From the IMG/VR virus record IMGVR_UViG_3300032829_000014, positions 1-53,848 of that record: a stretch of 53,848 nucleotides of DNA; one strand, 5' to 3'. Shown here one piece after another: positions 1 to 53,848 of this stretch. Positions within the stretch are counted from its first letter, which is position 1. Each line of letters begins with the position of its first letter. The notes below the pieces were generated by a model. It searched no databases, was not told the DNA's origin, and saw only the letters and a program-made list of their open reading frames with translations. Origin of the DNA: a virus. Both the position numbers and the translations under genes were made by a program.

Positions 1-209
1 TTACCAGCCATATTACTTCTATCATTCATATCAATATTTTCATTTGTTTGAAGTTCCCACATTTTATCCATCATAACAGATGAAAAAATATATAATGCAG
101 CTCTAAAACCTTCAATAGTATATTCAGGTTTTAATTTAGTATTAACATCAAATTCTAAAATAGCATTTTCTATTTCTACTAATATTGGACTTAATTCTTT
201 ACCAATCAT
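1..209 (-). CDS. Hypothetical protein, cut by the left edge
   Basis: The first 69 codons of a leftward gene are visible; the C-terminus lies beyond the window. The protein begins MIGKELSPILVEIENAI and continues as a helical, acidic polypeptide with no motif I recognise. It follows the 220-456 gene by 10 bases and is probably the third gene of the same leftward operon. Confidence 0.7.
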   Translation of the reverse strand, partial: MIGKELSPILVEIENAILEFDVNTKLKPEYTIEGFRAALYIFSSVMMDKMWELQTNENIDMNDRSNMAG

Positions 210-219
210 AATTTTAATT

Positions 220-456
220 TTATTTTTGAATTATAGGCCAATCCCATTCTCCGTGATTAATACCTTGTAAAATACCATATTTCCATAAATCTAATTCGCC
301 ATCAACAAATACTTTTAAATTTATTGCTTTTTCAAAAGTTGCAACGACAATTGCTGGTAATTTTTCTTGTACATTACAATTTTTAGTTTTAATCATTTTT
401 TGTCGGTCTTCTTCTGTTGTATTGTAAATTACAATTCTTCCTATTGTTGGTAACAT
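220..456 (-). CDS. Small phage protein of unknown function
   Basis: A 78-residue protein starting MLPTIGRIVIYNTTEED and ending with GEWDWPIIQK. A start of the type LPTIGRIVIY with a C-terminal GEWDWP is a pattern I associate with a small protein found in many unrelated phages; its function is not known to me. It lies between two other short leftward genes, and all three are probably transcribed from the promoter at 738-768. Confidence 0.75.
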   Translation of the reverse strand: MLPTIGRIVIYNTTEEDRQKMIKTKNCNVQEKLPAIVVATFEKAINLKVFVDGELDLWKYGILQGINHGEWDWPIIQK

Positions 457-467
457 AATTATAAAAT

Positions 468-716
468 TTATATTAATTTAATGTTAATTTCTTTTAATTT
501 TTGATTTATAAATTCTTTAACTTCTTCAATATTTTTTTCATCATAATCTTTATCATAAAAAACATTAAAAATAGGATTATCAGTATTACATTTATATATT
601 AAAATATAATAATCATTTTTTAAATATTCTGCAACTTGAGAATTTACTTCATAAAGGTAAGCATCATCTACATCTATTGATAATCCAATACAAAAAATAG
701 GTTTAATATTATTCAT
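468..716 (-). CDS. Small hypothetical protein, start set by promoter
   Basis: The frame is open from 740, but the -7 element of a host-type promoter occupies 738-745. An ATG at 740 would therefore lie upstream of the expected transcript start near 731. The next in-frame ATG (716, MNNIKPIFCIG) is the likelier start and gives an 82-residue protein. It is acidic (SIDVDDAYLY near the N-terminus) with no recognised domain. It is the first gene of the leftward operon. Confidence 0.65.
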   Translation of the reverse strand: MNNIKPIFCIGLSIDVDDAYLYEVNSQVAEYLKNDYYILIYKCNTDNPIFNVFYDKDYDEKNIEEVKEFINQKLKEINIKLI

Positions 717-737
717 AAATTTTATAATTTTAAACAG

Positions 738-768
738 CAAATATAAAATATTATTTTAAATAAAACAA
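738..768 (-). promoter_or_regulatory. Host-type (Bacteroidota) promoter, leftward
   Basis: On the minus strand, TTG (766-768) is followed after exactly 20 bases by TATATTTGC, which fits the TAnnTTTG -7 element of Bacteroidota housekeeping promoters. It sits directly before the leftward small-gene operon. The same arrangement with the same spacing occurs at three other intergenic sites in the window. Confidence 0.65.
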
Positions 769-790
769 TTTTTTTTATAAAATTTTTTGA

Positions 791-1039
791 TTAATAAAAA
801 AAATATTATTAGATCATTTTTTAAAAATATATAAGCCTAAAGAATTATATTTATATATAGATAGAAGATTTGATAATAAACTATATGAAAAATTAAATTT
901 TATAAAAATAGAAAATACTGAACCTAATTGTTTTTATTTAGATATTAAAAATAATAAACGCTTAAAAATAAAAAATCTAAATAAAAATAATTTAAAAATA
1001 TTTGATTGTGGTAATATATTATTTAAATTAAATAATTAA
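791..1039 (+). pseudogene. C-terminal remnant of a phage endonuclease-type gene
   Basis: An open frame without a start codon runs from just after a TGA (788) to TAA at 1037. It reads as the end of a larger protein: a YIDRRFDNKLYEKLNF segment, then TEPNCFYLD, and finally IFDCGNILFKLNN. The order 'DRR..N..YEKLGF', 'T.PNYFY', 'I.D.GN..F' is, from memory, the conserved C-terminus of a family of phage HNH/Vsr-like homing-endonuclease-type proteins. The start and the catalytic part are missing, and the stretch before IFDCGN looks shortened. I read it as a relic left beside the sheath gene. Confidence 0.55.
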
Positions 1040-1065
1040 TTCTTTGTTAGTTTTGAAAAAATTTT

Positions 1066-1080
1066 AGTATTTATAATAAA
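1066..1080 (+). promoter_or_regulatory. Candidate phage late promoter before the sheath gene
   Basis: AGTATTTATAATAAA lies 27 bases before the sheath ATG. Close relatives of this AT motif precede several other structural genes here (4646, 8581, 15262, 16429, 19653). A gp55-like late sigma factor, whose T4 counterpart recognises TATAAATA, is encoded nearby. The call rests on recurrence in a very AT-rich sequence, so chance matches are a real risk. Confidence 0.4.
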
Positions 1081-1107
1081 AATAATATATACTAAAAATT
1101 AAATAAA

Positions 1108-3840
1108 ATGGCAAATGGTTTTGTATTTACATCTCCTGGTATAAAATACAGAGAAACAGATATTACACAAATTCAAAAACAATTAGGCATAACAACATTA
1201 GGCCTTGTTGGAGAAACATTAAAAGGCCCGGCATTTGAACCTATTTTTATAGAAAGTCAACAAGATTTTTATAATAGATTTGGTGGTCAAAGTATTGAAA
1301 GGTTTAAAGGAAATAATCAATTGCAATATCAATTACCTTATGTAGCTAATGCATATTTAAATGAATCTAATCAGCTTTATGTAACAAGAATATTAGGTTT
1401 ATCTGGTTATCAAGCTGGTACTGGTTGGGCAATTGTAATGGAAGCTGGTGTTGATTTAACAACAACAGGTACTACTGGAAATCCTGTAACAGGCACTAGT
1501 AGTTTTTCGAATAATGTTTATTTAGGTACTTCATTGTATCAAGTAGGTGATCATGGAGTATATTTTAGTGGTTTTACTAAAGTTTCTCTTACTGGATTTA
1601 GTGGTAATAAAATTGCTTTTACTGCTACAACAATTAATAATGGATCAGGAACAGTAAAAACTAAAACTTATACTTTAACAGGATCTTCATTAACTGAATA
1701 TGAAAATATGGTATTAGCTGTTATACGTTCAAGAGCAACTGTTACAGATAATATTAATTTACCATCAACAACTACATTTGTTACAACAAATTTATCAATT
1801 TCTGCAAATACAACAGTTATTGGTATTGGAGATTTATTTGGTAAATTTACATTAACAGCATCTAAACCATCGGGTACTACTGAATCTTATATTGTTTCAT
1901 TAAATCCTAATGATAGTAATTTTATTTCAAATGTTATAGGTAGTGAAGCAAAAGATAAAAACAGTAAAATATGGGTTGAAGCAATTTATCCTGATTTAAT
2001 AAAAAAATTAGATGCGGATGGTTTAGGATATGGTATCAGATCAACTGTTGTTGATTTAAAATCAGATGCATATACTAATTATGTTGAACAGTATAAGACA
2101 CCTGAAACGCCTTGGATTGTTTCACAATTACAAGGTAATAAAATATCAAGATTATTTAAATTTATTTCAATTTCTGATGGTAATTCAGCAAATCAAGAAA
2201 TAAAAGTTGAATTATTAAATATTAATCCAATTACACAAGAATTTGATATTTATGTTCGTGATTTTAATGATACTGATGATAATTTAAATATTTTAGAATC
2301 ATTTACAAATTGTTCAATGATTGAAGGTACTAATAATTTTGTTGCTCAACGAATAGGTACAACAGATGGTATTTATACTTTAAATAGTAATTATATTATG
2401 CTTGAAATGGCTGATAATATTCCAGAAGGTTCATATCCAGCTGGTTTTGAAGGCTATAACTTTAAAGATTATAGTATAAGTGGAACAAGCACAACATCAG
2501 GTATTAATGCTGTTAAGCCTAAAATATTTTATAAACAATCATATAGTTCTAATGATAGAATAAGTAGGGTTTGTTTAGGTATTTCAAATTCAGCATATAA
2601 TGCAACTAGTTTAATTGGTACTGGTATAAATCAAAATTTCTTTAATTATAATGGTCAATCTGGTTTTGAAAAAACTAAAGGTTTTCATTTAGATATTAAT
2701 GCTACTGGAGATTATTATGAAGGAATTGAACATATTGGAGAATTTGAAGTAGGCGTAGGCGGATTTAGTAATATTTCTGATATTGTTTCACCATCATCAA
2801 CATATTATGCTCTTAATACTAGAAAATTTGTTTTAGTTCCTGCTGGTGGTTTTGATGGTTGGGATGTTAATAGAGAACAAAGAACAAATGGAGATTTATA
2901 TACTAAAGGTGGCATTTATGATGGTGTTTCAGTTGGGGTTACGCCCAAAAATGATTTTCAAGCATGGGAAACTGCAATAAATACTTTTAGTAATCCTGAA
3001 CAAGTAACAATTAATTTATTTGCAACACCTGGTATTAATTGGAGTGATCAAAATTTAATTGTTAAAGATACTATAATAATGATTGAAGAACAGCGTGCTG
3101 ATAGTTTATATGTAATTGATTCACCTGATATTACTATAGAACAAACAATTGGGGATGATAAACCAGATATTATAGCTGCACAAGATATAACAGATTTATT
3201 AGATACTGCTGATATTGATTCTAATTATTCAGCAACTTATTTTCCTTGGATTCAAATAAGAGATACTCAAAATAATGTAAATGTTTATATACCGTCAACA
3301 AGTGAAGTTGTAAAATCAATGGCATATACAGATAATACATCATTTCCTTGGTTTGCTCCAGCTGGTTTAAATCGTGGTGTAACAAATGCTCGTAAATCTA
3401 AATATAAATTATCACTTGATGCTAGAGATATTTTATATGAAAATAGAATTAATCCTATAGCAGATTTTCCAGATGTTGGAACAGCAATTTTTGGACAAAA
3501 AACTTTACAAGTTAAAGATAGTGCTTTAAATAGAATTAATGTTCGTAGATTAATTTTACAAATGAAAGTTTTAATTTCTAATGTTGCGGTAAGATTATTA
3601 TTTGAACAAGATGATCAAACAACAATTGATCAATTCTTATCAAAAGTTAATCCTATATTAAGCAATATTAAAAGAGAAAGAGGCCTTCAAGATTTCCAAG
3701 TTGAAATGCCATTACCAACACCAGAACAAATAGACAGAAATGAATTATATGGTACAATTAAAATTAAACCAAGTCGTTCATTAGAATTTATCGGAATTGA
3801 GTTTGTAATTACTCCAACTGGTGCTGAATTTAATGCATAA
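1108..3840 (+). CDS. Contractile tail sheath protein
   Basis: A 910-residue tail sheath subunit that would form the contractile outer tube of a myovirus tail. The N-terminus (FTSPGIKYRETDIT) is the usual sheath opening. The C-terminal third has the conserved sheath fold: DARDILYENRINPI, then FGQKTLQ, ALNRINVRRL, and a final LPTPEQIDRNELYGTIKIKP segment ending at an FVITPTGAEF-type strand. It is longer than T4 gp18 (about 660 residues). The extra length is mainly a Ser/Thr/Gly-rich insertion around residues 120-265, probably a surface domain. It stands alone on the plus strand, with a candidate late promoter in front and a strong terminator behind, converging on the leftward tail tube gene. 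Confidence 0.95.
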   Translation: MANGFVFTSPGIKYRETDITQIQKQLGITTLGLVGETLKGPAFEPIFIESQQDFYNRFGGQSIERFKGNNQLQYQLPYVANAYLNESNQLYVTRILGLSGYQAGTGWAIVMEAGVDLTTTGTTGNPVTGTSSFSNNVYLGTSLYQVGDHGVYFSGFTKVSLTGFSGNKIAFTATTINNGSGTVKTKTYTLTGSSLTEYENMVLAVIRSRATVTDNINLPSTTTFVTTNLSISANTTVIGIGDLFGKFTLTASKPSGTTESYIVSLNPNDSNFISNVIGSEAKDKNSKIWVEAIYPDLIKKLDADGLGYGIRSTVVDLKSDAYTNYVEQYKTPETPWIVSQLQGNKISRLFKFISISDGNSANQEIKVELLNINPITQEFDIYVRDFNDTDDNLNILESFTNCSMIEGTNNFVAQRIGTTDGIYTLNSNYIMLEMADNIPEGSYPAGFEGYNFKDYSISGTSTTSGINAVKPKIFYKQSYSSNDRISRVCLGISNSAYNATSLIGTGINQNFFNYNGQSGFEKTKGFHLDINATGDYYEGIEHIGEFEVGVGGFSNISDIVSPSSTYYALNTRKFVLVPAGGFDGWDVNREQRTNGDLYTKGGIYDGVSVGVTPKNDFQAWETAINTFSNPEQVTINLFATPGINWSDQNLIVKDTIIMIEEQRADSLYVIDSPDITIEQTIGDDKPDIIAAQDITDLLDTADIDSNYSATYFPWIQIRDTQNNVNVYIPSTSEVVKSMAYTDNTSFPWFAPAGLNRGVTNARKSKYKLSLDARDILYENRINPIADFPDVGTAIFGQKTLQVKDSALNRINVRRLILQMKVLISNVAVRLLFEQDDQTTIDQFLSKVNPILSNIKRERGLQDFQVEMPLPTPEQIDRNELYGTIKIKPSRSLEFIGIEFVITPTGAEFNA

Positions 3841-3866
3841 TTAAATTAAAAACATTTAAATAATTA

Positions 3867-3900
3867 AAACCTATATTAATAAAATAATGTAGGTTTTTTT
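3867..3900 (+). terminator. Rho-independent terminator after the sheath gene
   Basis: AAACCTATATT pairs with AATGTAGGTTT (11 pairs including one G-U) around an eight-base AT loop, followed directly by a run of T. It lies 27 bases after the sheath stop codon. Confidence 0.8.
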
Positions 3901-3902
3901 AT

Positions 3903-4013
3903 TTAAATAAATGGTTTCATTAAATCATATGATATAATTATATAATTATCATCATAAGAAATAGAAGATATTTGGCATCCATAAAAATAATAATCTATAT
4001 TATTAAAATTCAT
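3903..4013 (-). CDS. 36-codon frame between two terminators, possible remnant
   Basis: A short leftward frame encodes MNFNNIDYYFYGCQISSIS and ends with YDLMKPFI. The frame is open without an ATG for some codons further upstream (RDIVFDSF), so it may be the end of a decayed gene. It lies downstream of the tube gene's terminator at 4069-4094, and I see no promoter of its own. The composition is protein-like (an I..S.SYDD..III.YD pattern), but the call is weak. Confidence 0.3.
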   Translation of the reverse strand: MNFNNIDYYFYGCQISSISYDDNYIIISYDLMKPFI

Positions 4014-4068
4014 AAAAGAATCAAATACTATATCTCTTTTTAATTTTATTACAAATTTAAATAAAAAA

Positions 4069-4094
4069 AACCGTAAATAAAAAATATTTACGGT
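4069..4094 (-). terminator. Terminator after the tail tube gene
   Basis: A perfect 10-base inverted repeat, AACCGTAAAT and ATTTACGGTT, surrounds a six-base A loop. On the minus strand it is followed by a run of eight T. It lies 23 bases past the tail tube stop codon. It is one of the few GC-containing hairpins between genes in this AT-rich window. Confidence 0.85.
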
Positions 4095-4116
4095 TAAATA
4101 ATTTAATAAATTATTA

Positions 4117-4605
4117 TTAAATATTGTGTATACAACGAAATGGTTGAATAACTATAGTAGGCATAACAATTGCATCACTACCATAACTATTACTTCCAAA
4201 ATCAGCACTAACTATTTGTGCATCTTCTATGGTCCATTTATCAATTTCGATACCTGTTGGATCTAAGCTCTTTAATAATAATGACTTTTTATAGCCAGCA
4301 GCATAACCCATCCTTCCAGTAAGACTTTCAAAATGTAAACGTACCCATTCCATTAATTGTTGTGATGTTGATGGACCAATTACATCAAGAAATTTTAATT
4401 CCATTTCATCCCAAATTGATTTTCCTGCAACCCAATTTGATGTATTCATATATGGAATTTCAACTTTATTTATTTTTAACGAAGGTCTTTTAAATTCTTG
4501 TATTTTCCATACTTCAATTCCAAGTTCAGCTGGAAATTCACAAATAAATCTATTTTCTCTTTTAGGCTCATATTGTACTGGAATACCTCTAAGTTGTTCT
4601 GCCAT
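4117..4605 (-). CDS. Tail tube protein (T4 gp19-like)
   Basis: A 162-residue inner tail tube subunit. It matches the gp19-type pattern: an N-terminal ENRFICEFPAELGIEVWKIQ segment (T4 gp19 has a similar NRF..FP start), a central strand with RPSLKINKVEIPYMN, then WDEMELKFLDVIGPS, LMEWVRLHF, and a C-terminal beta segment with WTIEDAQIVSADFG. Its length is typical of this family (about 160). Head-to-head terminators separate it from the sheath gene, so sheath and tube are transcribed towards each other rather than as the usual sheath-tube operon. A TATAATAAA-type candidate late promoter lies upstream at 4646-4659. Confidence 0.9.
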   Translation of the reverse strand: MAEQLRGIPVQYEPKRENRFICEFPAELGIEVWKIQEFKRPSLKINKVEIPYMNTSNWVAGKSIWDEMELKFLDVIGPSTSQQLMEWVRLHFESLTGRMGYAAGYKKSLLLKSLDPTGIEIDKWTIEDAQIVSADFGSNSYGSDAIVMPTIVIQPFRCIHNI

Positions 4606-4645
4606 AATTAGTTATATTAAAAAATTTTAAATATTAATTTTCTTA

Positions 4646-4659
4646 TTTATTATAATAAT
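4646..4659 (-). promoter_or_regulatory. Candidate late promoter before the tail tube gene
   Basis: On the minus strand the sequence is ATTATTATAATAAA, sharing the core TATAATAAA with the motif in front of the sheath gene; it lies about 40 bases before the tube start codon. An imperfect palindrome with the arms ATCTAC and GTAGAT directly follows it on the plus strand (about 4658-4671). Confidence 0.35.
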
Positions 4660-4742
4660 CTACAAGTAGATATTATATATTTTTAATATAAATAGTCTAT
4701 TTTTAAAAAAAATAAATTGATTAGATATTATTATTAAATTAT

Positions 4743-5630
4743 TTAATTTATAACAATATTTTTTTGTAATATAGATTCTAAATTTATATTTTCTAAATCA
4801 AGAATAATATTTGATTTATCTGCTTTTAATGTTGAATGTGGATGAAGATGTGTTAAAAGAGCATTTCTATATATTTCTAAAATTTTTACAAGTATATCAG
4901 CACGTGCTAATGGATGAGCATTATTAAATAAATCAACTCTATCATTATCTGTTAATAATGCTGATTTTATTTTTGGTACACCGCTATGAGAAATTAAAGC
5001 TATTTTATCTGCCATTAAAATATTATAACTTGTATAATCTTCAGAATTTTTATTTTGTTGAAAAGTTAATCTTATACTTGCAGGATTTTTTTTATTTAAT
5101 TTAAGATTATTATTTGGTTCATGTTTACCAACTCTTAATTCAATATCATTTTCTCTTAAAATTATATCATTATTTAGTCTTCCTAAAATAGCAATTTCAT
5201 CTAATTTTGGGTATATACCTTCTGCATCTGGATATGTTGAAGGTGCTTTATCGGGTTTTGTAATACCCATATTTGTAGTAGATAAAGCAGTATATATAGA
5301 ATCATAATTAATTTTATGTGGTTGTGAAATTATACTGCCAATCCAAAATCTTCCTCTTTGTGGATATTTAATATCTTCAAAATAAATTCTTACTACTTCG
5401 CCTATTTTAGGATATACATGAAAAAATTTAGATTGCATTGGATAAGCATATGCTAAATTTTCATTTGCTATTTTATTATCTATACCTGGAATTCTTATTT
5501 TTATTCTTCCTCCATCAGTGGAATCATCAATTGATATAACTTCTCCATAATAAATTGTCCTACTATCACTTATATCAACTCCATCTCTTTTAAATGGACT
5601 ACTTTCATATATTTTTTTATTTTCGTACAT
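4743..5630 (-). CDS. Baseplate spike/hub protein with gp5-like OB fold
   Basis: A 295-residue protein. Residues about 25-110 read as the OB-fold domain of T4 gp5/VgrG-type central spike proteins: YYGEVISIDDSTDGGRIKIR, then AYAYPMQSKFFHVYPKIGE and FWIGSII. The rest is beta-rich, and near the C-terminus there is a histidine cluster (THLHPHS). No lysozyme domain is present, unlike T4 gp5. It would sit at the tail tip under the tube. The gene is part of a leftward baseplate cluster and is separated by 2 bases from the preceding coiled-coil gene. Confidence 0.75.
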   Translation of the reverse strand: MYENKKIYESSPFKRDGVDISDSRTIYYGEVISIDDSTDGGRIKIRIPGIDNKIANENLAYAYPMQSKFFHVYPKIGEVVRIYFEDIKYPQRGRFWIGSIISQPHKINYDSIYTALSTTNMGITKPDKAPSTYPDAEGIYPKLDEIAILGRLNNDIILRENDIELRVGKHEPNNNLKLNKKNPASIRLTFQQNKNSEDYTSYNILMADKIALISHSGVPKIKSALLTDNDRVDLFNNAHPLARADILVKILEIYRNALLTHLHPHSTLKADKSNIILDLENINLESILQKNIVIN

Positions 5631-5632
5631 TA

Positions 5633-5842
5633 TTATGTTCTTTTATTAAGTTCATCAATTAATAATATATATTTATCTTCTAATATTTTTAATTTATTTA
5701 AATTAGTATTAATTAAACTTTCATTTTCTTCAATAATTTTTAATGAATTTAAAATTTCATTTTTTATATTTTCATGATTAATTTTAGTATCATTAATCAA
5801 TTTTAATAATTCAGTTGGAGTTAATATTGTATAATCTGGCAT
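5633..5842 (-). CDS. Small coiled-coil protein in the baseplate cluster
   Basis: A 69-residue, almost entirely helical protein. After MPDYTILTPTELLKLIND it has a heptad-like run of Leu/Ile with Asn/Glu/Lys. Its start overlaps the end of the 5811-6404 gene by 32 bases, suggesting coupled translation. It may be a small baseplate or assembly factor, judging only from position. Confidence 0.65.
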   Translation of the reverse strand: MPDYTILTPTELLKLINDTKINHENIKNEILNSLKIIEENESLINTNLNKLKILEDKYILLIDELNKRT

Positions 5843-6404
5843 ATTCTTTTAAAGATTTAATAATAAAAAATTCTTTTTTTATAAAATATATTGCTTTTTT
5901 TTCAGTTATTTTTCTTGTATAATTTAAAAAATATTTTTTAAATAAATCAATGATAAATTTATTATTAATTTCATTATTAATTTCAATTAATATTGTTTCA
6001 TTATGTTTTTTTACATATAAATTTAATAATTTATAGATTTTATTAATAATATTTATTTTTTCTTTTTCAGATAATTCATATTCGTTTTCTATTTTAAATC
6101 CTATTTGTAAATTTTCAGCAAGTATTCTTTTTTTATGTAATAGATTTAAATTTAATTTAAATTTATCATATTCAATATTAGGAATTTTATAATTTAAATA
6201 TAAAAAACAATAAAAATTTGATTCCATAAATTTTATTTCACTTCCCCAAACATAATTATTTTTATAAATATCTTCAATATATTCTAAATATATATTATCA
6301 TTTAATAAAATATTATCTAAATTAATATTCAATTTATTAAAATCATTATTATAAACATATTTAAAATAATCCAAATAATTTATTGGTAATGGTCTTATGC
6401 TCAT
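5811..6404 (-). CDS. Hypothetical protein in the baseplate cluster
   Basis: A 197-residue protein of unknown function, rich in Asn, Ile, Leu and Lys, and mostly helical. It begins MSIRPLPINYLDYFKYVY. It is placed between baseplate genes with tight spacing, so a structural or assembly role is plausible, but no family signature is visible. Confidence 0.7.
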   Translation of the reverse strand: MSIRPLPINYLDYFKYVYNNDFNKLNINLDNILLNDNIYLEYIEDIYKNNYVWGSEIKFMESNFYCFLYLNYKIPNIEYDKFKLNLNLLHKKRILAENLQIGFKIENEYELSEKEKINIINKIYKLLNLYVKKHNETILIEINNEINNKFIIDLFKKYFLNYTRKITEKKAIYFIKKEFFIIKSLKEYARLYNINSN

Positions 6405-6438
6405 TTTATTATATTTTTATTTCTTTACTTTTCATATA

Positions 6439-6849
6439 TTATTGAATTACTCCATATCCATTTAAAATATTTATTATTGATCCGGTAATAACAACAGGAC
6501 CACCTGCATTTGCACCAGCACCGCTAATTAATCCGCCTGGCGTTATAGCTATTGATAATTTTGCTTCTTGTTGAATAGCTTTAATAATTTCTTCTACTGT
6601 TATTCTTATCATAATATCATTAGGATCAATAACACCTGATGGTAAAGTTCCTGTTGTTGGTAAACCTGCTTCACCTTTTCTTGCTATAATTCTTGATGCA
6701 ATTTTTGTTGCTGATAATCCATTTCTATTTGGTACTCCAAATAATATTAATGGTGTTGGTATATTTGGAGATTTATTTACTGATTCAGATTTTAATATTT
6801 TATTAAAACCATCAATAATAGAATTCATATTATTATAATCAATTGCCAT
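6439..6849 (-). CDS. Hypothetical virion-associated protein
   Basis: A 136-residue protein. The N-terminal half is polar. The middle contains DPNDIMIRITVEEIIKAIQQ, and the C-terminal part is Gly/Ala/Ile-rich (GGLISGAGANAGGPVV), a composition common in phage structural proteins. It shares one base with the end of the 6849-8159 gene, so the two are probably translated together. The specific function is unknown. Confidence 0.65.
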   Translation of the reverse strand: MAIDYNNMNSIIDGFNKILKSESVNKSPNIPTPLILFGVPNRNGLSATKIASRIIARKGEAGLPTTGTLPSGVIDPNDIMIRITVEEIIKAIQQEAKLSIAITPGGLISGAGANAGGPVVITGSIINILNGYGVIQ

Positions 6850-8159
6850 TATACTAAACTTTTAATAATATTTATATAATTATTTATTCTTTCTAAGGCA
6901 ATTTTTTTTAGAGCAGGTATTATTAAATCAATTAAACTTTGCTTTACTAAATCAAATAAAAATTTATTAATATTTTCATTAATTGTGTTACTTATACAAT
7001 TAATAAATGTTTGATTATTTTTTATATCATTTTCTGGATTATTTGTTATGTTTGAAATTTCATTATTATTTAAAGATGATGAAATATATAATAATAATCT
7101 AATTTGTGGCGTTACTGTTAATGATTGGGTTAATGTTGATGTAATTAATTTTATAATTTTTGTAAAAAAATTATCTTTAATTGTTTGTTTATTATTATTT
7201 GCAGTATCTGAATTATCATTATTATTTAATGTATTAGATAAAGTATTATCTAAAGTATTAGATATTTGATTTGGGTCAGTTGAATTATTAATGGTATTAG
7301 CACTATTTATTAAATCATTTAAACTTAATGAAGTTTCTAAAATACCACATCCTAAATCATTATATGAAACACCACTATTTATTTCAGTAGCTTTATTTTC
7401 AATATCATTTAATTCATTTTGATTAATTGTAATATCATTATCATTTTCAATAATTTTATCTATTATTGTATTAATTTTTATTTCATTTATTATTTGTGAT
7501 TTTGTTTTATTTTGATTATTACTAACAGTTCCAAAAATTTCATTTAAAATTTTTGTTGTTAATTCTTTTATACTAAATAAAATTAATCCATCTATTAATA
7601 AAATTAAAAAATCATTTATATTATAAGATGATGTTGAAGGTGTTGGTTTTACTATTAATGAATCAGTTCCTTCATTATATCTTAAAATTAAATTATTATA
7701 TGTAATATCAGTATTTGGAGCAGATATTGCTTGATAAACATTATAATCAAAATCATTATTTGTTTTATTATAAATTAAATTTCCAATATCTGAATTAGGA
7801 TTTTCTTTATACTTATTATAAGTATCTATATTTTTTAATGGAACAACATATCCATTATTTACAAAATTTGATGATAATTGATTATTTGATGAAGGTTGTA
7901 TTACTTGTTTTTTTAATTGTGTTTTTAAACTTGGTTCTATTGTTTGTAAAACATTAGTAAACATTAAGCCACTTGTTTTTTTTATAGATTCAGAACCATT
8001 TAATAATTTTAATAAATCAATTAAATAACTTACAATATCATTTTTATTATTTAATGAAGAAAAAATATTAGTACTATCAGGCAAATTTTTCTGTTCTTTT
8101 AAAGAATTATATGCTCCAATTTCAGTAAAAACATTTTTTTTATCATCAATAACTGACAT
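6849..8159 (-). CDS. Asn-rich hypothetical structural protein
   Basis: A 436-residue protein with long Asn/Ser/Thr/Ile-rich stretches, especially around residues 250-390, and hydrophobic helices in the middle (NDFLILLIDGLILFSIKEL) and near the C-terminus (SLIDLIIPALKKIALERI). I do not recognise the family. Its place among tail tube, spike and coiled-coil genes suggests a baseplate or tail-assembly role. Confidence 0.65.
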   Translation of the reverse strand: MSVIDDKKNVFTEIGAYNSLKEQKNLPDSTNIFSSLNNKNDIVSYLIDLLKLLNGSESIKKTSGLMFTNVLQTIEPSLKTQLKKQVIQPSSNNQLSSNFVNNGYVVPLKNIDTYNKYKENPNSDIGNLIYNKTNNDFDYNVYQAISAPNTDITYNNLILRYNEGTDSLIVKPTPSTSSYNINDFLILLIDGLILFSIKELTTKILNEIFGTVSNNQNKTKSQIINEIKINTIIDKIIENDNDITINQNELNDIENKATEINSGVSYNDLGCGILETSLSLNDLINSANTINNSTDPNQISNTLDNTLSNTLNNNDNSDTANNNKQTIKDNFFTKIIKLITSTLTQSLTVTPQIRLLLYISSSLNNNEISNITNNPENDIKNNQTFINCISNTINENINKFLFDLVKQSLIDLIIPALKKIALERINNYINIIKSLV

Positions 8160-8169
8160 TTAATAAAAA

Positions 8170-8544
8170 TTAATTATTATTTTTTCTATTATTTAAATCT
8201 TTATTAACCATTTCAATTAAAGCCATTCTTTCTTCAGCTGAAATAGTTCTAGGTTCCTTTTCTTCATCTTTTTTACCTAATGTTTCTTTATTATAAACAA
8301 CTTCTTTAAGATATTTTAAAAGCATTATTTTTTGATCAGTATTTTTTGCTTCTTGTGCAATAAGTTTAACAATTTGATCGCCCATTGCAGCAATATTACC
8401 TTCTTCCTTAACTTTAACTTCCCATTTTGTAAATAATCTTAAAATGGTTGCTCTAATGTTTTGTGTATCATTATATATTTCTTGAAGAAGATTATTAGCA
8501 CTTTCTTCATCATCAAATTTAAGTTTATATCTTTTAGGTCTCAT
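8170..8544 (-). CDS. Hypothetical helical protein before the baseplate genes
   Basis: A 124-residue charged, helical protein starting MRPKRYKLKFDDEESANNLL and ending in an Asn/Lys-rich tail. No domain is recognised. It is the first gene of the run that continues into the baseplate genes, with 10 bases to the next, and has a candidate late promoter 36 bases upstream of its start. Confidence 0.7.
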   Translation of the reverse strand: MRPKRYKLKFDDEESANNLLQEIYNDTQNIRATILRLFTKWEVKVKEEGNIAAMGDQIVKLIAQEAKNTDQKIMLLKYLKEVVYNKETLGKKDEEKEPRTISAEERMALIEMVNKDLNNRKNNN

Positions 8545-8580
8545 ATTTTAAAATTTTTAATTTAAATGTACTATAATAAA

Positions 8581-8594
8581 TTTATTATAAATAC
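8581..8594 (-). promoter_or_regulatory. Candidate late promoter, leftward
   Basis: On the minus strand the sequence is GTATTTATAATAAA, nearly identical to the site before the sheath gene (1066-1080). It lies between the sigma factor gene and the baseplate cluster, as expected of an internal late promoter. Confidence 0.4.
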
Positions 8595-8607
8595 ATAATT
8601 ATAAATT

Positions 8608-9381
8608 TTAATCAGAATCTGATAAAAATATTGATTTTTCTAAAAAATATAAATCTTTAAAAGGTTTTAATGATATTCTGATGTCTTTAGTTGATAAATC
8701 AGTTTGTTCTTTTAAATATAATAGTATTTTATTTTTAGCATATTTATTTGTTACTTTTTTATTATATTTACCTGTTGGGGTTTCTTCTAAAAATAAACTA
8801 TTCCAATTATTTAAAACATTAATTATAGCTTCACCAACTATAATTTCATTTCTTTTTAAATTAATATTATTATTAATTGTTGTTTGAATTTTAAGTATTA
8901 TTTTTTGTAAAAAATTATCTATATTATCATCAGACGATTCATCAATTTCATATAAAAAATCATCTTTAGATTCTAATTCATCAACAAAATCATCAAAACA
9001 TTGATTTATTTTTTTATCATTATATGTTCTTTTAGAATGATCTTTACAAAAATTTCTAACTATTGTTTGGCAATAACTATATGCTTTAGCTTTTTCGCCC
9101 TTTTTTGTTATTCTATTAGGATCATATTTAATCATATGTTCAATCAAATGACTTAATGCATTTGATTCAACTTCTGTTATATCATAACCACCCATATGTA
9201 TAGGATAACGTCTTATAATTGACTCGACCATTATTCTAAATGGTCTTTTTAATATTTTTTCATATATCAAATTTTTTTCTTCTAAAGAATCTGAATTGTT
9301 ATAATCAATAACTGCCTTTTCTTCTCTTTCTCCAAAATAAATTTTATCTTCTTTATTCTGATTCTTTTTTTTTCTACCCAT
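8608..9381 (-). CDS. Late transcription sigma factor, gp55-like
   Basis: A 257-residue protein resembling T4 gp55-type sigma factors, which redirect host RNA polymerase to late promoters. The signature is near the N-terminus: YFGEREEKAVIDYNNSDSLE, then EKILKRPFRIMVESIIRRY (a region-2-like helix), followed by KAYSYCQTIVRNFCKDHSKR, a segment conserved in gp55-like proteins of large phages. The very basic N-terminus (MGRKKKNQ) is usual. The C-terminal half is Asn-rich and variable. The gene sits just upstream of the tail/baseplate cluster that it would be expected to activate. Confidence 0.8.
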   Translation of the reverse strand: MGRKKKNQNKEDKIYFGEREEKAVIDYNNSDSLEEKNLIYEKILKRPFRIMVESIIRRYPIHMGGYDITEVESNALSHLIEHMIKYDPNRITKKGEKAKAYSYCQTIVRNFCKDHSKRTYNDKKINQCFDDFVDELESKDDFLYEIDESSDDNIDNFLQKIILKIQTTINNNINLKRNEIIVGEAIINVLNNWNSLFLEETPTGKYNKKVTNKYAKNKILLYLKEQTDLSTKDIRISLKPFKDLYFLEKSIFLSDSD

Positions 9382-9454
9382 TTATTATTTTTCGTTACAT
9401 ATAAATTATTTTTAAAGGTTAAACAATCTATTTATTAACACAATATATAAAATT

Positions 9455-10270
9455 TTATTTATTTTCTTCAACAATTAATTTTGTTATAGTTCTATCATTA
9501 TTAAAATTATATTCTTTTTTTGCAATTTCAAACCAAAATTTTCTTTCAGCAATATTTACAGTTTTTAAATATTTATCTGTTAAACTATCTACTCTTGTTG
9601 ATAAATGTTTATATAATATTTTTGGCATACTATATATTTTAAGAGCATTATTTAATGCACGATATAAAAATTCAAGCATAAATGTCATTTCAATATTTGA
9701 TTTAAAACCACCAATTTCTAAAAATTCTTTAGTTTTAATAATACTACCTGATAATTTAAAATCACTATATTGATTTAAAATATTATTATTTAAATATCCT
9801 GCTTCACCATTTTCGCCAATTAATTGTTGTGCCCAAGAAGCTTCATTTGTTAATTTTAAAGCTTTATTTTCATTATTAACTTCAACTATCATTGAAAGAA
9901 AAATATCAACATTATCAAAAAATGTTATATATTTATGTACATTTTTTATAAATGTTTTACTATATTCATCATCAAATTCCAATATTGAAAAATATTTTGT
10001 TTTAATATTTTTAGCAGCTAAATTTATTTGAGATTGAAAATCAGTTTTATTTTCATTAATAAGTACTTGAATTTTATAATCAAAAATATTATTATTTAAA
10101 AAATCATTTATTTGATCTTTTATATTATTAGAATAAACTAATAAAACTTCAGGTTTAATATTAATTTCTTCTTGATTATCAATACTTTTTATAGCATTTA
10201 ATAAATAGCCTTTTATTTCATCATTAAATTCATGAATCGGAATTATAATTGTTAAATTTTCTATATTCAT
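9455..10270 (-). CDS. Glycosyltransferase, GT2-like (GT-A fold)
   Basis: A 271-residue protein. The N-terminus has the GT2 nucleotide-binding start (LTIIIPIHEFNDEI, then LLNAIKSIDNQE). An SILEFDDEYSKTFI segment around residue 100 is the likely D-x-D-type metal/nucleotide site. GGFK and EFLYRAL in the C-terminal half match the acceptor region of GT2 enzymes. It probably moves a sugar from a nucleotide donor to an unknown acceptor. It forms a pair with the GT-B enzyme just upstream, set apart from the main sugar cluster beyond 24 kb. Confidence 0.75.
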   Translation of the reverse strand: MNIENLTIIIPIHEFNDEIKGYLLNAIKSIDNQEEINIKPEVLLVYSNNIKDQINDFLNNNIFDYKIQVLINENKTDFQSQINLAAKNIKTKYFSILEFDDEYSKTFIKNVHKYITFFDNVDIFLSMIVEVNNENKALKLTNEASWAQQLIGENGEAGYLNNNILNQYSDFKLSGSIIKTKEFLEIGGFKSNIEMTFMLEFLYRALNNALKIYSMPKILYKHLSTRVDSLTDKYLKTVNIAERKFWFEIAKKEYNFNNDRTITKLIVEENK

Positions 10271-10321
10271 TTTATATTTATTTTATTATTTTTATTATTA
10301 ATTTTTATCTTGTCAAAATTC

Positions 10322-10335
10322 TCGCCAAATGGCGA
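10322..10335. other. GC-rich hairpin between two glycosyltransferase genes
   Basis: TCGCCA and TGGCGA form a perfect 6-base stem around AA. It lies in the 77-base gap between the genes at 10348-11460 and 9455-10270. Neither side has a clean T-run, so it may be a weak attenuator, an RNA processing site or a protein-binding palindrome. Confidence 0.4.
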
Positions 10336-10347
10336 AATAAATATTTT

Positions 10348-11460
10348 TTATTTTAAAGCATTTTTAAAATTATTTGCTCTTTCTTCTAAAAAACTTAAAT
10401 ATGCTTCTTGAACTTGTTTTTCAGAATTATTAACTGAATATTTAAGAGCTATTTTTTCCATACCATCATATAATTCATCAGTTATTGAGTCATCTAAATA
10501 TTTTGTTATTACATCTCCTATTAATAAAGGAAGTGTATAAATATCATTTGTCCAAACTCCAATATTTTCTGCATAATTATTTTTTTCTTCATTTAAAATA
10601 TATTCAGGTGTAATATCTGGTTTAATAGCTATAGGTATACAACCAGATTTCATACATTCAAGTGGAAATGTTCCAAAAGATGCAATTCTATCAACCCAAA
10701 CAGCAGCAATATTTGTTCTTAATCTTTCAGCAAAATCTTTTCTTCCTAATGGTTGTGGCGGTTTTGAAGTTGTTATCATTGTATCAAAACTAACAAATGT
10801 ATATTGCGGAAATTTATTATAAAATAATTTTACTATTTTAGATATTTCATTTGGATTTCTACCTATTAAAGAAATTATAGGTCTTTGTGGTTTATCAGTT
10901 CTATAAAAATAATCAGGTATTCCAATATTATATGTTTTTATATTAAATTTATTACCATAATAATTAGTAATTAAATCTTTTAAAGTATTTGATGTTGTTA
11001 TAATATTTTGAATATTAAAATTACTCCAATCCATACCAGGTATTAAACTATTAAGCATATAATCTATTGATTGAAGAAACCCAACTTTTATACATGTTAA
11101 TTCTTTTATTTGTTCCATAACATTTGAAAATACTTCTGGAATAATAATCATATCTTCAGGACCAACAGAAATATTTGATTTTTCCATTGATGTATGTTCT
11201 ATTTTAGTTAATTCATCTTCAATCCATGATGGAATAATATAATCATTTTTTTCTGTTAACATTTTAACATCAAAACCTAATTTTTTCATTGATGTAGCAT
11301 GAAAATATATTTCATATACTGATGCAACTGGTGTTGTTGAATCGGGTACTACAAATAAAATTTTAGATTTTTTATTTTCTATTTTTTCTAATGATAATTT
11401 AATTTTTTCTAATTTAGAATTATCAACTTCATTAATTTCTTTTTTTATTTCTTCGTTCAT
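10348..11460 (-). CDS. Glycosyltransferase, GT4-like (GT-B fold)
   Basis: A 370-residue protein. The N-terminal domain opens with KILFVVPDSTTPVASVYEIY, an acceptor-side Rossmann start, and continues with HATSMKKLGFDVKMLTE. The donor-binding end has FGTFPLECMKSGCIPIAI, which corresponds to the GT4 E-x7-E region where the nucleotide sugar is held, here with only the first Glu clear. A charged N-terminal extension precedes the fold. It is adjacent to and co-directional with the GT2-like gene. Confidence 0.75.
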   Translation of the reverse strand: MNEEIKKEINEVDNSKLEKIKLSLEKIENKKSKILFVVPDSTTPVASVYEIYFHATSMKKLGFDVKMLTEKNDYIIPSWIEDELTKIEHTSMEKSNISVGPEDMIIIPEVFSNVMEQIKELTCIKVGFLQSIDYMLNSLIPGMDWSNFNIQNIITTSNTLKDLITNYYGNKFNIKTYNIGIPDYFYRTDKPQRPIISLIGRNPNEISKIVKLFYNKFPQYTFVSFDTMITTSKPPQPLGRKDFAERLRTNIAAVWVDRIASFGTFPLECMKSGCIPIAIKPDITPEYILNEEKNNYAENIGVWTNDIYTLPLLIGDVITKYLDDSITDELYDGMEKIALKYSVNNSEKQVQEAYLSFLEERANNFKNALK

Positions 11461-11464
11461 TTTA

Positions 11465-11917
11465 TTATTTATTTTTTAATCTTATTAATTTATTTTCTTT
11501 TATAAAATTTTCTGTTAAAATAGCACAACAATTTACTTCATAATCAATATCATTATCATCAAAGGTCGTATATTGATATTTATCAGACATTTTCATTTTT
11601 TCTATTTCTTTTTCATAATTATTTATAATATATTTATACAAATTATATATTTTAAAATTTTGATTTAATTTAATATCTGTTATAATTCTTCTTATAATTG
11701 GAAATAATAATGTTTCTACTTCTATAAAATTATTTCTAACTAATAAATCTAAATTATTTACTTTTAAACATAAATTAATTGCTTTTTCAAAATATAAAGC
11801 ACATTTTTCTTTTCTTTTTTTATATAAACCTTCTAATAAACCTATTTCATTCCATTTATTAATAATATTTGAAATATTTCCAGTTAATTTATTTTCAAGT
11901 ATAAAAGATTTAGTCAT
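11465..11917 (-). CDS. Hypothetical protein
   Basis: A 150-residue mainly helical protein starting MTKSFILENKLTGNISNI; the C-terminus contains CCAILTENFIKENKLIRLK. No family is recognised. It sits with 1-4 base gaps between the HAD-like gene and the GT4-like gene, so it belongs to the same leftward operon. Confidence 0.65.
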   Translation of the reverse strand: MTKSFILENKLTGNISNIINKWNEIGLLEGLYKKRKEKCALYFEKAINLCLKVNNLDLLVRNNFIEVETLLFPIIRRIITDIKLNQNFKIYNLYKYIINNYEKEIEKMKMSDKYQYTTFDDNDIDYEVNCCAILTENFIKENKLIRLKNK

Positions 11918-11918
11918 A

Positions 11919-12671
11919 TTATTTCTTATAATTTATTAATTTTTCAAATTCTTTATTATCAATTAAATTTTTTAAATGAATAAAATTATAATTTTTAAAT
12001 ATATTTTTATTATATGGTCTATTAATTTTAATAACTTCTTTTCCAAATGGAACATTATTTAATAATTCAGGATCAGTTGTTATTAAAATATCAATATTTT
12101 TCCATATATCTTTATTTGTTTCAACTAAAAAGAATTTTTTTGCTCTAAACATTAATTTAGATAGAAAAAATAATGTTGGAGGTATTGTTACTGAAAGTTC
12201 TTTTGAAACAATTACAAAATTAACACAATTAAAATATTTTTGATAAAATTGTTGTATATCATTTTCCATACCTTTATACATTAAAGGAGCTGCTCCAAAT
12301 ATTTCAAATAAATAATCCTGATATAAAAATCTTTCATATACTTGTTTAGCAGTTAAAAATCTTTTTTCTTTTTTTAAAATTAAAGAATCAACAGGTGCTT
12401 CATTTGTTTTTGAATCTACTTGATAATAAATAGGATTTATATCATCAGGAAAATCATCTTTTAAAACTTTATCAATTTCTTCTACATCATTAAATTTATA
12501 AGTATTAAAAAAATCATAACAATATAATTTATCATCTTCTGGAAGACCTTCTTCTCCAAATTCTTCAACATAATAACGATCAAACATTTGCCATCTTGAT
12601 CTTAAAACTTCATTGATATCAATACCAACAATTAATTTTTTCTTTAAAATTTTTTTTAAAATTGTATTCAT
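11919..12671 (-). CDS. HAD-like (5'-nucleotidase-type) protein
   Basis: A 250-residue protein. KKLIVGIDINEVLRSRW at residues 11-27 looks like HAD motif I, but the second Asp of the usual D-x-D is Asn here. A later hydrophobic strand ending in VIVSKE resembles motif II, and DILITTDPELL near residue 205 resembles the region before motif IV. Phages often carry HAD nucleotidases or phosphatases acting on nucleotides or sugar phosphates. The missing Asp raises doubt about phosphatase activity. The gene lies directly downstream of a TnpB gene (22 bases). Confidence 0.5.
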   Translation of the reverse strand: MNTILKKILKKKLIVGIDINEVLRSRWQMFDRYYVEEFGEEGLPEDDKLYCYDFFNTYKFNDVEEIDKVLKDDFPDDINPIYYQVDSKTNEAPVDSLILKKEKRFLTAKQVYERFLYQDYLFEIFGAAPLMYKGMENDIQQFYQKYFNCVNFVIVSKELSVTIPPTLFFLSKLMFRAKKFFLVETNKDIWKNIDILITTDPELLNNVPFGKEVIKINRPYNKNIFKNYNFIHLKNLIDNKEFEKLINYKK

Positions 12672-12693
12672 TATTTATAAATTTTTTATATTA

Positions 12694-14022
12694 TTATTTA
12701 ATATTTTCATTTGTTCTTCGTGTTCTAAAATTAATAGTTCTGTAAAATTTTTTATTAATTACATTTTTTTCTTGCTTCTTCCTATCACTACTTTTTAGGG
12801 ATATTTCTATCTTGTCATCCATAGTTGGATAGTCCACAAGCTTAAATTCAGGCGAACTCAACCTTATTTTATTATTTAATTTATTTTCTTTAATATTTAA
12901 TATTCTTTTTCCTTCATTTAATATATTAACTGCTGCATTAATATCTCTATCATGAATAGTATTACAATTAGGACAAGTCCATGTTCTATCATTCAATTCA
13001 ATATCATTATTTTTATAATTACAACAATTACATAATTTACTTGATGGATAAAATTTATTTATTTCAATTATTTGTCTACCATACCAATTAGCCTTATATA
13101 TCAATTTTCTTTTAAATTCATACAATGATAACTCTTGTATTGATTTTGCTAATTTATGATTCTTTAACATATTACTTATACTTAAATCTTCCATTACTAT
13201 AACTTGATTTTCGTTTAGTAATTTATTTGTTACTTGATGTAAATAATTTTCTTTTTTATTATTTAATTTTTCATATGCTTTTGCTAATTTAATTCTTGCT
13301 TTATTTTTATTTTTACTTCCTTTAACTTTTCTACTTAATTGTTTATGTAATCTCTTTAATTTCTTTTCATTATTTTTTTTAATTTTAATGTTTTCAAATT
13401 TATTACCATTACTATCAATAATAAAATCTTTAATACCTAAATCAATACCAATAATATCATTTATTGATTTTGGTAATATTTTAGTTATTTCTTTATCAAT
13501 TAATATACTTAAAAAATATTTATTACTTTTTGTTTTTGTTAATGTTGCTGATTTAATATTTTTTCTATTTTTATTTAAATATTTTTCATCTTTTATTGAA
13601 CATTTAAAATGAATATTTTTTAATTTTTTAATTAATGTTATTCTATTACCTTTAAAAGCTTTTTTGCTTATTCCATTATAAGGAAATCTACAACTTTGTT
13701 TATTATCTTTTTTTGATTTAAATTTAGGAAATCCTGTTTTTTTAATAAAAAAATTATAATAAGCACTATTTAAATCTATTAATGATTGAGCAATAACTTT
13801 TGAGTGCATTTCATTTAACCAAGAATATTCTTCTTTTTGTTTTAAATTTGTTAAATATTTACCAAGTTCACCCCAAGAAACAGAATATTTATTTTTATTA
13901 TATTCTTCAATTTTATATGCTAAAAGATTATTATAAATAAATCTACATGAACCAAGTAATTTATTAATATAAATTATTTGATCAATATTAGGATAAATTC
14001 TTATTTTAATAGCTTTTAACAT
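12694..14022 (-). CDS. tnpB: TnpB RNA-guided nuclease, no TnpA partner
   Basis: A 442-residue TnpB, the transposon-encoded RNA-guided DNA nuclease ancestral to Cas12. The RuvC-like active site is complete: D194 in IIGIDLG, E278 in VIVMEDL, and D360 in HDRDINAA. A zinc ribbon (CNCC near 331-334 and CPNC at 350-353) sits between the second and third catalytic residues. The C-terminal tail (YPTMDD, then SLKSSDRKKQEKN) is like that of other TnpBs whose 3' end overlaps the guide RNA. No transposase is adjacent. The start codon overlaps the end of the upstream gene by 17 bases, and the downstream gene begins 22 bases later, so it sits inside a phage operon. It may be a TnpB-only element or a fixed, host-used copy. 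Confidence 0.9.
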   Translation of the reverse strand: MLKAIKIRIYPNIDQIIYINKLLGSCRFIYNNLLAYKIEEYNKNKYSVSWGELGKYLTNLKQKEEYSWLNEMHSKVIAQSLIDLNSAYYNFFIKKTGFPKFKSKKDNKQSCRFPYNGISKKAFKGNRITLIKKLKNIHFKCSIKDEKYLNKNRKNIKSATLTKTKSNKYFLSILIDKEITKILPKSINDIIGIDLGIKDFIIDSNGNKFENIKIKKNNEKKLKRLHKQLSRKVKGSKNKNKARIKLAKAYEKLNNKKENYLHQVTNKLLNENQVIVMEDLSISNMLKNHKLAKSIQELSLYEFKRKLIYKANWYGRQIIEINKFYPSSKLCNCCNYKNNDIELNDRTWTCPNCNTIHDRDINAAVNILNEGKRILNIKENKLNNKIRLSSPEFKLVDYPTMDDKIEISLKSSDRKKQEKNVINKKFYRTINFRTRRTNENIK

Positions 14023-14296
14023 TTAAATTATTATTTAATTTTATTAATAAATTTTCATGTTCTTTTATAAGATTTTTATTTTTTATATAAATTGGGTTTA
14101 TACATTCAATTTTTGTATTTTGTGAAAAAATAGGTATTATAATAAATTCTCCTTCAACATTTGAAGGTATTACTTTTTTTGAAACTTCTTGACAATATTC
14201 ACCAATATTATTAGAAATAATATTATTATTTTGGTCTAATATTCCAATATATATAACAAATATTTTATATTCTTTATTTTTAAAAAAATTAATCAT
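14006..14296 (-). CDS. Hypothetical protein between phoH and tnpB
   Basis: A 96-residue protein starting MINFFKNKEYKIFVIYIGIL. It has a short beta-rich half followed by a helical C-terminus. It overlaps the PhoH gene by 8 bases at its start and the TnpB gene by 17 bases at its end. The last residues (NNNLNVKSY) may come from inserted element DNA if TnpB arrived by transposition. The function is unknown. Confidence 0.6.
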   Translation of the reverse strand: MINFFKNKEYKIFVIYIGILDQNNNIISNNIGEYCQEVSKKVIPSNVEGEFIIIPIFSQNTKIECINPIYIKNKNLIKEHENLLIKLNNNLNVKSY

Positions 14297-15137
14297 TTAA
14301 TAATAATTTTTCATTATTATAATTATTTTTCTTTTGTCCATTACCATTATTAATATTATTTTTAAAATTATATTCATTAAATTTATTTTCAATAATATCA
14401 ATAATTGGATTTCTAACATTTGTATCTGAATCATTCATTTCAACAATGCCAATATTAGGAATATCTTTAAATATTTTAATTAATAATGATAAAGAACTTT
14501 CTTCTTTATTTTTAATATCAATTTGATTAGTATCTCCTAACATTATTATTTTAGAATTTTCGCCCAAACGAGTTAAAAAAGTTCTTGAATTGGAAATACT
14601 TAAATTTTGGCTTTCATCTAAAATCATTATACAATTATCTAAACTTGCACCTCTCATATATGCTAATGGAAATGGCTGTATAAATTCTTTTTCTAATAGT
14701 TGATTTAATACTAATTTAGAAATCAATTTTTCAATATTAATATAATATGACCACATGAATGGTTCTACTTTTTCTTTATAAGAACCCTTAAGCCAACCAA
14801 TTTCTTCACCTGGTAATGAAGTTACAGATTTTATTAAATAAATTTTTTTATATGGACTTTCTTGTTTCATTAATAATGATAATGCATAACCTACTGATAA
14901 AAAAGTTTTTCCAGTACCTGCTTTACCACTACATATTGTTATTTCATTATTTTTTATAGATTGTATTAATTCTTTTTGACTTTCATTTTTTGCTATTATT
15001 TTTATATCTTTATTTATAATATTTTTTATTTCATCTTTAATACCATTATTTAAATTTTTTTCAGTATTATTTTTTAATTCTTCAAAATCTATTTCTTCTT
15101 GTTGTTTTTTTGCTAATTTATTATTTCTTTTAGCCAT
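14289..15137 (-). CDS. phoH: PhoH-like ATPase
   Basis: A 282-residue P-loop ATPase of the PhoH family, a common phage protein whose cellular role (phosphate stress or RNA metabolism) is unsettled. Walker A is GKAGTGKT at residues 71-78, and Walker B is MILDESQN around 171-178. The family segments SVTSLPGEEIGWLKGSYKEK, MRGASLDNC and LGDTNQID are all in order. An Asn/Lys-rich tail follows. It is the first gene of the long leftward block, with a host-type promoter 58-88 bases upstream. Confidence 0.92.
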   Translation of the reverse strand: MAKRNNKLAKKQQEEIDFEELKNNTEKNLNNGIKDEIKNIINKDIKIIAKNESQKELIQSIKNNEITICSGKAGTGKTFLSVGYALSLLMKQESPYKKIYLIKSVTSLPGEEIGWLKGSYKEKVEPFMWSYYINIEKLISKLVLNQLLEKEFIQPFPLAYMRGASLDNCIMILDESQNLSISNSRTFLTRLGENSKIIMLGDTNQIDIKNKEESSLSLLIKIFKDIPNIGIVEMNDSDTNVRNPIIDIIENKFNEYNFKNNINNGNGQKKNNYNNEKLLLND

Positions 15138-15194
15138 AAACTTTAATTATTTAAAAGCATTATTTATATATTAATAATTATTTTTTATATATTA

Positions 15195-15225
15195 CAAATA
15201 TATAAAATTTTATTTAAATTGTCAA
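15195..15225 (-). promoter_or_regulatory. Host-type promoter for phoH, leftward
   Basis: On the minus strand, TTG (15223-15225, within TTGACA) is followed after exactly 20 bases by TATATTTG (15195-15202), the TAnnTTTG -7 element. The predicted start near 15188 gives phoH a leader of about 50 bases. Confidence 0.65.
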
Positions 15226-15261
15226 GTATTTTTTATAATTTAATATAAAAAATAAAATTCT

Positions 15262-15276
15262 ACTATTTATTATAAA
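15262..15276 (+). promoter_or_regulatory. Candidate late promoter for the tail chaperone gene
   Basis: ACTATTTATTATAAA, followed by TAAATA, lies 32 bases before the start codon at 15309. The embedded TATAAATA is identical to the T4 late promoter core. With the phoH promoter it makes the 15138-15308 gap divergent: host-type leftward, late-type rightward. Confidence 0.45.
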
Positions 15277-15308
15277 TAAATATAAAATTTTATATAAAAT
15301 AAATACTT

Positions 15309-16175
15309 ATGAATGAAGAATTAAATAATTTATTAAATAAACATAAAGAAAATAAAAATTTAAATATTATTAGTCCAGAAAATAAAGCTAATATTATACA
15401 AAATGATATACAAAAAAATTTAGAAATGGAAACTGATCCTGATTTAATTATAGGTTATGAAATAATTAAATTACCATCAGAAGGAATTTTTTATAAAAAT
15501 AAAATAAAAGAATTAACTATTGAGTATTTAACATCTAAAGATGAAGATATATTAACAACACCTTCTTTAATTGAAAATGGAACAGTACTAGATATTTTAT
15601 TAAAAAGAAAAATTAAAACTCCGAATATTATTGTTGATGATTTATTACCTGGTGATAAAGATGCTATACATTTATTTTTAAGAATGTCATCATATGGGCC
15701 AGAATATAAAGTTCAAGTTATTGATCCTAGAAATGGAAATACATTTAATAGAACAGTAGATTTATCTAAACTTAAATATAAAGAAATAATTGAAAAACCT
15801 GATGAAAATGGTTTATTTTATGTTGAATTACCAATGCGTAAAAAAATTGTAAAATTTAAATTATTAACATCTGGTGAAGATGATTTAATATTTAAAAAAG
15901 CAGAAGCAATAAAAACAGCATATAATCAAGAATATAGTCAATATAAATCAATGAAATTAAAAGCAAGTATTATTGAAATAAATGGAAAAACAGATAAAAT
16001 TTATATTGAAAAATTTGTTGATGCTATGCCAGGTTTAGATGTTTTTACAATAAGAAAAAAAATACTTGAGGTATCACCGGGTATTGATATGAAATATGAA
16101 TTTATTACTGATGATGGATTTAAATTTATAACAAATTTAACAATGGGCATAGATTTTTTTTTCCCAAATCTTTAG
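15309..16175 (+). CDS. gp26-like baseplate hub / tail assembly chaperone
   Basis: A 288-residue protein with the pattern of the T4 gp26-like family (Pfam T4_baseplate): a polar N-terminus, then EIIKLPSEGIFYKNKIKEL, LTSKDEDILTTPSLIENGTV (strongly conserved in the family), DDLLPGDKDAIHLFLRMSSY and GPEYKVQV. It ends GIDFFFPNL-stop. It lies directly upstream of the tape measure gene, the position of tail assembly chaperones in many tailed phages. The stop is preceded by a run of nine T, and the -1 frame continues open for 65 more codons, so a frameshifted 349-residue form is likely. Confidence 0.75.
   Translation: MNEELNNLLNKHKENKNLNIISPENKANIIQNDIQKNLEMETDPDLIIGYEIIKLPSEGIFYKNKIKELTIEYLTSKDEDILTTPSLIENGTVLDILLKRKIKTPNIIVDDLLPGDKDAIHLFLRMSSYGPEYKVQVIDPRNGNTFNRTVDLSKLKYKEIIEKPDENGLFYVELPMRKKIVKFKLLTSGEDDLIFKKAEAIKTAYNQEYSQYKSMKLKASIIEINGKTDKIYIEKFVDAMPGLDVFTIRKKILEVSPGIDMKYEFITDDGFKFITNLTMGIDFFFPNL
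16154..16160 (+). promoter_or_regulatory. Probable -1 ribosomal frameshift site (T_TTT_TTT)
   Basis: In the zero frame the codons are GAT TTT TTT TTC CCA AAT CTT TAG. The heptamer T_TTT_TTT fits the X_XXY_YYZ slippery rule exactly and lies 14 bases before the zero-frame stop. A one-base backward slip enters the open frame that continues FPKSLAGNYKEL. I found no obvious strong downstream hairpin by eye, but the T-run followed by CCC is itself slip-prone. Confidence 0.6.
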
Positions 16176-16357
16176 CAGGCAATTATAAAGAACTTGTTAA
16201 AGAAGAAATATATTTATTAGTTAAACATGGAAATTATGATGCAAATTATATTAATAATATTCCTATTTGGGAAAGAAGATTAAATTTAAAATTTTTACAA
16301 AAAGAATTAGATGAAATAAAAAAGAATCAAGAACAACAAATGATAAAATATAGATAA
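16154..16357 (+). CDS. C-terminal extension reached by -1 frameshift
   Basis: This frame overlaps the end of the gp26-like gene and has no ATG until four codons before its stop, so it cannot be an independent gene. It adds 65 residues: after FPKSLAGNYKEL come VKEEIYLLVKHGNYDANYI and IPIWERRLNLKFLQKEL, then a charged tail. The pattern of a short helical segment followed by (M/I)P.WER....... is typical of the second part (GT or gp51-type) of tail assembly chaperones. The full product would be 349 residues. The alternative is a sequencing error in the nine-T run, which would make a single longer gene. Confidence 0.6.
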   Translation, partial: FFFPKSLAGNYKELVKEEIYLLVKHGNYDANYINNIPIWERRLNLKFLQKELDEIKKNQEQQMIKYR

Positions 16358-16367
16358 TATATTTTAT

Positions 16368-16402
16368 AAAAGCTGAAATAATATTTATTTTCAGCTTTTT
16401 TT
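16368..16402 (+). terminator. Rho-independent terminator after the chaperone gene
   Basis: AAAAGCTGAAA pairs perfectly with TTTCAGCTTTT (11 bases), followed by a T-run. It lies 10 bases after the -1 frame stop at 16357, which supports that stop as the true end of the gene. The tape measure gene has its own candidate promoter just beyond. Confidence 0.85.
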
Positions 16403-16428
16403 ATTAAAATTTATTAAATAAATAATAA

Positions 16429-16443
16429 ACTATTTATTATAAA
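16429..16443 (+). promoter_or_regulatory. Candidate late promoter for the tape measure gene
   Basis: ACTATTTATTATAAA is identical to the site at 15262-15276 and lies 14 bases before the tape measure start codon, immediately after a terminator. Confidence 0.4.
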
Positions 16444-16457
16444 ATATAATATTATTA

Positions 16458-19019
16458 ATGGCTGAAAGAGTTAAAATAAATGAGTTAAGAAAAGAATTTC
16501 AAGAATTAAATAATTTACAAGAAAAAATGCTTGAACTTGAAAAAAATGAAATTAATAATATAAATGATATTTTTAATTTAAAAAAGAAATTATTAACAGC
16601 ACAATCAGAATGTAATGCTGAACAAGCAAAATTAAATAATATTTTAGATACTTACAAAAAGAAAATTAATGAAGGATTTATTACAACAAAAAATACTAAA
16701 GATGCTTTAGATAAAGAAATAAAATCACAAGAAAATTTAGTTAAAATAGCCGAAAAAAATTTAAAAGTTCAACAAAGAATTAATAATACATTATCATTAA
16801 TGAAATTAAATTATGATGGTATTATAAAAAATGCTAATTCATTATGGAAATATTTAATGGAATCAGATAAAGTAATAAAACAAACTACATTAAATTTAGG
16901 ATTAAGTGGAGAAAAATCTGAAATATTAAGAACAAATTTTGAACAATCAGCAGGTTTTGCTGCAAGATTAGGTGCTAATTTAAGTGATATAGGTACAATT
17001 ATAACTTCATTTGCTAATGAAACAGGAAGAGCAAAGTTATTAACATCTGAAATGCTTAAAGATTTTGTTTTAATTGGAAAAGGAACTGGATTAGGTGTTG
17101 AAGAAGCTGCTAAATTAGGCGGACAATTAGAATTAATGGGTTTAAATGCAAAAGCTTCAATGGAGTATGTTCAAGGAATTGTAAATACATCTGAAAAAAT
17201 GGGTATTAATACAACAATGGTATTAAAAAATATTTCAAATAATTTTAAAGCATTACAAAAATTTACATTTCAATCAGGTGTTGCAGGTATTGCAAAAATG
17301 GCAGAATATTCTGCTAAATTTAAAATTGATATATCTCAAGCATTAGATTCTGCTGAAACAGCAAGAACATTAGAAGGTGCAATTAATATGATGGCACAAT
17401 TACAAGTAATGGGTGGTGAATTTGCTAAAGCAGATCCTTTTGAAATGTTATATTTATCAAGAAATGCACCTGAAGAATATACAAAAAAAATAAATGAAAT
17501 GACAAAAGGAATGGCTCAATTTAGAAAAACAGCCAGTGGTACTTTTGAAACATTTATTTCACCTGTTGATTTAGATAGATTAACAGTTGTTTCTAAAACA
17601 TTAGGAATAGATAAAGTACAATTAGTTGAACAAGCTAAAAGAATGGCTGAAATTCAAAGAATGCGCCAACAAATGATTGGAACTAATTTAACATCAGCAC
17701 AAAAACAAATTATTGAGGGTTTAGCTAATTTTGATAGTAAAACAGGTAGATTTACAGTACAAATAGGTCAAGGATTTAAAGATATTTCACAAGTAACAGC
17801 ACAAGAAATAAAAGTAATACAACAACAATCATCATCATTAGAAAAAAGAGCACAAGCAGCACAAACTTTTGATGAAACTTTTAAAAATACTATAAACGAA
17901 ATAAAAGCTGCTTTATTACCATTATTAAAAGGTGTTAATGGAGTATTAGAACAGATAAGGCCATTTTTATCAGCTTTAGGTGATGGCATTAATCATTTAA
18001 GTAAAATAACCCCAAATTGGGTTAAAATAGCTGGTGGTATTGCTCTTTTAGGAACAACAAAATTAATTGGTCCATTAACAACTATTCTTGGAAATAAATT
18101 ACAACCAACATTTTATAAAAATTTAAAAACAACAGCTGCTGGAATTGGAGGTGGTGGAAAAGTTAAAGGAATAAAAGGAGGCGGATTAAGTGGATTAGCA
18201 ACAGGTGCTGGTATGGGATTAGCTGGTTTAGGTGTTGGAGAAGGTATAAATTTAGCATCAAAAGGAATTGAGGGAATTGCAAATGCAATGAGTAAATTAA
18301 CACCTGAACAGGCTAAAACATTAGCAAGTATAGTTTCTTCATTAACTCTTGCAACAGGTATTGCAGCAGCATTAGCTTTTGGAGTTGCTTTATTAGGAAC
18401 AACTGCAACAGCAGCATCAGTTGGATTATTAGCTTTTGGTGGTGCAGTTGCATTAATTGGGGTAGGAATAGGAGCAGCAGCAGCTGGCATTGGATTTATG
18501 GGATCAGGTTTAGCTAAATTAGTTGAATCAGGTAAAGGATCTGGAGATTCTTTATTAAAAGTTGCAGCTGGAATAACAGCAATACAATTAGCAATGGCTG
18601 GTGGTGGTTTAGCTACAATATTTACAGGTGGTGCTGGTATTGCAGCATTTGCAGCTACAATGAATTCTATTTCAAAAAATGCACCTGCAATAGCATTAGT
18701 TGGAGATTCTTTTAAAAATATTGCAACTGTTTTATCTGGTAATAAAGAACAATATAATGATATAGAAAATTTAGTAAAAACAATAGCATCATTAGAAGGT
18801 AAAAAAATATCTCCATTAACAGATTTAGCTAATTTATTTAAACAACCAATAAAAGTAGAATTTGCAAATAAAGAAGTATCATTAGTATCTAATATTACAT
18901 TAAATGTTGATGGTAATAAAATAGCATCAGCTATTAATATTGGAGGTACTGGTATGATTCAATTAGATGGTCAAAAAACAGGAAAATTACCTCCAAAAAC
19001 AATAAACAAATATTCATAA
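16458..19019 (+). CDS. Tail tape measure protein
   Basis: An 853-residue protein, probably the tape measure that sets tail length. Residues 1-125 are a long coiled coil (Glu/Lys/Leu/Asn heptads). The middle is Ala/Met/Gln-rich helix. Residues about 520-740 are Gly/Ala/Ile-rich hydrophobic helices (IAGGIALLGT, then GLSGLATGAGMGLAGLGVGE), the membrane-active part found in tape measures. A beta-like C-terminus ends LDGQKTGKLPPKTINKYS. It follows the frameshifted chaperone gene, as in most myo- and siphoviruses. The length is modest for a large phage, suggesting a short tail or partial sharing of the role. The coding strand is richer in GCA/GCT codons than its neighbours because of the Ala content. 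Confidence 0.85.
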   Translation: MAERVKINELRKEFQELNNLQEKMLELEKNEINNINDIFNLKKKLLTAQSECNAEQAKLNNILDTYKKKINEGFITTKNTKDALDKEIKSQENLVKIAEKNLKVQQRINNTLSLMKLNYDGIIKNANSLWKYLMESDKVIKQTTLNLGLSGEKSEILRTNFEQSAGFAARLGANLSDIGTIITSFANETGRAKLLTSEMLKDFVLIGKGTGLGVEEAAKLGGQLELMGLNAKASMEYVQGIVNTSEKMGINTTMVLKNISNNFKALQKFTFQSGVAGIAKMAEYSAKFKIDISQALDSAETARTLEGAINMMAQLQVMGGEFAKADPFEMLYLSRNAPEEYTKKINEMTKGMAQFRKTASGTFETFISPVDLDRLTVVSKTLGIDKVQLVEQAKRMAEIQRMRQQMIGTNLTSAQKQIIEGLANFDSKTGRFTVQIGQGFKDISQVTAQEIKVIQQQSSSLEKRAQAAQTFDETFKNTINEIKAALLPLLKGVNGVLEQIRPFLSALGDGINHLSKITPNWVKIAGGIALLGTTKLIGPLTTILGNKLQPTFYKNLKTTAAGIGGGGKVKGIKGGGLSGLATGAGMGLAGLGVGEGINLASKGIEGIANAMSKLTPEQAKTLASIVSSLTLATGIAAALAFGVALLGTTATAASVGLLAFGGAVALIGVGIGAAAAGIGFMGSGLAKLVESGKGSGDSLLKVAAGITAIQLAMAGGGLATIFTGGAGIAAFAATMNSISKNAPAIALVGDSFKNIATVLSGNKEQYNDIENLVKTIASLEGKKISPLTDLANLFKQPIKVEFANKEVSLVSNITLNVDGNKIASAINIGGTGMIQLDGQKTGKLPPKTINKYS

Positions 19020-19024
19020 ATTTT

Positions 19025-19066
19025 ATAATATTATATGCTAAAAAACATATAATATTATTATTTTTT
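19025..19066 (+). terminator. Rho-independent terminator after the tape measure gene
   Basis: ATAATATTATATG pairs perfectly with CATATAATATTAT (13 bases) around an eight-base loop and is followed by TATTATTTTTTT. It starts 5 bases after the tape measure stop. Confidence 0.75.
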
Positions 19067-19078
19067 TATTAAATTTTC

Positions 19079-19109
19079 TTGTTTTTTTAAAAAATTTTTT
19101 ATAACTTTG
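19079..19109 (+). promoter_or_regulatory. Host-type promoter with no gene directly behind it
   Basis: TTG (19079-19081), then 20 bases, then TAACTTTGC (-7 element at 19102-19109). This is a full match to the Bacteroidota form and to the three other sites here. It points into a stretch of some 570 bases without a coding frame. Confidence 0.65.
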
Positions 19110-19683
19110 CTAAAATTGTTTCAACAAATTTCTTTAGAAGAAAAAAAAAGAAATTGTTTATTCACATTTGTTAAGTAAATAATTTGTTACACAAATTTAT
19201 AAATTAATTTAAATATAAGGGCAAATATTTTTAAAATTTTCTTATAATTTATTATTTTAATAAATTTTTAAATTAAAAGTACTATAAACTAGTTAGATTT
19301 ATTTTTAAATTAAAATATATATTATATTAAAACTTATAATTATTAATTATATATTTAATTTATCTTAATTTTATTAAAATATTAAAATTTATACTATATT
19401 AACTTTCAATTTTTAATATTTTATACTAGTTAAAAGGATTTTTCAATTTAAAATATTATTTTAATTTTTAATTAAATTTATTAATTAATTTTATTATTTT
19501 ATTTAATATTTTTAAAATTTAAAAAAAATATAAAATATTATATAACCCTCCAATTTTTTTTCAGTTTAAAAAATAAAATAATTTTCCGCCGCATTATTTT
19601 TTATATTTAATAGTGTTATTTAAATAACAATAAATTATTAATTCTAATTTAAACTATTTATTAAAAATGATATATATAATAAA
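19110..19683 (+). other. Long non-coding AT-rich stretch, possible ncRNA at its start
   Basis: No credible coding frame exists on either strand. The first 90 bases after the promoter can fold: AACAAATTTCTTT with AAAGAAATTGTT (19123-19158, one bulge), then AATTTGT-TAC-ACAAATT (19181-19197). The remainder is almost pure A/T with repeated TTTTAATTTAAAATAT-like words, apart from two small GC patches (CCCTCC near 19547 and CCGCCGC near 19586). It could hold a small RNA, a long leader of the baseplate gene, a replication or packaging site, or a fully decayed gene. The sequence alone does not decide. Confidence 0.4.
19653..19667 (+). promoter_or_regulatory. Candidate late promoter for the 1013-residue baseplate gene
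   Basis: ACTATTTATTAAAAA, a slightly diverged copy of the motif at 15262 and 16429, lies 16 bases before the start codon at 19684. Confidence 0.35.
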
Positions 19684-22600
19684 ATGTCACAATTAGAAGT
19701 TAATTCTATAAATTTAAGATATAATTTAGAAACACGTAATTTATATACGCCAGATAATCCTTATACGATTGAAACAAATAAAGTTATTAAAACTTTAAAT
19801 GCTTTAAGTGATATTATTATGCCTTTTAAATCAATAGATTTATCTAATACTGTTATTGGAAGACTTGCATTAAATGATACACCATTAGGAAAAATAGGAA
19901 TTAAAATGTTAGGTAGTCAAATAGCATATAATATAGCTTCTAATGTTGCAAGACAAACATTACCTGTTATTGATTTTAATAATTTATTTGATAATGATCC
20001 TAATACTAAATTAATTACAAATACTATTGATTTTACTATAACAATTAATAGTAATGAAAATTTTTTAACTAAAGTATTAAATACATTAGATAATTATACT
20101 CCAATATATAGTTATCCTTTTAATAAAAATTCAAATAATATTGATTTTATAAAAAATACAGGTAAAGGACAATTAAAAATTTTTTATAGTATAATAAATC
20201 AAAATATTTATAAACAATCTGATGATAGTTTTAAAAAAATTACAAGTGATAAAGGTTTTAAAATAAATAATATAAGTAATTATTTTAATAATAAATTTTG
20301 GTTTATTGATCAAATAAAATATCCTAACTATATAAGTGCTAATATTAATTTAAGAGACGGATTTATTTCTGATTATAATAAATATAATACTCAAGAATAT
20401 GGAACTATTAATATAGATTATGAAAAAAATATAAAATATTTTGAAGGAGAAAATTTATGGATAGATTCAAATAATTATGGATTTAATGATAATTTTAATA
20501 CTAATATTATTTGGGGTAGAGATGGTATTGATAATAAAACAAATAATAAATCATCACAATTAAGAACAGAAACTGTTACAAATGATGATTATAGTAGATT
20601 TAATTCAAAATCTGATTTATTATTTTTTACATCTCAATTATTAAATGCAACAGAAGGTAATATTATAGATAATACAAAAAAAGTTTTTAAAGAAGGAAAT
20701 AAATTAAGAGGTTTTAATGGATCTGGTGTATATATTGCGCCATCTGATTCATTACCTGAATTTGCTGATAATAAAGGTATAAGACAGCATACATCTCTTG
20801 ATGAATATAATAGATTTAGTAAAGCTATTAGATTTAATGGAAATATTGAATATAATGGAAATGAAAATTCTGTAATATATAAATCTGTTATTCCTAAGAT
20901 ACATCCAATATTTAATAGTAATGGTGATATTGATAATAAAAATTTAATGTTTTCAATTGAAAATTTAGCTATTGATATAATAAAAGATGATAAATATAAA
21001 GTAGGATATTTAAAAGATGATTATTCAACAATAATACCTGCATCTGAAATAGGACAAAATAATTGTAGAATGATGTGGTTTATGCCATATGGTGTAGATA
21101 TATCTGAAAATGCTATTGCTAAATATACAACAACTGAAATTATTGGAAGAGGTGAACCAATATATACATATAATAATAGTGAAAGAACTGCAACATTATC
21201 ATTTAAATTAATAATTGATCATCCGCCACAATTATCAGTTTTTAGAAATAATTCTGATTATCATAAAAGAGTAGCTGAATTTTTTGAATTTGGTTTATCT
21301 GGTGTTGAAACAACAAATGTAAATTATGCACAAAATGAATTAAAATTAAAACAATTAATAGCACAAAAAGAAACATTAAATAATATAGAAAAATTAAATA
21401 AACCTGAAATTACTGCCAGTCCTGAAATATTTATTTCATTCCCAAATGATAAACCAAATAATGATGAAATAAATAATATATTTAATATTATGTTTAATGA
21501 CTATAGTTATGAAATTTCTGATAGTATTATAGGTAATGATGGTACTAGTTTTGGATTAAATAATAATATTTATAATGGTATTTCAGAAATAACAATTGAC
21601 CCTCAAACAAATACTGGAGTAAAACCATTAAATGTTGATCAATATAATTATGAAGGAATTATTACAAATTTAGATAGATATATTGAAACATATTTAAATG
21701 AAACAAATAGAAATTTTGTTGAAATTGAATTAATTGGTTCATCATCAAAATTATTTGATATAAATAGTAATCTTTCTGAAAGTGATTATAATTTACAATT
21801 AAGTAATAGAAGAATTGATGCTGTATTAAATCTAATTGACTCAAGATTACAAAAAATATATAAAACAACAATTAAAGATTCAAATATATCTATTAATAGA
21901 ATTGCATTAGGATCAACAAATGCATCAGATAATAATGCTACTGTTGAAAGAATTGCTGCTATTGATACAAAAAAAGAAAGATCTGTTTCATTAAAATTTA
22001 AACCAAATACTAAAATTAATTATAAAGAAAAATCTATAACAGCTGAAGATGATAAAAATAGAATAAATTTAGATAATGAAATTGCTGCATTAACAAAACA
22101 AATTCAATCATCACTTAATCAAAGAAATTTAACCAATAATGATTATTATAATTTATATACTAATGATGATACAAATAATATAGGATTTAAAAATGTTGAA
22201 AAAAATAAATTAATATCAAGTTTTTATAGTCAAACACCTGAAGATTTACATAAAAGATTAACTTTTTTACATCAATGTACAAGACAAGGTAATGCTATAA
22301 GAAGAACATCATCAAATAGTACTACTAGTTCAAATAATTCTGTATTTGGAAAACAACCTGTTTGTGTATTAAGAATTGGAGATTTTTTTCATACTAAAAT
22401 TATAATTGAAAATATTGCATTTACTTATGAAGATATGACATGGGATCAAAATCCTGAAGGTTTTGGAATGCAGCCTATGCTAGTAAATATAAGTATGCAA
22501 ATTAAGGTTATTGGTGGTCAGTCATTAGCAGGTCCAATTAATGTATTACAAAATGCTGTATCGTTTAATTATTATGCTAATTCAACATATAGTAAAAATG

Positions 22601-22725
22601 GAACATACTCAACGCCATCTCTTGTTGAAGCATTACAATATTCTGATAATAAAGAAATTGATACTTTAACTGCTGAAAAAATAAAAAGACAAGTTGCAAG
22701 AAGAGACGCTGAAACAAACAAATAA
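19684..22725 (+). CDS. Large baseplate protein with OmpA-like domain
   Basis: A 1013-residue protein. The last 120 residues contain IGDFFHTKIIIENIAFTYED, then TWDQNPEGFGMQPMLVNISM and GGQSLAGPINVLQNAVSFNY, a segment I associate with baseplate/hub structural proteins of large T4-like phages. Residues about 657-775 read as an OmpA/MotB-type peptidoglycan-binding domain: VEIELIGSSSKLFD, YNLQLSNRRIDAVLNLI, then ISINRIALGSTNAS. A virion protein that binds peptidoglycan could anchor the baseplate during entry. The N-terminal 600 residues are Asn-rich beta structure without a known motif. The gene is followed within 13 bases by the gp53-like gene. Confidence 0.75.
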   Translation: MSQLEVNSINLRYNLETRNLYTPDNPYTIETNKVIKTLNALSDIIMPFKSIDLSNTVIGRLALNDTPLGKIGIKMLGSQIAYNIASNVARQTLPVIDFNNLFDNDPNTKLITNTIDFTITINSNENFLTKVLNTLDNYTPIYSYPFNKNSNNIDFIKNTGKGQLKIFYSIINQNIYKQSDDSFKKITSDKGFKINNISNYFNNKFWFIDQIKYPNYISANINLRDGFISDYNKYNTQEYGTINIDYEKNIKYFEGENLWIDSNNYGFNDNFNTNIIWGRDGIDNKTNNKSSQLRTETVTNDDYSRFNSKSDLLFFTSQLLNATEGNIIDNTKKVFKEGNKLRGFNGSGVYIAPSDSLPEFADNKGIRQHTSLDEYNRFSKAIRFNGNIEYNGNENSVIYKSVIPKIHPIFNSNGDIDNKNLMFSIENLAIDIIKDDKYKVGYLKDDYSTIIPASEIGQNNCRMMWFMPYGVDISENAIAKYTTTEIIGRGEPIYTYNNSERTATLSFKLIIDHPPQLSVFRNNSDYHKRVAEFFEFGLSGVETTNVNYAQNELKLKQLIAQKETLNNIEKLNKPEITASPEIFISFPNDKPNNDEINNIFNIMFNDYSYEISDSIIGNDGTSFGLNNNIYNGISEITIDPQTNTGVKPLNVDQYNYEGIITNLDRYIETYLNETNRNFVEIELIGSSSKLFDINSNLSESDYNLQLSNRRIDAVLNLIDSRLQKIYKTTIKDSNISINRIALGSTNASDNNATVERIAAIDTKKERSVSLKFKPNTKINYKEKSITAEDDKNRINLDNEIAALTKQIQSSLNQRNLTNNDYYNLYTNDDTNNIGFKNVEKNKLISSFYSQTPEDLHKRLTFLHQCTRQGNAIRRTSSNSTTSSNNSVFGKQPVCVLRIGDFFHTKIIIENIAFTYEDMTWDQNPEGFGMQPMLVNISMQIKVIGGQSLAGPINVLQNAVSFNYYANSTYSKNGTYSTPSLVEALQYSDNKEIDTLTAEKIKRQVARRDAETNK

Positions 22726-22738
22726 AAAAAATTAAATT

Positions 22739-23053
22739 ATGCCAACCAAAGATTATAATTTTTATGAATTATTAACAAATAATGATGGTACTATAGATCC
22801 AATGCCATTTATAAGTATACCAATATCTTCAACAGATAAGTATGAGGAATATATATTAGGTGTAACTCGTTTTGATAAATTAAGCCAAAAGTATTATGGA
22901 AGTCCTATTTATAGAAGATTTATTGAAATTGCAAATCCACAATTTTTAAATGAAGATGAAATAAATGATGGAGAAATAATTAGAATACCCTTTCCATTAG
23001 ATAGTGTTAAAAATTATTTTGAATCTGGAATAAAAAAAATAAAAAATCAATAA
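22739..23053 (+). CDS. gp53/LysM-like baseplate wedge protein
   Basis: A 104-residue protein. Its core is TRFDKLSQKYYGSPIYRRFI followed by IANPQFLNEDEINDGEIIRIP. That is the LysM-like layout of T4 gp53 and phage tail X-type proteins: an 'R.D.ls..yYG....w..I..aNp' helix pair, then a 'G..l.iP' strand. It probably joins baseplate wedges or touches peptidoglycan. It is tightly linked to the OmpA-domain baseplate gene. Confidence 0.75.
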   Translation: MPTKDYNFYELLTNNDGTIDPMPFISIPISSTDKYEEYILGVTRFDKLSQKYYGSPIYRRFIEIANPQFLNEDEINDGEIIRIPFPLDSVKNYFESGIKKIKNQ

Positions 23054-23070
23054 AAATATTTAAATATAAT

Positions 23071-23673
23071 ATGGATTTAAGAAAATTAATACAAACAACA
23101 ATATATAAATATTTAGATGAACAAGAAATATTAAAATATGGATATCCTTTATTTTATCATGGTGCAACTGATAAAAATTTAAATGGTAAAACCGGAATAC
23201 ATATAGGAACTAAAATGGCAGCATTACAAGCTTTACAAGCAAAAATTGGAGTACCAGCTAAAGGTGAATGGGATGGCACAAGAGAATATGGTAAAACATT
23301 ATTAGCAGGTAAAAAAACATTAAAGAAAATGAATTATATAATAGGATATGATCCTATTATTAATTTTAATGCAACAAATGATGTTCCTGAAGAAGATTAT
23401 TATCCAACTCAAAGAAAAAAAAGAGCTACATATTTTTCAAGTAATGAATTAATTCCTCTTAATGTAAAACCAATTATTTTTCAAGTTATAATAATTGGAG
23501 AAATGTTAAATACATATGATAAACCATATAGTGATGAAATGGCTAATAAAAAAATGAATCATGATTTAAAACTTGGAATTGCAAAAAAAGGATATTATTA
23601 TATTAATATATGGGAAGATGAAGGAAGTATATCAGCAGTTGTTCCAAATGGTTCATTTCTTAAAATTATATAA
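23071..23673 (+). CDS. Possible ADP-ribosyltransferase-like protein
   Basis: A 200-residue protein. YPLFYHGATDKNL near residue 25 and GIHIGTKMAALQALQAK just after resemble the HG(T/S) and 'h.GS...A' NAD-binding region of PARP/Tpt1-type (H-Y-E) ADP-ribosyltransferases. ATYFSSNEL near residue 126 could supply the Tyr/Ser part. The conserved-looking WDGTREYGKTLLAG block is phage-specific in my recollection. No catalytic Glu can be assigned with certainty. It is the last gene before the accessory region. It could modify a host protein after injection, or be a virion protein, given its place behind baseplate genes. Confidence 0.4.
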   Translation: MDLRKLIQTTIYKYLDEQEILKYGYPLFYHGATDKNLNGKTGIHIGTKMAALQALQAKIGVPAKGEWDGTREYGKTLLAGKKTLKKMNYIIGYDPIINFNATNDVPEEDYYPTQRKKRATYFSSNELIPLNVKPIIFQVIIIGEMLNTYDKPYSDEMANKKMNHDLKLGIAKKGYYYINIWEDEGSISAVVPNGSFLKII

Positions 23674-23702
23674 TATATTTTATAAAAAATCAATAAAAAT
23701 AT

Positions 23703-23733
23703 TTGTTATTTTAAAATATTATTTTTAATTTTG
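23703..23733 (+). promoter_or_regulatory. Host-type promoter opening the accessory region
   Basis: TTG (23703-23705), 20 bases, then TAATTTTGC (-7 element 23726-23733). It lies 25 bases before the start at 23758 and is the only clear promoter I see at the head of the rightward glycosyltransferase region. Confidence 0.65.
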
Positions 23734-23757
23734 CTAAATTAAATTTTTAGTATAATA

Positions 23758-24054
23758 ATGAATGAAAAATTATTAAATGAATTTTTATTATATAAAAATA
23801 ATAATATTTTTTCTGAAAATTTTAAATTTCTTATAACAGAAATAATAGAAAAAGAATCTTTAAAAAAATTAAAATATTTAGATAATTTAAAAATAAAACA
23901 ATTTAAAGAAAATGCTTTTAATTTTTGTTATAAAAATATTAATAAATTTGATTTAAAAAAATCAAACAATATATTATCTTATATTATTATAATAATTAGA
24001 TGTTCTTTTAGTAAAGATATTAATAAATTAAAATATGAAAATGAAAAAATCTAA
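23758..24054 (+). CDS. Small helical protein before the first large GT gene
   Basis: A 98-residue Lys/Asn/Leu-rich helical protein starting MNEKLLNEFLLYKNNNIF, with a hydrophobic C-terminal helix (NNILSYIIIIIRCSF). It overlaps the start of the 544-residue glycosyltransferase by 20 bases, indicating coupled translation. The function is unknown. Confidence 0.65.
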   Translation: MNEKLLNEFLLYKNNNIFSENFKFLITEIIEKESLKKLKYLDNLKIKQFKENAFNFCYKNINKFDLKKSNNILSYIIIIIRCSFSKDINKLKYENEKI

Positions 24055-25669
24055 AATAGCAATAGTTTATTCAACACCAAAAGTAGGTTCTTTTATTGAA
24101 GAATATAATGAAAAATTATTAAAAAATACTTTTAATAAAAATAATATTAAAATTTTTCCAATTATTAATAAAAAAGAATATTCATTATCAGAAGCATATA
24201 ATATTTGTATTAATAAAATAAAAGAATATACAAATAATAATTTAGATGAATGGATTTTACTTTTTATACATGATGATATAACTATACTTAATAAGTATAA
24301 TTGGGATAAAATTTTATTAAATAATTTTAATAATACAAATTATGATATTACAGGTGTCGCCGGTACTAAAGAATTATATAAACATGGAATTTGGTGGCTT
24401 ACTCCTGATGGTAAACAAATGAATAATGGTAAATTATATGGTAAAGTTTGGCATACTGATGGTTTAAAACAATGGGAATCTGTTTTTGGTAATAGTAATA
24501 AAATTATTGATGATGTTGTAACAATTGATGGTGTTTTTATAGCTGTAAATCCTGATAATATAAAATATTGGTTTGATGAAAGATTTAATGATTATCATTT
24601 TTATGATATTCCTTTTGTAATTAATAATTATTTAGAAGGATGTAATATTGGAGTTATGAATAATATATTAATATTACATAATTCAATTGGAGAAGTTAAT
24701 CAAAAATGGGAAGAAAATAGAAAACAATTTTGTGAATTATATAAAGATGAATTACCAATAATATTAGGACAAGATAATAATAAATTAAATGTTTTAATTT
24801 GTTGTCAATTTTTTAGTAATTATACTGGTTCTGAAATGTCTAATTTTGAATTAGCTAGAGAATTAGTAAAACAAGGATGTAATGTGTCGTTAATATCAAC
24901 AGTTGTTGGCGAACCATTATTAAGTAAAGCAAAAAAAGCTGGAATAAATATGTATAATATACAAGATATTGTAAATCTTCAATATTATAAATTTGATATT
25001 ATTCATATTAATCATAAACCAATTGGTGAAATAGTATTACAATATTTTCCAAATACACCAGCTGTTATGCATATTCGTTCTGAAGTAATTCCAGTTTTTG
25101 AAGAACCAATATTACATAATAATATTAAAAAATATATATCAATTAGACCAAGTGTTAAAGAATATATTAAATCATTTGGAATAAATGAAGAAAATATAAT
25201 ACATATTGATAATCCATTTGATACAAATAGATTTAATATTAATTATAAACAACAAAAAAATAATAAAGAAATAATATTGTTTATTGGAACATTAGATTAT
25301 TTAAGAAAAAATATTTTATTTGATCTTAAAAAACAAGTTGAAAAAGAAAATAAAATACTTTGGATAATTGGAGATAATAGTGGTAATTATGCTAATGAAT
25401 TAATATCTGAAAATGTTAAATATTTTGGTATTAAATCAAATGTTGAAGATTATTTAAAAAAATGTGATTATACAGCAGGAATATTTACTGGAAGATCAAC
25501 AATTGAAGGATTTTTATGTGGAAAAAAAGGATATATTTATACTGTTGATAAACAAGGAAATATTTTAAATAAAGAATTAATGGATGTTCCAAAAGATATT
25601 GAAAAATATTCAGCAGAATATTCAGCAAAAAAAGTAATTGAATTATATAATAATATTTTAAATAATTAA
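24035..25669 (+). CDS. Two-domain glycosyltransferase (GT-A plus GT4-like GT-B)
   Basis: A 544-residue protein. Residues about 5-245 form a GT-A-like domain: KIAIVYSTPKVGSFIEEYN, then EWILLFIHDDITIL (the metal-site Asp pair) and DDVVTIDGVFIAV, which resembles the acceptor region of GT2-like enzymes. From residue 250 a GT-B domain begins: LNVLICCQFFSNYTGSEMSN, FELARELVKQGCNVSLIST, then ILFIGTLDYLRKNILFDL, the GT4 donor domain, and YTAGIFTGRSTIEGFLCGK with the E-x7-E-like segment. It could add two successive sugars. The first codons (MKMKKSK) leave the start uncertain by two codons. Confidence 0.8.
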   Translation: MKMKKSKIAIVYSTPKVGSFIEEYNEKLLKNTFNKNNIKIFPIINKKEYSLSEAYNICINKIKEYTNNNLDEWILLFIHDDITILNKYNWDKILLNNFNNTNYDITGVAGTKELYKHGIWWLTPDGKQMNNGKLYGKVWHTDGLKQWESVFGNSNKIIDDVVTIDGVFIAVNPDNIKYWFDERFNDYHFYDIPFVINNYLEGCNIGVMNNILILHNSIGEVNQKWEENRKQFCELYKDELPIILGQDNNKLNVLICCQFFSNYTGSEMSNFELARELVKQGCNVSLISTVVGEPLLSKAKKAGINMYNIQDIVNLQYYKFDIIHINHKPIGEIVLQYFPNTPAVMHIRSEVIPVFEEPILHNNIKKYISIRPSVKEYIKSFGINEENIIHIDNPFDTNRFNINYKQQKNNKEIILFIGTLDYLRKNILFDLKKQVEKENKILWIIGDNSGNYANELISENVKYFGIKSNVEDYLKKCDYTAGIFTGRSTIEGFLCGKKGYIYTVDKQGNILNKELMDVPKDIEKYSAEYSAKKVIELYNNILNN

Positions 25670-25675
25670 TAAATT

Positions 25676-25864
25676 ATGAATAGAAATAAATTAAATTATA
25701 TAATAATTTTATTATTAAGTATTTTAATTTTTTCTTGTAATACAAAAAAAGAAAAATTAAATTTTCCTAGAACAATTATAATTAATAATATTAATAATGA
25801 TAAAAGAATTGATACTGTTTTAATGGTATTAGTTAATAAAATATATAATTATGATACATTATAA
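25676..25864 (+). CDS. Predicted lipoprotein, N-terminal part of a split gene
   Basis: 62 residues: a signal peptide (MNRNKLNYIIILLLSILIF) and a lipobox ending SC at residues 20-21, then a short periplasmic stretch. The TAA at 25862 is in the same frame as the following gene, whose first ATG is only 15 bases on. I read the two as one lipoprotein/metallopeptidase gene interrupted by a nonsense codon. A free 41-residue mature lipoprotein (spanin-like in size) is the alternative. Confidence 0.55.
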   Translation: MNRNKLNYIIILLLSILIFSCNTKKEKLNFPRTIIINNINNDKRIDTVLMVLVNKIYNYDTL

Positions 25865-25879
25865 ATTATTACAGTTCCT

Positions 25880-26557
25880 ATGATTTCATCAATAAATAAT
25901 AATATTAAATATATTGCTTTTACAATAAAACATCCATTTAAAAAACATAATTATATGATATTATATGATATAAATTTAAAATATAATGATTTAAAGGAAA
26001 CATTATGTCATGAATTTGTTCATATTGATCAATTAGAAAGAGGCGATATTATTGATCCACAAAATGGTGAATATGTTATTTATAAAAAAGATACATTTTT
26101 TTTAAATAAAGTAAAATATTTTGATAGGCCTTTTGAAATAGATGCATTTAATAAATCAAAAAATTTATTAAAAATATTAATTATGAAAATTTTAAGATTA
26201 TTTATTGTAAGACAATTTGCATTAGGACATATAATTAAAATATTTAAATTAGAAATAAGTATTTTAAAAGCTGCTCGAATTATGTTTCCTTATTTTTTAT
26301 TAAGTGCAATTTTTATAAAAAATGTAACACCTGATGTTTTTAATTGGTATGATTGGATATTATTAGGATTATGGATTTTTCAATTATGGATTGGCTTTTC
26401 ATGGTTTGGTTTAGGATATTTTGAATTATGGCCAATAAAATGGAAAGAATTAGATGAAGAACAAAAGTTACAATATGGATTTTTGAATTATGATAAATTA
26501 TCATATTATGAAAAAAATGAATATAAACTTATATCTAAAAAATATTTAAATAAATAA
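25880..26557 (+). CDS. HExxH metallopeptidase-like domain fused to a membrane domain
   Basis: 225 residues. The first part has CHEFVHIDQLERGDI near residue 41, an HExxH zinc-peptidase helix, with FDRPFEIDAFNKSK further on, where E could be the third zinc ligand, as in small gluzincin-like proteins. From about residue 100 (MKILRLFIVRQFALGHIIK) a membrane domain follows with hydrophobic helices (RIMFPYFLLSAIFI; WILLGLWIFQLWIGFSW) and a charged tail (PIKWKELDEEQKLQYG). The second part could once have been a separate holin-like protein. The frame is continuous with the lipoprotein gene upstream apart from one TAA. Confidence 0.6.
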   Translation: MISSINNNIKYIAFTIKHPFKKHNYMILYDINLKYNDLKETLCHEFVHIDQLERGDIIDPQNGEYVIYKKDTFFLNKVKYFDRPFEIDAFNKSKNLLKILIMKILRLFIVRQFALGHIIKIFKLEISILKAARIMFPYFLLSAIFIKNVTPDVFNWYDWILLGLWIFQLWIGFSWFGLGYFELWPIKWKELDEEQKLQYGFLNYDKLSYYEKNEYKLISKKYLNK

Positions 26558-26564
26558 TAAAATT

Positions 26565-26858
26565 ATGATGAAAATATTTGAATTTCAATGGATAGATGAT
26601 GAAAAAGAATGGATTGCTGCAAATACAATAATTGAAGCAATTCAAACATATTGTTTAATAACAGGTATTGATTTAATTGAATTAGATGCTGAAGGTGATA
26701 TTATTGAATTGCCTAAAGAAAAATGGTCTGAAATGAAAGTTATTAATACTGAATATGATCCAGAAGAAGATCCTGATGATTGGGAAGAAAAAACATATGA
26801 AGAATGGATGAAAGAGCATACAAAACCAGATATTATTGCAGGTACAATGTATGAATAA
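26565..26858 (+). CDS. Small acidic hypothetical protein
   Basis: A 97-residue, strongly acidic protein with Trp-rich segments (EFQWIDDEKEWIAANTIIEA; DPDDWEEKTYEEWMKEH). Such proteins are common in large phages and may mimic nucleic acid, but I cannot name a family. It begins 7 bases after the preceding stop. Confidence 0.65.
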   Translation: MMKIFEFQWIDDEKEWIAANTIIEAIQTYCLITGIDLIELDAEGDIIELPKEKWSEMKVINTEYDPEEDPDDWEEKTYEEWMKEHTKPDIIAGTMYE

Positions 26859-26884
26859 TTAATATTATAATAAATTATTAAATA

Positions 26885-27637
26885 ATGATAATAAATCAAG
26901 GCTATAATCATATTGAAATTTGTAAGCAAGCATTAATAGATGAAAATTTGTTTAATACTTTTAAAAGTAATAATAAGTATAGAATAATTTTAGAACATGT
27001 TGGATATGAAACAGGTTTAGAATATTTAAATAAAATTAAATCAAATAAAGATTACTCAATAATTGAAAAATGTTGGACTAAATTTTTAGAAAATGATGTT
27101 ATTGGTACTCCAATAAAATTTAAATATAATTTAAGTGATAATTTAATAAATACTAATGTTTCTCCAACTACATTAAGATATATTTCTATTGGATTAGATA
27201 TTATAAAATATATTCAAGAAAAAAAATTAAATAATATTAATATTTGTGAAATAGGAGGAGGATATGGTGGCCAAAGTAAGATATTATTTGATTTATGTAA
27301 TATTTTTAATATTAATATAATTAAATATAAAATTATTGATATTCCTGAAGTTAGTAAATTTCAAGAAAAATATTTAACAAAATTAAATATAAAAAATGTA
27401 ACTTTTGAATCTTGTTTAAGTATAAATATCGAAGAACATGATTTATTAATTTCAAATTATGCATTAGGTGAATTTAATAATGAAACTCAAGAAGAATATA
27501 TTGAAAAAGTTGTTAAATATTGTAAATATTATTATATGATATGGAATAATCATGGTATAAATGAATATTTTAAAGATGCAATAATATTACCAGAAATACC
27601 TGAAACAGCAGAATTTAATAAAGTAATATGTAAATAA
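26885..27637 (+). CDS. Putative sugar O-methyltransferase
   Basis: A 250-residue class I SAM methyltransferase. INICEIGGGYGGQSKILFDL at about residues 119-138 is the SAM-binding glycine loop, and KYKIIDIPEVSKFQEKYL gives the acidic residue after strand 2. HDLLISNYALGEFN is the strand-4 motif. The layout fits the 'putative sugar O-methyltransferase' family found in polysaccharide loci. It sits with glycosyltransferases and would cap a glycan. Confidence 0.7.
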   Translation: MIINQGYNHIEICKQALIDENLFNTFKSNNKYRIILEHVGYETGLEYLNKIKSNKDYSIIEKCWTKFLENDVIGTPIKFKYNLSDNLINTNVSPTTLRYISIGLDIIKYIQEKKLNNINICEIGGGYGGQSKILFDLCNIFNINIIKYKIIDIPEVSKFQEKYLTKLNIKNVTFESCLSINIEEHDLLISNYALGEFNNETQEEYIEKVVKYCKYYYMIWNNHGINEYFKDAIILPEIPETAEFNKVICK

Positions 27638-27652
27638 TATATATATAAAATT

Positions 27653-27790
27653 ATGAATAAAAATACTAATAAAGTAGATAATCTTAAGAATTCATTATCT
27701 ATTGAAGAAATTAAAAAATTAATTTATCAATTTAAGGAAGAAGAATTACCATATGCAGATGCACCTTTTCATTTTCAAGCTGAAATTTGG
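27653..27790 (+). pseudogene. 5' part of a small gene interrupted by the IS607-type element
   Basis: 46 codons starting MNKNTNKVDNLKNSLSIEE and ending HFQAEIW, where the TGG codon supplies the GG at which the element sits. In the present sequence translation runs 5 codons into the element and stops. Joining codon 46 directly to the ATA at 29687 restores a 68-codon frame that ends at 29755. The function of the original small protein is unknown. Confidence 0.65.
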
Positions 27791-27845
27791 TCTATAAATT
27801 ATTTTTAATAAAAAATAGAAAATTATATCTTTTAATGAAAATTTT

Positions 27846-27860
27846 ACTATTTATAATAAA
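27846..27860 (+). promoter_or_regulatory. ACTATTTATAATAAA motif before tnpA
   Basis: This is the same motif proposed as a phage late promoter (compare 1066 and 15262), here 9 bases before the tnpA start and inside the element. Either the element uses the phage's late promoter type, or the motif is a more general AT-rich start signal. Its presence inside a transposon is a caution for the late-promoter reading. Confidence 0.3.
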
Positions 27861-27869
27861 TATTATTTT

Positions 27870-28439
27870 ATGCAAAATTATATAAAATTATCGGAATATG
27901 CAAGAAAAAAATCAATAACTTATAAAACAGCATGGAATCATTTTAAAAAAGGAATGATTGATGGTGCTTTTTTAGATAATACTAATCATGTGTTAATACC
28001 TATTAACAATAATTTAAATAATAATTGTATTATATATGCCAGAGTATCATCAAATGATAGAAAACAATCATTAATTGATCAACAAAAAAGATTGGAAGAA
28101 TTTGCAAATTTAAAAGGTTATAATATTGTTGGTTCATATAAAGAAATTGCTTCTGGTATGAATGATAAAAGAATTATTTTAAATAAAATATTAAATAATG
28201 ATGATTGGAATATACTTATTATTGAAAATAAAGATAGATTAACCAGATTTGGGTTTAATTATATTAAAACTTTATTAAATAAACAAAATAAAGAAATCAT
28301 TATACTTAATACTATAGATAATGATAAACAAGATTTAATGAAAGATTTAATATCAATATTCTATTCCTTTTCTGCCAGAATGTATGGCCTAAGAAGAAAA
28401 AAAAATAAACAAGATATAATTAAATTTATTGAAAATTAA
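27870..28439 (+). CDS. tnpA: IS607 TnpA, serine recombinase
   Basis: A 189-residue transposase of the IS607 type. Residues 1-45 are a MerR-like DNA-binding helix-turn-helix (YIKLSEYARKKSITYKTAWN). Residues 53-189 are a small resolvase domain with the catalytic serine in IIYARVSSNDRKQS (S60), then LIDQQKRLEEFANLKGYN, SGMNDKR and IIENKDRLTRFG with the active-site arginines. It cuts and rejoins the element at GG. It is followed 9 bases later by tnpB. Confidence 0.92.
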   Translation: MQNYIKLSEYARKKSITYKTAWNHFKKGMIDGAFLDNTNHVLIPINNNLNNNCIIYARVSSNDRKQSLIDQQKRLEEFANLKGYNIVGSYKEIASGMNDKRIILNKILNNDDWNILIIENKDRLTRFGFNYIKTLLNKQNKEIIILNTIDNDKQDLMKDLISIFYSFSARMYGLRRKKNKQDIIKFIEN

Positions 28440-28448
28440 AAATAATTA

Positions 28449-29690
28449 TTGCAATTAGTTGAACAACATATTATAAAATCTAATAATCCTTTCTTTAAAG
28501 AATGTGATAATATTTGTTTTAAATCAAAAAATTTATATAATTCTTGTTTATATAATATCAGACAAGAATATATAAATAATAAAATAAATATTATTAATAA
28601 TTTATATCATATAATGAAAAATACTGATGAATATAAATCATTGCCAAGAAAAGTATCATCATCAGTATTATTAATGGTTCAAAAAAATTTTAAATCATTT
28701 TTTAATTCATTAAAAGAATATAATAAAAACTTAAATAAATTTAAAAATAGACCACATTTACCAAAATATTTGGATAAAATTGATGGAAGATATATGGTTT
28801 CATATACCAATCAAGCAATATCTAAAAAAATATTTAAAAAAGTTAATAAAATTAAATTATCACAATCTAATATTGAATTTAAAACAAAAATTAATGATTT
28901 TAATATTATAGATTGTATAAGAATAGTACCTAAAATAGGTTATTATGTTATTGAAATTGTTTATACTATTAAAGAAAAAGGATTATTAAATGATAATAAT
29001 CAATATTTAAGTATTGATATAGGATTAAATAATTTAGCTACATTAACAAGTAATAAAATTAATTTTGACCCAATAATTATAAATGGTAAGCCATTAAAAA
29101 ATATAAATCAATATTATAATAAAAAAAGATCAGATTTACAATCAATATTAAAAATTAGAAATAATAAAAATAATTCAAATAAATTAAATTTATTAACATT
29201 AAAAAGAAAAAATAAGATAGATAATTATTTACATAAAGCAAGTAAAAATATAATTAATATATGTAATGAAAATAATATAAATACGATAATAATAGGTAAA
29301 AATGATAATTGGAAACAAGATATAAATATAGGTAAAACAAATAATCAGAATTTTGTAAATATACCACATAGTAGATTTATAGAGATAATAAAGTATAAAT
29401 GCGAAATAAGTGGTATAAAATTTATAACTATAGAAGAAAGTTATACAAGTAAAGCAAGTTTTTTAGATTTAGATAAGATACCAAATTATAGTAAAAATAA
29501 TAAAACTAATTATAATTTTAATGGTAAAAGAATATCAAGAGGGTTATATAAAACTAATAAAGGTATAATTATAAATGCTGATGTAAATGGTAGTTATAAC
29601 ATATTAAGAAAAGCAATTCCAAAAGTATTTTCCAATGGGGTAGAGGGTGTTAGAGTACATCCAAAAATCATAAAAATTTTAAAGGGATAA
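28449..29690 (+). CDS. tnpB: IS607-associated TnpB nuclease
   Basis: A 413-residue TnpB with a TTG start, supported because the family begins MQLVEQHIIK. RuvC residues: D190 in YLSIDIGLNN and D378 in INADVNGSYNI. At the usual second site the sequence is IIIGKNDNWKQ without Glu. A Glu pair at 329-330 (ITIEESYTSKASFLD) lies further on, a rearranged arrangement I recall for IS607-linked TnpBs. No CxxC zinc ribbon is present. The end (FSNGVEGVRVHPK) is typical of this branch. It probably uses a guide RNA from its own 3' end. Confidence 0.88.
   Translation: MQLVEQHIIKSNNPFFKECDNICFKSKNLYNSCLYNIRQEYINNKINIINNLYHIMKNTDEYKSLPRKVSSSVLLMVQKNFKSFFNSLKEYNKNLNKFKNRPHLPKYLDKIDGRYMVSYTNQAISKKIFKKVNKIKLSQSNIEFKTKINDFNIIDCIRIVPKIGYYVIEIVYTIKEKGLLNDNNQYLSIDIGLNNLATLTSNKINFDPIIINGKPLKNINQYYNKKRSDLQSILKIRNNKNNSNKLNLLTLKRKNKIDNYLHKASKNIINICNENNINTIIIGKNDNWKQDINIGKTNNQNFVNIPHSRFIEIIKYKCEISGIKFITIEESYTSKASFLDLDKIPNYSKNNKTNYNFNGKRISRGLYKTNKGIIINADVNGSYNILRKAIPKVFSNGVEGVRVHPKIIKILKG
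29590..29686 (+). ncRNA. Probable guide (omega) RNA region at the 3' end of the IS607 element
   Basis: TnpB guide RNAs normally overlap the last part of tnpB and reach the right end of the element, with the guide read from flanking DNA. The extent here is inferred from that rule and from the right end fixed at 29686; I did not resolve a fold. The GC-richer stretch CAATGGGGTAGAGGGTG near 29633 would be its core. The guide would begin at 29687. Confidence 0.35.
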
Positions 29691-29755
29691 TATTATATAT
29701 TATTTCATACTCTGGAATGGAAGAATTTATTCAATGGTTAGAAACTAAAAAATAA
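29687..29755 (+). pseudogene. 3' part of the small gene interrupted by the IS607 element
   Basis: Reading from 29687 in the frame set by the excised junction gives IILYIISYSGMEEFIQWLE and then TKK-stop. Together with 27653-27790 it would form a 68-residue protein. This fragment has no usable start codon near its beginning. Confidence 0.6.
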
Positions 29756-29849
29756 TAAAATGAGTACAAATAATTGGGATGATAAAATTTTTGGAGGATT
29801 AAGTAAAAATTAAATAAGAAAAATATCAAAAGGTTTGTTTTATGATTAT

Positions 29850-30137
29850 ATGATTTTTGCTACTTTGACAGATTGTGAAAATATTGATGATGAAAATTCA
29901 ATATTAATTATTGAATTAGCAAACGCCAATATTAACAAATTAAATAAAATAATGGGTGAAATTTATGCCGAAAAATTATCTTCAGAATCTAAAACACATA
30001 AATTTATATTTAATAGTTACAAAACAGATAAAAATATTGTTGATTTACATGAATATGAATCATCAAAAATATCTATTGGAACATATACTGAAATAACAGA
30101 TGTTTATATTGTTTTAGATGTAAAAAAAATAATATAA
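29850..30137 (+). CDS. Hypothetical protein
   Basis: About 95 residues from the ATG at 29850 (MIFATLTDCENIDD); a TTG at 29835 is the other possible start. It is an acidic alpha/beta protein with no recognised family. It is the first intact gene after the IS607 insertion. Confidence 0.6.
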   Translation: MIFATLTDCENIDDENSILIIELANANINKLNKIMGEIYAEKLSSESKTHKFIFNSYKTDKNIVDLHEYESSKISIGTYTEITDVYIVLDVKKII

Positions 30138-30166
30138 AATTTAAAAACTTTAATAAAATTTATAAT

Positions 30167-30757
30167 ATGAGTTCTCAATCACAAGTAGGCCAAGATTTAT
30201 GGGCTTTAGAAGTATTAAAAAATAAAAAAAATGGATTTTTTATTGATATTGGAGCACATAATGGAGTATTTTTTAGTAATACATATATGTTTGAAAAAGA
30301 ATACGAATGGAATGGGTTAGCTATTGAAGCTGATCCTGTTTTATTTGAATCATTAAAGAAAAATAGAAATTGTATATGTATTAATAAAGCAATTACAAAT
30401 TATAATGGTAAATGTAAATTTGATGGTAAAATTTGTAATTCAAATAGTAGTATTGAAGTTGATGGAATAACATTAAGTGAATTGTTTAAGCAATATAATG
30501 TTCCTAAAGTTATTGATTATATATCTTTAGATATTGAAGGTGGAGAATATAATGCATTATTAGGTTTTCCATTTAATGAATATAAATTTTTAACATTAAC
30601 TGTTGAACATAATATATATAATGGAGATAAACAAAATTTAATAAATAAAGAAAAAATATTTGATTTATTAACAAATAATAATTATTTTCGTATAAAAAAT
30701 AATGTTGCTGATAATGGTAATGAATTTGAAGATTGGTATATTTTAAAAAATATATAA
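30167..30757 (+). CDS. FkbM-family methyltransferase
   Basis: A 196-residue SAM methyltransferase of the FkbM type. SQVGQDLWALEVLKNKKNG and FFIDIGAHNGVFFSNTYMFE (SAM loop) open the domain. AIEADPVLFESLKKNRNCI, then DYISLDIEGGEYNALLGF, which carries the conserved D-EG-E, complete it. FkbM enzymes O-methylate sugars and related hydroxyl groups. A second, distinct FkbM enzyme is encoded at 40503. Confidence 0.88.
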   Translation: MSSQSQVGQDLWALEVLKNKKNGFFIDIGAHNGVFFSNTYMFEKEYEWNGLAIEADPVLFESLKKNRNCICINKAITNYNGKCKFDGKICNSNSSIEVDGITLSELFKQYNVPKVIDYISLDIEGGEYNALLGFPFNEYKFLTLTVEHNIYNGDKQNLINKEKIFDLLTNNNYFRIKNNVADNGNEFEDWYILKNI

Positions 30758-30759
30758 TT

Positions 30760-30773
30760 TCTACTATAGTAGA
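30760..30773. repeat. Perfect palindrome TCTACTATAGTAGA
   Basis: A 14-base perfect palindrome just after the FkbM gene and 69 bases before the next gene. A related site with arms ATCTAC and GTAGAT lies at about 4658-4671. It could be an operator or a short RNA hairpin; there is no T-run to make it a terminator. Confidence 0.4.
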
Positions 30774-30841
30774 TAAGATTTTGATAATAAAATTATTTTA
30801 AAGAAAATTTACTAAATAATAAATAAATTAAAATAAAAAAC

Positions 30842-31216
30842 ATGAAAATAAACGTAGTTGAAGAAAAAGTTGATTTTGAAGAAAAGGAACTCGAAATTAA
30901 ATTTCCATTTTATTATCAAATGGAATTATCTAATGATGATGAATCTTATAAACATCTTTATACTAAAGTAACTGAAGATGGTAAAATAGTTAAAATTGTT
31001 GAAATTTGTCTTCATGATGAACATGAAATTTTTACTATTGATGTTGGTTATATTGATTTAGAAGATTTAGATTATGAAGATGAATTAAATCTTATTTTTC
31101 AAAATGAAAAAAATTTTGAATTGTCTGAAGAAGAATATAGTGAAATTGAAAATAGATTTTTAAATTTTGTTAATGAAAATTTTAAAAATAGTTTATTTGC
31201 TATTGGAACAAATTAA
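30842..31216 (+). CDS. Acidic hypothetical protein
   Basis: A 124-residue, very acidic protein (many Glu/Asp; TIDVGYIDLEDLDYEDELNL in the middle). No family is recognised. It starts after an 84-base gap that contains the palindrome at 30760, so it may head a new transcript. Confidence 0.65.
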   Translation: MKINVVEEKVDFEEKELEIKFPFYYQMELSNDDESYKHLYTKVTEDGKIVKIVEICLHDEHEIFTIDVGYIDLEDLDYEDELNLIFQNEKNFELSEEEYSEIENRFLNFVNENFKNSLFAIGTN

Positions 31217-31225
31217 AAAAATATT

Positions 31226-31414
31226 ATGAAAGAAAAGGGTTTTAAAGTGTATTGTAAATCTTGTAAAAGAAATCATATAATGATAATGCAACCTTGTCCA
31301 GATTGTGAAATTTCTTTTACACCACAACCTAAAAGTGATAAAGTTTATGATAAATGTATGTCATTACATTATTGTTGTGAAGGTTGTGAAGCATATAAAG
31401 ATCATTTAAGATAA
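31226..31414 (+). CDS. Small zinc-ribbon protein
   Basis: 62 residues with four Cys pairs: YCKSCKRN, QPCPDCE, then DKCMSLHYCC and EGCEAY. It probably binds one or two zinc ions. The partner is unknown. Confidence 0.65.
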   Translation: MKEKGFKVYCKSCKRNHIMIMQPCPDCEISFTPQPKSDKVYDKCMSLHYCCEGCEAYKDHLR

Positions 31415-31447
31415 AATAAATTAAATTAAAATTTAAAACTAAATAAA

Positions 31448-31669
31448 ATGATTATAATTATTTTAGCTATTGTGTGGTATATAATAGGATGTTTATCTTT
31501 TATATATTGGTGGATAAAAGAATTTGATTTTGATGTAAGTTGTATAATTATTATGTTGAGTGCAGGTGTTTTAGGCTTACTTGCTTGGCCAATAGGTTAT
31601 ATAATACATGGTGATAAATCTAAAATTTTTAATAGTAATAAAGTTTTAATAAAACAACGTAAAAAATAA
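31448..31669 (+). CDS. Small membrane protein, two TM helices
   Basis: 73 residues: one hydrophobic helix at the N-terminus (MIIIILAIVWYIIGCLSFIY) and a second in the middle (CIIIMLSAGVLGLLAWPIGY), with a basic C-terminus. No family is named; possibly an inner-membrane protein affecting superinfection or lysis. Confidence 0.6.
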   Translation: MIIIILAIVWYIIGCLSFIYWWIKEFDFDVSCIIIMLSAGVLGLLAWPIGYIIHGDKSKIFNSNKVLIKQRKK

Positions 31670-31675
31670 AATTTT

Positions 31676-31816
31676 ATGAAAATTAAAAATATTTATACTG
31701 AAGTATCATATTGGGATGAATTTAATAAAAATAATTTTCCTTGGTTTAAAAAAGGTAAAATGAAAAGAATGTTAAGAAAAAGATTTATAAAAAATCAAAT
31801 TAAAAATAATGAATAA
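31676..31816 (+). CDS. Very small basic protein
   Basis: 46 codons starting MKIKNIYTEVSYWDEFNKN and then turning strongly basic (KKGKMKRMLRKRFIKNQ). It has normal local spacing (6 bases after the previous stop) and overlaps the next gene's start by 8 bases, in keeping with a real translated gene. The function is unknown. Confidence 0.5.
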   Translation: MKIKNIYTEVSYWDEFNKNNFPWFKKGKMKRMLRKRFIKNQIKNNE

Positions 31817-32549
31817 TAGAGATGTATCAGTAATATTAAATGTTTATAAGCGTCCAGAAACATTAGAATTACAAATTAATTCTATATTAAATCAAACATA
31901 TAAAATAAAGCCAGAAAATATACATGTTTGGTATAATAAATCAGATGTTATACAAAATCTACCAAAAAATGAACAAATAAAAACATATAATTGTAATTGG
32001 AATACTAAATTTTTTGGAAGATTTACAATTCCTTTATTATTAGATACAGAATTTATTGCAATGTTTGATGATGATATGTTACCGGGTAGTAGATGGATTG
32101 AAAATTGCATTGATTCAATTGAAAAAGTTAATGGTATAATGGGTGGTAGCGGTGTTATATTAGATAAAAAAGCTTATTTTCCAAATCATAAAGTTGGATG
32201 GAATGGTTTACATAGTAATAAGATTGAAAGAGTTGATCTTGTTGGCCATGCATGGTTCTATAGAAGAGAATGGATAAAATATTTTTGGATGAATAAACCA
32301 TATAATATGAATAATGGTGAAGATATTCATTTTTCATATATGTGTCAAAAATATGAAAATATAAATACATTTGTACCACCACATCCAAATACTGATATGT
32401 CATTTTGGTCTACAGATCCAAAATTTGGAACAGAAAAAGGTATGGATAATAATGCAAGTTCATTAATTATTAATAATCATATTAGTGTAAGAGATGAAAT
32501 TTGTAAATATTATATATATAATGGATGGAATACAGTAAATTTAATTTAA
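31809..32549 (+). CDS. Glycosyltransferase, GT2-like
   Basis: A 246-residue protein. VSVILNVYKRPETLELQIN at the start is a GT-A nucleotide-binding strand and loop. FIAMFDDDMLPGSRWIENC at about residues 79-97 is the D-D-D metal site. GHAWFYRREWIKYFW and NNGEDIHFSYMCQKY in the second half are typical acceptor-side motifs of such enzymes (the 'GED' catalytic region). It is part of the main sugar cluster. Confidence 0.82.
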   Translation: MNNRDVSVILNVYKRPETLELQINSILNQTYKIKPENIHVWYNKSDVIQNLPKNEQIKTYNCNWNTKFFGRFTIPLLLDTEFIAMFDDDMLPGSRWIENCIDSIEKVNGIMGGSGVILDKKAYFPNHKVGWNGLHSNKIERVDLVGHAWFYRREWIKYFWMNKPYNMNNGEDIHFSYMCQKYENINTFVPPHPNTDMSFWSTDPKFGTEKGMDNNASSLIINNHISVRDEICKYYIYNGWNTVNLI

Positions 32550-32556
32550 AATAAAT

Positions 32557-33390
32557 ATGTTAAAAGAAGCTTATAATAATAATGATATTGATTTATTAAT
32601 TATTTATTTAAAAAAATTAATAAAAAAAGAAATAAAATTAAATAATATTTTTATATTAAAACATAAAATAAAAAATGAAAAGCAATATATAAATTATATT
32701 AAATCTAATATACAAGCTGCAATAATTTATCTTAATTTTTTAAAAGATGAAATGATTATTAAAGAAAATGTTTTAAATTGTGTAATAGCTGATTTAATAC
32801 CATATATTGAAGAATTAGATAAAAATGAAGATTTGACTTTTTTATTTGCTAATACTAATGTATTATCATCTTCAATACATTATAAACATGTTGAAGAATT
32901 ATTTTATAATAGAGAATTAAGAAATGATCATAAAGATCATTATAATATTAATATTTTAATACTTTATGGTATTAGATTAGCTTTAGAAAAAAGAATATTA
33001 GGCATTTTAGGTATAAGACAAATACAAAAAAATAATAAGCCAATAATAGGTACATCAAAATTATTAGAAATTATAAAAAAATTAAAAAATATTGAATATA
33101 ATAATATTGATTGGAATTTAATAATTAAAATTAATAATTGGTTGAATTATTATATTCATAATCAAATAAGACCTGAATCATGGATAATTCATCAAGTTTT
33201 TATAGTATTAAATAATTTATTTAATTCAAAACAATATAAAAATATTTGTAGTATTTATGGTTCAACAATAATAAATGATATGAATAAATTAGATGATGAA
33301 ATAAAAAACAAAATATATAAAAAATTTGGTGAAGAAATTAAAATAATTTATGATAGTGTGACTACTAGAGAATTATTAGAAATTAAATAA
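32557..33390 (+). CDS. Hypothetical helical protein
   Basis: A 277-residue protein, almost all helix, rich in Ile, Asn, Lys and Leu. No motif is recognised. It begins 7 bases after the GT2-like gene, so it may be an accessory to it or an unrelated passenger. Confidence 0.65.
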   Translation: MLKEAYNNNDIDLLIIYLKKLIKKEIKLNNIFILKHKIKNEKQYINYIKSNIQAAIIYLNFLKDEMIIKENVLNCVIADLIPYIEELDKNEDLTFLFANTNVLSSSIHYKHVEELFYNRELRNDHKDHYNINILILYGIRLALEKRILGILGIRQIQKNNKPIIGTSKLLEIIKKLKNIEYNNIDWNLIIKINNWLNYYIHNQIRPESWIIHQVFIVLNNLFNSKQYKNICSIYGSTIINDMNKLDDEIKNKIYKKFGEEIKIIYDSVTTRELLEIK

Positions 33391-33405
33391 TAAATATAAT
33401 TATAT

Positions 33406-33951
33406 ATGAAAAAATTTAAAATAGAAGTTATTCGTACAGATTTTTATGAAATTGAAGTTGATGAAAATGTTTGGACAAAAGAAGAATTAAAAAAATGGTC
33501 TAATGTATTTTATCCAGCTGAAAATCAAAAAGAATTAGCTGAAAATTTAGCTAATTCAATTATGAGACTTGGTAGTGATTATGGTTTTATTGAAGGTTTT
33601 GGTTATGTAAAAACTTTTAGATGTGATGGAAGTCAAAGAAAACATTTTGAAGGATTAAAAGAAGTTCCAGATGATAAATATGCAAATGGAATTTCAATAA
33701 AAATTATTAATGAAAATGATGATTATGAAATTAATTCTTATGAAGTAAATAATATGAATAAAGATTTAACATTATTAGAAAGAAGAATAATAGCAAAAAA
33801 TACATTATCTGCATATAAATGGTATAAAATAATTAAAATGGGGCATAAAAAAGAAACATATGATTATTTTAAAATTCCTAAATATTATTATGAATTAAAA
33901 TTTTATTTAAAAAATAATCCAATTATAACAAAATTTTTACATTTAATTTAA
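33406..33951 (+). CDS. Hypothetical protein, possibly two parts
   Basis: 181 residues. The first 75 (FKIEVIRTDFYEIEVDENVW, then LGSDYGFIEGFGYVKTF) look like a small phage protein in their own right. The last 65 (from MNKDLTLLERRIIAKNTL) are basic and helical. It may be a fusion of two small phage proteins. No function is assigned. Confidence 0.6.
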   Translation: MKKFKIEVIRTDFYEIEVDENVWTKEELKKWSNVFYPAENQKELAENLANSIMRLGSDYGFIEGFGYVKTFRCDGSQRKHFEGLKEVPDDKYANGISIKIINENDDYEINSYEVNNMNKDLTLLERRIIAKNTLSAYKWYKIIKMGHKKETYDYFKIPKYYYELKFYLKNNPIITKFLHLI

Positions 33952-33956
33952 ATAAT

Positions 33957-34190
33957 ATGGATAGTATTAATATTAAAGATTATGATAGTTATAAATTTCT
34001 TTTTAGATTAAAAAAATTTAAATCTCCAACATATATAGATTTTTTTAGCGAAGATATTTATGAATGGTTTATAAGAGTTGTTGTATATTTACATAAATCG
34101 GGTAAAATTAATGATACATATACAATAATAAAAAAAGATTTGGAAAATCATTTAGAATTTTATAAAAATAAAGGTTTTAATAAAAAATAA
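33957..34190 (+). CDS. Hypothetical protein
   Basis: 77 residues, starting MDSINIKDYDSYKFLFRLKK. Basic and helical, with no known motif. It starts 5 bases after the preceding gene. Confidence 0.55.
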   Translation: MDSINIKDYDSYKFLFRLKKFKSPTYIDFFSEDIYEWFIRVVVYLHKSGKINDTYTIIKKDLENHLEFYKNKGFNKK

Positions 34191-34225
34191 AAATTATAAA
34201 AAATAATTAAATTAAAAAAAATAAT

Positions 34226-34585
34226 ATGTGTAATATTATCATGTATAATAGTCCACCATTGGATTATGAAAAAATAAATATTGTAAAAGAACATATTTTA
34301 TATAAAAATCTATTAGATTTTGAAGAATTTAAACCATTAGTAGATATGTTTTTAAATGAAGATGATAGAAAATTTAAATTAAAAAAATATTGTAAAAAAT
34401 GTAATAAAAATTATGATAAATTATTAAGAGAAAAATTTGAAATAATTGAAACAGAACGTGGATATTTTACAATAATATTACCATATTTTATGACTTTTAT
34501 GTTATTTATCAATAATGAAAATAAATATTATAAATTATGGAATAAATTAGTTAATAATGTAATAATTAAATATATTAATCAATGA
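34226..34585 (+). CDS. Hypothetical protein with a CxxC pair
   Basis: 119 residues. KKYCKKCNKNYDKLL in the middle gives one CxxC pair, insufficient alone for a classic zinc finger. A hydrophobic helix follows (YFTIILPYFMTFMLFI). Its end overlaps the start of the GT-D gene by 4 bases. Confidence 0.6.
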   Translation: MCNIIMYNSPPLDYEKINIVKEHILYKNLLDFEEFKPLVDMFLNEDDRKFKLKKYCKKCNKNYDKLLREKFEIIETERGYFTIILPYFMTFMLFINNENKYYKLWNKLVNNVIIKYINQ

Positions 34586-35295
34586 CAAAAGATTTTAAAC
34601 AAGAATTTTTTAAATTATTGGATAGAGTTAAATCAAATAAGCCATTTGCTTTTTCTAAATATGCTGATGGAGAATATTTAATATTTAAAAATATTAATAT
34701 TGATAATGGAGAATTTTCATTTATACAAGGCCAAGATGAATTATATAGGCAAAAATTAATTGAATCAATTAAGTATAAACATCCTGATTATGTTGTGGCT
34801 ATAGGCTGTAAATGTTGTATAGGTGATGAAGCTTTTAATTGGTATAAAGAATTTTCAGAACAAGATGAAGAAAATAATCTTACATTTGCTAATGTATTTG
34901 TAAATAGTAATTTTAAGTATTATGTTGAATATATGATTCCTGAATATAATAATCATGATATTATTATTGTATGTAATGAAAATTCAAATATTGATAATTT
35001 ACCATTTAAGCATAAAATTGTAAAAGATTTTAGAATTGGAATTAAAGCATGGGTGAATAATTATAATTTGATTGAAGAAATTAAACAATATATTTCAGAT
35101 AATAATATTAAAAATCATTTATTTTTATTTTGTGCTGGACCATTTGGAAATTTGTTAGCACATCAATTATTTGATTTTAATAAAGAAAATTTATATATAG
35201 ATATTGGTAGTACATTAAATCCTTGGTTAAATACAGGTAATTGGCGAGGATATTATTCAGGTGCTCCAACCAAAAATAAAATTTGTATTTGGTAA
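34582..35295 (+). CDS. GT-D fold glycosyltransferase (DUF1792-like)
   Basis: A 237-residue protein. FAFSKYADGEYLIFKN near residue 22 carries the D-x-E (DGE) motif of the GT-D fold. VVAIGCKCCIGDEAFNWY and the C-terminal FLFCAGPFGNLLAHQL, followed by IDIGSTLNPWL, match the rest of that small family, known from glycosylation of serine-rich adhesins. A second, diverged GT-D-like gene is at 47008. Having two in one phage cluster is unusual. Confidence 0.72.
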   Translation: MTKDFKQEFFKLLDRVKSNKPFAFSKYADGEYLIFKNINIDNGEFSFIQGQDELYRQKLIESIKYKHPDYVVAIGCKCCIGDEAFNWYKEFSEQDEENNLTFANVFVNSNFKYYVEYMIPEYNNHDIIIVCNENSNIDNLPFKHKIVKDFRIGIKAWVNNYNLIEEIKQYISDNNIKNHLFLFCAGPFGNLLAHQLFDFNKENLYIDIGSTLNPWLNTGNWRGYYSGAPTKNKICIW

Positions 35296-35308
35296 ATATA
35301 ATAAAATT

Positions 35309-35539
35309 ATGAAAAATTTTAGTATTAGTATAGAAGAATTAATAAAAAAACCTATTATTAGAAATGATAAATTTCCTAATTTTTTAAATAAAATGACAGA
35401 TGAAGAAATTAAACAATTTGATAAAGAATTAGATGAAATTTTATTAGAAGAAAAAAATATAAAAGAAAATTTTGATTATCAAACTGAATGGTTAACAAAA
35501 GTTATTAATAGAGATATATTATATAATTTAAATTTATGA
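35309..35539 (+). CDS. Hypothetical protein
   Basis: 76 residues from MKNFSISIEELIKKP. The frame is open further upstream to an ATG at 35261, inside the GT-D gene, but the start at 35309 has the A/T-rich leader seen elsewhere and avoids a long overlap. Acidic, helical, unknown function. Confidence 0.55.
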   Translation: MKNFSISIEELIKKPIIRNDKFPNFLNKMTDEEIKQFDKELDEILLEEKNIKENFDYQTEWLTKVINRDILYNLNL

Positions 35540-35718
35540 AAACAATAACAATTAAAATTCCTAAAAATTTTATGAATACAGCAATAACAAAAGATAATTA
35601 TTTTATTGCTGATACTAATGATAGTAAAAATTGGGATACTATTAAGTTTCCATTACCAAAAGGTAAATGGAAATTTAAAAATATTATCGATAAAGAAATA
35701 ACATTAATAAAATTTTAA
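35536..35718 (+). CDS. Small hypothetical protein
   Basis: 60 residues (MKTITIKIPKNFMNTAITKD at the start), beta-rich, containing WDTIKFPLPKGKW. It overlaps the previous gene by 4 bases (ATGA type). No known family. Confidence 0.55.
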   Translation: MKTITIKIPKNFMNTAITKDNYFIADTNDSKNWDTIKFPLPKGKWKFKNIIDKEITLIKF

Positions 35719-35721
35719 TAT

Positions 35722-36000
35722 ATGAATAAAGAAATAACACAATTAGATTATGACATGATACGTGAAGCTATTGATCTTGATAGTTGGAAACATTCATGGC
35801 ATTTAAATGTTTTTATGGCAAATCAAAAAACATTAAATAAAAAATTATTAGATATTATTGAAGAAAAAATAAATAAAAGAAATAAAGAAATAGAATTTCT
35901 TAATAAAACAAAAAATATTTTATTAGATTTAGAATTAATTGAAGATAGCGAATTTAAATATGATTATAAAAATAATGAAGAAGATAATTTATCCTTTTAA
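35722..36000 (+). CDS. Hypothetical protein
   Basis: 92 residues; YDMIREAIDLDSWKHSWHLN near the start, then a long charged helix. Unknown function. Confidence 0.55.
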   Translation: MNKEITQLDYDMIREAIDLDSWKHSWHLNVFMANQKTLNKKLLDIIEEKINKRNKEIEFLNKTKNILLDLELIEDSEFKYDYKNNEEDNLSF

Positions 36001-36008
36001 ATAAAAAA

Positions 36009-36233
36009 ATGATTAATGAAATAAATAAAGATTTATTATTAAAATATTGTAAAATATTATCAATTAAAGAAAATTATGAAGTTTTAGATGTATTAAATAT
36101 TAAAATATATAATAATATAATATATTATAACATGAAAATAAAATATTATACATCAGAAATTCCTGAAATTACTACATTATATTATATGAATGAATTTTCG
36201 TATAATAAATTTAATGAAATTATAAATAATTAA
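36009..36233 (+). CDS. Hypothetical protein
   Basis: 74 residues, Tyr/Ile/Asn-rich, starting MINEINKDLLLKYCKILS. No motif seen. It begins 8 bases after the previous gene. Confidence 0.5.
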   Translation: MINEINKDLLLKYCKILSIKENYEVLDVLNIKIYNNIIYYNMKIKYYTSEIPEITTLYYMNEFSYNKFNEIINN

Positions 36234-36240
36234 TTATATA

Positions 36241-36897
36241 ATGCTTATTATGAATATAGAAGAAAAAAGAGAAGATTTTTTAAAAAGTTATTTTGATAGC
36301 TTTAAACAAATATTTCCTGAATTAACAGAAGAAGAATTTTTAAGTTATTATGATGAAATATATGAATTAGGTTTATTAGGTTATCCCCAAAAGCAAGGTG
36401 GTTCAATGTGGGCAAGTGAACTTCAGAATCTTTATGTTTTAATTAGATTATTAAAACCAAAAAATATATTAGAATTAGGTAATTTTATTGGAGTTTCAAG
36501 TAATGCAATATTGGCAGCAGTTAAAAAAAATAAATTTGGCGAAGTTACATTAGTTGATATTGAAGAACGATTACAATATGAAAATTTATGTAGTAAAAAT
36601 TTTATAAGAATTTTAAGTGATTCTCAATCATATTTAAATAATAAAATTAATTTTGATTTAATAATTCAAGATGATGATCATTCATATGAAAATGTTTCAA
36701 AAGAACTCGATTTAATTAAACAAAATAATATTAATAAAAATTATTTAATTTGGGCGCACGATTACTTCGTGGATTGTAGCAAATCTACTTGTAAAGTTCG
36801 TGAAGTATATGATGATAGAAAAGATGAATTTAATATATTTTTACCACAAAAAGACTCAATTAGTGATTGTGGACTTATTATAGTAAAATTTAAATAA
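36241..36897 (+). CDS. Class I SAM methyltransferase
   Basis: A 218-residue protein. PKNILELGNFIGVSSNAIL is the SAM-binding loop, EVTLVDIEERLQYENL the following acidic strand, and DLIIQDDDHSYENVSKEL the catalytic/metal region, a layout like Methyltransf_24/CmcI-type sugar or O-methyltransferases. The start could be the second ATG (36250). The piece 36751-36780 is far richer in GC than its surroundings (16 of 30 bases, my count). Confidence 0.72.
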   Translation: MLIMNIEEKREDFLKSYFDSFKQIFPELTEEEFLSYYDEIYELGLLGYPQKQGGSMWASELQNLYVLIRLLKPKNILELGNFIGVSSNAILAAVKKNKFGEVTLVDIEERLQYENLCSKNFIRILSDSQSYLNNKINFDLIIQDDDHSYENVSKELDLIKQNNINKNYLIWAHDYFVDCSKSTCKVREVYDDRKDEFNIFLPQKDSISDCGLIIVKFK

Positions 36898-36905
36898 AAT
36901 ATTAT

Positions 36906-37361
36906 ATGGGCGGTTATATAGGACAAATTGGAAATTATAGTTTATATTTACATGATTCAATTTATGATTGTGTGAAAAAAAATAAGCCTATAGAATATTA
37001 TGAAAATTATAAAGTTAATTTAACATTAAAAAATAATTTTAATGATGAAGAAGAAATTGAAATATCATTATTAGAATTAGGAAAATTAAATAAATTAAAA
37101 AAATATTATAAATTTGATTTTGAATTTAATTTAACTAAAATACTTTGGAATATATTAGAAGAAAGGCATATTAAATTATCTGGTAAAGTATTTTTATATC
37201 AATTTATTGATAAAGATAATTGTTACTATTATTATTTACAATCAAAAATTGGAGATGTTGAAGTAATATTAAAAAATGCTTGTTTAATATTACATAATTT
37301 AAATTCATATGATGATATTATTTGGTTAGATAATCATGCTTTAAGATTTGAACAAATTTAA
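36906..37361 (+). CDS. Hypothetical protein
   Basis: 151 residues starting MGGYIGQIGNYSLYLHD. Mixed alpha/beta, with no motif recognised. It sits between a methyltransferase and a fucosyltransferase-like gene. Confidence 0.6.
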   Translation: MGGYIGQIGNYSLYLHDSIYDCVKKNKPIEYYENYKVNLTLKNNFNDEEEIEISLLELGKLNKLKKYYKFDFEFNLTKILWNILEERHIKLSGKVFLYQFIDKDNCYYYYLQSKIGDVEVILKNACLILHNLNSYDDIIWLDNHALRFEQI

Positions 37362-37373
37362 AAATAAAATATT

Positions 37374-38249
37374 ATGATTACATTTAATTCTGTTGGATTA
37401 TTGGGTCGTCTTGGAAATCAATTATTTCAATACTCAATATTATTAGCTGTACAACAAAAACGAGGATTTGAAATAAAATTACCTAATTTTAATGGAAGAA
37501 TTCATCATGGCCAAGAATGTTTATTAAATAATTTTAATATTTCATCTAAATTTTTAGATAAAAATGATATAATTCAATATCAATATATAGAACCTGAAAT
37601 AGATCAATTTAAATATAATCCAAGTGTATTTTTAACGCCGGATAATACAGATTTTTATGGATTTTTTCAGCATGGAAAATATTATGAAGATGAAAAATGT
37701 TTTGAATTAATAAAAAAAGAATTATCTTTGAAAGAAAATATTTTATTACCTAATATTGAAAATTTTAATAAAATTAAAGAACAATATAAAGGATATCTAA
37801 TTGTATCATTACATTTAAGACGTGGAGATAGTTCGAAAGATATGTTTGGTAATGATTTAAATATTTTAGATAAAAATTCATTATGGTATGAATATTTTAA
37901 TAGAGCAAGTAAATATTTTGAAAATAAAAAAGTAAAATTTCTTTTATTTACTGGCGGAATACGTGGAAATGAAGATCCATCAAGTGAATATCAATGGTGT
38001 AGAAATAATTTTAAAGGAGAAGAATTTATAATACTTGATGAACAAAGAGATACAATAAACGATTTTGCATTAATGAAAGAATGTGATCATCATATTTTAT
38101 CACCTGTTTCAACATTTAGCTATATGGTTGGATATTTAAATAAAGATAAAGTTAAAGATGGTAAAATTATTATAACACCCGAAAAATATCGTTTTTTACG
38201 GGAATCTCATGGAAAAGATTTTTATCCTCCTGAATTTATTTTAGTTTAA
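37374..38249 (+). CDS. GT11 fucosyltransferase-like protein (first copy)
   Basis: A 291-residue GT11-family enzyme (alpha-1,2-fucosyltransferase type, GDP-fucose donor). GLLGRLGNQLFQYSILLAVQ at the N-terminus is the family hallmark, and LIVSLHLRRGDSSKDMFG in the middle is the H-x-R-R-G-D donor motif. ECDHHILSPVSTFSYMVGYL near the end is the third conserved block. The enzyme usually finishes glycan chains. A second GT11 gene (45328) differs clearly in sequence, so the two were probably acquired separately. Confidence 0.88.
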   Translation: MITFNSVGLLGRLGNQLFQYSILLAVQQKRGFEIKLPNFNGRIHHGQECLLNNFNISSKFLDKNDIIQYQYIEPEIDQFKYNPSVFLTPDNTDFYGFFQHGKYYEDEKCFELIKKELSLKENILLPNIENFNKIKEQYKGYLIVSLHLRRGDSSKDMFGNDLNILDKNSLWYEYFNRASKYFENKKVKFLLFTGGIRGNEDPSSEYQWCRNNFKGEEFIILDEQRDTINDFALMKECDHHILSPVSTFSYMVGYLNKDKVKDGKIIITPEKYRFLRESHGKDFYPPEFILV

Positions 38250-38262
38250 TAAATATATAATT

Positions 38263-38421
38263 ATGAAAAATAAAATAAAATTATTAATTTTGAATATTAA
38301 AATATATTATTATATAATAATATTATATTTTAAATATGATATGAAACGAAATAAAGAAAAAACTTATGATTTAAAAGTATATCCTAGTTTTAAAGATGCT
38401 ATTATAAAAAATATTGAATAA
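38263..38421 (+). CDS. Very small protein with one hydrophobic helix
   Basis: 52 codons: MKNKIKLLILNIKIYYYIII begins a single hydrophobic segment, then a charged tail with EKTYDLKVYPSFKDA. The leader ATAATT before its ATG is typical of this window. Possibly a membrane-anchored small protein. Confidence 0.45.
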   Translation: MKNKIKLLILNIKIYYYIIILYFKYDMKRNKEKTYDLKVYPSFKDAIIKNIE

Positions 38422-38436
38422 TTAAAATTTAAATAT

Positions 38437-38955
38437 ATGAAAAATTTAGATAATAATACAGTATCAAAAATTTCAACAAATTTTTTAAGAGGCGTTGAAT
38501 TAGTAAATGAAGCAATTGAAAAATATGACATAGCTAATGAAAATTGGGCATATCCATATATGAGATTTGGTGATTCTGATTTTGATGATTATTATGCTGA
38601 AATTTGGGATAATGGTATGGATTATAATTTAGTATTATGGCTAATTGAAAGAAATTCATGCGATGATCCTGAAGTTTATCCATTATTAATTATTGATGGT
38701 GATGAAAGACAAAAATTTAATGATTATGATTTTAAAAAATTATTGCAATATATAGTTTATTGTAGACGAAATATTAAATGGGTTAAACATAAAGTTGATG
38801 ATTGGAAATATAAATTTGAACATGTATATGCATATTTAAAAGAAAATTCTGTTCAATATTCAGATGATAAAAAATATATGATTCAATTTGAGTTTGAACA
38901 TAATTCACAAGAAAAAGTAATATTTTATATAAATAAAAAAATGATAACATTTTAA
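38437..38955 (+). CDS. Hypothetical protein
   Basis: 172 residues, acidic, with Trp/Tyr-rich segments (ENWAYPYMRFGDSDFDDYY; KKLLQYIVYCRRNIKWVKHK). No known family. Confidence 0.6.
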   Translation: MKNLDNNTVSKISTNFLRGVELVNEAIEKYDIANENWAYPYMRFGDSDFDDYYAEIWDNGMDYNLVLWLIERNSCDDPEVYPLLIIDGDERQKFNDYDFKKLLQYIVYCRRNIKWVKHKVDDWKYKFEHVYAYLKENSVQYSDDKKYMIQFEFEHNSQEKVIFYINKKMITF

Positions 38956-38968
38956 AAATAAAAATAAT

Positions 38969-39238
38969 ATGAAAAATTTTGAATTAGTTGTTGAATTTGA
39001 AGGTGGAATGTTTGTAAATGTTGAAGCAGAAACACCTGAAGAAGCAAAAGAAATATTTTTAAAAAATATTGATAAAGAAAATCATATAAATATGTATGGA
39101 AATCCTTCATATAGTTTAGAAAATATTAATTTACCTATTGGTTCAGGAATAAAAGTAGAAGAATTTAATATTGAAATTAAAGATCCTAAAATTGCTGATA
39201 TTGAAGAATTAGATGAAAATGGAGAATATATTTTATGA
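38969..39238 (+). CDS. Small acidic hypothetical protein
   Basis: 89 residues. FELVVEFEGGMFVNVEAETP followed by EEAKEIFLKNI resembles small phage alpha/beta proteins with a 'v.A.tpEEAke.a' helix, which are not functionally defined. Its stop overlaps the start of the next gene by 4 bases. Confidence 0.6.
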   Translation: MKNFELVVEFEGGMFVNVEAETPEEAKEIFLKNIDKENHINMYGNPSYSLENINLPIGSGIKVEEFNIEIKDPKIADIEELDENGEYIL

Positions 39239-40491
39239 TTAGTAATAATGTTAATATAGAAGAATATAAAGAAACACGTAAAAACATTATAATAAAAAAA
39301 TGTAAAGAAAAAAATTATATATTAATTGAACCTTTTATATATTCAAAATCTAAAGATAAAAATATTCATCTTAAATGTTTAAATGATAATTATGATTGGT
39401 TTGTTTCATATGATAATTTTATTAATGGTAATAAAGGTTGTCCTAAATGTGGTAAACAAGTTAAACCAACTCAACAAGAAGCTAAAAAAAGGATTTTACA
39501 AATATGTGAAGAAAAAAATTATACTTTATTAAATAAAGATTTTATATATATTGGAGGACATAAAACAAGATTATATTTTAAATGTAATATTGATAAATAT
39601 GAATGGAATTGTTCTTATAATAATTTTATAAATAATTATGGGTGTACTAAATGTGGAAAAGAAAAATTGCATAATTTATTTAAATTAACACAAGAAGAAG
39701 CAGAAAATAATGTTAGGAAAAAATGTAAAGAAAAAAATTATAAATTAATAAAATCATTTATTTATATAAATAATAAAACTGTTTTATATTTAAAATGTTT
39801 AAAAGATGAATACGAATGGAAAATAGCATATTTTAATTTTATTAATGGAGATTATGGCTGTCCTAAATGTAGTGGTGTAGCAAAAATTACACAAAAACAA
39901 GCAGAAAATAATGTTAAAAAAAGATGCGAAGAAAATAAATATGAATTAATTAAATCATTTATATATAAAAATGAAAAAACAAGATTATATATTAAATGTA
40001 ATATTCATAATTGTGAATGGAATTGTTCATATAGTAAATTTATACATGCTAAACATGGTTGTCCTGAATGTGCAAAAGAAAAAAGAGTAGAAACAATGAT
40101 CGAACGTTATGGTGAAATTTGGTTAAAATATATTCCTAAATATAATTCAAATTCAATATTATATTTAGATATGATTTCTGAAAAATTAAATATTCCAATT
40201 CAACACGCATTAAATGGTGGTGAAATGAAATTTAAACGATATTTTGTTGATGGTTATATATCTGATTACAATATATGTATTGAATGGAATGAATATGTAC
40301 ATTATCATTCAAAAAAATATATTAATAATGATATTAAAAAGAAACAATTTATTGAAGAAAATTATAAATGTCATATCATTTATATCAATGAAAAAGAATT
40401 TTTAAATGATATAGATAATCAAATTAATCTTATTTGTGATAAAATAAATGAAATAATTAATAATTTAAAAATAAATAAAATAATAAATTAA
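39235..40491 (+). CDS. Zinc-repeat protein with Vsr-like endonuclease end
   Basis: 418 residues. Four repeats of about 65-70 residues each run 'NY.LI..FIY......L.CL.D.Y.W...Y.NFI.G..GCPKC' (Cys pairs GCPKCGK, GCTKCGK, GCPKCSG, GCPECAK), the layout of target-DNA-binding zinc modules in phage endonucleases. The C-terminal third has RYFVDGYISDYNICIEWNEY, followed by KKKQFIEENYKCHIIYI, matching the Vsr/EDxHD-like nuclease core (Asp, then E-W, then K-x6-E). I interpret it as a homing-endonuclease-type protein inserted between sugar genes. Confidence 0.65.
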   Translation: MISNNVNIEEYKETRKNIIIKKCKEKNYILIEPFIYSKSKDKNIHLKCLNDNYDWFVSYDNFINGNKGCPKCGKQVKPTQQEAKKRILQICEEKNYTLLNKDFIYIGGHKTRLYFKCNIDKYEWNCSYNNFINNYGCTKCGKEKLHNLFKLTQEEAENNVRKKCKEKNYKLIKSFIYINNKTVLYLKCLKDEYEWKIAYFNFINGDYGCPKCSGVAKITQKQAENNVKKRCEENKYELIKSFIYKNEKTRLYIKCNIHNCEWNCSYSKFIHAKHGCPECAKEKRVETMIERYGEIWLKYIPKYNSNSILYLDMISEKLNIPIQHALNGGEMKFKRYFVDGYISDYNICIEWNEYVHYHSKKYINNDIKKKQFIEENYKCHIIYINEKEFLNDIDNQINLICDKINEIINNLKINKIIN

Positions 40492-40502
40492 AACATAAAA
40501 TT

Positions 40503-41135
40503 ATGTTATTAAACTTTGATGATTTAGTAATGAAATATAAAATTTCTACAGATTCTATAATTCATATAGGCTCACATACAGCACAAGAACATAAAACATA
40601 TTTAAAACATGGTATTAAAAATATGATGTATTTTGAGCCTAGTCCAAAAACATATAAAAAATTATTAGAATATTTATCTTTTGATAAAGAAAGTAATATT
40701 CAAACATTTAATTTTGCATTAGGTAATGAAAATAAAATTGTAGATTTTAATGTTTCAGATAATGATGGTGCATCTTCTTCAATATTAGAGCCTAAATTAC
40801 ATTTAATACAACATCCACATGTTCATTTTATTGAAAAAATACAAGTTGAAATGAAAAGATTTGATGATTTAAATCTTGATGTTACAAATTTTAATTTTAT
40901 TAATATTGATGTTCAAGGATTTGAATATGAAGTTTTTGAAGGAATGCTAAAAACTTTAGAAAATAATCCACATATTAAATATATTATGTCAGAAGTGAAC
41001 ATTGCCGAGACATATGCGGGAAATAAAACATTAGATAAATTATTAGAATTGTTAGGTCGATTTGGATTCGAACTTAAAGAACTTCGTCTCGACGGAATTA
41101 TATGGGGTGACTGCTTTATGATTAAAAATCAATAA
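40503..41135 (+). CDS. FkbM-family methyltransferase (second copy)
   Basis: 210 residues. SIIHIGSHTAQEHKTYLKHG is the SAM loop, MMYFEPSPKTYKKLLEYL the next acidic strand, and NFINIDVQGFEYEVFEGML the conserved D-x-QG-E block of FkbM enzymes. Parts of the end of the gene (about 40991-41120) have visibly higher GC and different codon choice (GCG, GAG, CTC, GAC) than the gene's first half. Confidence 0.87.
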   Translation: MLLNFDDLVMKYKISTDSIIHIGSHTAQEHKTYLKHGIKNMMYFEPSPKTYKKLLEYLSFDKESNIQTFNFALGNENKIVDFNVSDNDGASSSILEPKLHLIQHPHVHFIEKIQVEMKRFDDLNLDVTNFNFINIDVQGFEYEVFEGMLKTLENNPHIKYIMSEVNIAETYAGNKTLDKLLELLGRFGFELKELRLDGIIWGDCFMIKNQ

Positions 41136-41157
41136 CTTACGTTAAAATTTTAAAATT

Positions 41158-41982
41158 ATGATAGAAAAAAGAGATTTTTGGGAATTGCATAAAAAATATT
41201 CATATTGTTTTAATTTTGACTATGCAAAAAATAATAAAAATTGGAATACAATAAAAAATATATATGATGATTTTGAATTAAATGAACAAAATAAAATTCC
41301 TAAAATTATACATCAGGTATGGCTTGGTAAAAATAAATATGAATATGATTTATTTTCTAATACATGGAAAAATTTTTGTTTAGATGGATGGGAATATAAA
41401 CTTTGGACTGATGATAATATTGAAGAACTTGAATTAAATGAAATAAATAAAAGAAATTTAGATAAAATAATAAATATTGGAATGAAATCTGATTTTATCA
41501 GATATTTGGTGCTACAAAAATTTGGAGGTATTTATTTTGATGTTGATTTTGAAAATATAAAAAATATAAATGATTATAATGAATTAACAAAACTATCATT
41601 TTTTAGTTGTCTAACTTATTCAAAGGAAATTGAAGTTGCTATAGGTGTTATTGGTTCAGTTCCAAATCACCTAATTATTAATAATTGTATTGATAGTTTT
41701 AATTATATTGGAGAAAATAATTGGTTTGATATTTTTAATACAACGGGTTCTTGGTTTTTTACTAAACAAATTTTAAATTATATTAATAGTAATGATAAAG
41801 AAAATTTAAAAGATTTATGTATTTTTCCTGTTAATTATTTTTATTCGTTTCCAAATAATAAAAGATATAATTATAATTGTTTTGATAATAATAGATTAAA
41901 TAATATTAAGCAATATATTACGCCTGAAACATATGCAATTCATTGGTGGTGTGGTAGTTGGTTGTCTAAAGAAACGAAATAA
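41158..41982 (+). CDS. GT32-like glycosyltransferase (DXD sugar-binding type)
   Basis: 274 residues. KIPKIIHQVWLGKNKYEYDL is the GT32 opening. WEYKLWTDDNIEELEL and MKSDFIRYLVLQKFGGIYF, then DVDFE, carry the catalytic D-x-D. HWWCGSW closes the domain. Members of this family (OCH1 and capsular enzymes) transfer hexoses such as mannose or galactose. Confidence 0.88.
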   Translation: MIEKRDFWELHKKYSYCFNFDYAKNNKNWNTIKNIYDDFELNEQNKIPKIIHQVWLGKNKYEYDLFSNTWKNFCLDGWEYKLWTDDNIEELELNEINKRNLDKIINIGMKSDFIRYLVLQKFGGIYFDVDFENIKNINDYNELTKLSFFSCLTYSKEIEVAIGVIGSVPNHLIINNCIDSFNYIGENNWFDIFNTTGSWFFTKQILNYINSNDKENLKDLCIFPVNYFYSFPNNKRYNYNCFDNNRLNNIKQYITPETYAIHWWCGSWLSKETK

Positions 41983-41983
41983 T

Positions 41984-42112
41984 ATGTATAATAAAAAACA
42001 AAATTTTAATAAAAAATTTCTAAAGAAAAAAGATATTTGTCCTAATTGTGGACAAAAATTTAAAAAAGATGAAACAAATAGTAGTTTATGTAAAAAATGT
42101 AGACCATTTTAA
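41984..42112 (+). CDS. Tiny zinc-ribbon protein
   Basis: 42 codons: a basic N-terminus (MYNKKQNFNKKFLKKK), then ICPNCGQKFKKDE and SSLCKKCRPF, a four-Cys zinc ribbon. It fills the gap between two glycosyltransferase genes. The role is unknown. Confidence 0.6.
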   Translation: MYNKKQNFNKKFLKKKDICPNCGQKFKKDETNSSLCKKCRPF

Positions 42113-42115
42113 AAT

Positions 42116-42976
42116 ATGATAAATATGAATGATTATATTTCAGGTGAAAAATTTATACAAATTGCTGATTTAGCTTTTTGTTATAATAATGATGATTTTA
42201 ATTTATTTAAAAATACATTTACTATTGAAAATGTTAATAATTATAAAAAGGATATAATATTTGTATATACTCATACACATTGGCTCGAATATTTATTTTT
42301 ACAAATTGATTATTTTTATCCTAATAAAAATTTTATTATTATATCTCATAATAGTGATCATGAATTTAATGAAAATTTATTTAATAAAAAGCCTAAAAAT
42401 GTTGTTAAATGCTATTCGCAAAATGTAAATTACAAAAACGAAAATTTAATATCAACCCCAATTGGATTAGAAAATAATCGTTGGTTTTCAGAAATTAATA
42501 AAAAACAAAAAATGATTAATAAATTAAATGAAGAAAAAAAATATAAAAATCTTTTATATATTAATCATTCAATTCGTACATATCCAAGAGAACGTGAAAA
42601 ACCATATCAAATTTTTAAAAATAAATCTTGGTGCACATTAGAATATGGAAGTAATGGACAAAATTTTGATCAATATTTAAATAATATTTATAATCATAAA
42701 TTTACATTAAGCCCACGTGGGAATGGGATCGACACGCATCGTTGTTGGGAGAGCCTGTATATGAGATCTATACCTGTTGTAATAAGAAATATTAATAATT
42801 TTCAATATTCAGATTTACCAATTGTATATGTTGATGATTGGGAAGAAATAACCGAAGATTTTTTAAATAAAAAATATATTGAAATAAATTTGAATATTCA
42901 AAATAATTTATATAATTTTGAAAAATTAAAATTTGAATATTGGAAAATTTTAATTTTAAATAGTATTAATAATTAA
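42116..42976 (+). CDS. Exostosin-like glycosyltransferase (GT47 type)
   Basis: 286 residues. FTLSPRGNGIDTHRCWESLY near residue 200, with RSIPVVIRNINNF following, is the exostosin/GT47 donor-binding block. The N-terminal half is a GT-B acceptor domain (DIIFVYTHTHWLEYLFLQID). DNA at 42711-42770 that encodes this block is 32/60 GC by my count, against a very AT-rich background, with G/C third positions (CCC, ATC, GAC, ACG, AGC, CTG). Confidence 0.78.
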   Translation: MINMNDYISGEKFIQIADLAFCYNNDDFNLFKNTFTIENVNNYKKDIIFVYTHTHWLEYLFLQIDYFYPNKNFIIISHNSDHEFNENLFNKKPKNVVKCYSQNVNYKNENLISTPIGLENNRWFSEINKKQKMINKLNEEKKYKNLLYINHSIRTYPREREKPYQIFKNKSWCTLEYGSNGQNFDQYLNNIYNHKFTLSPRGNGIDTHRCWESLYMRSIPVVIRNINNFQYSDLPIVYVDDWEEITEDFLNKKYIEINLNIQNNLYNFEKLKFEYWKILILNSINN

Positions 42977-42992
42977 TTTAAAACTTTATATT

Positions 42993-43235
42993 ATGAATTA
43001 TAAAATTATTGAAACATCAGAAAAGTATCCAAATGTATTGTTATATAGGGATAGAGATGAAAATGGTACTGAATTTGTTTATATTAGTGCCATTGGAAAA
43101 ATAGAAAATGAAGAAGACATGTTTGCTTTTGAATGTGTTGAATTTGAAAATAATAAAACAGCACAATCATTTATTAATGATTATTCAAAAGAATCTGCTG
43201 AAGAATGGTGTGAAGAAAATGAAATTTATTATTAG
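42993..43235 (+). CDS. Small acidic hypothetical protein
   Basis: 80 residues with an acidic C-terminus (ESAEEWCEENEIYY). An alpha/beta fold is likely. No family is known. It follows the exostosin-like gene by 16 bases. Confidence 0.55.
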   Translation: MNYKIIETSEKYPNVLLYRDRDENGTEFVYISAIGKIENEEDMFAFECVEFENNKTAQSFINDYSKESAEEWCEENEIYY

Positions 43236-43240
43236 TAATT

Positions 43241-43483
43241 ATGAAATTTAGAATAAAAGAAATTAAAGAGGATGAATTATCTGCTCCTAAATTTTATCCA
43301 CAATATAAATCGGGATTATTTTGGAAAAATATAAATAATACTTGGTGGGCAAATTCTATTTTTAATAATAATAAAAATGATAATGAATATGTATTTAGTG
43401 AATTTAGAGCTAAAAAAATAGTTAATGATTTTAAAGAATATTTAGAAAAGAATAAACCATATGAAATAGTTCACACTTTATAA
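43241..43483 (+). CDS. Small hypothetical protein
   Basis: 80 residues; FRIKEIKEDELSAPKFYPQY at the start and FRAKKIVNDFKEYLEKNK near the end. It resembles short phage proteins that accompany other small genes, without a known role. Confidence 0.55.
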   Translation: MKFRIKEIKEDELSAPKFYPQYKSGLFWKNINNTWWANSIFNNNKNDNEYVFSEFRAKKIVNDFKEYLEKNKPYEIVHTL

Positions 43484-43490
43484 AATACTT

Positions 43491-44177
43491 ATGATAAATA
43501 TTGATAAAATATATGTTTGTCATCATAAACCTTTAATAGAAAGAAAAGAAATATTATATAAATATTTTAAAGAAAAAAATATAGATGTTGAATGGGTTGA
43601 AAAATATTTACCCGAAGAAATATCTGATAAATATGATGAATTAGTTGGATATTTTAATATTGATCCAGAAGCAAAATTTATATGTTATGGACAATATAGT
43701 TATTTTCCAAATGTAGGAAAAAAAATAAATTTAGGTGAATTATCTTTATATTTAAAACATTTATATTGTTTTGAAGATCAAATAAAAAATAATTATGAAA
43801 ATATTTTAATATTGGAAGATGATTTGTTAATACCAACAGAATATGATTTTATTAAATATTTAAATAATTGCATTGATGAATTTAAAAAAATAAAAGCTGA
43901 TATGATGTTTTTGGGTTCTTGTTGTGAAATTCATGTTGATTGGGCAAATAGAAAAAATAATAAATATGTTTATTTAATAAAAAATCAATTAACAAGATGT
44001 ACACATGCATATGTTACAAGTATTGAAGCAACAAAAAAAATATTAACAAAAGTATATCCTAAAAATATGCCTATAGATTTTAAATTAAATGAAATTATAA
44101 TCGTTGAAAATTTAAAAGTTGCTTGGACTGAACCAAGTTTTAGCCAAAATCCAAAATTTAAATCGGAATTAAGATAA
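43491..44177 (+). CDS. GT25-like glycosyltransferase
   Basis: 228 residues. KIYVCHHKPLIERKEILYKY starts the domain, and GELSLYLKHLYCFEDQI followed by YENILILEDDLLIP is the GT25 (LPS beta-galactosyl/collagen-type) signature with the E-D-D metal site. TRCTHAYVTSIEATKKIL and MPIDFKLNE match the acceptor half. Confidence 0.85.
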   Translation: MINIDKIYVCHHKPLIERKEILYKYFKEKNIDVEWVEKYLPEEISDKYDELVGYFNIDPEAKFICYGQYSYFPNVGKKINLGELSLYLKHLYCFEDQIKNNYENILILEDDLLIPTEYDFIKYLNNCIDEFKKIKADMMFLGSCCEIHVDWANRKNNKYVYLIKNQLTRCTHAYVTSIEATKKILTKVYPKNMPIDFKLNEIIIVENLKVAWTEPSFSQNPKFKSELR

Positions 44178-44178
44178 A

Positions 44179-44997
44179 ATGAATTATTATTCAATATTTA
44201 ATGAAAAAAATGATTTAGAAATTTATTGTTTTAATAATAAAAAAGTTTTTATAACATCATTTTTTAATTCAAAAACAATATCTAAAGATATTGCTGAATA
44301 TCAAAAGAAAGTATTTAATAAATTTAATATTTTATTAAATCAATTTGATGATGATATAAGGCATCCTGAATTTATGGATTATATTATGAATAATATTAAT
44401 GCAGATATTTTTATATTTTTTGATATTGATTGTATTCTATTAAGAAAAAATATTATTAATGAAATATTATTAGAAGTTAATGATAATAGTATTTTTGGCC
44501 TTGCACAATGTGATAATTCAAATGATTTAAATCATATATATGCTGCTCCTTCATGTTTTGGAATTACAAAAAATTTATATAATAATTTAAGTAATCCATC
44601 GTTTGTTGAAAGACAAAGATATATATCAAATTATAATAATAAAATTGAAAATACTAAGAATTTAATATCAGCATACGGAATAAAAGATATTGGATATGGT
44701 AGTGAGTTTTATAATCAATCAATGAAAATAGCTCAAAGATTAAATCTTAAACTTATTTGTGATACTGCTGAAGAAATAACATATTTATGTGAAGAAAAAG
44801 GATATAATATTAATTTGTGGTATCCAACAAATTATGATAAAAATAGTAATACTTGGAGATTAGGAAATAGTAATATATTGTTTGGAAATGGTACAATATA
44901 TAATAATTGTATTTATCATAATTTTCAAATAAGAAAAAATGAAGAATCTCAAAGATTTATTAATAAATGTAAAGAAATATTAAATAATTTAAATTAA
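44179..44997 (+). CDS. Putative glycosyltransferase, DxD type
   Basis: 272 residues. ADIFIFFDIDCILLRKNII gives a D-x-D motif on a GT-A strand near residue 80; GIKDIGYGSEFYNQSMKI and the final HNFQIRKNEESQRFINKC are consistent with a donor/acceptor site. I cannot assign a CAZy family with certainty. It begins 1 base after the GT25-like stop, so the two are coupled. Confidence 0.65.
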   Translation: MNYYSIFNEKNDLEIYCFNNKKVFITSFFNSKTISKDIAEYQKKVFNKFNILLNQFDDDIRHPEFMDYIMNNINADIFIFFDIDCILLRKNIINEILLEVNDNSIFGLAQCDNSNDLNHIYAAPSCFGITKNLYNNLSNPSFVERQRYISNYNNKIENTKNLISAYGIKDIGYGSEFYNQSMKIAQRLNLKLICDTAEEITYLCEEKGYNINLWYPTNYDKNSNTWRLGNSNILFGNGTIYNNCIYHNFQIRKNEESQRFINKCKEILNNLN

Positions 44998-45004
44998 AAG
45001 AATT

Positions 45005-45322
45005 ATGACACAAGATCAAAAAGAAGCATTTGATGCAGTTCAAAGAATAAATCAAGAATTATATGAAAAGTATAAATTATTGAGTAAAAAAGATGAATCA
45101 AGTATGCCAATTTTATCAATTACATTTGCTGATAGTATGATATTTATTTCAATATCATTAGTATCAACTGATTCATTAGATTTACCTGAAATTAATTTAT
45201 ATTCTTCTGTAAATGATGATAGAATTTATTATGAAAAATCAAATAAATATGAAACTTTTTATAAATTTATAAAACGTAAATTTAATTTAATAAAAAAAGA
45301 AATTTATAATATAAAACTTTAA
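45005..45322 (+). CDS. Hypothetical protein
   Basis: 105 residues starting MTQDQKEAFDAVQRINQELY, with a central beta region (ILSITFADSMIFISISLV) and a basic tail. No family is known. Confidence 0.58.
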   Translation: MTQDQKEAFDAVQRINQELYEKYKLLSKKDESSMPILSITFADSMIFISISLVSTDSLDLPEINLYSSVNDDRIYYEKSNKYETFYKFIKRKFNLIKKEIYNIKL

Positions 45323-45327
45323 AAATA

Positions 45328-46068
45328 GTGATTTCAGTAGAATTTATAGGTAGACTTGGTAATCAAATGTTTCAATATACAATATTGAGAATTGTTGCTA
45401 AATTAAAAAACTATAATTATTGTATTAAAGATAATTGGTTAGGATATAATATTTTTGATTCTAATATGAATTATAATAAAAATTTTAATACAAATAAAGT
45501 ATATAATGGTCATGGTAGATATTCTGAAGATGTTTTAAAAATTGATGATAATACATTAATATGTGGATATTTTCAAAATATTGAATATTTTGAAAATTAT
45601 TATAATGATATTTTAGAATGGTTTAAAATAAAAGATAATATTAATATTGATAATTTTTTAAATAAATATAACATTAATGATTATTGTTACATACATTTTA
45701 GAGGTACTGATTATAAAGAAATTCCAGGATTTTTTTTACATAAAGAATATTATGAAAAAGCTAAAAATAAAATATTAAATGATTATAAAAATTTAAAATT
45801 TTTAATTATAACAGATGATATACCCACAGCTAAAGAATATTTTTCAGATGATGAAATTTTATCAAATTCGATGGAAATAGATTTTAAATTATTAAATAAA
45901 GCTAAATATTCAATAATATCAAATTCAACATTTTCTTGGTGGTCAAGATATTTAAATAATGATAAAAATAGTATAACAATAGCACCAAAAGGATTTTTTA
46001 ATTATAATACAATAAAAAAACCTTCTTTTGAAAATTTAGAAACAAATAAATTTATTTGGATAGATTAA
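45328..46068 (+). CDS. GT11 fucosyltransferase-like protein (second copy)
   Basis: 246 residues with a GTG start. ISVEFIGRLGNQMFQYTILR is the family signature. CYIHFRGTDYKEIPG replaces H-x-R-R-G-D with HFRGTDY, as in many bacterial GT11 enzymes. KAKYSIISNSTFSWWSRYLN, with AP following, is the third block. It differs strongly from the 37374 copy and so is likely to have a different acceptor or origin. Confidence 0.88.
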   Translation: MISVEFIGRLGNQMFQYTILRIVAKLKNYNYCIKDNWLGYNIFDSNMNYNKNFNTNKVYNGHGRYSEDVLKIDDNTLICGYFQNIEYFENYYNDILEWFKIKDNINIDNFLNKYNINDYCYIHFRGTDYKEIPGFFLHKEYYEKAKNKILNDYKNLKFLIITDDIPTAKEYFSDDEILSNSMEIDFKLLNKAKYSIISNSTFSWWSRYLNNDKNSITIAPKGFFNYNTIKKPSFENLETNKFIWID

Positions 46069-46069
46069 A

Positions 46070-46753
46070 ATGGAAAAAAATAGAAATATACATTTAATTA
46101 TTACAACAGCAAATATTTCTAAAAATATTTGTAATAAAATATATGGATCAGGATATTCATATGAAAAAAGAATAAATGATTATAAAAAATCATTTGAAAT
46201 TGTATCATCATTAAGAAAATATTTTACAACAATTACAATTTTAGAAACATGTTCAAAAGAAAAAATTGATTATTTACATGATTATAATTTTATTGTTTAT
46301 TATTCAAATCAAAATAATTATTTTGTTAATAAAGGATTGAATGAAATGAATCATATAAATAATTATTTATGCGATAATTCATTTATTAAAGATGATGATA
46401 TTGTTATTAAATTATCTGGTAGATATTTTATAACTAATACTAATATTTTAAATTTTACAAATAAATATAATATTATTGTTAAAGATGATAGAGATATTTA
46501 TACATCTGGTTTAGGCGTTCATACTTTTTATTTTGCTATAACAAAAAAACTATTTTTTGATTTTTATAAATTTATTGATTTAAAATTTGATGATATTGAT
46601 TATAAAAAAAATATAGCTATTGAATGGGAAATGAAAAAATTTTTCGAATCATTAAATGATGAAAAATATATGATATTACCACAAGAAAAAATAGGTATAA
46701 TAACAAATACTTATTATGGAGATATTAATTGTTGTAAAATTGAGTATGTGTGA
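46070..46753 (+). CDS. Possible glycosyltransferase, unassigned
   Basis: 227 residues. HLIITTANISKNICNKIYGS at the start, then TITILETCSKEKIDYLHDYN and DDDIVIKLSGRYFITN, suggest a GT-A-like order (strand, small Asp cluster, K.sGRY). This kind of sequence occurs in uncharacterised capsule enzymes. It begins 1 base after the GT11 stop and ends overlapping the next start. Confidence 0.5.
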   Translation: MEKNRNIHLIITTANISKNICNKIYGSGYSYEKRINDYKKSFEIVSSLRKYFTTITILETCSKEKIDYLHDYNFIVYYSNQNNYFVNKGLNEMNHINNYLCDNSFIKDDDIVIKLSGRYFITNTNILNFTNKYNIIVKDDRDIYTSGLGVHTFYFAITKKLFFDFYKFIDLKFDDIDYKKNIAIEWEMKKFFESLNDEKYMILPQEKIGIITNTYYGDINCCKIEYV

Positions 46754-47018
46754 AAATAAAGAATTAAGAATAAATATAATAAATATGAATAAAAAAGATT
46801 TAGTTAATAAAGGATTTATTTCATTGATTGAATGGGAAAATAAATATGAAGATAGATTAATGATATTTAGTCCATCAAAATGTTATAGAAAAAATAATAT
46901 TATTGCAAGAATGTTAGATGAAAATAATATTAAATTTTATAAAATATTTAAAGTAAATATGAATTCATTAGGTTACAGAATACCTGAATTAATAGAAATA
47001 AAGAATTATGAAGAATAG
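46746..47018 (+). CDS. Hypothetical protein
   Basis: 90 residues from the ATG at 46746 (MCENKELRINIINMNKKD), overlapping the previous gene by 8 bases; MNKKD at 46785 is another start. A compact alpha/beta core, FISLIEWENKYEDRLMIFSP, then NNIIARMLDENNIKFYKI, is protein-like, but I do not know the family. Confidence 0.55.
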   Translation: MCENKELRINIINMNKKDLVNKGFISLIEWENKYEDRLMIFSPSKCYRKNNIIARMLDENNIKFYKIFKVNMNSLGYRIPELIEIKNYEE

Positions 47019-47754
47019 AAAAGAATATTTAGATTTAAATTTAACATTTTATAATATATTAATAGATTGTAATAAAAATTTTTCGCATGTTAAGATTGGT
47101 GATGGAGAAATATTTGCTATGAGATATTGGCAAGGAGAAAATGCTGATAAACATTCATATTCAAAAAAATTGGGTGATGAATTAAAAGAATCGTTAATTT
47201 TTTTATCAAAAGGATCCAATGTTTTTATAGCAGATTGGTTTTATTCTAATCCTTGTAAATATCCACATGATTTTGATAATAAAAATTTTTTAGATAATTT
47301 TTTAAAAGAAAATAATTTAGAACCTAGTTTTATTCAGCCATTTGAATTACTTATGTTTGGTTGGGAAAATCAAAAATATAATTATTTATTTAAATTTTAT
47401 CAAAAAATTAAACAAAGTAATCGAAAAAAAGTTTATATTTGTAATGAGAAATTTAATAGTTTAAAAAATATATTAAATATTAATGAATTTCTTAATATAC
47501 CTTTAATAAATGCATATTCTGAAATAGATAATATATATAATGAAACAATTAAAATTATTGAAGATAATAGTATTATTTTAATGAGTGTTGGTATGATGTC
47601 TCCAATTTTAACAAATAGATTATTAAATTATAATGAAAATATTACTATTTTAGATATTGGTAGTGGCCTCGATCCTTTAGTATTAAATTCTAAAAATAGA
47701 GGAGATGTACAAGGAAGCCATAATGAAGCATTAGAATATTTTAAAAATATATAA
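47008..47754 (+). CDS. GT-D-like glycosyltransferase (second copy)
   Basis: 248 residues. FSHVKIGDGEIFAMRYWQGE near residue 25 carries the D-G-E motif, NVFIADWFYSNP follows, and SIILMSVGMMSPILTNRLL with ITILDIGSGLDPL ends the domain. This is the same overall order as the 34582 gene but with low sequence identity. Confidence 0.68.
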   Translation: MKNRKEYLDLNLTFYNILIDCNKNFSHVKIGDGEIFAMRYWQGENADKHSYSKKLGDELKESLIFLSKGSNVFIADWFYSNPCKYPHDFDNKNFLDNFLKENNLEPSFIQPFELLMFGWENQKYNYLFKFYQKIKQSNRKKVYICNEKFNSLKNILNINEFLNIPLINAYSEIDNIYNETIKIIEDNSIILMSVGMMSPILTNRLLNYNENITILDIGSGLDPLVLNSKNRGDVQGSHNEALEYFKNI

Positions 47755-47758
47755 ATAT

Positions 47759-47944
47759 ATGAAAAAGAAAGATAGATTTATAATAATTAATAAATTAGAA
47801 AATAAATTAATTTGTATTGCTGTTTTAATATGTATTACAGCCCCAATATTTATTTTTTTAATACCATTATGTAATTATCATACTTATTTAGAAAATGAAA
47901 TAGCTAAAAATAATTGGCTATATAATTGGAGTGATGTTGATTAA
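47759..47944 (+). CDS. Small membrane protein, one TM helix
   Basis: 61 residues: a basic N-terminus, then a hydrophobic helix (LICIAVLICITAPIFIFLIP), then a short polar end (NNWLYNWSDVD). It is followed by another single-helix protein. Confidence 0.55.
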   Translation: MKKKDRFIIINKLENKLICIAVLICITAPIFIFLIPLCNYHTYLENEIAKNNWLYNWSDVD

Positions 47945-47955
47945 TTTTATAATTT

Positions 47956-48069
47956 ATGTATAACATACCAATTATAGGACAAAAAATATTAATTTTATTA
48001 ATAATAATAGGATTTATATATGCTATGATTAAAATAATATTAAGAAAAGATAAAGATAAATCTATTTAA
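47956..48069 (+). CDS. Tiny membrane protein, one TM helix
   Basis: 37 codons: MYNIPIIGQKILILLIIIGF leads a hydrophobic helix and is followed by a basic end (ILRKDKDKSI). Size and topology fit small phage membrane peptides. The function is unknown. Confidence 0.5.
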   Translation: MYNIPIIGQKILILLIIIGFIYAMIKIILRKDKDKSI

Positions 48070-48086
48070 AAAAATAAATTATAATT

Positions 48087-48335
48087 ATGGCAGTACAAAG
48101 AAATATACCAACTTGTCCTTTTTGTGGAAAAAAAATTGCAAAAGCAATATATAGAAAACATTTACCTTGGGAATCTCCTTTTTATGAAGATGATTTTATA
48201 GAATGGAAATATATAAAGCATAATTGTAAAGAAAGAAAAAAATTTATAAAAGATAATAAAAAGGATAATGAATTTAAAGATTTATTATTAAATATTTTTA
48301 AAAATGAAAAAACAAATAAATCCAGTAATATATAA
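48087..48335 (+). CDS. Small zinc-binding protein
   Basis: 82 residues. PTCPFCGKKIAKAIYRKHLP near the start and YIKHNCKERKK further on give Cys2 and His/Cys ligands of a single zinc finger. The end overlaps the GIY-YIG gene by 32 bases. Confidence 0.6.
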   Translation: MAVQRNIPTCPFCGKKIAKAIYRKHLPWESPFYEDDFIEWKYIKHNCKERKKFIKDNKKDNEFKDLLLNIFKNEKTNKSSNI

Positions 48336-49203
48336 AATAATAAATCTAATAAATAATAAAATATATATTGGAAAAGATTTATATAATAATCCTAAATATA
48401 TGGGTTCTGGAAAATTATTAAAACAAGCTTTTAAAAAATATGGTAAAATAAATTTTAAAAAAGAAATTATTGAAAAATGTAATGATATAAATCAATTAAA
48501 TGAAAGAGAAAAATTTTGGATTAAAAATTTAAATACTTTTTCTCCTAATGGATATAATATTAATGTTGGTGGAAAAGGTGGTGATACATATACATATCGT
48601 TCTCAAGAAGAAAAACTTAAATTTAGAGAAAATTTAAAAATTAAAAAATTAGGTAAAAAATGTTCAATTGAAACAATTGAAATTTTTAAAAAAGCTAGAA
48701 AAGGAAAACCACAAAAAAGAAGAGAAAATGTAGAATGTCCTTATTGTCATAAAATAGGTGATAAATTAAATATGATGAGATGGCATTTTGATTTTTGTAA
48801 AGAAAATCCAAATAGAATAATAAAAAATATAAAAAAAATAAAATGTTGTTTTTGTAAAAAAGAAATAAATATAGCAAATGCATATCAATGGCATTTTGAT
48901 TTTTGTAAGGAAAATCCAAATAGAATAATAAAAAGAGGTCATCCTCAATCAATAGAAAGTAAAATTAAAATAGGAAATAAAAGTAGAGGTAGAAAACATA
49001 CAATCGAAACAAAAATTAAAATAGGTAATAAAAGTAAAGGTAGAAAAAAAACTGAAGAGACTAAAAATAAACTTAGTATTAGTATGAAAAAAAGATGGAA
49101 AAATAATATAAACATATATAAATGTATTTATTGTAATAAAAAATCAAAATCTTTAGGAAATATAAATAGATGGCATAATGAAAATTGTAAATTTAAAAAA
49201 TAA
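48304..49203 (+). CDS. GIY-YIG homing endonuclease with NUMOD3 and zinc fingers
   Basis: 299 residues. The nuclease domain spans residues 1-90: NPVIYKIINLINNKIYIGKD (GIY and YIG strands), then REKFWIKNLNTFSPNGYNIN. Linker motifs of the NUMOD3 type (SIESKIKIGNKSRGRKHT, and again TIETKIKIGNKSKGRKKT) bind DNA. Three C2HC-like fingers are present (VECPYCHKI...WHFDFC; IKCCFCKKE...WHFDFC; YKCIYCNKK...WHNENC). Two fingers share a 46-base near-identical DNA repeat (48781 and 48889), a recent internal duplication. Confidence 0.88.
   Translation: MKKQINPVIYKIINLINNKIYIGKDLYNNPKYMGSGKLLKQAFKKYGKINFKKEIIEKCNDINQLNEREKFWIKNLNTFSPNGYNINVGGKGGDTYTYRSQEEKLKFRENLKIKKLGKKCSIETIEIFKKARKGKPQKRRENVECPYCHKIGDKLNMMRWHFDFCKENPNRIIKNIKKIKCCFCKKEINIANAYQWHFDFCKENPNRIIKRGHPQSIESKIKIGNKSRGRKHTIETKIKIGNKSKGRKKTEETKNKLSISMKKRWKNNINIYKCIYCNKKSKSLGNINRWHNENCKFKK
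48781..48934 (+). repeat. 46-base direct repeat inside the GIY-YIG gene
   Basis: The unit starting TGGCATTTTGATTTTTGTAA occurs at 48781-48826 and 48889-48934, differing by a single base (AAAG against AAGG). It encodes WHFDFCKENPNRIIK twice, that is, the end of zinc fingers 1 and 2. Confidence 0.8.
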
Positions 49204-49220
49204 TAATAAAAAATAAGATT

Positions 49221-50114
49221 ATGAGTAAAAGAGTAATAATTTATGGAGTAAAAACAAATGATGATAAATTTCATTATATTGGTAAAACTGAAAAAAAAGT
49301 AAATAAAAGAAATGAACTTAATAAATCTGATGTTACTAGACAATATTTAAATAATGATATTAGAACTATTTTTAATGAAAATGTAAATGTTATACCTATT
49401 GAATATGTTAAAGAAAATGAATGGTATGATAAAAAATTAATTAATATTGTAAAAAAATATAATGAAAAACATCCATTAAAAAATGCTAAATGGATGTTAG
49501 AAGGAAAACGTGGATTTTGGGAAGGTACTGGTGGTTATTGGAAAGGAAAGAAAAAAGATGATTTTACATTGCAAAGATTATCAGAAAGTAAATTTAAAAA
49601 AATAGCTCAATATGATAATGAAGGTAATTTAATAAAAATTTGGAAATCTGGAAAAGATGTTGGAATTGAAATATTTAAAGATTATAAAATTATAAATGGT
49701 TCTGGATGTACTAATTTATATATAATTTTAGAAAATAAAACATTAAGGGGAAGATTTAAATATAATTTTTATTGGTTTAAAGAAGATGAACTAATATATT
49801 ATTTTAATAATATTCCAATTAAATTAAATTTAAACAATATTAAAGAAAAAGAAAAAATAGTTAGAAAAGAAGCATCAAAAAAAGCTTTAAATAATAGATT
49901 AATATTTGGACAAAAAAAATATACAATAGAGCAATTTAATAAAAATGGAAAATTAATAAAAACATATATAAATGTTGAAGATGCATCAAAAAAATTAAAA
50001 AAAAGTATTCATACAATTCGTGATATTTGTAATAATAAAAGAAAAAAATATGATGAAAATTGTATATTAAAATATGGTGAAAAAATTTTACAACCAATAA
50101 AAAAGAAAGATTAG
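49221..50114 (+). CDS. Diverged GIY-YIG-type protein with NUMOD1-like repeats
   Basis: 297 residues. VIIYGVKTNDDKFHYIGKTE at the start is a GIY-YIG pair. A middle GFWEGTGGYWKGKKKDDFT region is linker-like. KIAQYDNEGNLIKIWKSGKD and, near the end, TIEQFNKNGKLIKTYINVED, followed by ASKKLKKSIHTIRDIC, are NUMOD1-type DNA-binding repeats. Likely a homing endonuclease. It follows the 48304 endonuclease by 17 bases. Confidence 0.75.
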   Translation: MSKRVIIYGVKTNDDKFHYIGKTEKKVNKRNELNKSDVTRQYLNNDIRTIFNENVNVIPIEYVKENEWYDKKLINIVKKYNEKHPLKNAKWMLEGKRGFWEGTGGYWKGKKKDDFTLQRLSESKFKKIAQYDNEGNLIKIWKSGKDVGIEIFKDYKIINGSGCTNLYIILENKTLRGRFKYNFYWFKEDELIYYFNNIPIKLNLNNIKEKEKIVRKEASKKALNNRLIFGQKKYTIEQFNKNGKLIKTYINVEDASKKLKKSIHTIRDICNNKRKKYDENCILKYGEKILQPIKKKD

Positions 50115-50125
50115 AGATATATTTA

Positions 50126-50917
50126 ATGAAAGAATTTTATTATCAAATAAAGGGAAAAAGAGATGAGAATGATCACAATGGATTATCCAGATGGATGTTT
50201 CCTCCTATTTTTTCTGGTAAAGTTGAAGCTGAAAATAGAGATGAAGCAAAAAAATTTATTGAAGAAAAATATAATAAAAAATTTCCTTTAAAAGTTTTAA
50301 AAAAAGACTTGGATAGTAATGAATTTTTATTAAGTATTGAAGAAATTAAAGAAGACAGTCATATAAGAAGATTATTTGAAAAACAAATATGTAAGCATTG
50401 TAATAATGCTTTTTATGTTATTGACAAATACAATGATAAAAATTGCTTAAATAAAGGATTTGAATTTTGTTCTGATGAATGTAAAATTGAATATAATGAA
50501 ATAAAAAAATATATGTTTAATGATAGACAAAATTTATTATATGAAATAAATAATATAGAAAAAATAGATGAAAATATTGAAATTGATAATATCATTGAAA
50601 AACATTTAGATAATAAAAAAACTATTCCGATAATTTATAAAATTACAAATAAAGCAACAAATTTATCATATATTGGTAAAACAATACAAATTTTTACATT
50701 AAGATGGTATCAACATTTTTATCAAAAAGGTAATTGTAAATTTCATAATGCAATTAAAAATAGTAATTTAATTGATTGGAATTTTGAAATTATTGAAATT
50801 GTTAAAATACCTAAAAATGCCAAAACAATAAATGAAATTGATACAATAATATTAGAAAGAGAAAGATATTGGATAAATTATTATAATACAATAAATGAAG
50901 GATATAATACATTATAA
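50126..50917 (+). CDS. Phage protein fused to a C-terminal GIY-YIG domain
   Basis: 263 residues. Residues 1-90 look like a small phage protein (FYYQIKGKRDENDHNGLSRW, then AENRDEAKKFIEEKY). Residues 91-130 have QICKHCNNAFYV and FEFCSDECKIEY, a treble-clef-like Cys4. From residue 170 a GIY-YIG domain runs: IIYKITNKATNLSYIGKTIQ, LRWYQHFYQ, and LERERYWINYYNTINEGYN with the catalytic Glu region. GIY-YIG is usually N-terminal in homing enzymes, so the order is reversed here. Confidence 0.75.
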   Translation: MKEFYYQIKGKRDENDHNGLSRWMFPPIFSGKVEAENRDEAKKFIEEKYNKKFPLKVLKKDLDSNEFLLSIEEIKEDSHIRRLFEKQICKHCNNAFYVIDKYNDKNCLNKGFEFCSDECKIEYNEIKKYMFNDRQNLLYEINNIEKIDENIEIDNIIEKHLDNKKTIPIIYKITNKATNLSYIGKTIQIFTLRWYQHFYQKGNCKFHNAIKNSNLIDWNFEIIEIVKIPKNAKTINEIDTIILERERYWINYYNTINEGYNTL

Positions 50918-50919
50918 TT

Positions 50920-51180
50920 ATGAGTCATATAAAAAGAAAAATAAAATATAGTGAAGAAGGTAATTATGGAAATGTTGATGAAAAATATCTTTATTGTGAT
51001 ATGAATGGATGTAATGATATTACAACATTTTATTATGAAGATGGAACTTCAATATTTTCATTTAATGATACATTAAATAATAATTTAGTTGATGCTATTA
51101 TAAATATAATAAAAGATAATTCAAATGTAGAAATTTGGAATGGAGAATTTAATAATAAAAATTATGAAAAAATTAAATAA
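50920..51180 (+). CDS. Small acidic hypothetical protein
   Basis: 86 residues, starting MSHIKRKIKYSEEGNYGNVD, with DMNGCNDITTFYYEDGTSIF in the middle. No family is recognised. It overlaps the next small gene by 17 bases. Confidence 0.55.
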   Translation: MSHIKRKIKYSEEGNYGNVDEKYLYCDMNGCNDITTFYYEDGTSIFSFNDTLNNNLVDAIINIIKDNSNVEIWNGEFNNKNYEKIK

Positions 51181-51340
51181 AAAAGAAAAGGAAGAATTTA
51201 TAAATTTTATTAAAGAAGAATTTGGCGAAACTAATACATATGATCAAAATAATTATCCTTTATATTTTGATAAAGAAGGAAAAATGTTAATATATGATTT
51301 AGAAGAAGGATATAATATATATAAATTAAAATTAAATTAA
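51164..51340 (+). CDS. Small hypothetical protein
   Basis: 58 residues from MKKLNKKEKEEFINFIKEEF, the second possible start; an ATG at 51140 would lie deep in the previous gene. Acidic, with an aromatic C-terminus. Unknown. Confidence 0.5.
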   Translation: MKKLNKKEKEEFINFIKEEFGETNTYDQNNYPLYFDKEGKMLIYDLEEGYNIYKLKLN

Positions 51341-51345
51341 TAATT

Positions 51346-51594
51346 ATGAATGAAAATAAAGTTTATTTAAATGGAATCTTAGTAGATTCAAAAGAAATTG
51401 ATCCAAGTAAACATAAATTTATTGGGACTTTTAGAGAAGCAAAACAGCCTGATTTTACTTATTTTGAAAATGATATTAAAAAAAATGTAGATGTTTATTT
51501 ATGTCCTTGTGGTCAGTTTTTATGGACTAAAGAAGGCGTTTTTAGTCATTATAATGCTGGTCATATGGATAAATTACAATATATTGATATTTAA
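51346..51594 (+). CDS. Small zinc-finger-like protein
   Basis: 82 residues. YLCPCGQFLWTKEGVFSHYN followed by AGHMD gives C-x-C...H...H ligands near the C-terminus, a C2H2-like arrangement. The N-terminal half (YLNGILVDSKEIDPSKHKFI) is a phage-type beta domain without a known role. Confidence 0.55.
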   Translation: MNENKVYLNGILVDSKEIDPSKHKFIGTFREAKQPDFTYFENDIKKNVDVYLCPCGQFLWTKEGVFSHYNAGHMDKLQYIDI

Positions 51595-51605
51595 AAATAT
51601 AAAAC

Positions 51606-52160
51606 ATGAAATTAATAAAAGAAGAAATTTTAAAACAAGATGTATCATTTTTTAATGATGAATTGAAAACATTTCCATATTTAAATGGTAATGGAGAACA
51701 TTATAAATTATTAAAATATATATCATTTTTATATGATAATAAAATAATGTTAGATTTAGGTACTGCTTGCGGACATTCAGCATTAGCATTAGCTCAAAAT
51801 AAAAGTAATAGAATTATTACTTATGATCTTAATAAAAGATCTAATCTTTTAGATAATGTAGAAAATATTAAAAGAGTATTATTAGATTGTAATTTAATGT
51901 CAAATGATGTTATTGAATTCTCTAAAATAATATTACTTGATATTGATCCGCATAATGGAATTCAAGAAATTAAATTTTATAATAAATTAAAACAAACAAA
52001 ATTTAAAGGAATATTATTATGTGATGATATTAATCTTAATCAAAATATGAAAAATTTTTGGAATCAAATAACAGAAGAAAAATATGATATATCTGATTTA
52101 GGGCATTTATCAGGAACAGGATTAGTAAATTTTAGTGATGAAAAAATTGAAATAGAATAA
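51606..52160 (+). CDS. Putative SAM-dependent methyltransferase
   Basis: 184 residues. KIMLDLGTACGHSALALAQN is the SAM loop and RIITYDLNKRSNLLDNVENI the next acidic strand. IILLDIDPHNGIQEIKFYNK and ILLCDDINLNQNMKNFWNQ look like the metal/catalytic part of a macrocin- or CmcI-type O-methyltransferase. Probably another glycan-modifying enzyme of the cluster. Confidence 0.68.
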   Translation: MKLIKEEILKQDVSFFNDELKTFPYLNGNGEHYKLLKYISFLYDNKIMLDLGTACGHSALALAQNKSNRIITYDLNKRSNLLDNVENIKRVLLDCNLMSNDVIEFSKIILLDIDPHNGIQEIKFYNKLKQTKFKGILLCDDINLNQNMKNFWNQITEEKYDISDLGHLSGTGLVNFSDEKIEIE

Positions 52161-52176
52161 ATTAAAAATAAAAAAT

Positions 52177-52431
52177 ATGAAAAAAATAAATATTTTAATA
52201 TCAGGAAAAGCAGGAAATGGAAATTCATATTTAGTTTATGAAATTCGTAGATTATTACGTGAAAATGGTTTTAATGTTATTCATGATTATAATGCAGAAG
52301 AAAATCAAACTGAAATTGATTTAGATAATTGTTTTGTTGAAAATTTAGAAGAAAAAATAAATAAATTAAAATCTAATTTAGTAATTAATTTATATGAAAA
52401 ACAATTACATCGTAATGATCCAAATGGATAA
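52177..52431 (+). CDS. Small P-loop-like protein with altered Walker A
   Basis: 84 residues. INILISGKAGNGNSYLVYEI is a Walker A strand-loop, but the usual lysine (GxxxxGK[ST]) is Asn here: GKAGNGNS. The remainder (LRENGFNVIHDYNAEENQTE; NLVINLYEKQLHR) matches small phage kinase-like proteins that have an intact P-loop, as far as I recall. It is probably unable to hydrolyse ATP normally. Confidence 0.55.
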   Translation: MKKINILISGKAGNGNSYLVYEIRRLLRENGFNVIHDYNAEENQTEIDLDNCFVENLEEKINKLKSNLVINLYEKQLHRNDPNG

Positions 52432-52442
52432 AATATAAAATA

Positions 52443-52672
52443 ATGATTCAACAAATTAAACAAAAGTATAGATTAAATTCTTTTAAAATTATAAAACATT
52501 ATAGTTGTGATGGTAATGAAACATTTATAAGAACAGGTAATCTTATTTGTAAAGATTGCGGAAAAAATATTCAGAACATTCGTATTGTTCTAATTCTAAA
52601 TTTAAAGATAATTTAGATAGAGATAATTACTATTTACATGTATTGTGTGATGGTACACATATTAAACTATAA
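52443..52672 (+). pseudogene. Small zinc-finger gene with a frameshift at an A-run
   Basis: The frame from ATG 52443 reads to LICKDCGKN, then loses the pattern and stops at 52616. In the -1 frame from the same point the protein goes on as KYSEHSYCSNSKFKDNL and ends with LHVLCDGTHIKL at 52672. The combined product would have a CxxC...HxxxC-type finger. The shift falls at GGA AAA AAT, which contains the slippery A_AAA_AAT. It may be a mutation or error in the A-run, or a programmed -1 shift. Confidence 0.55.
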
Positions 52673-52687
52673 AATAAAATTATAATT

Positions 52688-53737
52688 ATGTCATTATTAA
52701 TAAGTTATGGCTGTAGACCGGAATGGCTTAAAATTAAACCATTAATTAATGTTCTTAATAAAAATAATTTTAAATATAAGACATTATTTACTGGCCAGCA
52801 TCAAGATTTAATAAGAATTGAAAAAAATATTATTTGGGATTATAATTTTAATCCAGAAAATGGCGAAAATAGACTGGATAGTATTATTCAAGCCTGTATG
52901 AATAAATTAGGTAATATTGTTAATATTGAAAAAAATGAATATAACAATCAAATAAAATATATTATGGTACAAGGAGATACAACATCTGCATTAGGTGTTG
53001 CATTATCAGCTTTTCATCATAATATTAAAGTGATTCATTTGGAGGCGGGACTAAGATCTTTTAATAATGAGAATCCATATCCAGAAGAAGTAAATAGACG
53101 AATAATATCTCAAATTGCTTCAATACATTTATGTCCAACAAAAGAAAACTATGAAAATTTAATAAATGAAAAAATATTAGGTGATAAATATGTTGTTGGT
53201 AATACAGCATTAGATAATTTATTAGAATATAAAGATAAAATAAATTATAAAGATATTGTATTAGTGACATTACATCGTAGAGAAAATCATGATATTATTA
53301 ATAAATGGTTTATTGAAATAAATAAATTAGCAGAAAAATATGATAATATTCTTTTTATATTACCTTTACACCCAAATCCTAATGTTCAAAAATATAAAGA
53401 TTTATTAATGAATGTTGAAATTGTTAAACCATTAGATCATAAAGAATTATTAAATATTTTAGTAAAATGTAAATTAGTTATTACAGATAGTGGAGGATTA
53501 CAAGAAGAATGTTCATTTTTACAAAAAAAATGTTTGGTTTGTCGTAAAGTAACAGAAAGACCGGAAGCATTAGAAACATCATCAAGATTAATAATATCAC
53601 CCGAAAATCTTGAAAAATGGTTTGATTATATTATTGATGGACATTATGAAATATTACATAATAATTGTCCATTTGGAGATGGCTATGCATCTGAAAAAAT
53701 TTATAAAATATTGGAAAAATATTATAATGAAAGATAA
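52688..53737 (+). CDS. wecB: UDP-N-acetylglucosamine 2-epimerase (non-hydrolysing)
   Basis: 349 residues of the WecB/MnaA type, which converts UDP-GlcNAc to UDP-ManNAc in the cytoplasm. ISYGCRPEWLKIKPLINVL at the start (family: 'GTRPE.IK..P'), FTGQHQDL, VQGDTTSALG, VIHLEAGLRSFN with YPEEVNRR following, then VTLHRRENHD, VITDSGGLQEE and TERPEAL are all present and in order. The length is close to the normal 370. It provides an activated sugar for the transferases encoded to its left. Confidence 0.92.
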   Translation: MSLLISYGCRPEWLKIKPLINVLNKNNFKYKTLFTGQHQDLIRIEKNIIWDYNFNPENGENRLDSIIQACMNKLGNIVNIEKNEYNNQIKYIMVQGDTTSALGVALSAFHHNIKVIHLEAGLRSFNNENPYPEEVNRRIISQIASIHLCPTKENYENLINEKILGDKYVVGNTALDNLLEYKDKINYKDIVLVTLHRRENHDIINKWFIEINKLAEKYDNILFILPLHPNPNVQKYKDLLMNVEIVKPLDHKELLNILVKCKLVITDSGGLQEECSFLQKKCLVCRKVTERPEALETSSRLIISPENLEKWFDYIIDGHYEILHNNCPFGDGYASEKIYKILEKYYNER

Positions 53738-53848
53738 AATATATTTAAAAGAATTATATTTAACATATCCTATTATGGATTTGTTTCATACTTTAACAAA
53801 AAACTTAGTTGTTAAAATTGATGAAAAAGAATATCCAAATTTTATTTT
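53727..53848 (+). CDS. Hypothetical protein, cut by the right edge
   Basis: At least 40 codons starting MKDKIYLKELYLTYPIMDLF, continuing past the window. It overlaps the epimerase end by 11 bases. There is too little sequence to assign a function. Confidence 0.5.
   Translation, partial: MKDKIYLKELYLTYPIMDLFHTLTKNLVVKIDEKEYPNFI

Follow-up and report, generated by a model that had tools for sequence, protein, structure and literature searches.

In phage lambda, a single gene lying before the tape measure gene is translated into a short protein, gpG, and, by −1 frameshifting, into a longer form, gpGT (PMC5009743). G–T frameshifting was described in a 2016 review as widely conserved in long-tailed phages, T4 excepted, and a +1 shift was thought very likely in the haloarchaeal myovirus HSTV-2 (PMC5009743). 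In the chaperone gene of Pakpunavirus Adele, which precedes the tape measure gene, bioinformatic analysis places a −1 frameshift at a GTTTTT motif (PMC12846349). For T4-like phages, Vladimirov et al. (2022) are credited, in the accounts of their work given by two later papers (PMC10885494; PMC12846349), with recognizing gp26 and gp51 as chaperones, with separate short and long genes in some phages and poly-T −1 signals in others.

T4 itself has gp26 and gp51 as separate genes on opposite strands, unlike the locus described here, in which one gene has two frames. The two T4 proteins share the family PF12322; gp26 matches this family and not phrog_634, whereas gp51 matches PF12322 over residues 1–201 and phrog_634 over residues 147–246. 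Because gp51 matches both, we read it as a gp26-like domain fused in frame to a C-terminal extension; by these profiles, gp26 and gp51 of T4 are a short form and a fused long form, made from separate genes.

The window analysed here is the whole 53,848-nucleotide stretch of a viral record of 53.8 kb (IMGVR_UViG_3300032829_000014), with a GC content of 20%. An open reading frame on its plus strand (15309–16175) encodes a gp26-like protein of 288 aa, the putative short form (TAC-N, or G-like), which ends in GIDFFFPNL followed by a TAG stop codon at 16173–16175. Shortly before this stop, at the end of the gene, lies a run of nine T (16154–16162, plus strand) containing two in-frame −1 heptamers, T_TTT_TTT at 16154–16160 and T_TTT_TTC at 16157–16163. 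From 16124 onwards the −1 frame meets no stop before the one at 16355–16357, and it continues for 64 codons past the T run (16163–16357, plus strand, stop included); the sole ATG of this extension lies five codons ahead of its stop. An earlier note, made from the sequence alone, had pointed to T_TTT_TTT within nine T, to the long open −1 frame and to the near-absence of ATG from the extension, all of which we find. T_TTT_TTT is present in frame as that note proposed, but it is not the single candidate slip site, since 49 of 50 relatives have T_TTT_TTC, which the note did not mention, in the required frame.

An open stretch of 65 codons has a chance probability of P = 0.0011 under a first-order Markov model of the 20% GC window. 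T runs of eight or more occur 13 times in the window, two of them of length nine, and the T9 run alone is weak evidence because DFFFP at 20% GC nearly forces such a run. It is the conserved overlap of the frames, rather than the T run itself, that is the evidence for a frameshift gene.

The zero-frame protein scores 28.6 bits against PF12322 (T4_baseplate; curated cut-off 24.5) and matches phrog_150 (baseplate hub; E 2e-7), in keeping with the gp26-family membership proposed for it earlier. A sequence search of the PDB gave no match for this protein or for the extension. In BFVD, gp26-like predicted proteins were matched by the AF2 model built for the zero-frame protein (mean pLDDT 88); against 728 solved chains, the best Z-scores were 6.1 for YqbN (3klu) and 5.4 for the HK97 tail assembly chaperone (2ob9), both weak at Z < 8, followed by a weak 4.4 for a PICI protein, and the Foldseek match was also weak (E 0.57). 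Matches as weak as these may at most hint at a tail assembly chaperone fold.

For the extension, the profile hit is phrog_634 (baseplate hub assembly catalyst; E 1.7e-4), and a profile of the corresponding extensions in related loci aligns with the C-termini of the T4, P-SSM2 and S-PM2 proteins (hhalign probability 89, E 2.3e-6). It thus resembles the C-terminus of gp51 and would be the TAC-C, or T-like, part of a long form. The contrast that had been drawn with T4, as a phage with separate gp26 and gp51, does not hold, since gp51 itself consists of a gp26-like domain and the same C-terminal domain.

A single-sequence search of viral contigs returned no relatives of the locus, but a search with a profile of three members recovered about 70 loci. 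These loci are 54–69% identical, some of them lie on contigs of 246–365 kb, and one sits in a Bacteroidota MAG contig. The −1 clade comprises 50 distinct members (about 54–72% identical), the window counted among them. TTT TTT follows a D codon in every member (GAT in 43, GAC in seven) and is itself followed by TTC, except in one member that has TCT. The T run is nine long in 42 members and eight long in the other eight; 43 members have T_TTT_TTT in frame, 49 have T_TTT_TTC, and none of the 50 lacks both. The comparison of T runs in related gp26-like genes that the earlier note had suggested thus shows a T8–T9 run with an in-frame −1 heptamer in 50 of 50 distinct members. The distance from the T run to the zero-frame stop is identical in 49 of the 50, the −1 extension is 61–74 residues long in all of them, and the +1 frame shuts within eight codons. 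Over 450 clade pairs, pn/ps in the extension was 0.18 in the −1 frame, compared with 1.07 and 1.51 in the two other frames; the extension of the window itself diverges further (34–55% identical, pn/ps 0.53). By this measure the −1 frame evolves as a protein, under purifying selection.

Nine relative records, eight of them of 246–365 kb, gave one gp26-like match and one extension match each, in genomes that may be incomplete, and in the eight large contigs the gp26-like gene and the extension lie in different frames. With a single gp26-like copy in the window and in each of these eight contigs, the two-gene arrangement of T4 was not found. The phage carrying the gene is T4-like and probably has a large genome.

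One close relative, L176 (2501–3500), differs from this pattern. Its slip region reads GAG TTT TTT TTG CCC (GAG TTTTTTTTG CCC), a single frame spans the short and long parts, and the old short-form stop is retained in the +1 frame; it is the sole such close relative seen. Either the scheme is truly inverted there or the assembly contains an indel; as written, the long form of L176 needs no shift, and a short form would need one. Relatives with one intact frame and no T run had been named in the earlier note among the findings that would refute frameshifting; of about 51 relatives, L176 does have a single intact frame, and the others do not.

Beyond the extension, an intrinsic terminator hairpin followed by a T run lies at about 16369–16400 (plus strand; z −2.95), where the earlier note had placed a terminator. 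The two overlapping frames are directly upstream of a gene at 16458–19019 (plus strand, 853 aa), which we assign to the tape measure by position and synteny; a homologue of its product is encoded by the next gene in about 60 relative loci. Profile searches with this protein and four clade homologues gave no match, and BLASTP of the window's protein against the tape measure protein of phage immuto was not significant. Matches to a tape measure profile (phrog_167; 1.7e-18 and 2e-8) are confined to the gene at this position in relatives whose extension is in the +1 frame.

In the window and the clade, we found neither a conserved downstream RNA structure nor a Shine–Dalgarno-like stimulator. A candidate 11-bp stem located 8 nt past the first heptamer (16169–16203, plus strand; z −1.2 to −1.7) was rejected as a conserved stimulator, as it is not kept in L008, L011 or the wider clade, and RNAalifold returned no consensus structure for the relatives. 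Another possible stem, seen in relatives about 40 nt downstream (alignment A4, columns 41–47 with 64–70), pairs in 86% of cells with kinship uncontrolled; its covariation is mainly that of one pair, a C–G/U–A exchange between two synonymous third positions, and it is absent from the window.

Elsewhere in the window, an IS605-type TnpB (OrfB) gene lies at 12694–14022 on the minus strand, near a PhoH gene (Pfam OrfB_IS605, 6.8e-19), and a serine resolvase gene followed by a second TnpB-like gene (27870–29690, plus strand) has the arrangement of an IS607-type element. A long series of glycosyltransferase-like and methyltransferase-like genes, assigned mostly by eye, extends over 24035–53737, within which Pfam confirmed a GT11 family gene (37374–38249) and a UDP-GlcNAc 2-epimerase gene (52688–53737). 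A GIY-YIG domain protein, a probable homing endonuclease, is encoded at 48304–49203, and the neighbouring frames 49221–50114 and 50126–50917 resemble it by eye.

Eighty loci, mostly more distant, were fetched for the wider family. Most of these end in TTT TTT TGG CC or TTT TTT TAC CC and carry a +1 extension of about 65–95 codons, and the T run in the +1 class is mostly T7. Frameshift direction was assigned from the frame carrying the extension, which places Flavobacterium phage immuto, Mel-JY01, SP-15, LIS04, SagM-GXN1, LR756508 and RM378 in the +1 class, and LR756511, P-SSM2, S-PM2, KVP40 and HTVC008M in the −1 class; in four loci (L018, L028, L065 and L087) both frames are open, with the conserved motif carried by the +1 reading. 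Immuto, Mel-JY01, SP-15, LIS04, RM378 and about 70 environmental contigs have the same gene in the same place with a homologous extension, but unlike in the window the +1 frame carries that extension, with TTT_TTT_TGG or TTT_TTT_TAC as the usual site. The extensions of the two classes are homologous, because an HMM built from those of the +1-frame relatives only finds the window's −1 extension (E = 2e-9), the sole significant match in a set of 595 peptides translated from the window. In P-SSM2, S-PM2, KVP40 and HTVC008M, as in the window, a gp51-like −1 extension overlaps gp26, with T_TTT_TTC as the putative slip heptamer in the first three and T_TTT_TTT in HTVC008M; their sites are mostly T6C, in contrast to T9C here, and the proteins are very distant in the tree. 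The record of Streptococcus phage vB_SagM-GXN1 (L004; PQ819873.1) is 176 kb long with just 40 annotated features, and the +1 extension of its gp26-like gene is unannotated.

In none of 70 distinct +1 genes is T the last base of the codon ahead of the T run, compared with 33.7 cases expected from each gene's codon use, and the same is true of the 41 with a D, N or S codon (25.9 expected), in counts that ignore shared ancestry; the log10 P of −27 for this avoidance is overstated because the sequences are treated as independent. Avoiding T at this position in +1 lineages would prevent formation of a −1 heptamer. A tree of 86 rows requires direction to have changed at least three times. It seemed at first to place the −1 clade within the +1 group, but the AU test does not reject a single clade for the main +1 group (p 0.474), so the −1 clade may lie inside or beside that group. 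We lean towards the view that frameshift direction has switched between −1 and +1 at one homologous site, the slip sequence being adjusted at each switch; a T before the run, or T_TTT_TTC, would then enable −1 slippage in the window's lineage. A literature search largely confined to freely accessible papers found no account of such a contrast, which may be undescribed.

Taken on its sequence features, the locus is very probably a tail assembly chaperone gene, a single gene giving short and long forms by −1 slippage on the T run. Most ribosomes would stop at 16173, producing the short gp26-like form. A minority would slip back one base on T_TTT_TTT or T_TTT_TTC, the Phe tRNAs in the P- and A-sites re-pairing, and append the gp51-like C-terminal domain of 64 residues. 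If the two forms act as lambda gpG and gpGT do, the tape measure protein would be coated by many short and few long forms, and the C-terminal domain would recruit tail tube subunits. We favour ribosomal slippage on tandem Phe codons, given that an in-frame heptamer is kept throughout and that the homologous cyanophage sites are only T6C.

An identical long protein would be made if, in some transcripts, RNA polymerase inserted one extra U at the T9 run. Polymerase slippage is plausible on runs of T8–T9, which are the lengths found in the clade (T9 in 42, T8 in eight), and a conserved ribosomal stimulator was not found there. The homologous site is, however, T6 followed by C in cyanophages and KVP40 and mostly T7 in the +1 class, and such runs are too short for efficient polymerase slippage; moreover, an in-frame heptamer for ribosomal −1 slippage stands in all 50 clade members, those with a run of eight included. 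We therefore consider transcriptional slippage unlikely. It is still harder to see the extension as a separate gene, unfused to gp26 and expressed by re-initiation or from its own start, even though an ATG stands at extension codon 11 in 45 of the 50 members and the Mel-JY01 annotation shows two overlapping genes: the first ATG in the window's extension comes only five codons before the stop, the residues ahead of the codon-11 ATG (LAGEYKK) are well conserved as well, and both parts are fused in one frame in T4 gp51. That a sequencing or assembly error, or decay of a gene, has split what is truly one frame is hardly credible, for although this is a homopolymer run in a single metagenomic contig, and L176 has a single frame, the two-frame arrangement recurs in 50 distinct members from many independent assemblies.

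Slippage between the two frames would make this a lambda G/GT-type (TAC-N/TAC-NC) system, because one gene most likely makes both forms. As in lambda, the shift would be −1 and the gene lies before the tape measure gene, but the slip site here is a T run and the likeness is one of arrangement. The likeness to Adele, which belongs to a different phage family, is likewise one of arrangement. The gp51-like extension and the −1 arrangement in fifty distinct relatives support the G/GT-like solution by a gp26-family protein that the earlier note put forward. It is not the departure from described T4-type phages that the note took it for, and the scheme is not new, because it was put forward earlier for T4-like phages in the work credited to Vladimirov et al. 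(2022), as far as PMC10885494 and PMC12846349 relate it.

The present comparison brings into the G/GT scheme a large group of T4-like phages, most of them uncultured, and it links the gp26/gp51 pair of T4 to a single frameshifted gene. Vladimirov and colleagues are said to have found that several T4-like groups retain frameshifting. In none of the annotated relatives examined are the two frames joined, so annotation lacks the long form. With about 120 sequences, −1 and +1 slippage can be compared in nature at a single position.

Follow-up and report, generated by a model that had tools for sequence, protein, structure and literature searches.

Glycosyltransferase (GT) gene clusters have already been described in cyanophages (PMC7824862) and pelagimyophages (PMC7029224), as far as the accessible parts of these accounts extend. 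For the so-called 'LPS' clusters of T4-like jumbo phages, a change of the host LPS is not demonstrated in the accessible part of the published account (PMC7824862). Glycans are carried by the capsid and tail-tube subunits of mycobacteriophages (Freeman 2023, as cited in the excerpted text of PMC12619734), and the virion operon of phage Corndog contains GT and O-methyltransferase genes (PMC4351075). A protein-linked glycan is lengthened by one characterized GT-D enzyme, the DUF1792 domain of dGT1 (PMC5207161).

The window analyzed here, a stretch of 53,848 nt (IMG/VR record IMGVR_UViG_3300032829_000014), derives from an uncultured giant bacteria-infecting virus of the lineage of huge T4-like phages. 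Searches with PHROG profiles recovered the contractile-tail T4-like markers sheath (phrog_23, 6.7e-55), tube (phrog_4542), and PhoH (phrog_170). Comparison with relatives showed the region 23703–53848 to be a sugar-gene island of high variability whose site is constant within a lineage of huge T4-like phages, with the tail/baseplate block on one side and a conserved phage gene on the other. At this site, the island is almost empty in relative G014, about 10 kb in others, and about 28 kb in the window. Sugar genes are swapped in and out here among relatives: the extra GTs and methyltransferases vary from phage to phage, and most accessory island genes had no homologue in the eight relatives compared. 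The preliminary description had regarded such an enzyme set as not a known phage pathway; since the published cyanophage and pelagimyophage clusters are also without visible export genes, the island belongs to a kind already known.

The left boundary of the island in relatives is marked by a small conserved tail-block protein (22739..23053; features lie on the + strand unless stated otherwise) with an orthologue in 9 of 12 relative records; the product, which had no Pfam or PHROG match, reads as putatively LysM/gp53-like. In 12 of 17 loci, GT2_5 came next after the LysM-like gene at a distance of 17–66 nt, the last island gene overlapped the next conserved gene by 1–50 nt in 22 of 31 loci, and the island genes and flanking conserved genes of relatives are tightly packed on the same strand in an operon-like arrangement. 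In the window, a 41-aa fragment of the ORF after the epimerase gene scored no better than shuffles against the conserved right-boundary gene, so the island may extend at least one gene beyond the window. The island boundary protein gave a confident AlphaFold2 model (pLDDT 95.5), for which there was no informative fold match except one uncharacterized myovirus protein. Outside 23703–53848, the tail block holds on the opposite (−) strand a conserved pair at 9455..11460, consisting of a GT2 (9455–10270; Pfam 6.9e-7) and a GT-like protein (10348–11460), both found in 12 of 12 relative records. The second protein, without a Pfam or PHROG match, appears GT-B-like judging by its sequence; the pair had not been mentioned previously.

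The island had been placed behind a single host-type promoter. The nearest match (23731–23759) has 9 of 12 consensus bases, and sigma-70-type matches numbered 113 versus 143 expected from shuffling; with a match count below the shuffled expectation, the promoter claim is not supported. T4-type late promoters (TATAAATA) were not enriched (43 found versus 55 expected). Mobile genes that had gone unmentioned were also found, namely an IS607-type element (27870..29690) composed of a serine resolvase (27870–28439; Pfam Resolvase, 7.8e-17) and TnpB (28449–29690; OrfB_IS605, 8.6e-22, and Cas12f1-like_TNB), and three homing-endonuclease-like ORFs (48304..50917; Pfam GIY-YIG, NUMOD1, and GIY-YIG), classed as cargo.

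About a dozen sugar-transferring enzymes are encoded in the stretch. Pfam and NCBIfam searches upheld the assignments to GT2, GT4, GT11 (two genes), GT25, GT32, and one GT-D. A GT2_5 + GT4 fusion (24035..25669; PF13712, 3.5e-17; PF13439, 3.8e-7) is the core glycosyltransferase of the lineage, with orthologues in 8 relative records, among them that of the relative whose island is empty. The two GT11 (fucosyltransferase family) genes lie at 37374..38249 (PF01531, 1.5e-13; homologue in the P-SSM2 cluster) and 45328..46068 (PF01531, 3.2e-14), a GT32-type gene (Gly_transf_sug, DXD) at 41158..41982 (PF04488, 5.8e-11), and a GT25 gene at 43491..44177 (PF01755, 1.3e-13). A GT11 family search over the relatives was uninformative because the control genomes gave no match. 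Assignments were weaker for a GT47-like enzyme (42116..42976; Exostosin_GT47, 2.5e-7, below the cut-off; RXYLT1_C, 2e-6, just above it) and for a second, divergent GT-D/SP_1767-like enzyme (47008..47754; Pfam GT-D just below the cut-off; TIGR03728, 8.9e-7, below the cut-off), which matched the phage GT-D profile at E = 2.1e-12. The putative DxD glycosyltransferase (44179..44997), proposed from the motif FIFFDID seen in its residues only, had no match in Pfam, NCBIfam, or PDB sequences. From its position between GT genes, the protein at 46070..46753, without a significant Pfam or NCBIfam match, is possibly a divergent GT. The GT fusion and the second GT-D, like the DxD protein, yielded nothing useful when queried against PDB sequences.

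The proposed methyltransferases were recovered as a NanM-type sugar O-methyltransferase (26885..27637; NCBIfam TIGR04371, above the cut-off), two FkbM enzymes (30167..30757; PF05050, 9e-16; and 40503..41135; Pfam 5.8e-15, with 44% identity to a P-SSM2 cluster methyltransferase), and a class I Methyltransf_24 enzyme (36241..36897; Pfam 1.3e-7; 50% identity to relative G017), while the fifth (51606..52160) is probable but weak (Methyltransf_31, 0.042; NCBIfam 0.01, below the cut-off). The NAD-dependent epimerase family PF01370 was absent from the window by profile search.

Three of the island genes, encoding a GT2, a GT-D, and WecB, form a module with all-or-none co-inheritance: the relatives tested, which had been chosen by sheath, carried either the whole set or none of it. 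The module GT2 (31809..32549; PF00535, 7e-5, 0.1 bit under the Pfam cut-off) has a DDD motif, D87 D88 D89, that is invariant in phage alignment A5 (n = 37). Its profile and that of the GT-D (34582..35295; PF08759, above the cut-off) matched exactly the same 19 of 26 records, the epimerase and GT2 matched the same 4 of 18 records, and the gene order GT2, GT-D, epimerase was found in 22 of 22 loci sharing the window's site. Structure-based family assignment, made for the 34582–35295 product, confirmed a predicted GT-D fold: the AlphaFold2 model (pLDDT 94.9) matched, at E < 0.001, three GT-D (DUF1792) structures only in PDB. The third gene (52688..53737) encodes a non-hydrolysing UDP-GlcNAc 2-epimerase, as previously stated, with a match to the WecB equivalog TIGR00236 of 248.6 bits (cut-off 210; Pfam 5e-72).

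Scanned as single sequences, the epimerase, a GT11, and the 1013-aa protein gave no matches; an epimerase alignment then retrieved 252 relatives. WecB showed 48–59% identity to the best 80 phage relatives of these 252 versus at most 39% to the cellular enzymes found. A second group of 33 epimerase loci, non-overlapping with the first, adjoins PhoH and the tail-block GT genes instead, which gives the module two sites, both adjoining one and the same late block. A second GT2 family is common to module-bearing relatives and absent from the window. For the GT2 and GT-D of the module, the 50,697 isolate-phage records contained no homologue; culture-based work has therefore not encountered the module.

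No ORF in 23.7–53.8 kb had more than two predicted membrane spans, and all of the island enzymes look soluble, which suggests that the sugar chains are probably built inside the infected cell, on the phage's own particle proteins or on host surface molecules. Proteins with six or more membrane spans were encoded at 0 of 80 related loci versus 32 of 80 bacterial wecB loci. Of the families marking a Wzx/Wzy-type polysaccharide locus, the Wzx flippase PF01943 and the initiating polyprenyl-phosphate sugar transferase PF02397 were each found in 0 of 26 related records, several of them 246–372 kb long, with control genomes positive in 13 of 14 and 9 of 14 cases, respectively; no polymerase gene was found in the island either. 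For these two families, the lack of export and initiation genes noted in the preliminary description therefore extends to much longer relatives. Its suggestion, on these grounds, of a virion protein, nucleic acid, or a small molecule as acceptor is not supported: initiation and export can be performed by enzymes of the host, and the published P-SSM2 cluster, which is of the same type, is likewise without a membrane-spanning protein.

The leading candidate acceptor is a core virion protein (tail, sheath, or capsid subunit), to which we assign a little less than an even chance. In its favour count the island site shared with relatives, the operon-like packing, the all-or-none module, the lack of export genes, and the GT-D, Corndog, and mycobacteriophage precedents given above. 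Comparison with relatives places the GT genes of the window within or next to the virion structural block, and from this position late expression of the island is inferred. When relatives were searched for acceptor candidates, no virion or structural gene matched the module in its presence pattern. This makes a dedicated, co-inherited acceptor unlikely and fits a common one. A host molecule serving as acceptor might also account for the shared pattern. On a virion protein, the epimerase would convert host UDP-GlcNAc to UDP-ManNAc, GT2 and GT-D would assemble a conserved inner piece of the glycan, and the variable GTs and methyltransferases would add and cap outer sugars. Addition would proceed stepwise in the cytoplasm, late in infection, alongside virion proteins, and would result in a particle with a fast-changing sugar coat on a core virion protein. 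We tentatively suggest, as possible rather than probable, that the fixed module builds a ManNAc-containing glycan on the phage's own virion proteins and that the swappable island diversifies its outer sugars, giving different sugar serotypes among related phages.

Against a virion acceptor stand the interpretations of comparable clusters in the literature, which lean towards modification of the host surface (PMC7029224, PMC7824862, PMC9123017, in their accessible parts), as for P-SSM2-type and pelagimyophage clusters (PMC7824862, PMC7029224). The island would then remodel the outer glycan of the host, whether LPS core, O-chain, or capsule. Host lipid-linked or core acceptors in the cytoplasm would be the substrates of the soluble GTs and methyltransferases of the phage, host flippases would export the product, and competing phages would be kept from adsorbing or progeny from re-adsorbing. 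This is a substantial possibility that falls somewhat short of even. Enzymes characteristic of LPS-type sugar pathways, namely a PfkB kinase, a cytidylyltransferase-like enzyme, and a DegT aminotransferase, are encoded in the islands of relatives, which also weighs against a virion acceptor, as does the missing enrichment of T4-type late promoters. In favour of a host-envelope acceptor, bacterial surface-polysaccharide loci commonly contain GT11, GT25, GT32, FkbM, and WecB, the weak best PDB match of the GT2 profile (E = 1e-4) is TarP, a prophage-encoded wall-teichoic-acid GT, and the P-SSM2 cluster, too, is without a membrane protein. However, the genes are embedded in the structural block, suggesting late expression, and a late surface change would provide little superinfection protection; nor did the 80 loci encode any protein with six or more membrane spans.

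An improbable alternative is that selection for function acts on the conserved module alone, the variable genes being for the most part passing cargo of an insertion hot spot: the IS607-type element and the three homing-endonuclease-like ORFs inside the island, and the missing homologues of most accessory genes in eight relatives, point in that direction, but the ORFs are intact, the catalytic families score above cut-offs, one theme dominates (sugar transfer and O-methylation), and the same site is used in several relatives. Least expected of all is glycosylation of phage DNA (hypermodified bases) against restriction: virus-encoded glycosyltransferases that hypermodify DNA with diverse glycans have been reported (Pyle et al. 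2024, as cited in the excerpted text of PMC12619734), but among the relatives, in which the markers were examined (the window ends short of the replication genes), the thymidylate-synthase homologues of G009/G011, G012, G013, and G014 retain the Asn (PFN/SFN/PYN) that is expected in thymidylate synthase and not in dCMP hydroxymethylase (the G018 copy is ambiguous there), and Tet/JBP was above the cut-off in 0 of 22 records, a family that matched no control genome, which together make a DNA acceptor unlikely in these relatives.

The conserved module offers a defined starting point for asking which molecules phage GT clusters glycosylate: its three genes are kept or lost together while the outer genes vary, and no gene for a dedicated acceptor accompanies them. 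A virion acceptor would mean that phages have sugar coats which can be exchanged, with effects on host range, particle stability, or immune recognition; with a host-envelope acceptor, what they carry would be exchangeable cassettes for serotype conversion.

Among known systems, O-glycosylation of the serine-rich-repeat adhesin Fap1 (Gtf1/2, Gtf3, dGT1, GalT2, Gly; PMC5207161) resembles the island in its series of GTs including a GT-D enzyme, which work stepwise on a protein backbone in the cytosol, whereas a serine-rich-repeat acceptor and accessory Sec genes were not recognized on reading the window. Mycobacteriophage virion glycosylation (Freeman 2023, as cited in the accessible part of PMC12619734; Corndog gp35–38, PMC4351075) is alike in placing GT and O-methyltransferase genes in a structural operon; Corndog has four such genes versus more than 10 in the window, and it is on mycobacteriophage virions that glycans were observed. 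The moraphages, large freshwater phages with predicted Bacteroidota hosts, share T4-type tail genes, four core GT orthogroups, and variable islands, with sheath, tube, and PhoH widely shared, as compared by published description only; the markers placing a phage in the moraphage clade (TerL, MCP, and PolB) lie outside the window, and the accessible part of that account (PMC12619734) does not analyze island content or a GT2/GT-D/WecB module. The pelagimyophage host-recognition cluster (PMC7029224) likewise occupies a constant location in the structural region of T4-like phages and is hypervariable and rich in GTs, but it holds tail fibres and has GT8 as its commonest GT family, whereas no tail fibre was recognized in the window's island. 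The 193–205 kb 'LPS' cluster of P-SSM2 (PMC7824862, accessible part) contains none of the module's GT2, GT-D, GT2_5, and WecB families, and has nucleotide-sugar epimerases by annotation where the window, without PF01370, has the WecB equivalog instead. In both, however, a T4-like myovirus carries a single colinear cluster, with no membrane protein, that combines several GT families, GT11 among them, with nucleotide-sugar enzymes and an FkbM-type methyltransferase. The window shows these features of T4-like jumbo-phage GT clusters: a T4-like tail, several colinear GT families, a nucleotide-sugar enzyme (WecB), and a variable fixed site beside structural genes.

The window is an IMG/VR fragment of 53,848 bases that lacks end repeats and has a GC content of approximately 18–21% across most of its length. 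Judged from its tail sheath (1108–3840), tail tube (4117–4605), and PhoH (14289–15137) genes, its source is a T4-like contractile-tail phage. Since relatives identified through the sheath gene include records of 266–366 kb, the window probably covers only a small portion of the genome of a huge phage.

Gene order at the sugar island was conserved in the relatives: a LysM-like gene (22739 in the window), a GT2_5 gene, the sugar genes, and a conserved gene of approximately 212 aa, followed by more phage genes, including a UvsX-like recombinase. The sugar genes at this site span approximately 28 kb in the window and approximately 10 kb in five related records (G011, G012, G013, G017, and G020), while a sixth, G014, carries an almost empty allele, with a GT2_5-GT4 fusion alone between both flanks. 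The distance from the LysM-like gene to the GT2_5 start was 17–66 nt in 12 of 17 relatives' loci, and the last island gene overlapped the right-boundary gene by 1–50 nt in 22 of 31, so the island in relatives looks like a single operon together with the flanking phage genes. In the window, two small ORFs intervene between the LysM-like and GT2_5 genes, and no right flank is visible. The right-boundary gene (12555–13193 in the related phage locus L226, and its relatives) belongs to a conserved family specific to phages, of which 29 members were aligned; its structural model is confident, and no known fold match was found. ORF 23071–23673 has in G020 a relative with 65% identity, located at a distant position (38434–38943), and is apparently a moving gene. 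In the tail block, a minus-strand set (9455–12671) encoding a GT2, a GT-like protein, and a possible HAD-like protein was kept in 12 of 12 relatives and is better conserved than the island.

Pfam and NCBIfam bore out most enzymes listed in the preliminary description. Matches over curated cut-offs comprised a 544-aa GT2_5 plus GT4 protein, GT-D, two GT11, GT25, Gly_transf_sug (GT32 type), two FkbM, Methyltransf_24, a NanM-type sugar O-methyltransferase, and WecB; the GT2 at 31809 fell 0.1 bit short of its Pfam cut-off and clearly matched its own-family profile. Support was weaker for the GT47-like protein (42116), the second GT-D (47008), and the methyltransferase (51606), and the DxD enzyme (44179) is identified by its motif alone. 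The single host-type promoter previously proposed was not upheld, as promoter-like matches were rarer than in shuffles of the AT-rich window sequence. The GT11 genes suggest fucosyl transfer, family membership saying little about donor or acceptor sugars; no NAD-dependent epimerase (PF01370) was found in the window, so any GDP-fucose would have to be supplied by the host or by another part of the phage genome.

Several other genes lie in these blocks. An IS607-type element (27870–29690; serine resolvase and TnpB) is inserted in the island, with relatives of both genes in G018 and of TnpB in G011 and G001. A second TnpB, of IS605 type with an HTH (12694–14022, minus strand), lies in the conserved tail block, and no transposase partner was recognised for it. 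Three consecutive homing-endonuclease-like ORFs (GIY-YIG, NUMOD1, GIY-YIG; 48304–50917) separate the GT genes from the epimerase. A CapR/DUF4379 zinc-finger repeat protein with DUF723 (39235–40491), whose relatives occupy scattered sites in other phages, is possibly another mobile or nuclease gene. The protein at 25880–26557, with an HEFVH metallopeptidase-like motif and two predicted membrane spans, occurred only in the window phage among the phages compared.

Whole-genome comparison of the relatives showed that the window genes confined to module-bearing phages are the module itself, namely GT2 (31809–32549), GT-D (34582–35295), and the WecB-type UDP-GlcNAc 2-epimerase (52688–53737); no virion gene shared this presence pattern. 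The GT2 and GT-D profiles matched an identical set of 19 of 26 records. As 15 of the 26 had been selected via the epimerase, the sheath-chosen records are the fairer test, and in every one tested for both, epimerase and GT2 were jointly present or jointly absent. With near-identical records merged by us, approximately 10 distinct large lineages remained, five with both genes and five with neither (Fisher p approximately 0.008). Co-inheritance, proposed earlier as a check for the whole set, applies to these three genes; the remaining content varies. Loci at the window's site had the order GT2, GT-D, epimerase in 22 of 22 cases, and a further 33 epimerase loci, which do not overlap with these, adjoin PhoH and the tail-block GT genes instead. 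Both partners lay within 10 kb of the epimerase in 57 of 80 loci, several of the loci ending early.

The epimerase passed the WecB equivalog cut-off, with a large set of residues invariant across five phages; identity to the window's protein was 48–59% among the best 80 phage relatives and 39% for the best cellular match found. In the GT2 family the DDD motif is invariant, and the best PDB match, TarP, was weak. GT2 and GT-D homologues were absent from 50,697 isolate-phage records at E 1e-5. Structure-based assignment, recommended in the preliminary description, confirmed the GT-D fold at 34582: the model had a pLDDT of 94.9, and its PDB matches at E<0.001 were three GT-D (DUF1792) structures and no others. 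In dGT1, the DUF1792 domain transfers glucose to a protein-linked disaccharide of the adhesin Fap1 (PMC5207161), so GT-D enzymes can act on protein glycans, which does not in itself establish such activity for the phage GT-D.

Membrane spans were counted with a simple hydropathy scan throughout, and island ORFs had at most two each. Wzx (PF01943) and the initiating transferase (PF02397) were each found in 0 of 26 related records, with controls positive in 13 of 14 and 9 of 14 genomes, respectively. In 80 epimerase-centred phage loci, no ORF of at least 150 aa had six or more spans; 32 of 80 bacterial wecB-centred loci had one. The records behind these absence tests are those of relatives and include fragments, and the window phage is known from one fragment. 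The absence of export and initiation genes reported earlier holds past the window. The absence is real, yet common to at least one published cluster of the same kind: the annotated cluster of P-SSM2 likewise lacks a membrane-spanning protein, so this absence, previously read as a pointer to the acceptor, cannot name it alone.

The likeliest acceptor, which we put forward tentatively, is a core virion protein, because the genes occur at two different sites that each lie within or next to the structural block, no membrane protein accompanies them, and other phages are known to have glycosylated virions (a proposal in PMC4351075; Freeman 2023, as cited in PMC12619734). A somewhat less probable but serious alternative is that the enzymes modify the host envelope, the usual published reading (PMC7029224, PMC7824862, and PMC9123017). 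Phage DNA is an unlikely acceptor, since thymidylate-synthase homologues in relatives retain the Asn of thymidylate synthase and Tet/JBP was nowhere over cut-off in the relatives searched. We take Asn at that position to be a mark of thymidylate synthase. The thymidylate synthases at G012:100071-101216, G011:201238-202317, and G014:111187-112341 are 359–384 aa long and carry a large insertion midway through the catalytic domain. In the proposed chain, WecB would convert host UDP-GlcNAc to UDP-ManNAc, GT2 and GT-D would build a conserved inner glycan, and the variable genes would add outer sugars and methyl caps; all steps would be cytoplasmic and probably late, with the virion proteins.

The set had earlier not been recognised as a known phage pathway, but GT clusters are already known in large T4-like phages (P-SSM2 and pelagimyophages). 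Moraphages, large freshwater phages reported in 2025, have four core glycosyltransferase orthogroups plus variable islands (PMC12619734). As far as we could find, what is new here is an island that keeps to a fixed site and has an almost empty allele in one relative, together with the joint inheritance of the GT2/GT-D/WecB module.

Follow-up and report, generated by a model that had tools for sequence, protein, structure and literature searches.

A probable autonomous IS607-family element with TCT ends inside a small open reading frame of a large phage

We analyzed a 53,848-base virus record, IMGVR_UViG_3300032829_000014 (the whole stretch is called the window below), which comes from a large AT-rich tailed phage whose contractile-tail sheath gene has relatives in many phage contigs, some of them longer than 300 kb. 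After the tail genes, positions 23758-53737 are taken up by a long run of small genes, among them glycosyltransferase-like and FkbM methyltransferase ones. At 27653-29755, a small open reading frame (ORF) is interrupted by the tnpA and tnpB genes of an IS607 element. Neither of the two genes that flank the element had a match in 22 related phage records, so these phages do not share a conserved accessory block with the window. The features of the locus are as follows.

27653-27793, + strand: 5' part of the split small ORF, 47 codons including the shared TCT, open from the ATG at 27653
27790-27793, + strand: left junction GT-CT, the constant flank GT followed by the crossover dinucleotide CT (from twin copies and locus scan)
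27794-29713, + strand: IS607-family element, 1920 bp (from shared tail, twin copies and locus scan)
27870-28439, + strand: tnpA, serine transposase, 189 aa (NF033518; Pfam Resolvase)
28449-29690, + strand: tnpB, predicted RNA-guided nuclease, 413 aa, TTG start (NF040570)
29645-29662, + strand: guide-RNA hairpin GGGTGT-TAGAGT-ACATCC with loop AGAGT at 29652-29656 (consensus hairpin)
29684-29706, + strand: A/T-rich right-end hairpin GGGATAATATTATATATTATTTC (fold of -5.7 kcal/mol when taken alone, z -2.3)
29709-29713, + strand: right end ACT-CT, where the guide-RNA scaffold ends; modelled as pairing with AGAGT 29652-29656
29714-29755, + strand: 3' part of the split ORF (GMEEFIQWLETKK, stop), in the joined 60-codon frame

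A first-pass annotation, made from the sequence alone, had already placed an IS607-type element within a small ORF, and both proteins bear this out by scoring above their family cut-offs: TnpA reached 147 bits against NF033518 (transpos_IS607; cut-off 110, residues 9-180) and TnpB 166 bits against NF040570 (cut-off 100). tnpB lies directly downstream of tnpA on the same strand, and both frames are open and retain the residues that are invariant among relatives, namely Y56, R58, V59 and S60 together with D122, R123 and R126 of TnpA (across 15 relatives), and D190, E330 and D378 of TnpB (in six relatives). The last three were assigned to the RuvC triad by comparison with PMC10711439; the glutamate occupies the alternative position (EESYTSKA), six residues before the zinc-ribbon position, and the usual place (IGKNDNWKQ) has none. 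A DIG motif is present, and the zinc-ribbon cysteines are lost. We firmly assign the element to the IS607 family.

Several related genes were seen in passing. TnpBs that are 64-67% identical to that of the window occur, without tnpA, in other large phages (L009:3990-5209, L010:3990-5248 and L101:2490-3764), and the TTG of tnpB at 28449, ten bases past the tnpA stop, stands where these three have ATG; this could be a genuine alternative start, or else a mutation reducing TnpB. Immediately ahead of the start codon, L009, L010, L011 and L101 carry a short palindrome like GTCTATAAGAC, and L101 still ends in ATACTCT. Beside a TnpB of the 340-kb phage L009, regular repeats with spacers at 5970-6400 (GTTGTAATTCCC-like translation LVFILIREGITT) look like a CRISPR array. 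The window itself carries a second TnpB-like gene on the - strand (12694-14022, 442 aa), in which the zinc ribbon looks intact and the RuvC glutamate is the usual one (VMEDLS); no adjoining transposase gene was seen.

The ends of the element were placed by comparison. Loci with related TnpB or TnpA were gathered, and similar copies in different surroundings were paired. In nine such twin-copy pairs, the right end was ACT plus a dinucleotide and the left end GT plus the same dinucleotide: AT in eight of them (L300/L310, L285/L289, L288/L291, L298/L328, L286/L294, L142/L149, L129/L134 and L263/L264) and GT in one (L261/L262). Three further pairs showed such ends less plainly where the alignments stopped. 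Across all loci, a matching GT-NN and ACT-NN pair was found in 41 of 51, compared with a mean of 18 and a maximum of 27 in 200 rounds with shuffled flanks; the remaining 10 had no matching pair. The sequences thus compared indicate a clade rule of GT plus core on the left and ACT plus core on the right, with AT, GT or CT and seldom GG as core. The window has exactly one matching pair, GT-CT at 27790-27793 and ACT-CT at 29709-29713.

The right end can also be read from its tail. The window, L113 and L112 agree at all 17 positions of 29697-29713 (ATATTATTTCATACTCT), beyond which their DNA is unrelated; since the same stretch recurs at right ends in other DNA, the tail is element sequence. In all three, the element continues with an A/T hairpin followed by ...TTATTTCATACT-CT; L117 has ...TTATTTCAAACT-GT, similar tails occur in other relatives, and hairpins after the tnpB stop were also recognized there by eye. 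On the left, L113, L112, L200 and L182 likewise have GTCT followed by A/T-rich DNA. A right end at the GG of 29714-29715, which would give a 56-codon join, was considered and discarded, since the conserved tail stops at ACT-CT. What the two ends of the window share is CT, within TCT, at 27792-27793 and 29712-29713, with no longer duplication, as in other IS607 elements. On either side, a T precedes the core; the joined sequence therefore does not depend on where within TCT the exchange falls, and the bounds may equally be written 27791-29710 or 27792-29711. The GG crossover of the type elements is found neither in the window (CT) nor in the twin-copy relatives (AT, GT); we treat GG as typical of IS607 rather than defining.

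In the present sequence, the left piece of the ORF runs to a stop at 27808 that is supplied by the element. Joined by the rule, the left part (ending ...FHFQAEIW) and the 14-codon right-hand part give MNKNTNKVDNLKNSLSIEEIKKLIYQFKEEELPYADAPFHFQAEIW-SG-MEEFIQWLETKK, a frame of 60 codons ending at 29755. The earlier expectation that removal of the element yields a continuous frame thus stands, with the joined ORF open and both element genes intact; the insertion had also been called recent, with which intact tnpA, tnpB and joined frame are compatible, and to which they assign no date. If the rule holds, joining the flanks of relatives should restore real genes. The nearest element found (L182, IMGVR_UViG_3300037424_001372; 1924 bp, TnpA 72% identical) resembles that of the window in its left end GGTCT and in its insertion point between codons for Trp and Ser, and differs in its right end, ACTCA, and in its host gene: its joined flanks form a complete dCMP deaminase (...LADLEVAQW-SKDKSTKVGAVIV...), the junction of which is gap-free against PDB 7fh4 and 2w4l. 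Its cores differ, with CT on the left (3418) and CA on the right (5342), so either the match is imperfect, in which case two-base cores need not agree exactly in every element, or the exchange dinucleotide is TC, shifted leftward by one base. In a bacterial relative (L313), the joined flanks form an 84-residue YggU that aligns with PDB 1n91 with zero gaps and matches Pfam DUF167 (E 1.3e-23). In L288, joining at the twin-copy ends leaves the frame unrestored.

On these grounds, we read the locus as an apparently intact, autonomous IS607 element of 1920 bp with TCT ends, situated in a small phage gene of which excision would rejoin 60 codons, and we put the probability of this at about 0.82. The same ends could also lie in non-coding DNA, with the 60-codon ORF no gene at all and its open join a matter of chance, but we regard this as unlikely. 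An open frame is by itself weak evidence, because random joins of the left part within the window stayed open for at least 12 further codons in 43% of cases. Moreover, no intact homologue was found with the 68-aa and 60-aa joins in the viral contigs queried, in 44 related records (best E 0.015, judged unrelated on reading), in phage and plasmid records, or by a PF11728 search of 46 records; a degenerate W-S-G-M-E-E-F pattern gave six matches, none with similar upstream sequence. Against a non-coding site, the ORF starts 15 bases past the previous gene and its joined stop is followed closely by the next ATG, a spacing of the kind seen in packed phage genomes. In addition, when seven join variants were compared with Pfam, only that of 60 codons gave a match (ArAE_1_C, E 0.0018), covering residues 15-60 ungapped to the last position of the model; as this is below the curated cut-off, it is a weak hint in favor of the 60-codon join. 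We infer a genuine gene of 60 codons here.

The right end of the element also appears to be tied to its guide RNA. Toward the 3' end of tnpB, the relatives share a consensus guide-RNA hairpin, three pairs of which show changes on both sides. The loop that it carries in the window, AGAGT (29652-29656), is exactly complementary to ACTCT (29709-29713), the right end. Loop and right end in relatives are GTAGT/ACTAT, GCAGT/ACTGT, GGAGT/ACTCT and CCAGT/ACTGG, the general loop being NNAGT. A pseudoknot between the apical loop and guide-adjacent bases is known (PMC10711439, PMC10097598), and the scaffold of ISXfa1 includes a base of the right flank (PMC10711439). A script found pairing at the first core base in 28 of 32 loci; shuffled pairings gave 17.8, and not one of 5000 shuffles reached 28. 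The shuffles took no account of relatedness, and the four misses are script errors (a wrong right end in L184, L190 and L200, a wrong loop in L142). In a tree of TnpA, those elements that have a CT core and carry both genes, including that of the window, group as a single clade (99/97). The first core base has changed two or more times, a count that used loop and core assignments corrected by hand after the loops had been seen, excluded L142 and so is not independent of the pairing. Comparison of L190 with its neighbour L187 adds one further double change, at the second core base. All changes run in the direction of pairing (in L191 through wobble pairs); about three independent ones are visible, too few for a sign test. 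In the IS607 and TnpB literature consulted for comparison, we found no clade described whose core and loop vary in concert. On balance, we lean slightly toward the view that this widespread IS607 clade left GG, with each change of core matched by a compensating change in the pseudoknot loop, and that GT plus core serves as the TAM. If so, both enzymes of a single element would be co-evolving by way of one shared pair of bases.

The reading of an autonomous element in a small gene implies the following course of events. The element would have entered the gene at TGG-TCT-GGA, with TnpA exchanging strands over a dinucleotide common to element and target, here CT beside the left-flank GT. For its excision, TnpA would cut at the shared dinucleotide and the element would move as a circle, as has been proposed for the IS607 family (PMC4058570). 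One TCT would remain, the 60-codon gene would be rejoined, and the expected empty site would read TTTGGTCTGGAATGG. The guide-RNA scaffold of TnpB would end in ACT plus core, followed by a guide taken from the right flank (GGAATGGAAG...), a role attributed to this flank by analogy with published TnpB systems; the predicted guide is the first 20 or so bases of 29714-29755. Because the rejoined gene would present GTCT, the putative TAM, followed by the right flank, TnpB would be expected to cut it and thereby favor the return of the element. Such cutting of the empty site in favor of return is the published model for TnpB-carrying elements.

Other accounts of the locus fare less well. The element might no longer be a transposon, its TnpB and RNA now serving the phage in regulation or defence, as TldR does; the lost zinc-ribbon cysteines would suit such a change, as would the several close TnpB relatives in large phages without tnpA. 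However, tnpA is intact here with its invariant catalytic residues, the ends match, and D190, E330 and D378 are all present, which makes this domestication very unlikely.

A crossover at GG, with an element of 27791-29686 and a restored gene of 68 codons, is what the first-pass annotation had proposed, and we now give it almost no credence. Its observations hold: TTTGG (27786-27790) and, at the very start of the right-end hairpin, GGG (29684-29686) are there, the join to 29755 is open for 68 codons, and GG is the published IS607 dinucleotide (PMC6188088). Nonetheless, these are not the ends of the element, which reaches 29713 with the tail shared by L113 and L112 elsewhere; GG ends would give the gene 17 bases identical to element right ends in other DNA, would cut away the pairing partner of the guide-RNA loop, and are seen in no twin-copy relative, the clade using GT plus core and ACT plus core. 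The two joins are 24 bases apart, and the eight extra codons of the longer one are element sequence; since 24 is a multiple of three and the tail is open, the 68-codon frame had looked restored. Nor were GG preference and restored frame two independent pointers, given the different ends used by this clade and the frequency of open joins by chance. The uninterrupted 68-residue protein, proposed as a search query, was absent from the collections searched. Equally implausible is an IStron, in which a group I intron would remove the element from the mRNA and leave the gene not really broken: although group B IStrons with IS607 genes are known from phages (PMC4227781), an Rfam search of 27000-30500 for a group I intron within the element was empty up to E 1, and the left end is only 76 bases from tnpA.

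For the autonomous element in a small gene, exact ends, a target motif and a predicted guide can now be given for an IS607 clade of phages, and GG should not be used blindly for placing IS607 ends. The AT, GT, CT and GG cores with their matching loops constitute a natural series for testing whether, as proposed, the boundary of a guide RNA is adjusted to its transposase.

With regard to known systems, IS607 of Helicobacter pylori, IS1535 and ISC1926 share with the window the order tnpA then tnpB, a length of about 2 kb and A/T-rich ends, as well as a crossover at a short shared dinucleotide with no longer target duplication (PMC6188088, PMC4058570). The departure from described IS607 elements lies in this dinucleotide, which is given as GG (PMC6188088, PMC10711439): published termini and targets of these three are GG, whereas the window has CT and its relatives AT or GT, with a constant GT in the left flank. 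Because a survey found cleavage sites to be generally conserved within clades (PMC9956272), other cores may already be catalogued elsewhere. The TnpB of the window resembles those with a repositioned glutamate and a DPhiG motif in its DIG and in the EESYTSKA glutamate six residues before the zinc-ribbon position; it does not belong to the DPG group of pro-Fanzors, and its zinc-ribbon cysteines are absent. Finally, ISXfa1, with its IS607 TnpB and guide RNA, has the kind of right-end RNA, guide-adjacent pseudoknot and flank base within the scaffold (PMC10711439) that is predicted for the window, but it uses GG and a GGG motif, whereas the putative pseudoknot loop is matched to CT in the window and to AT or GT in its relatives.
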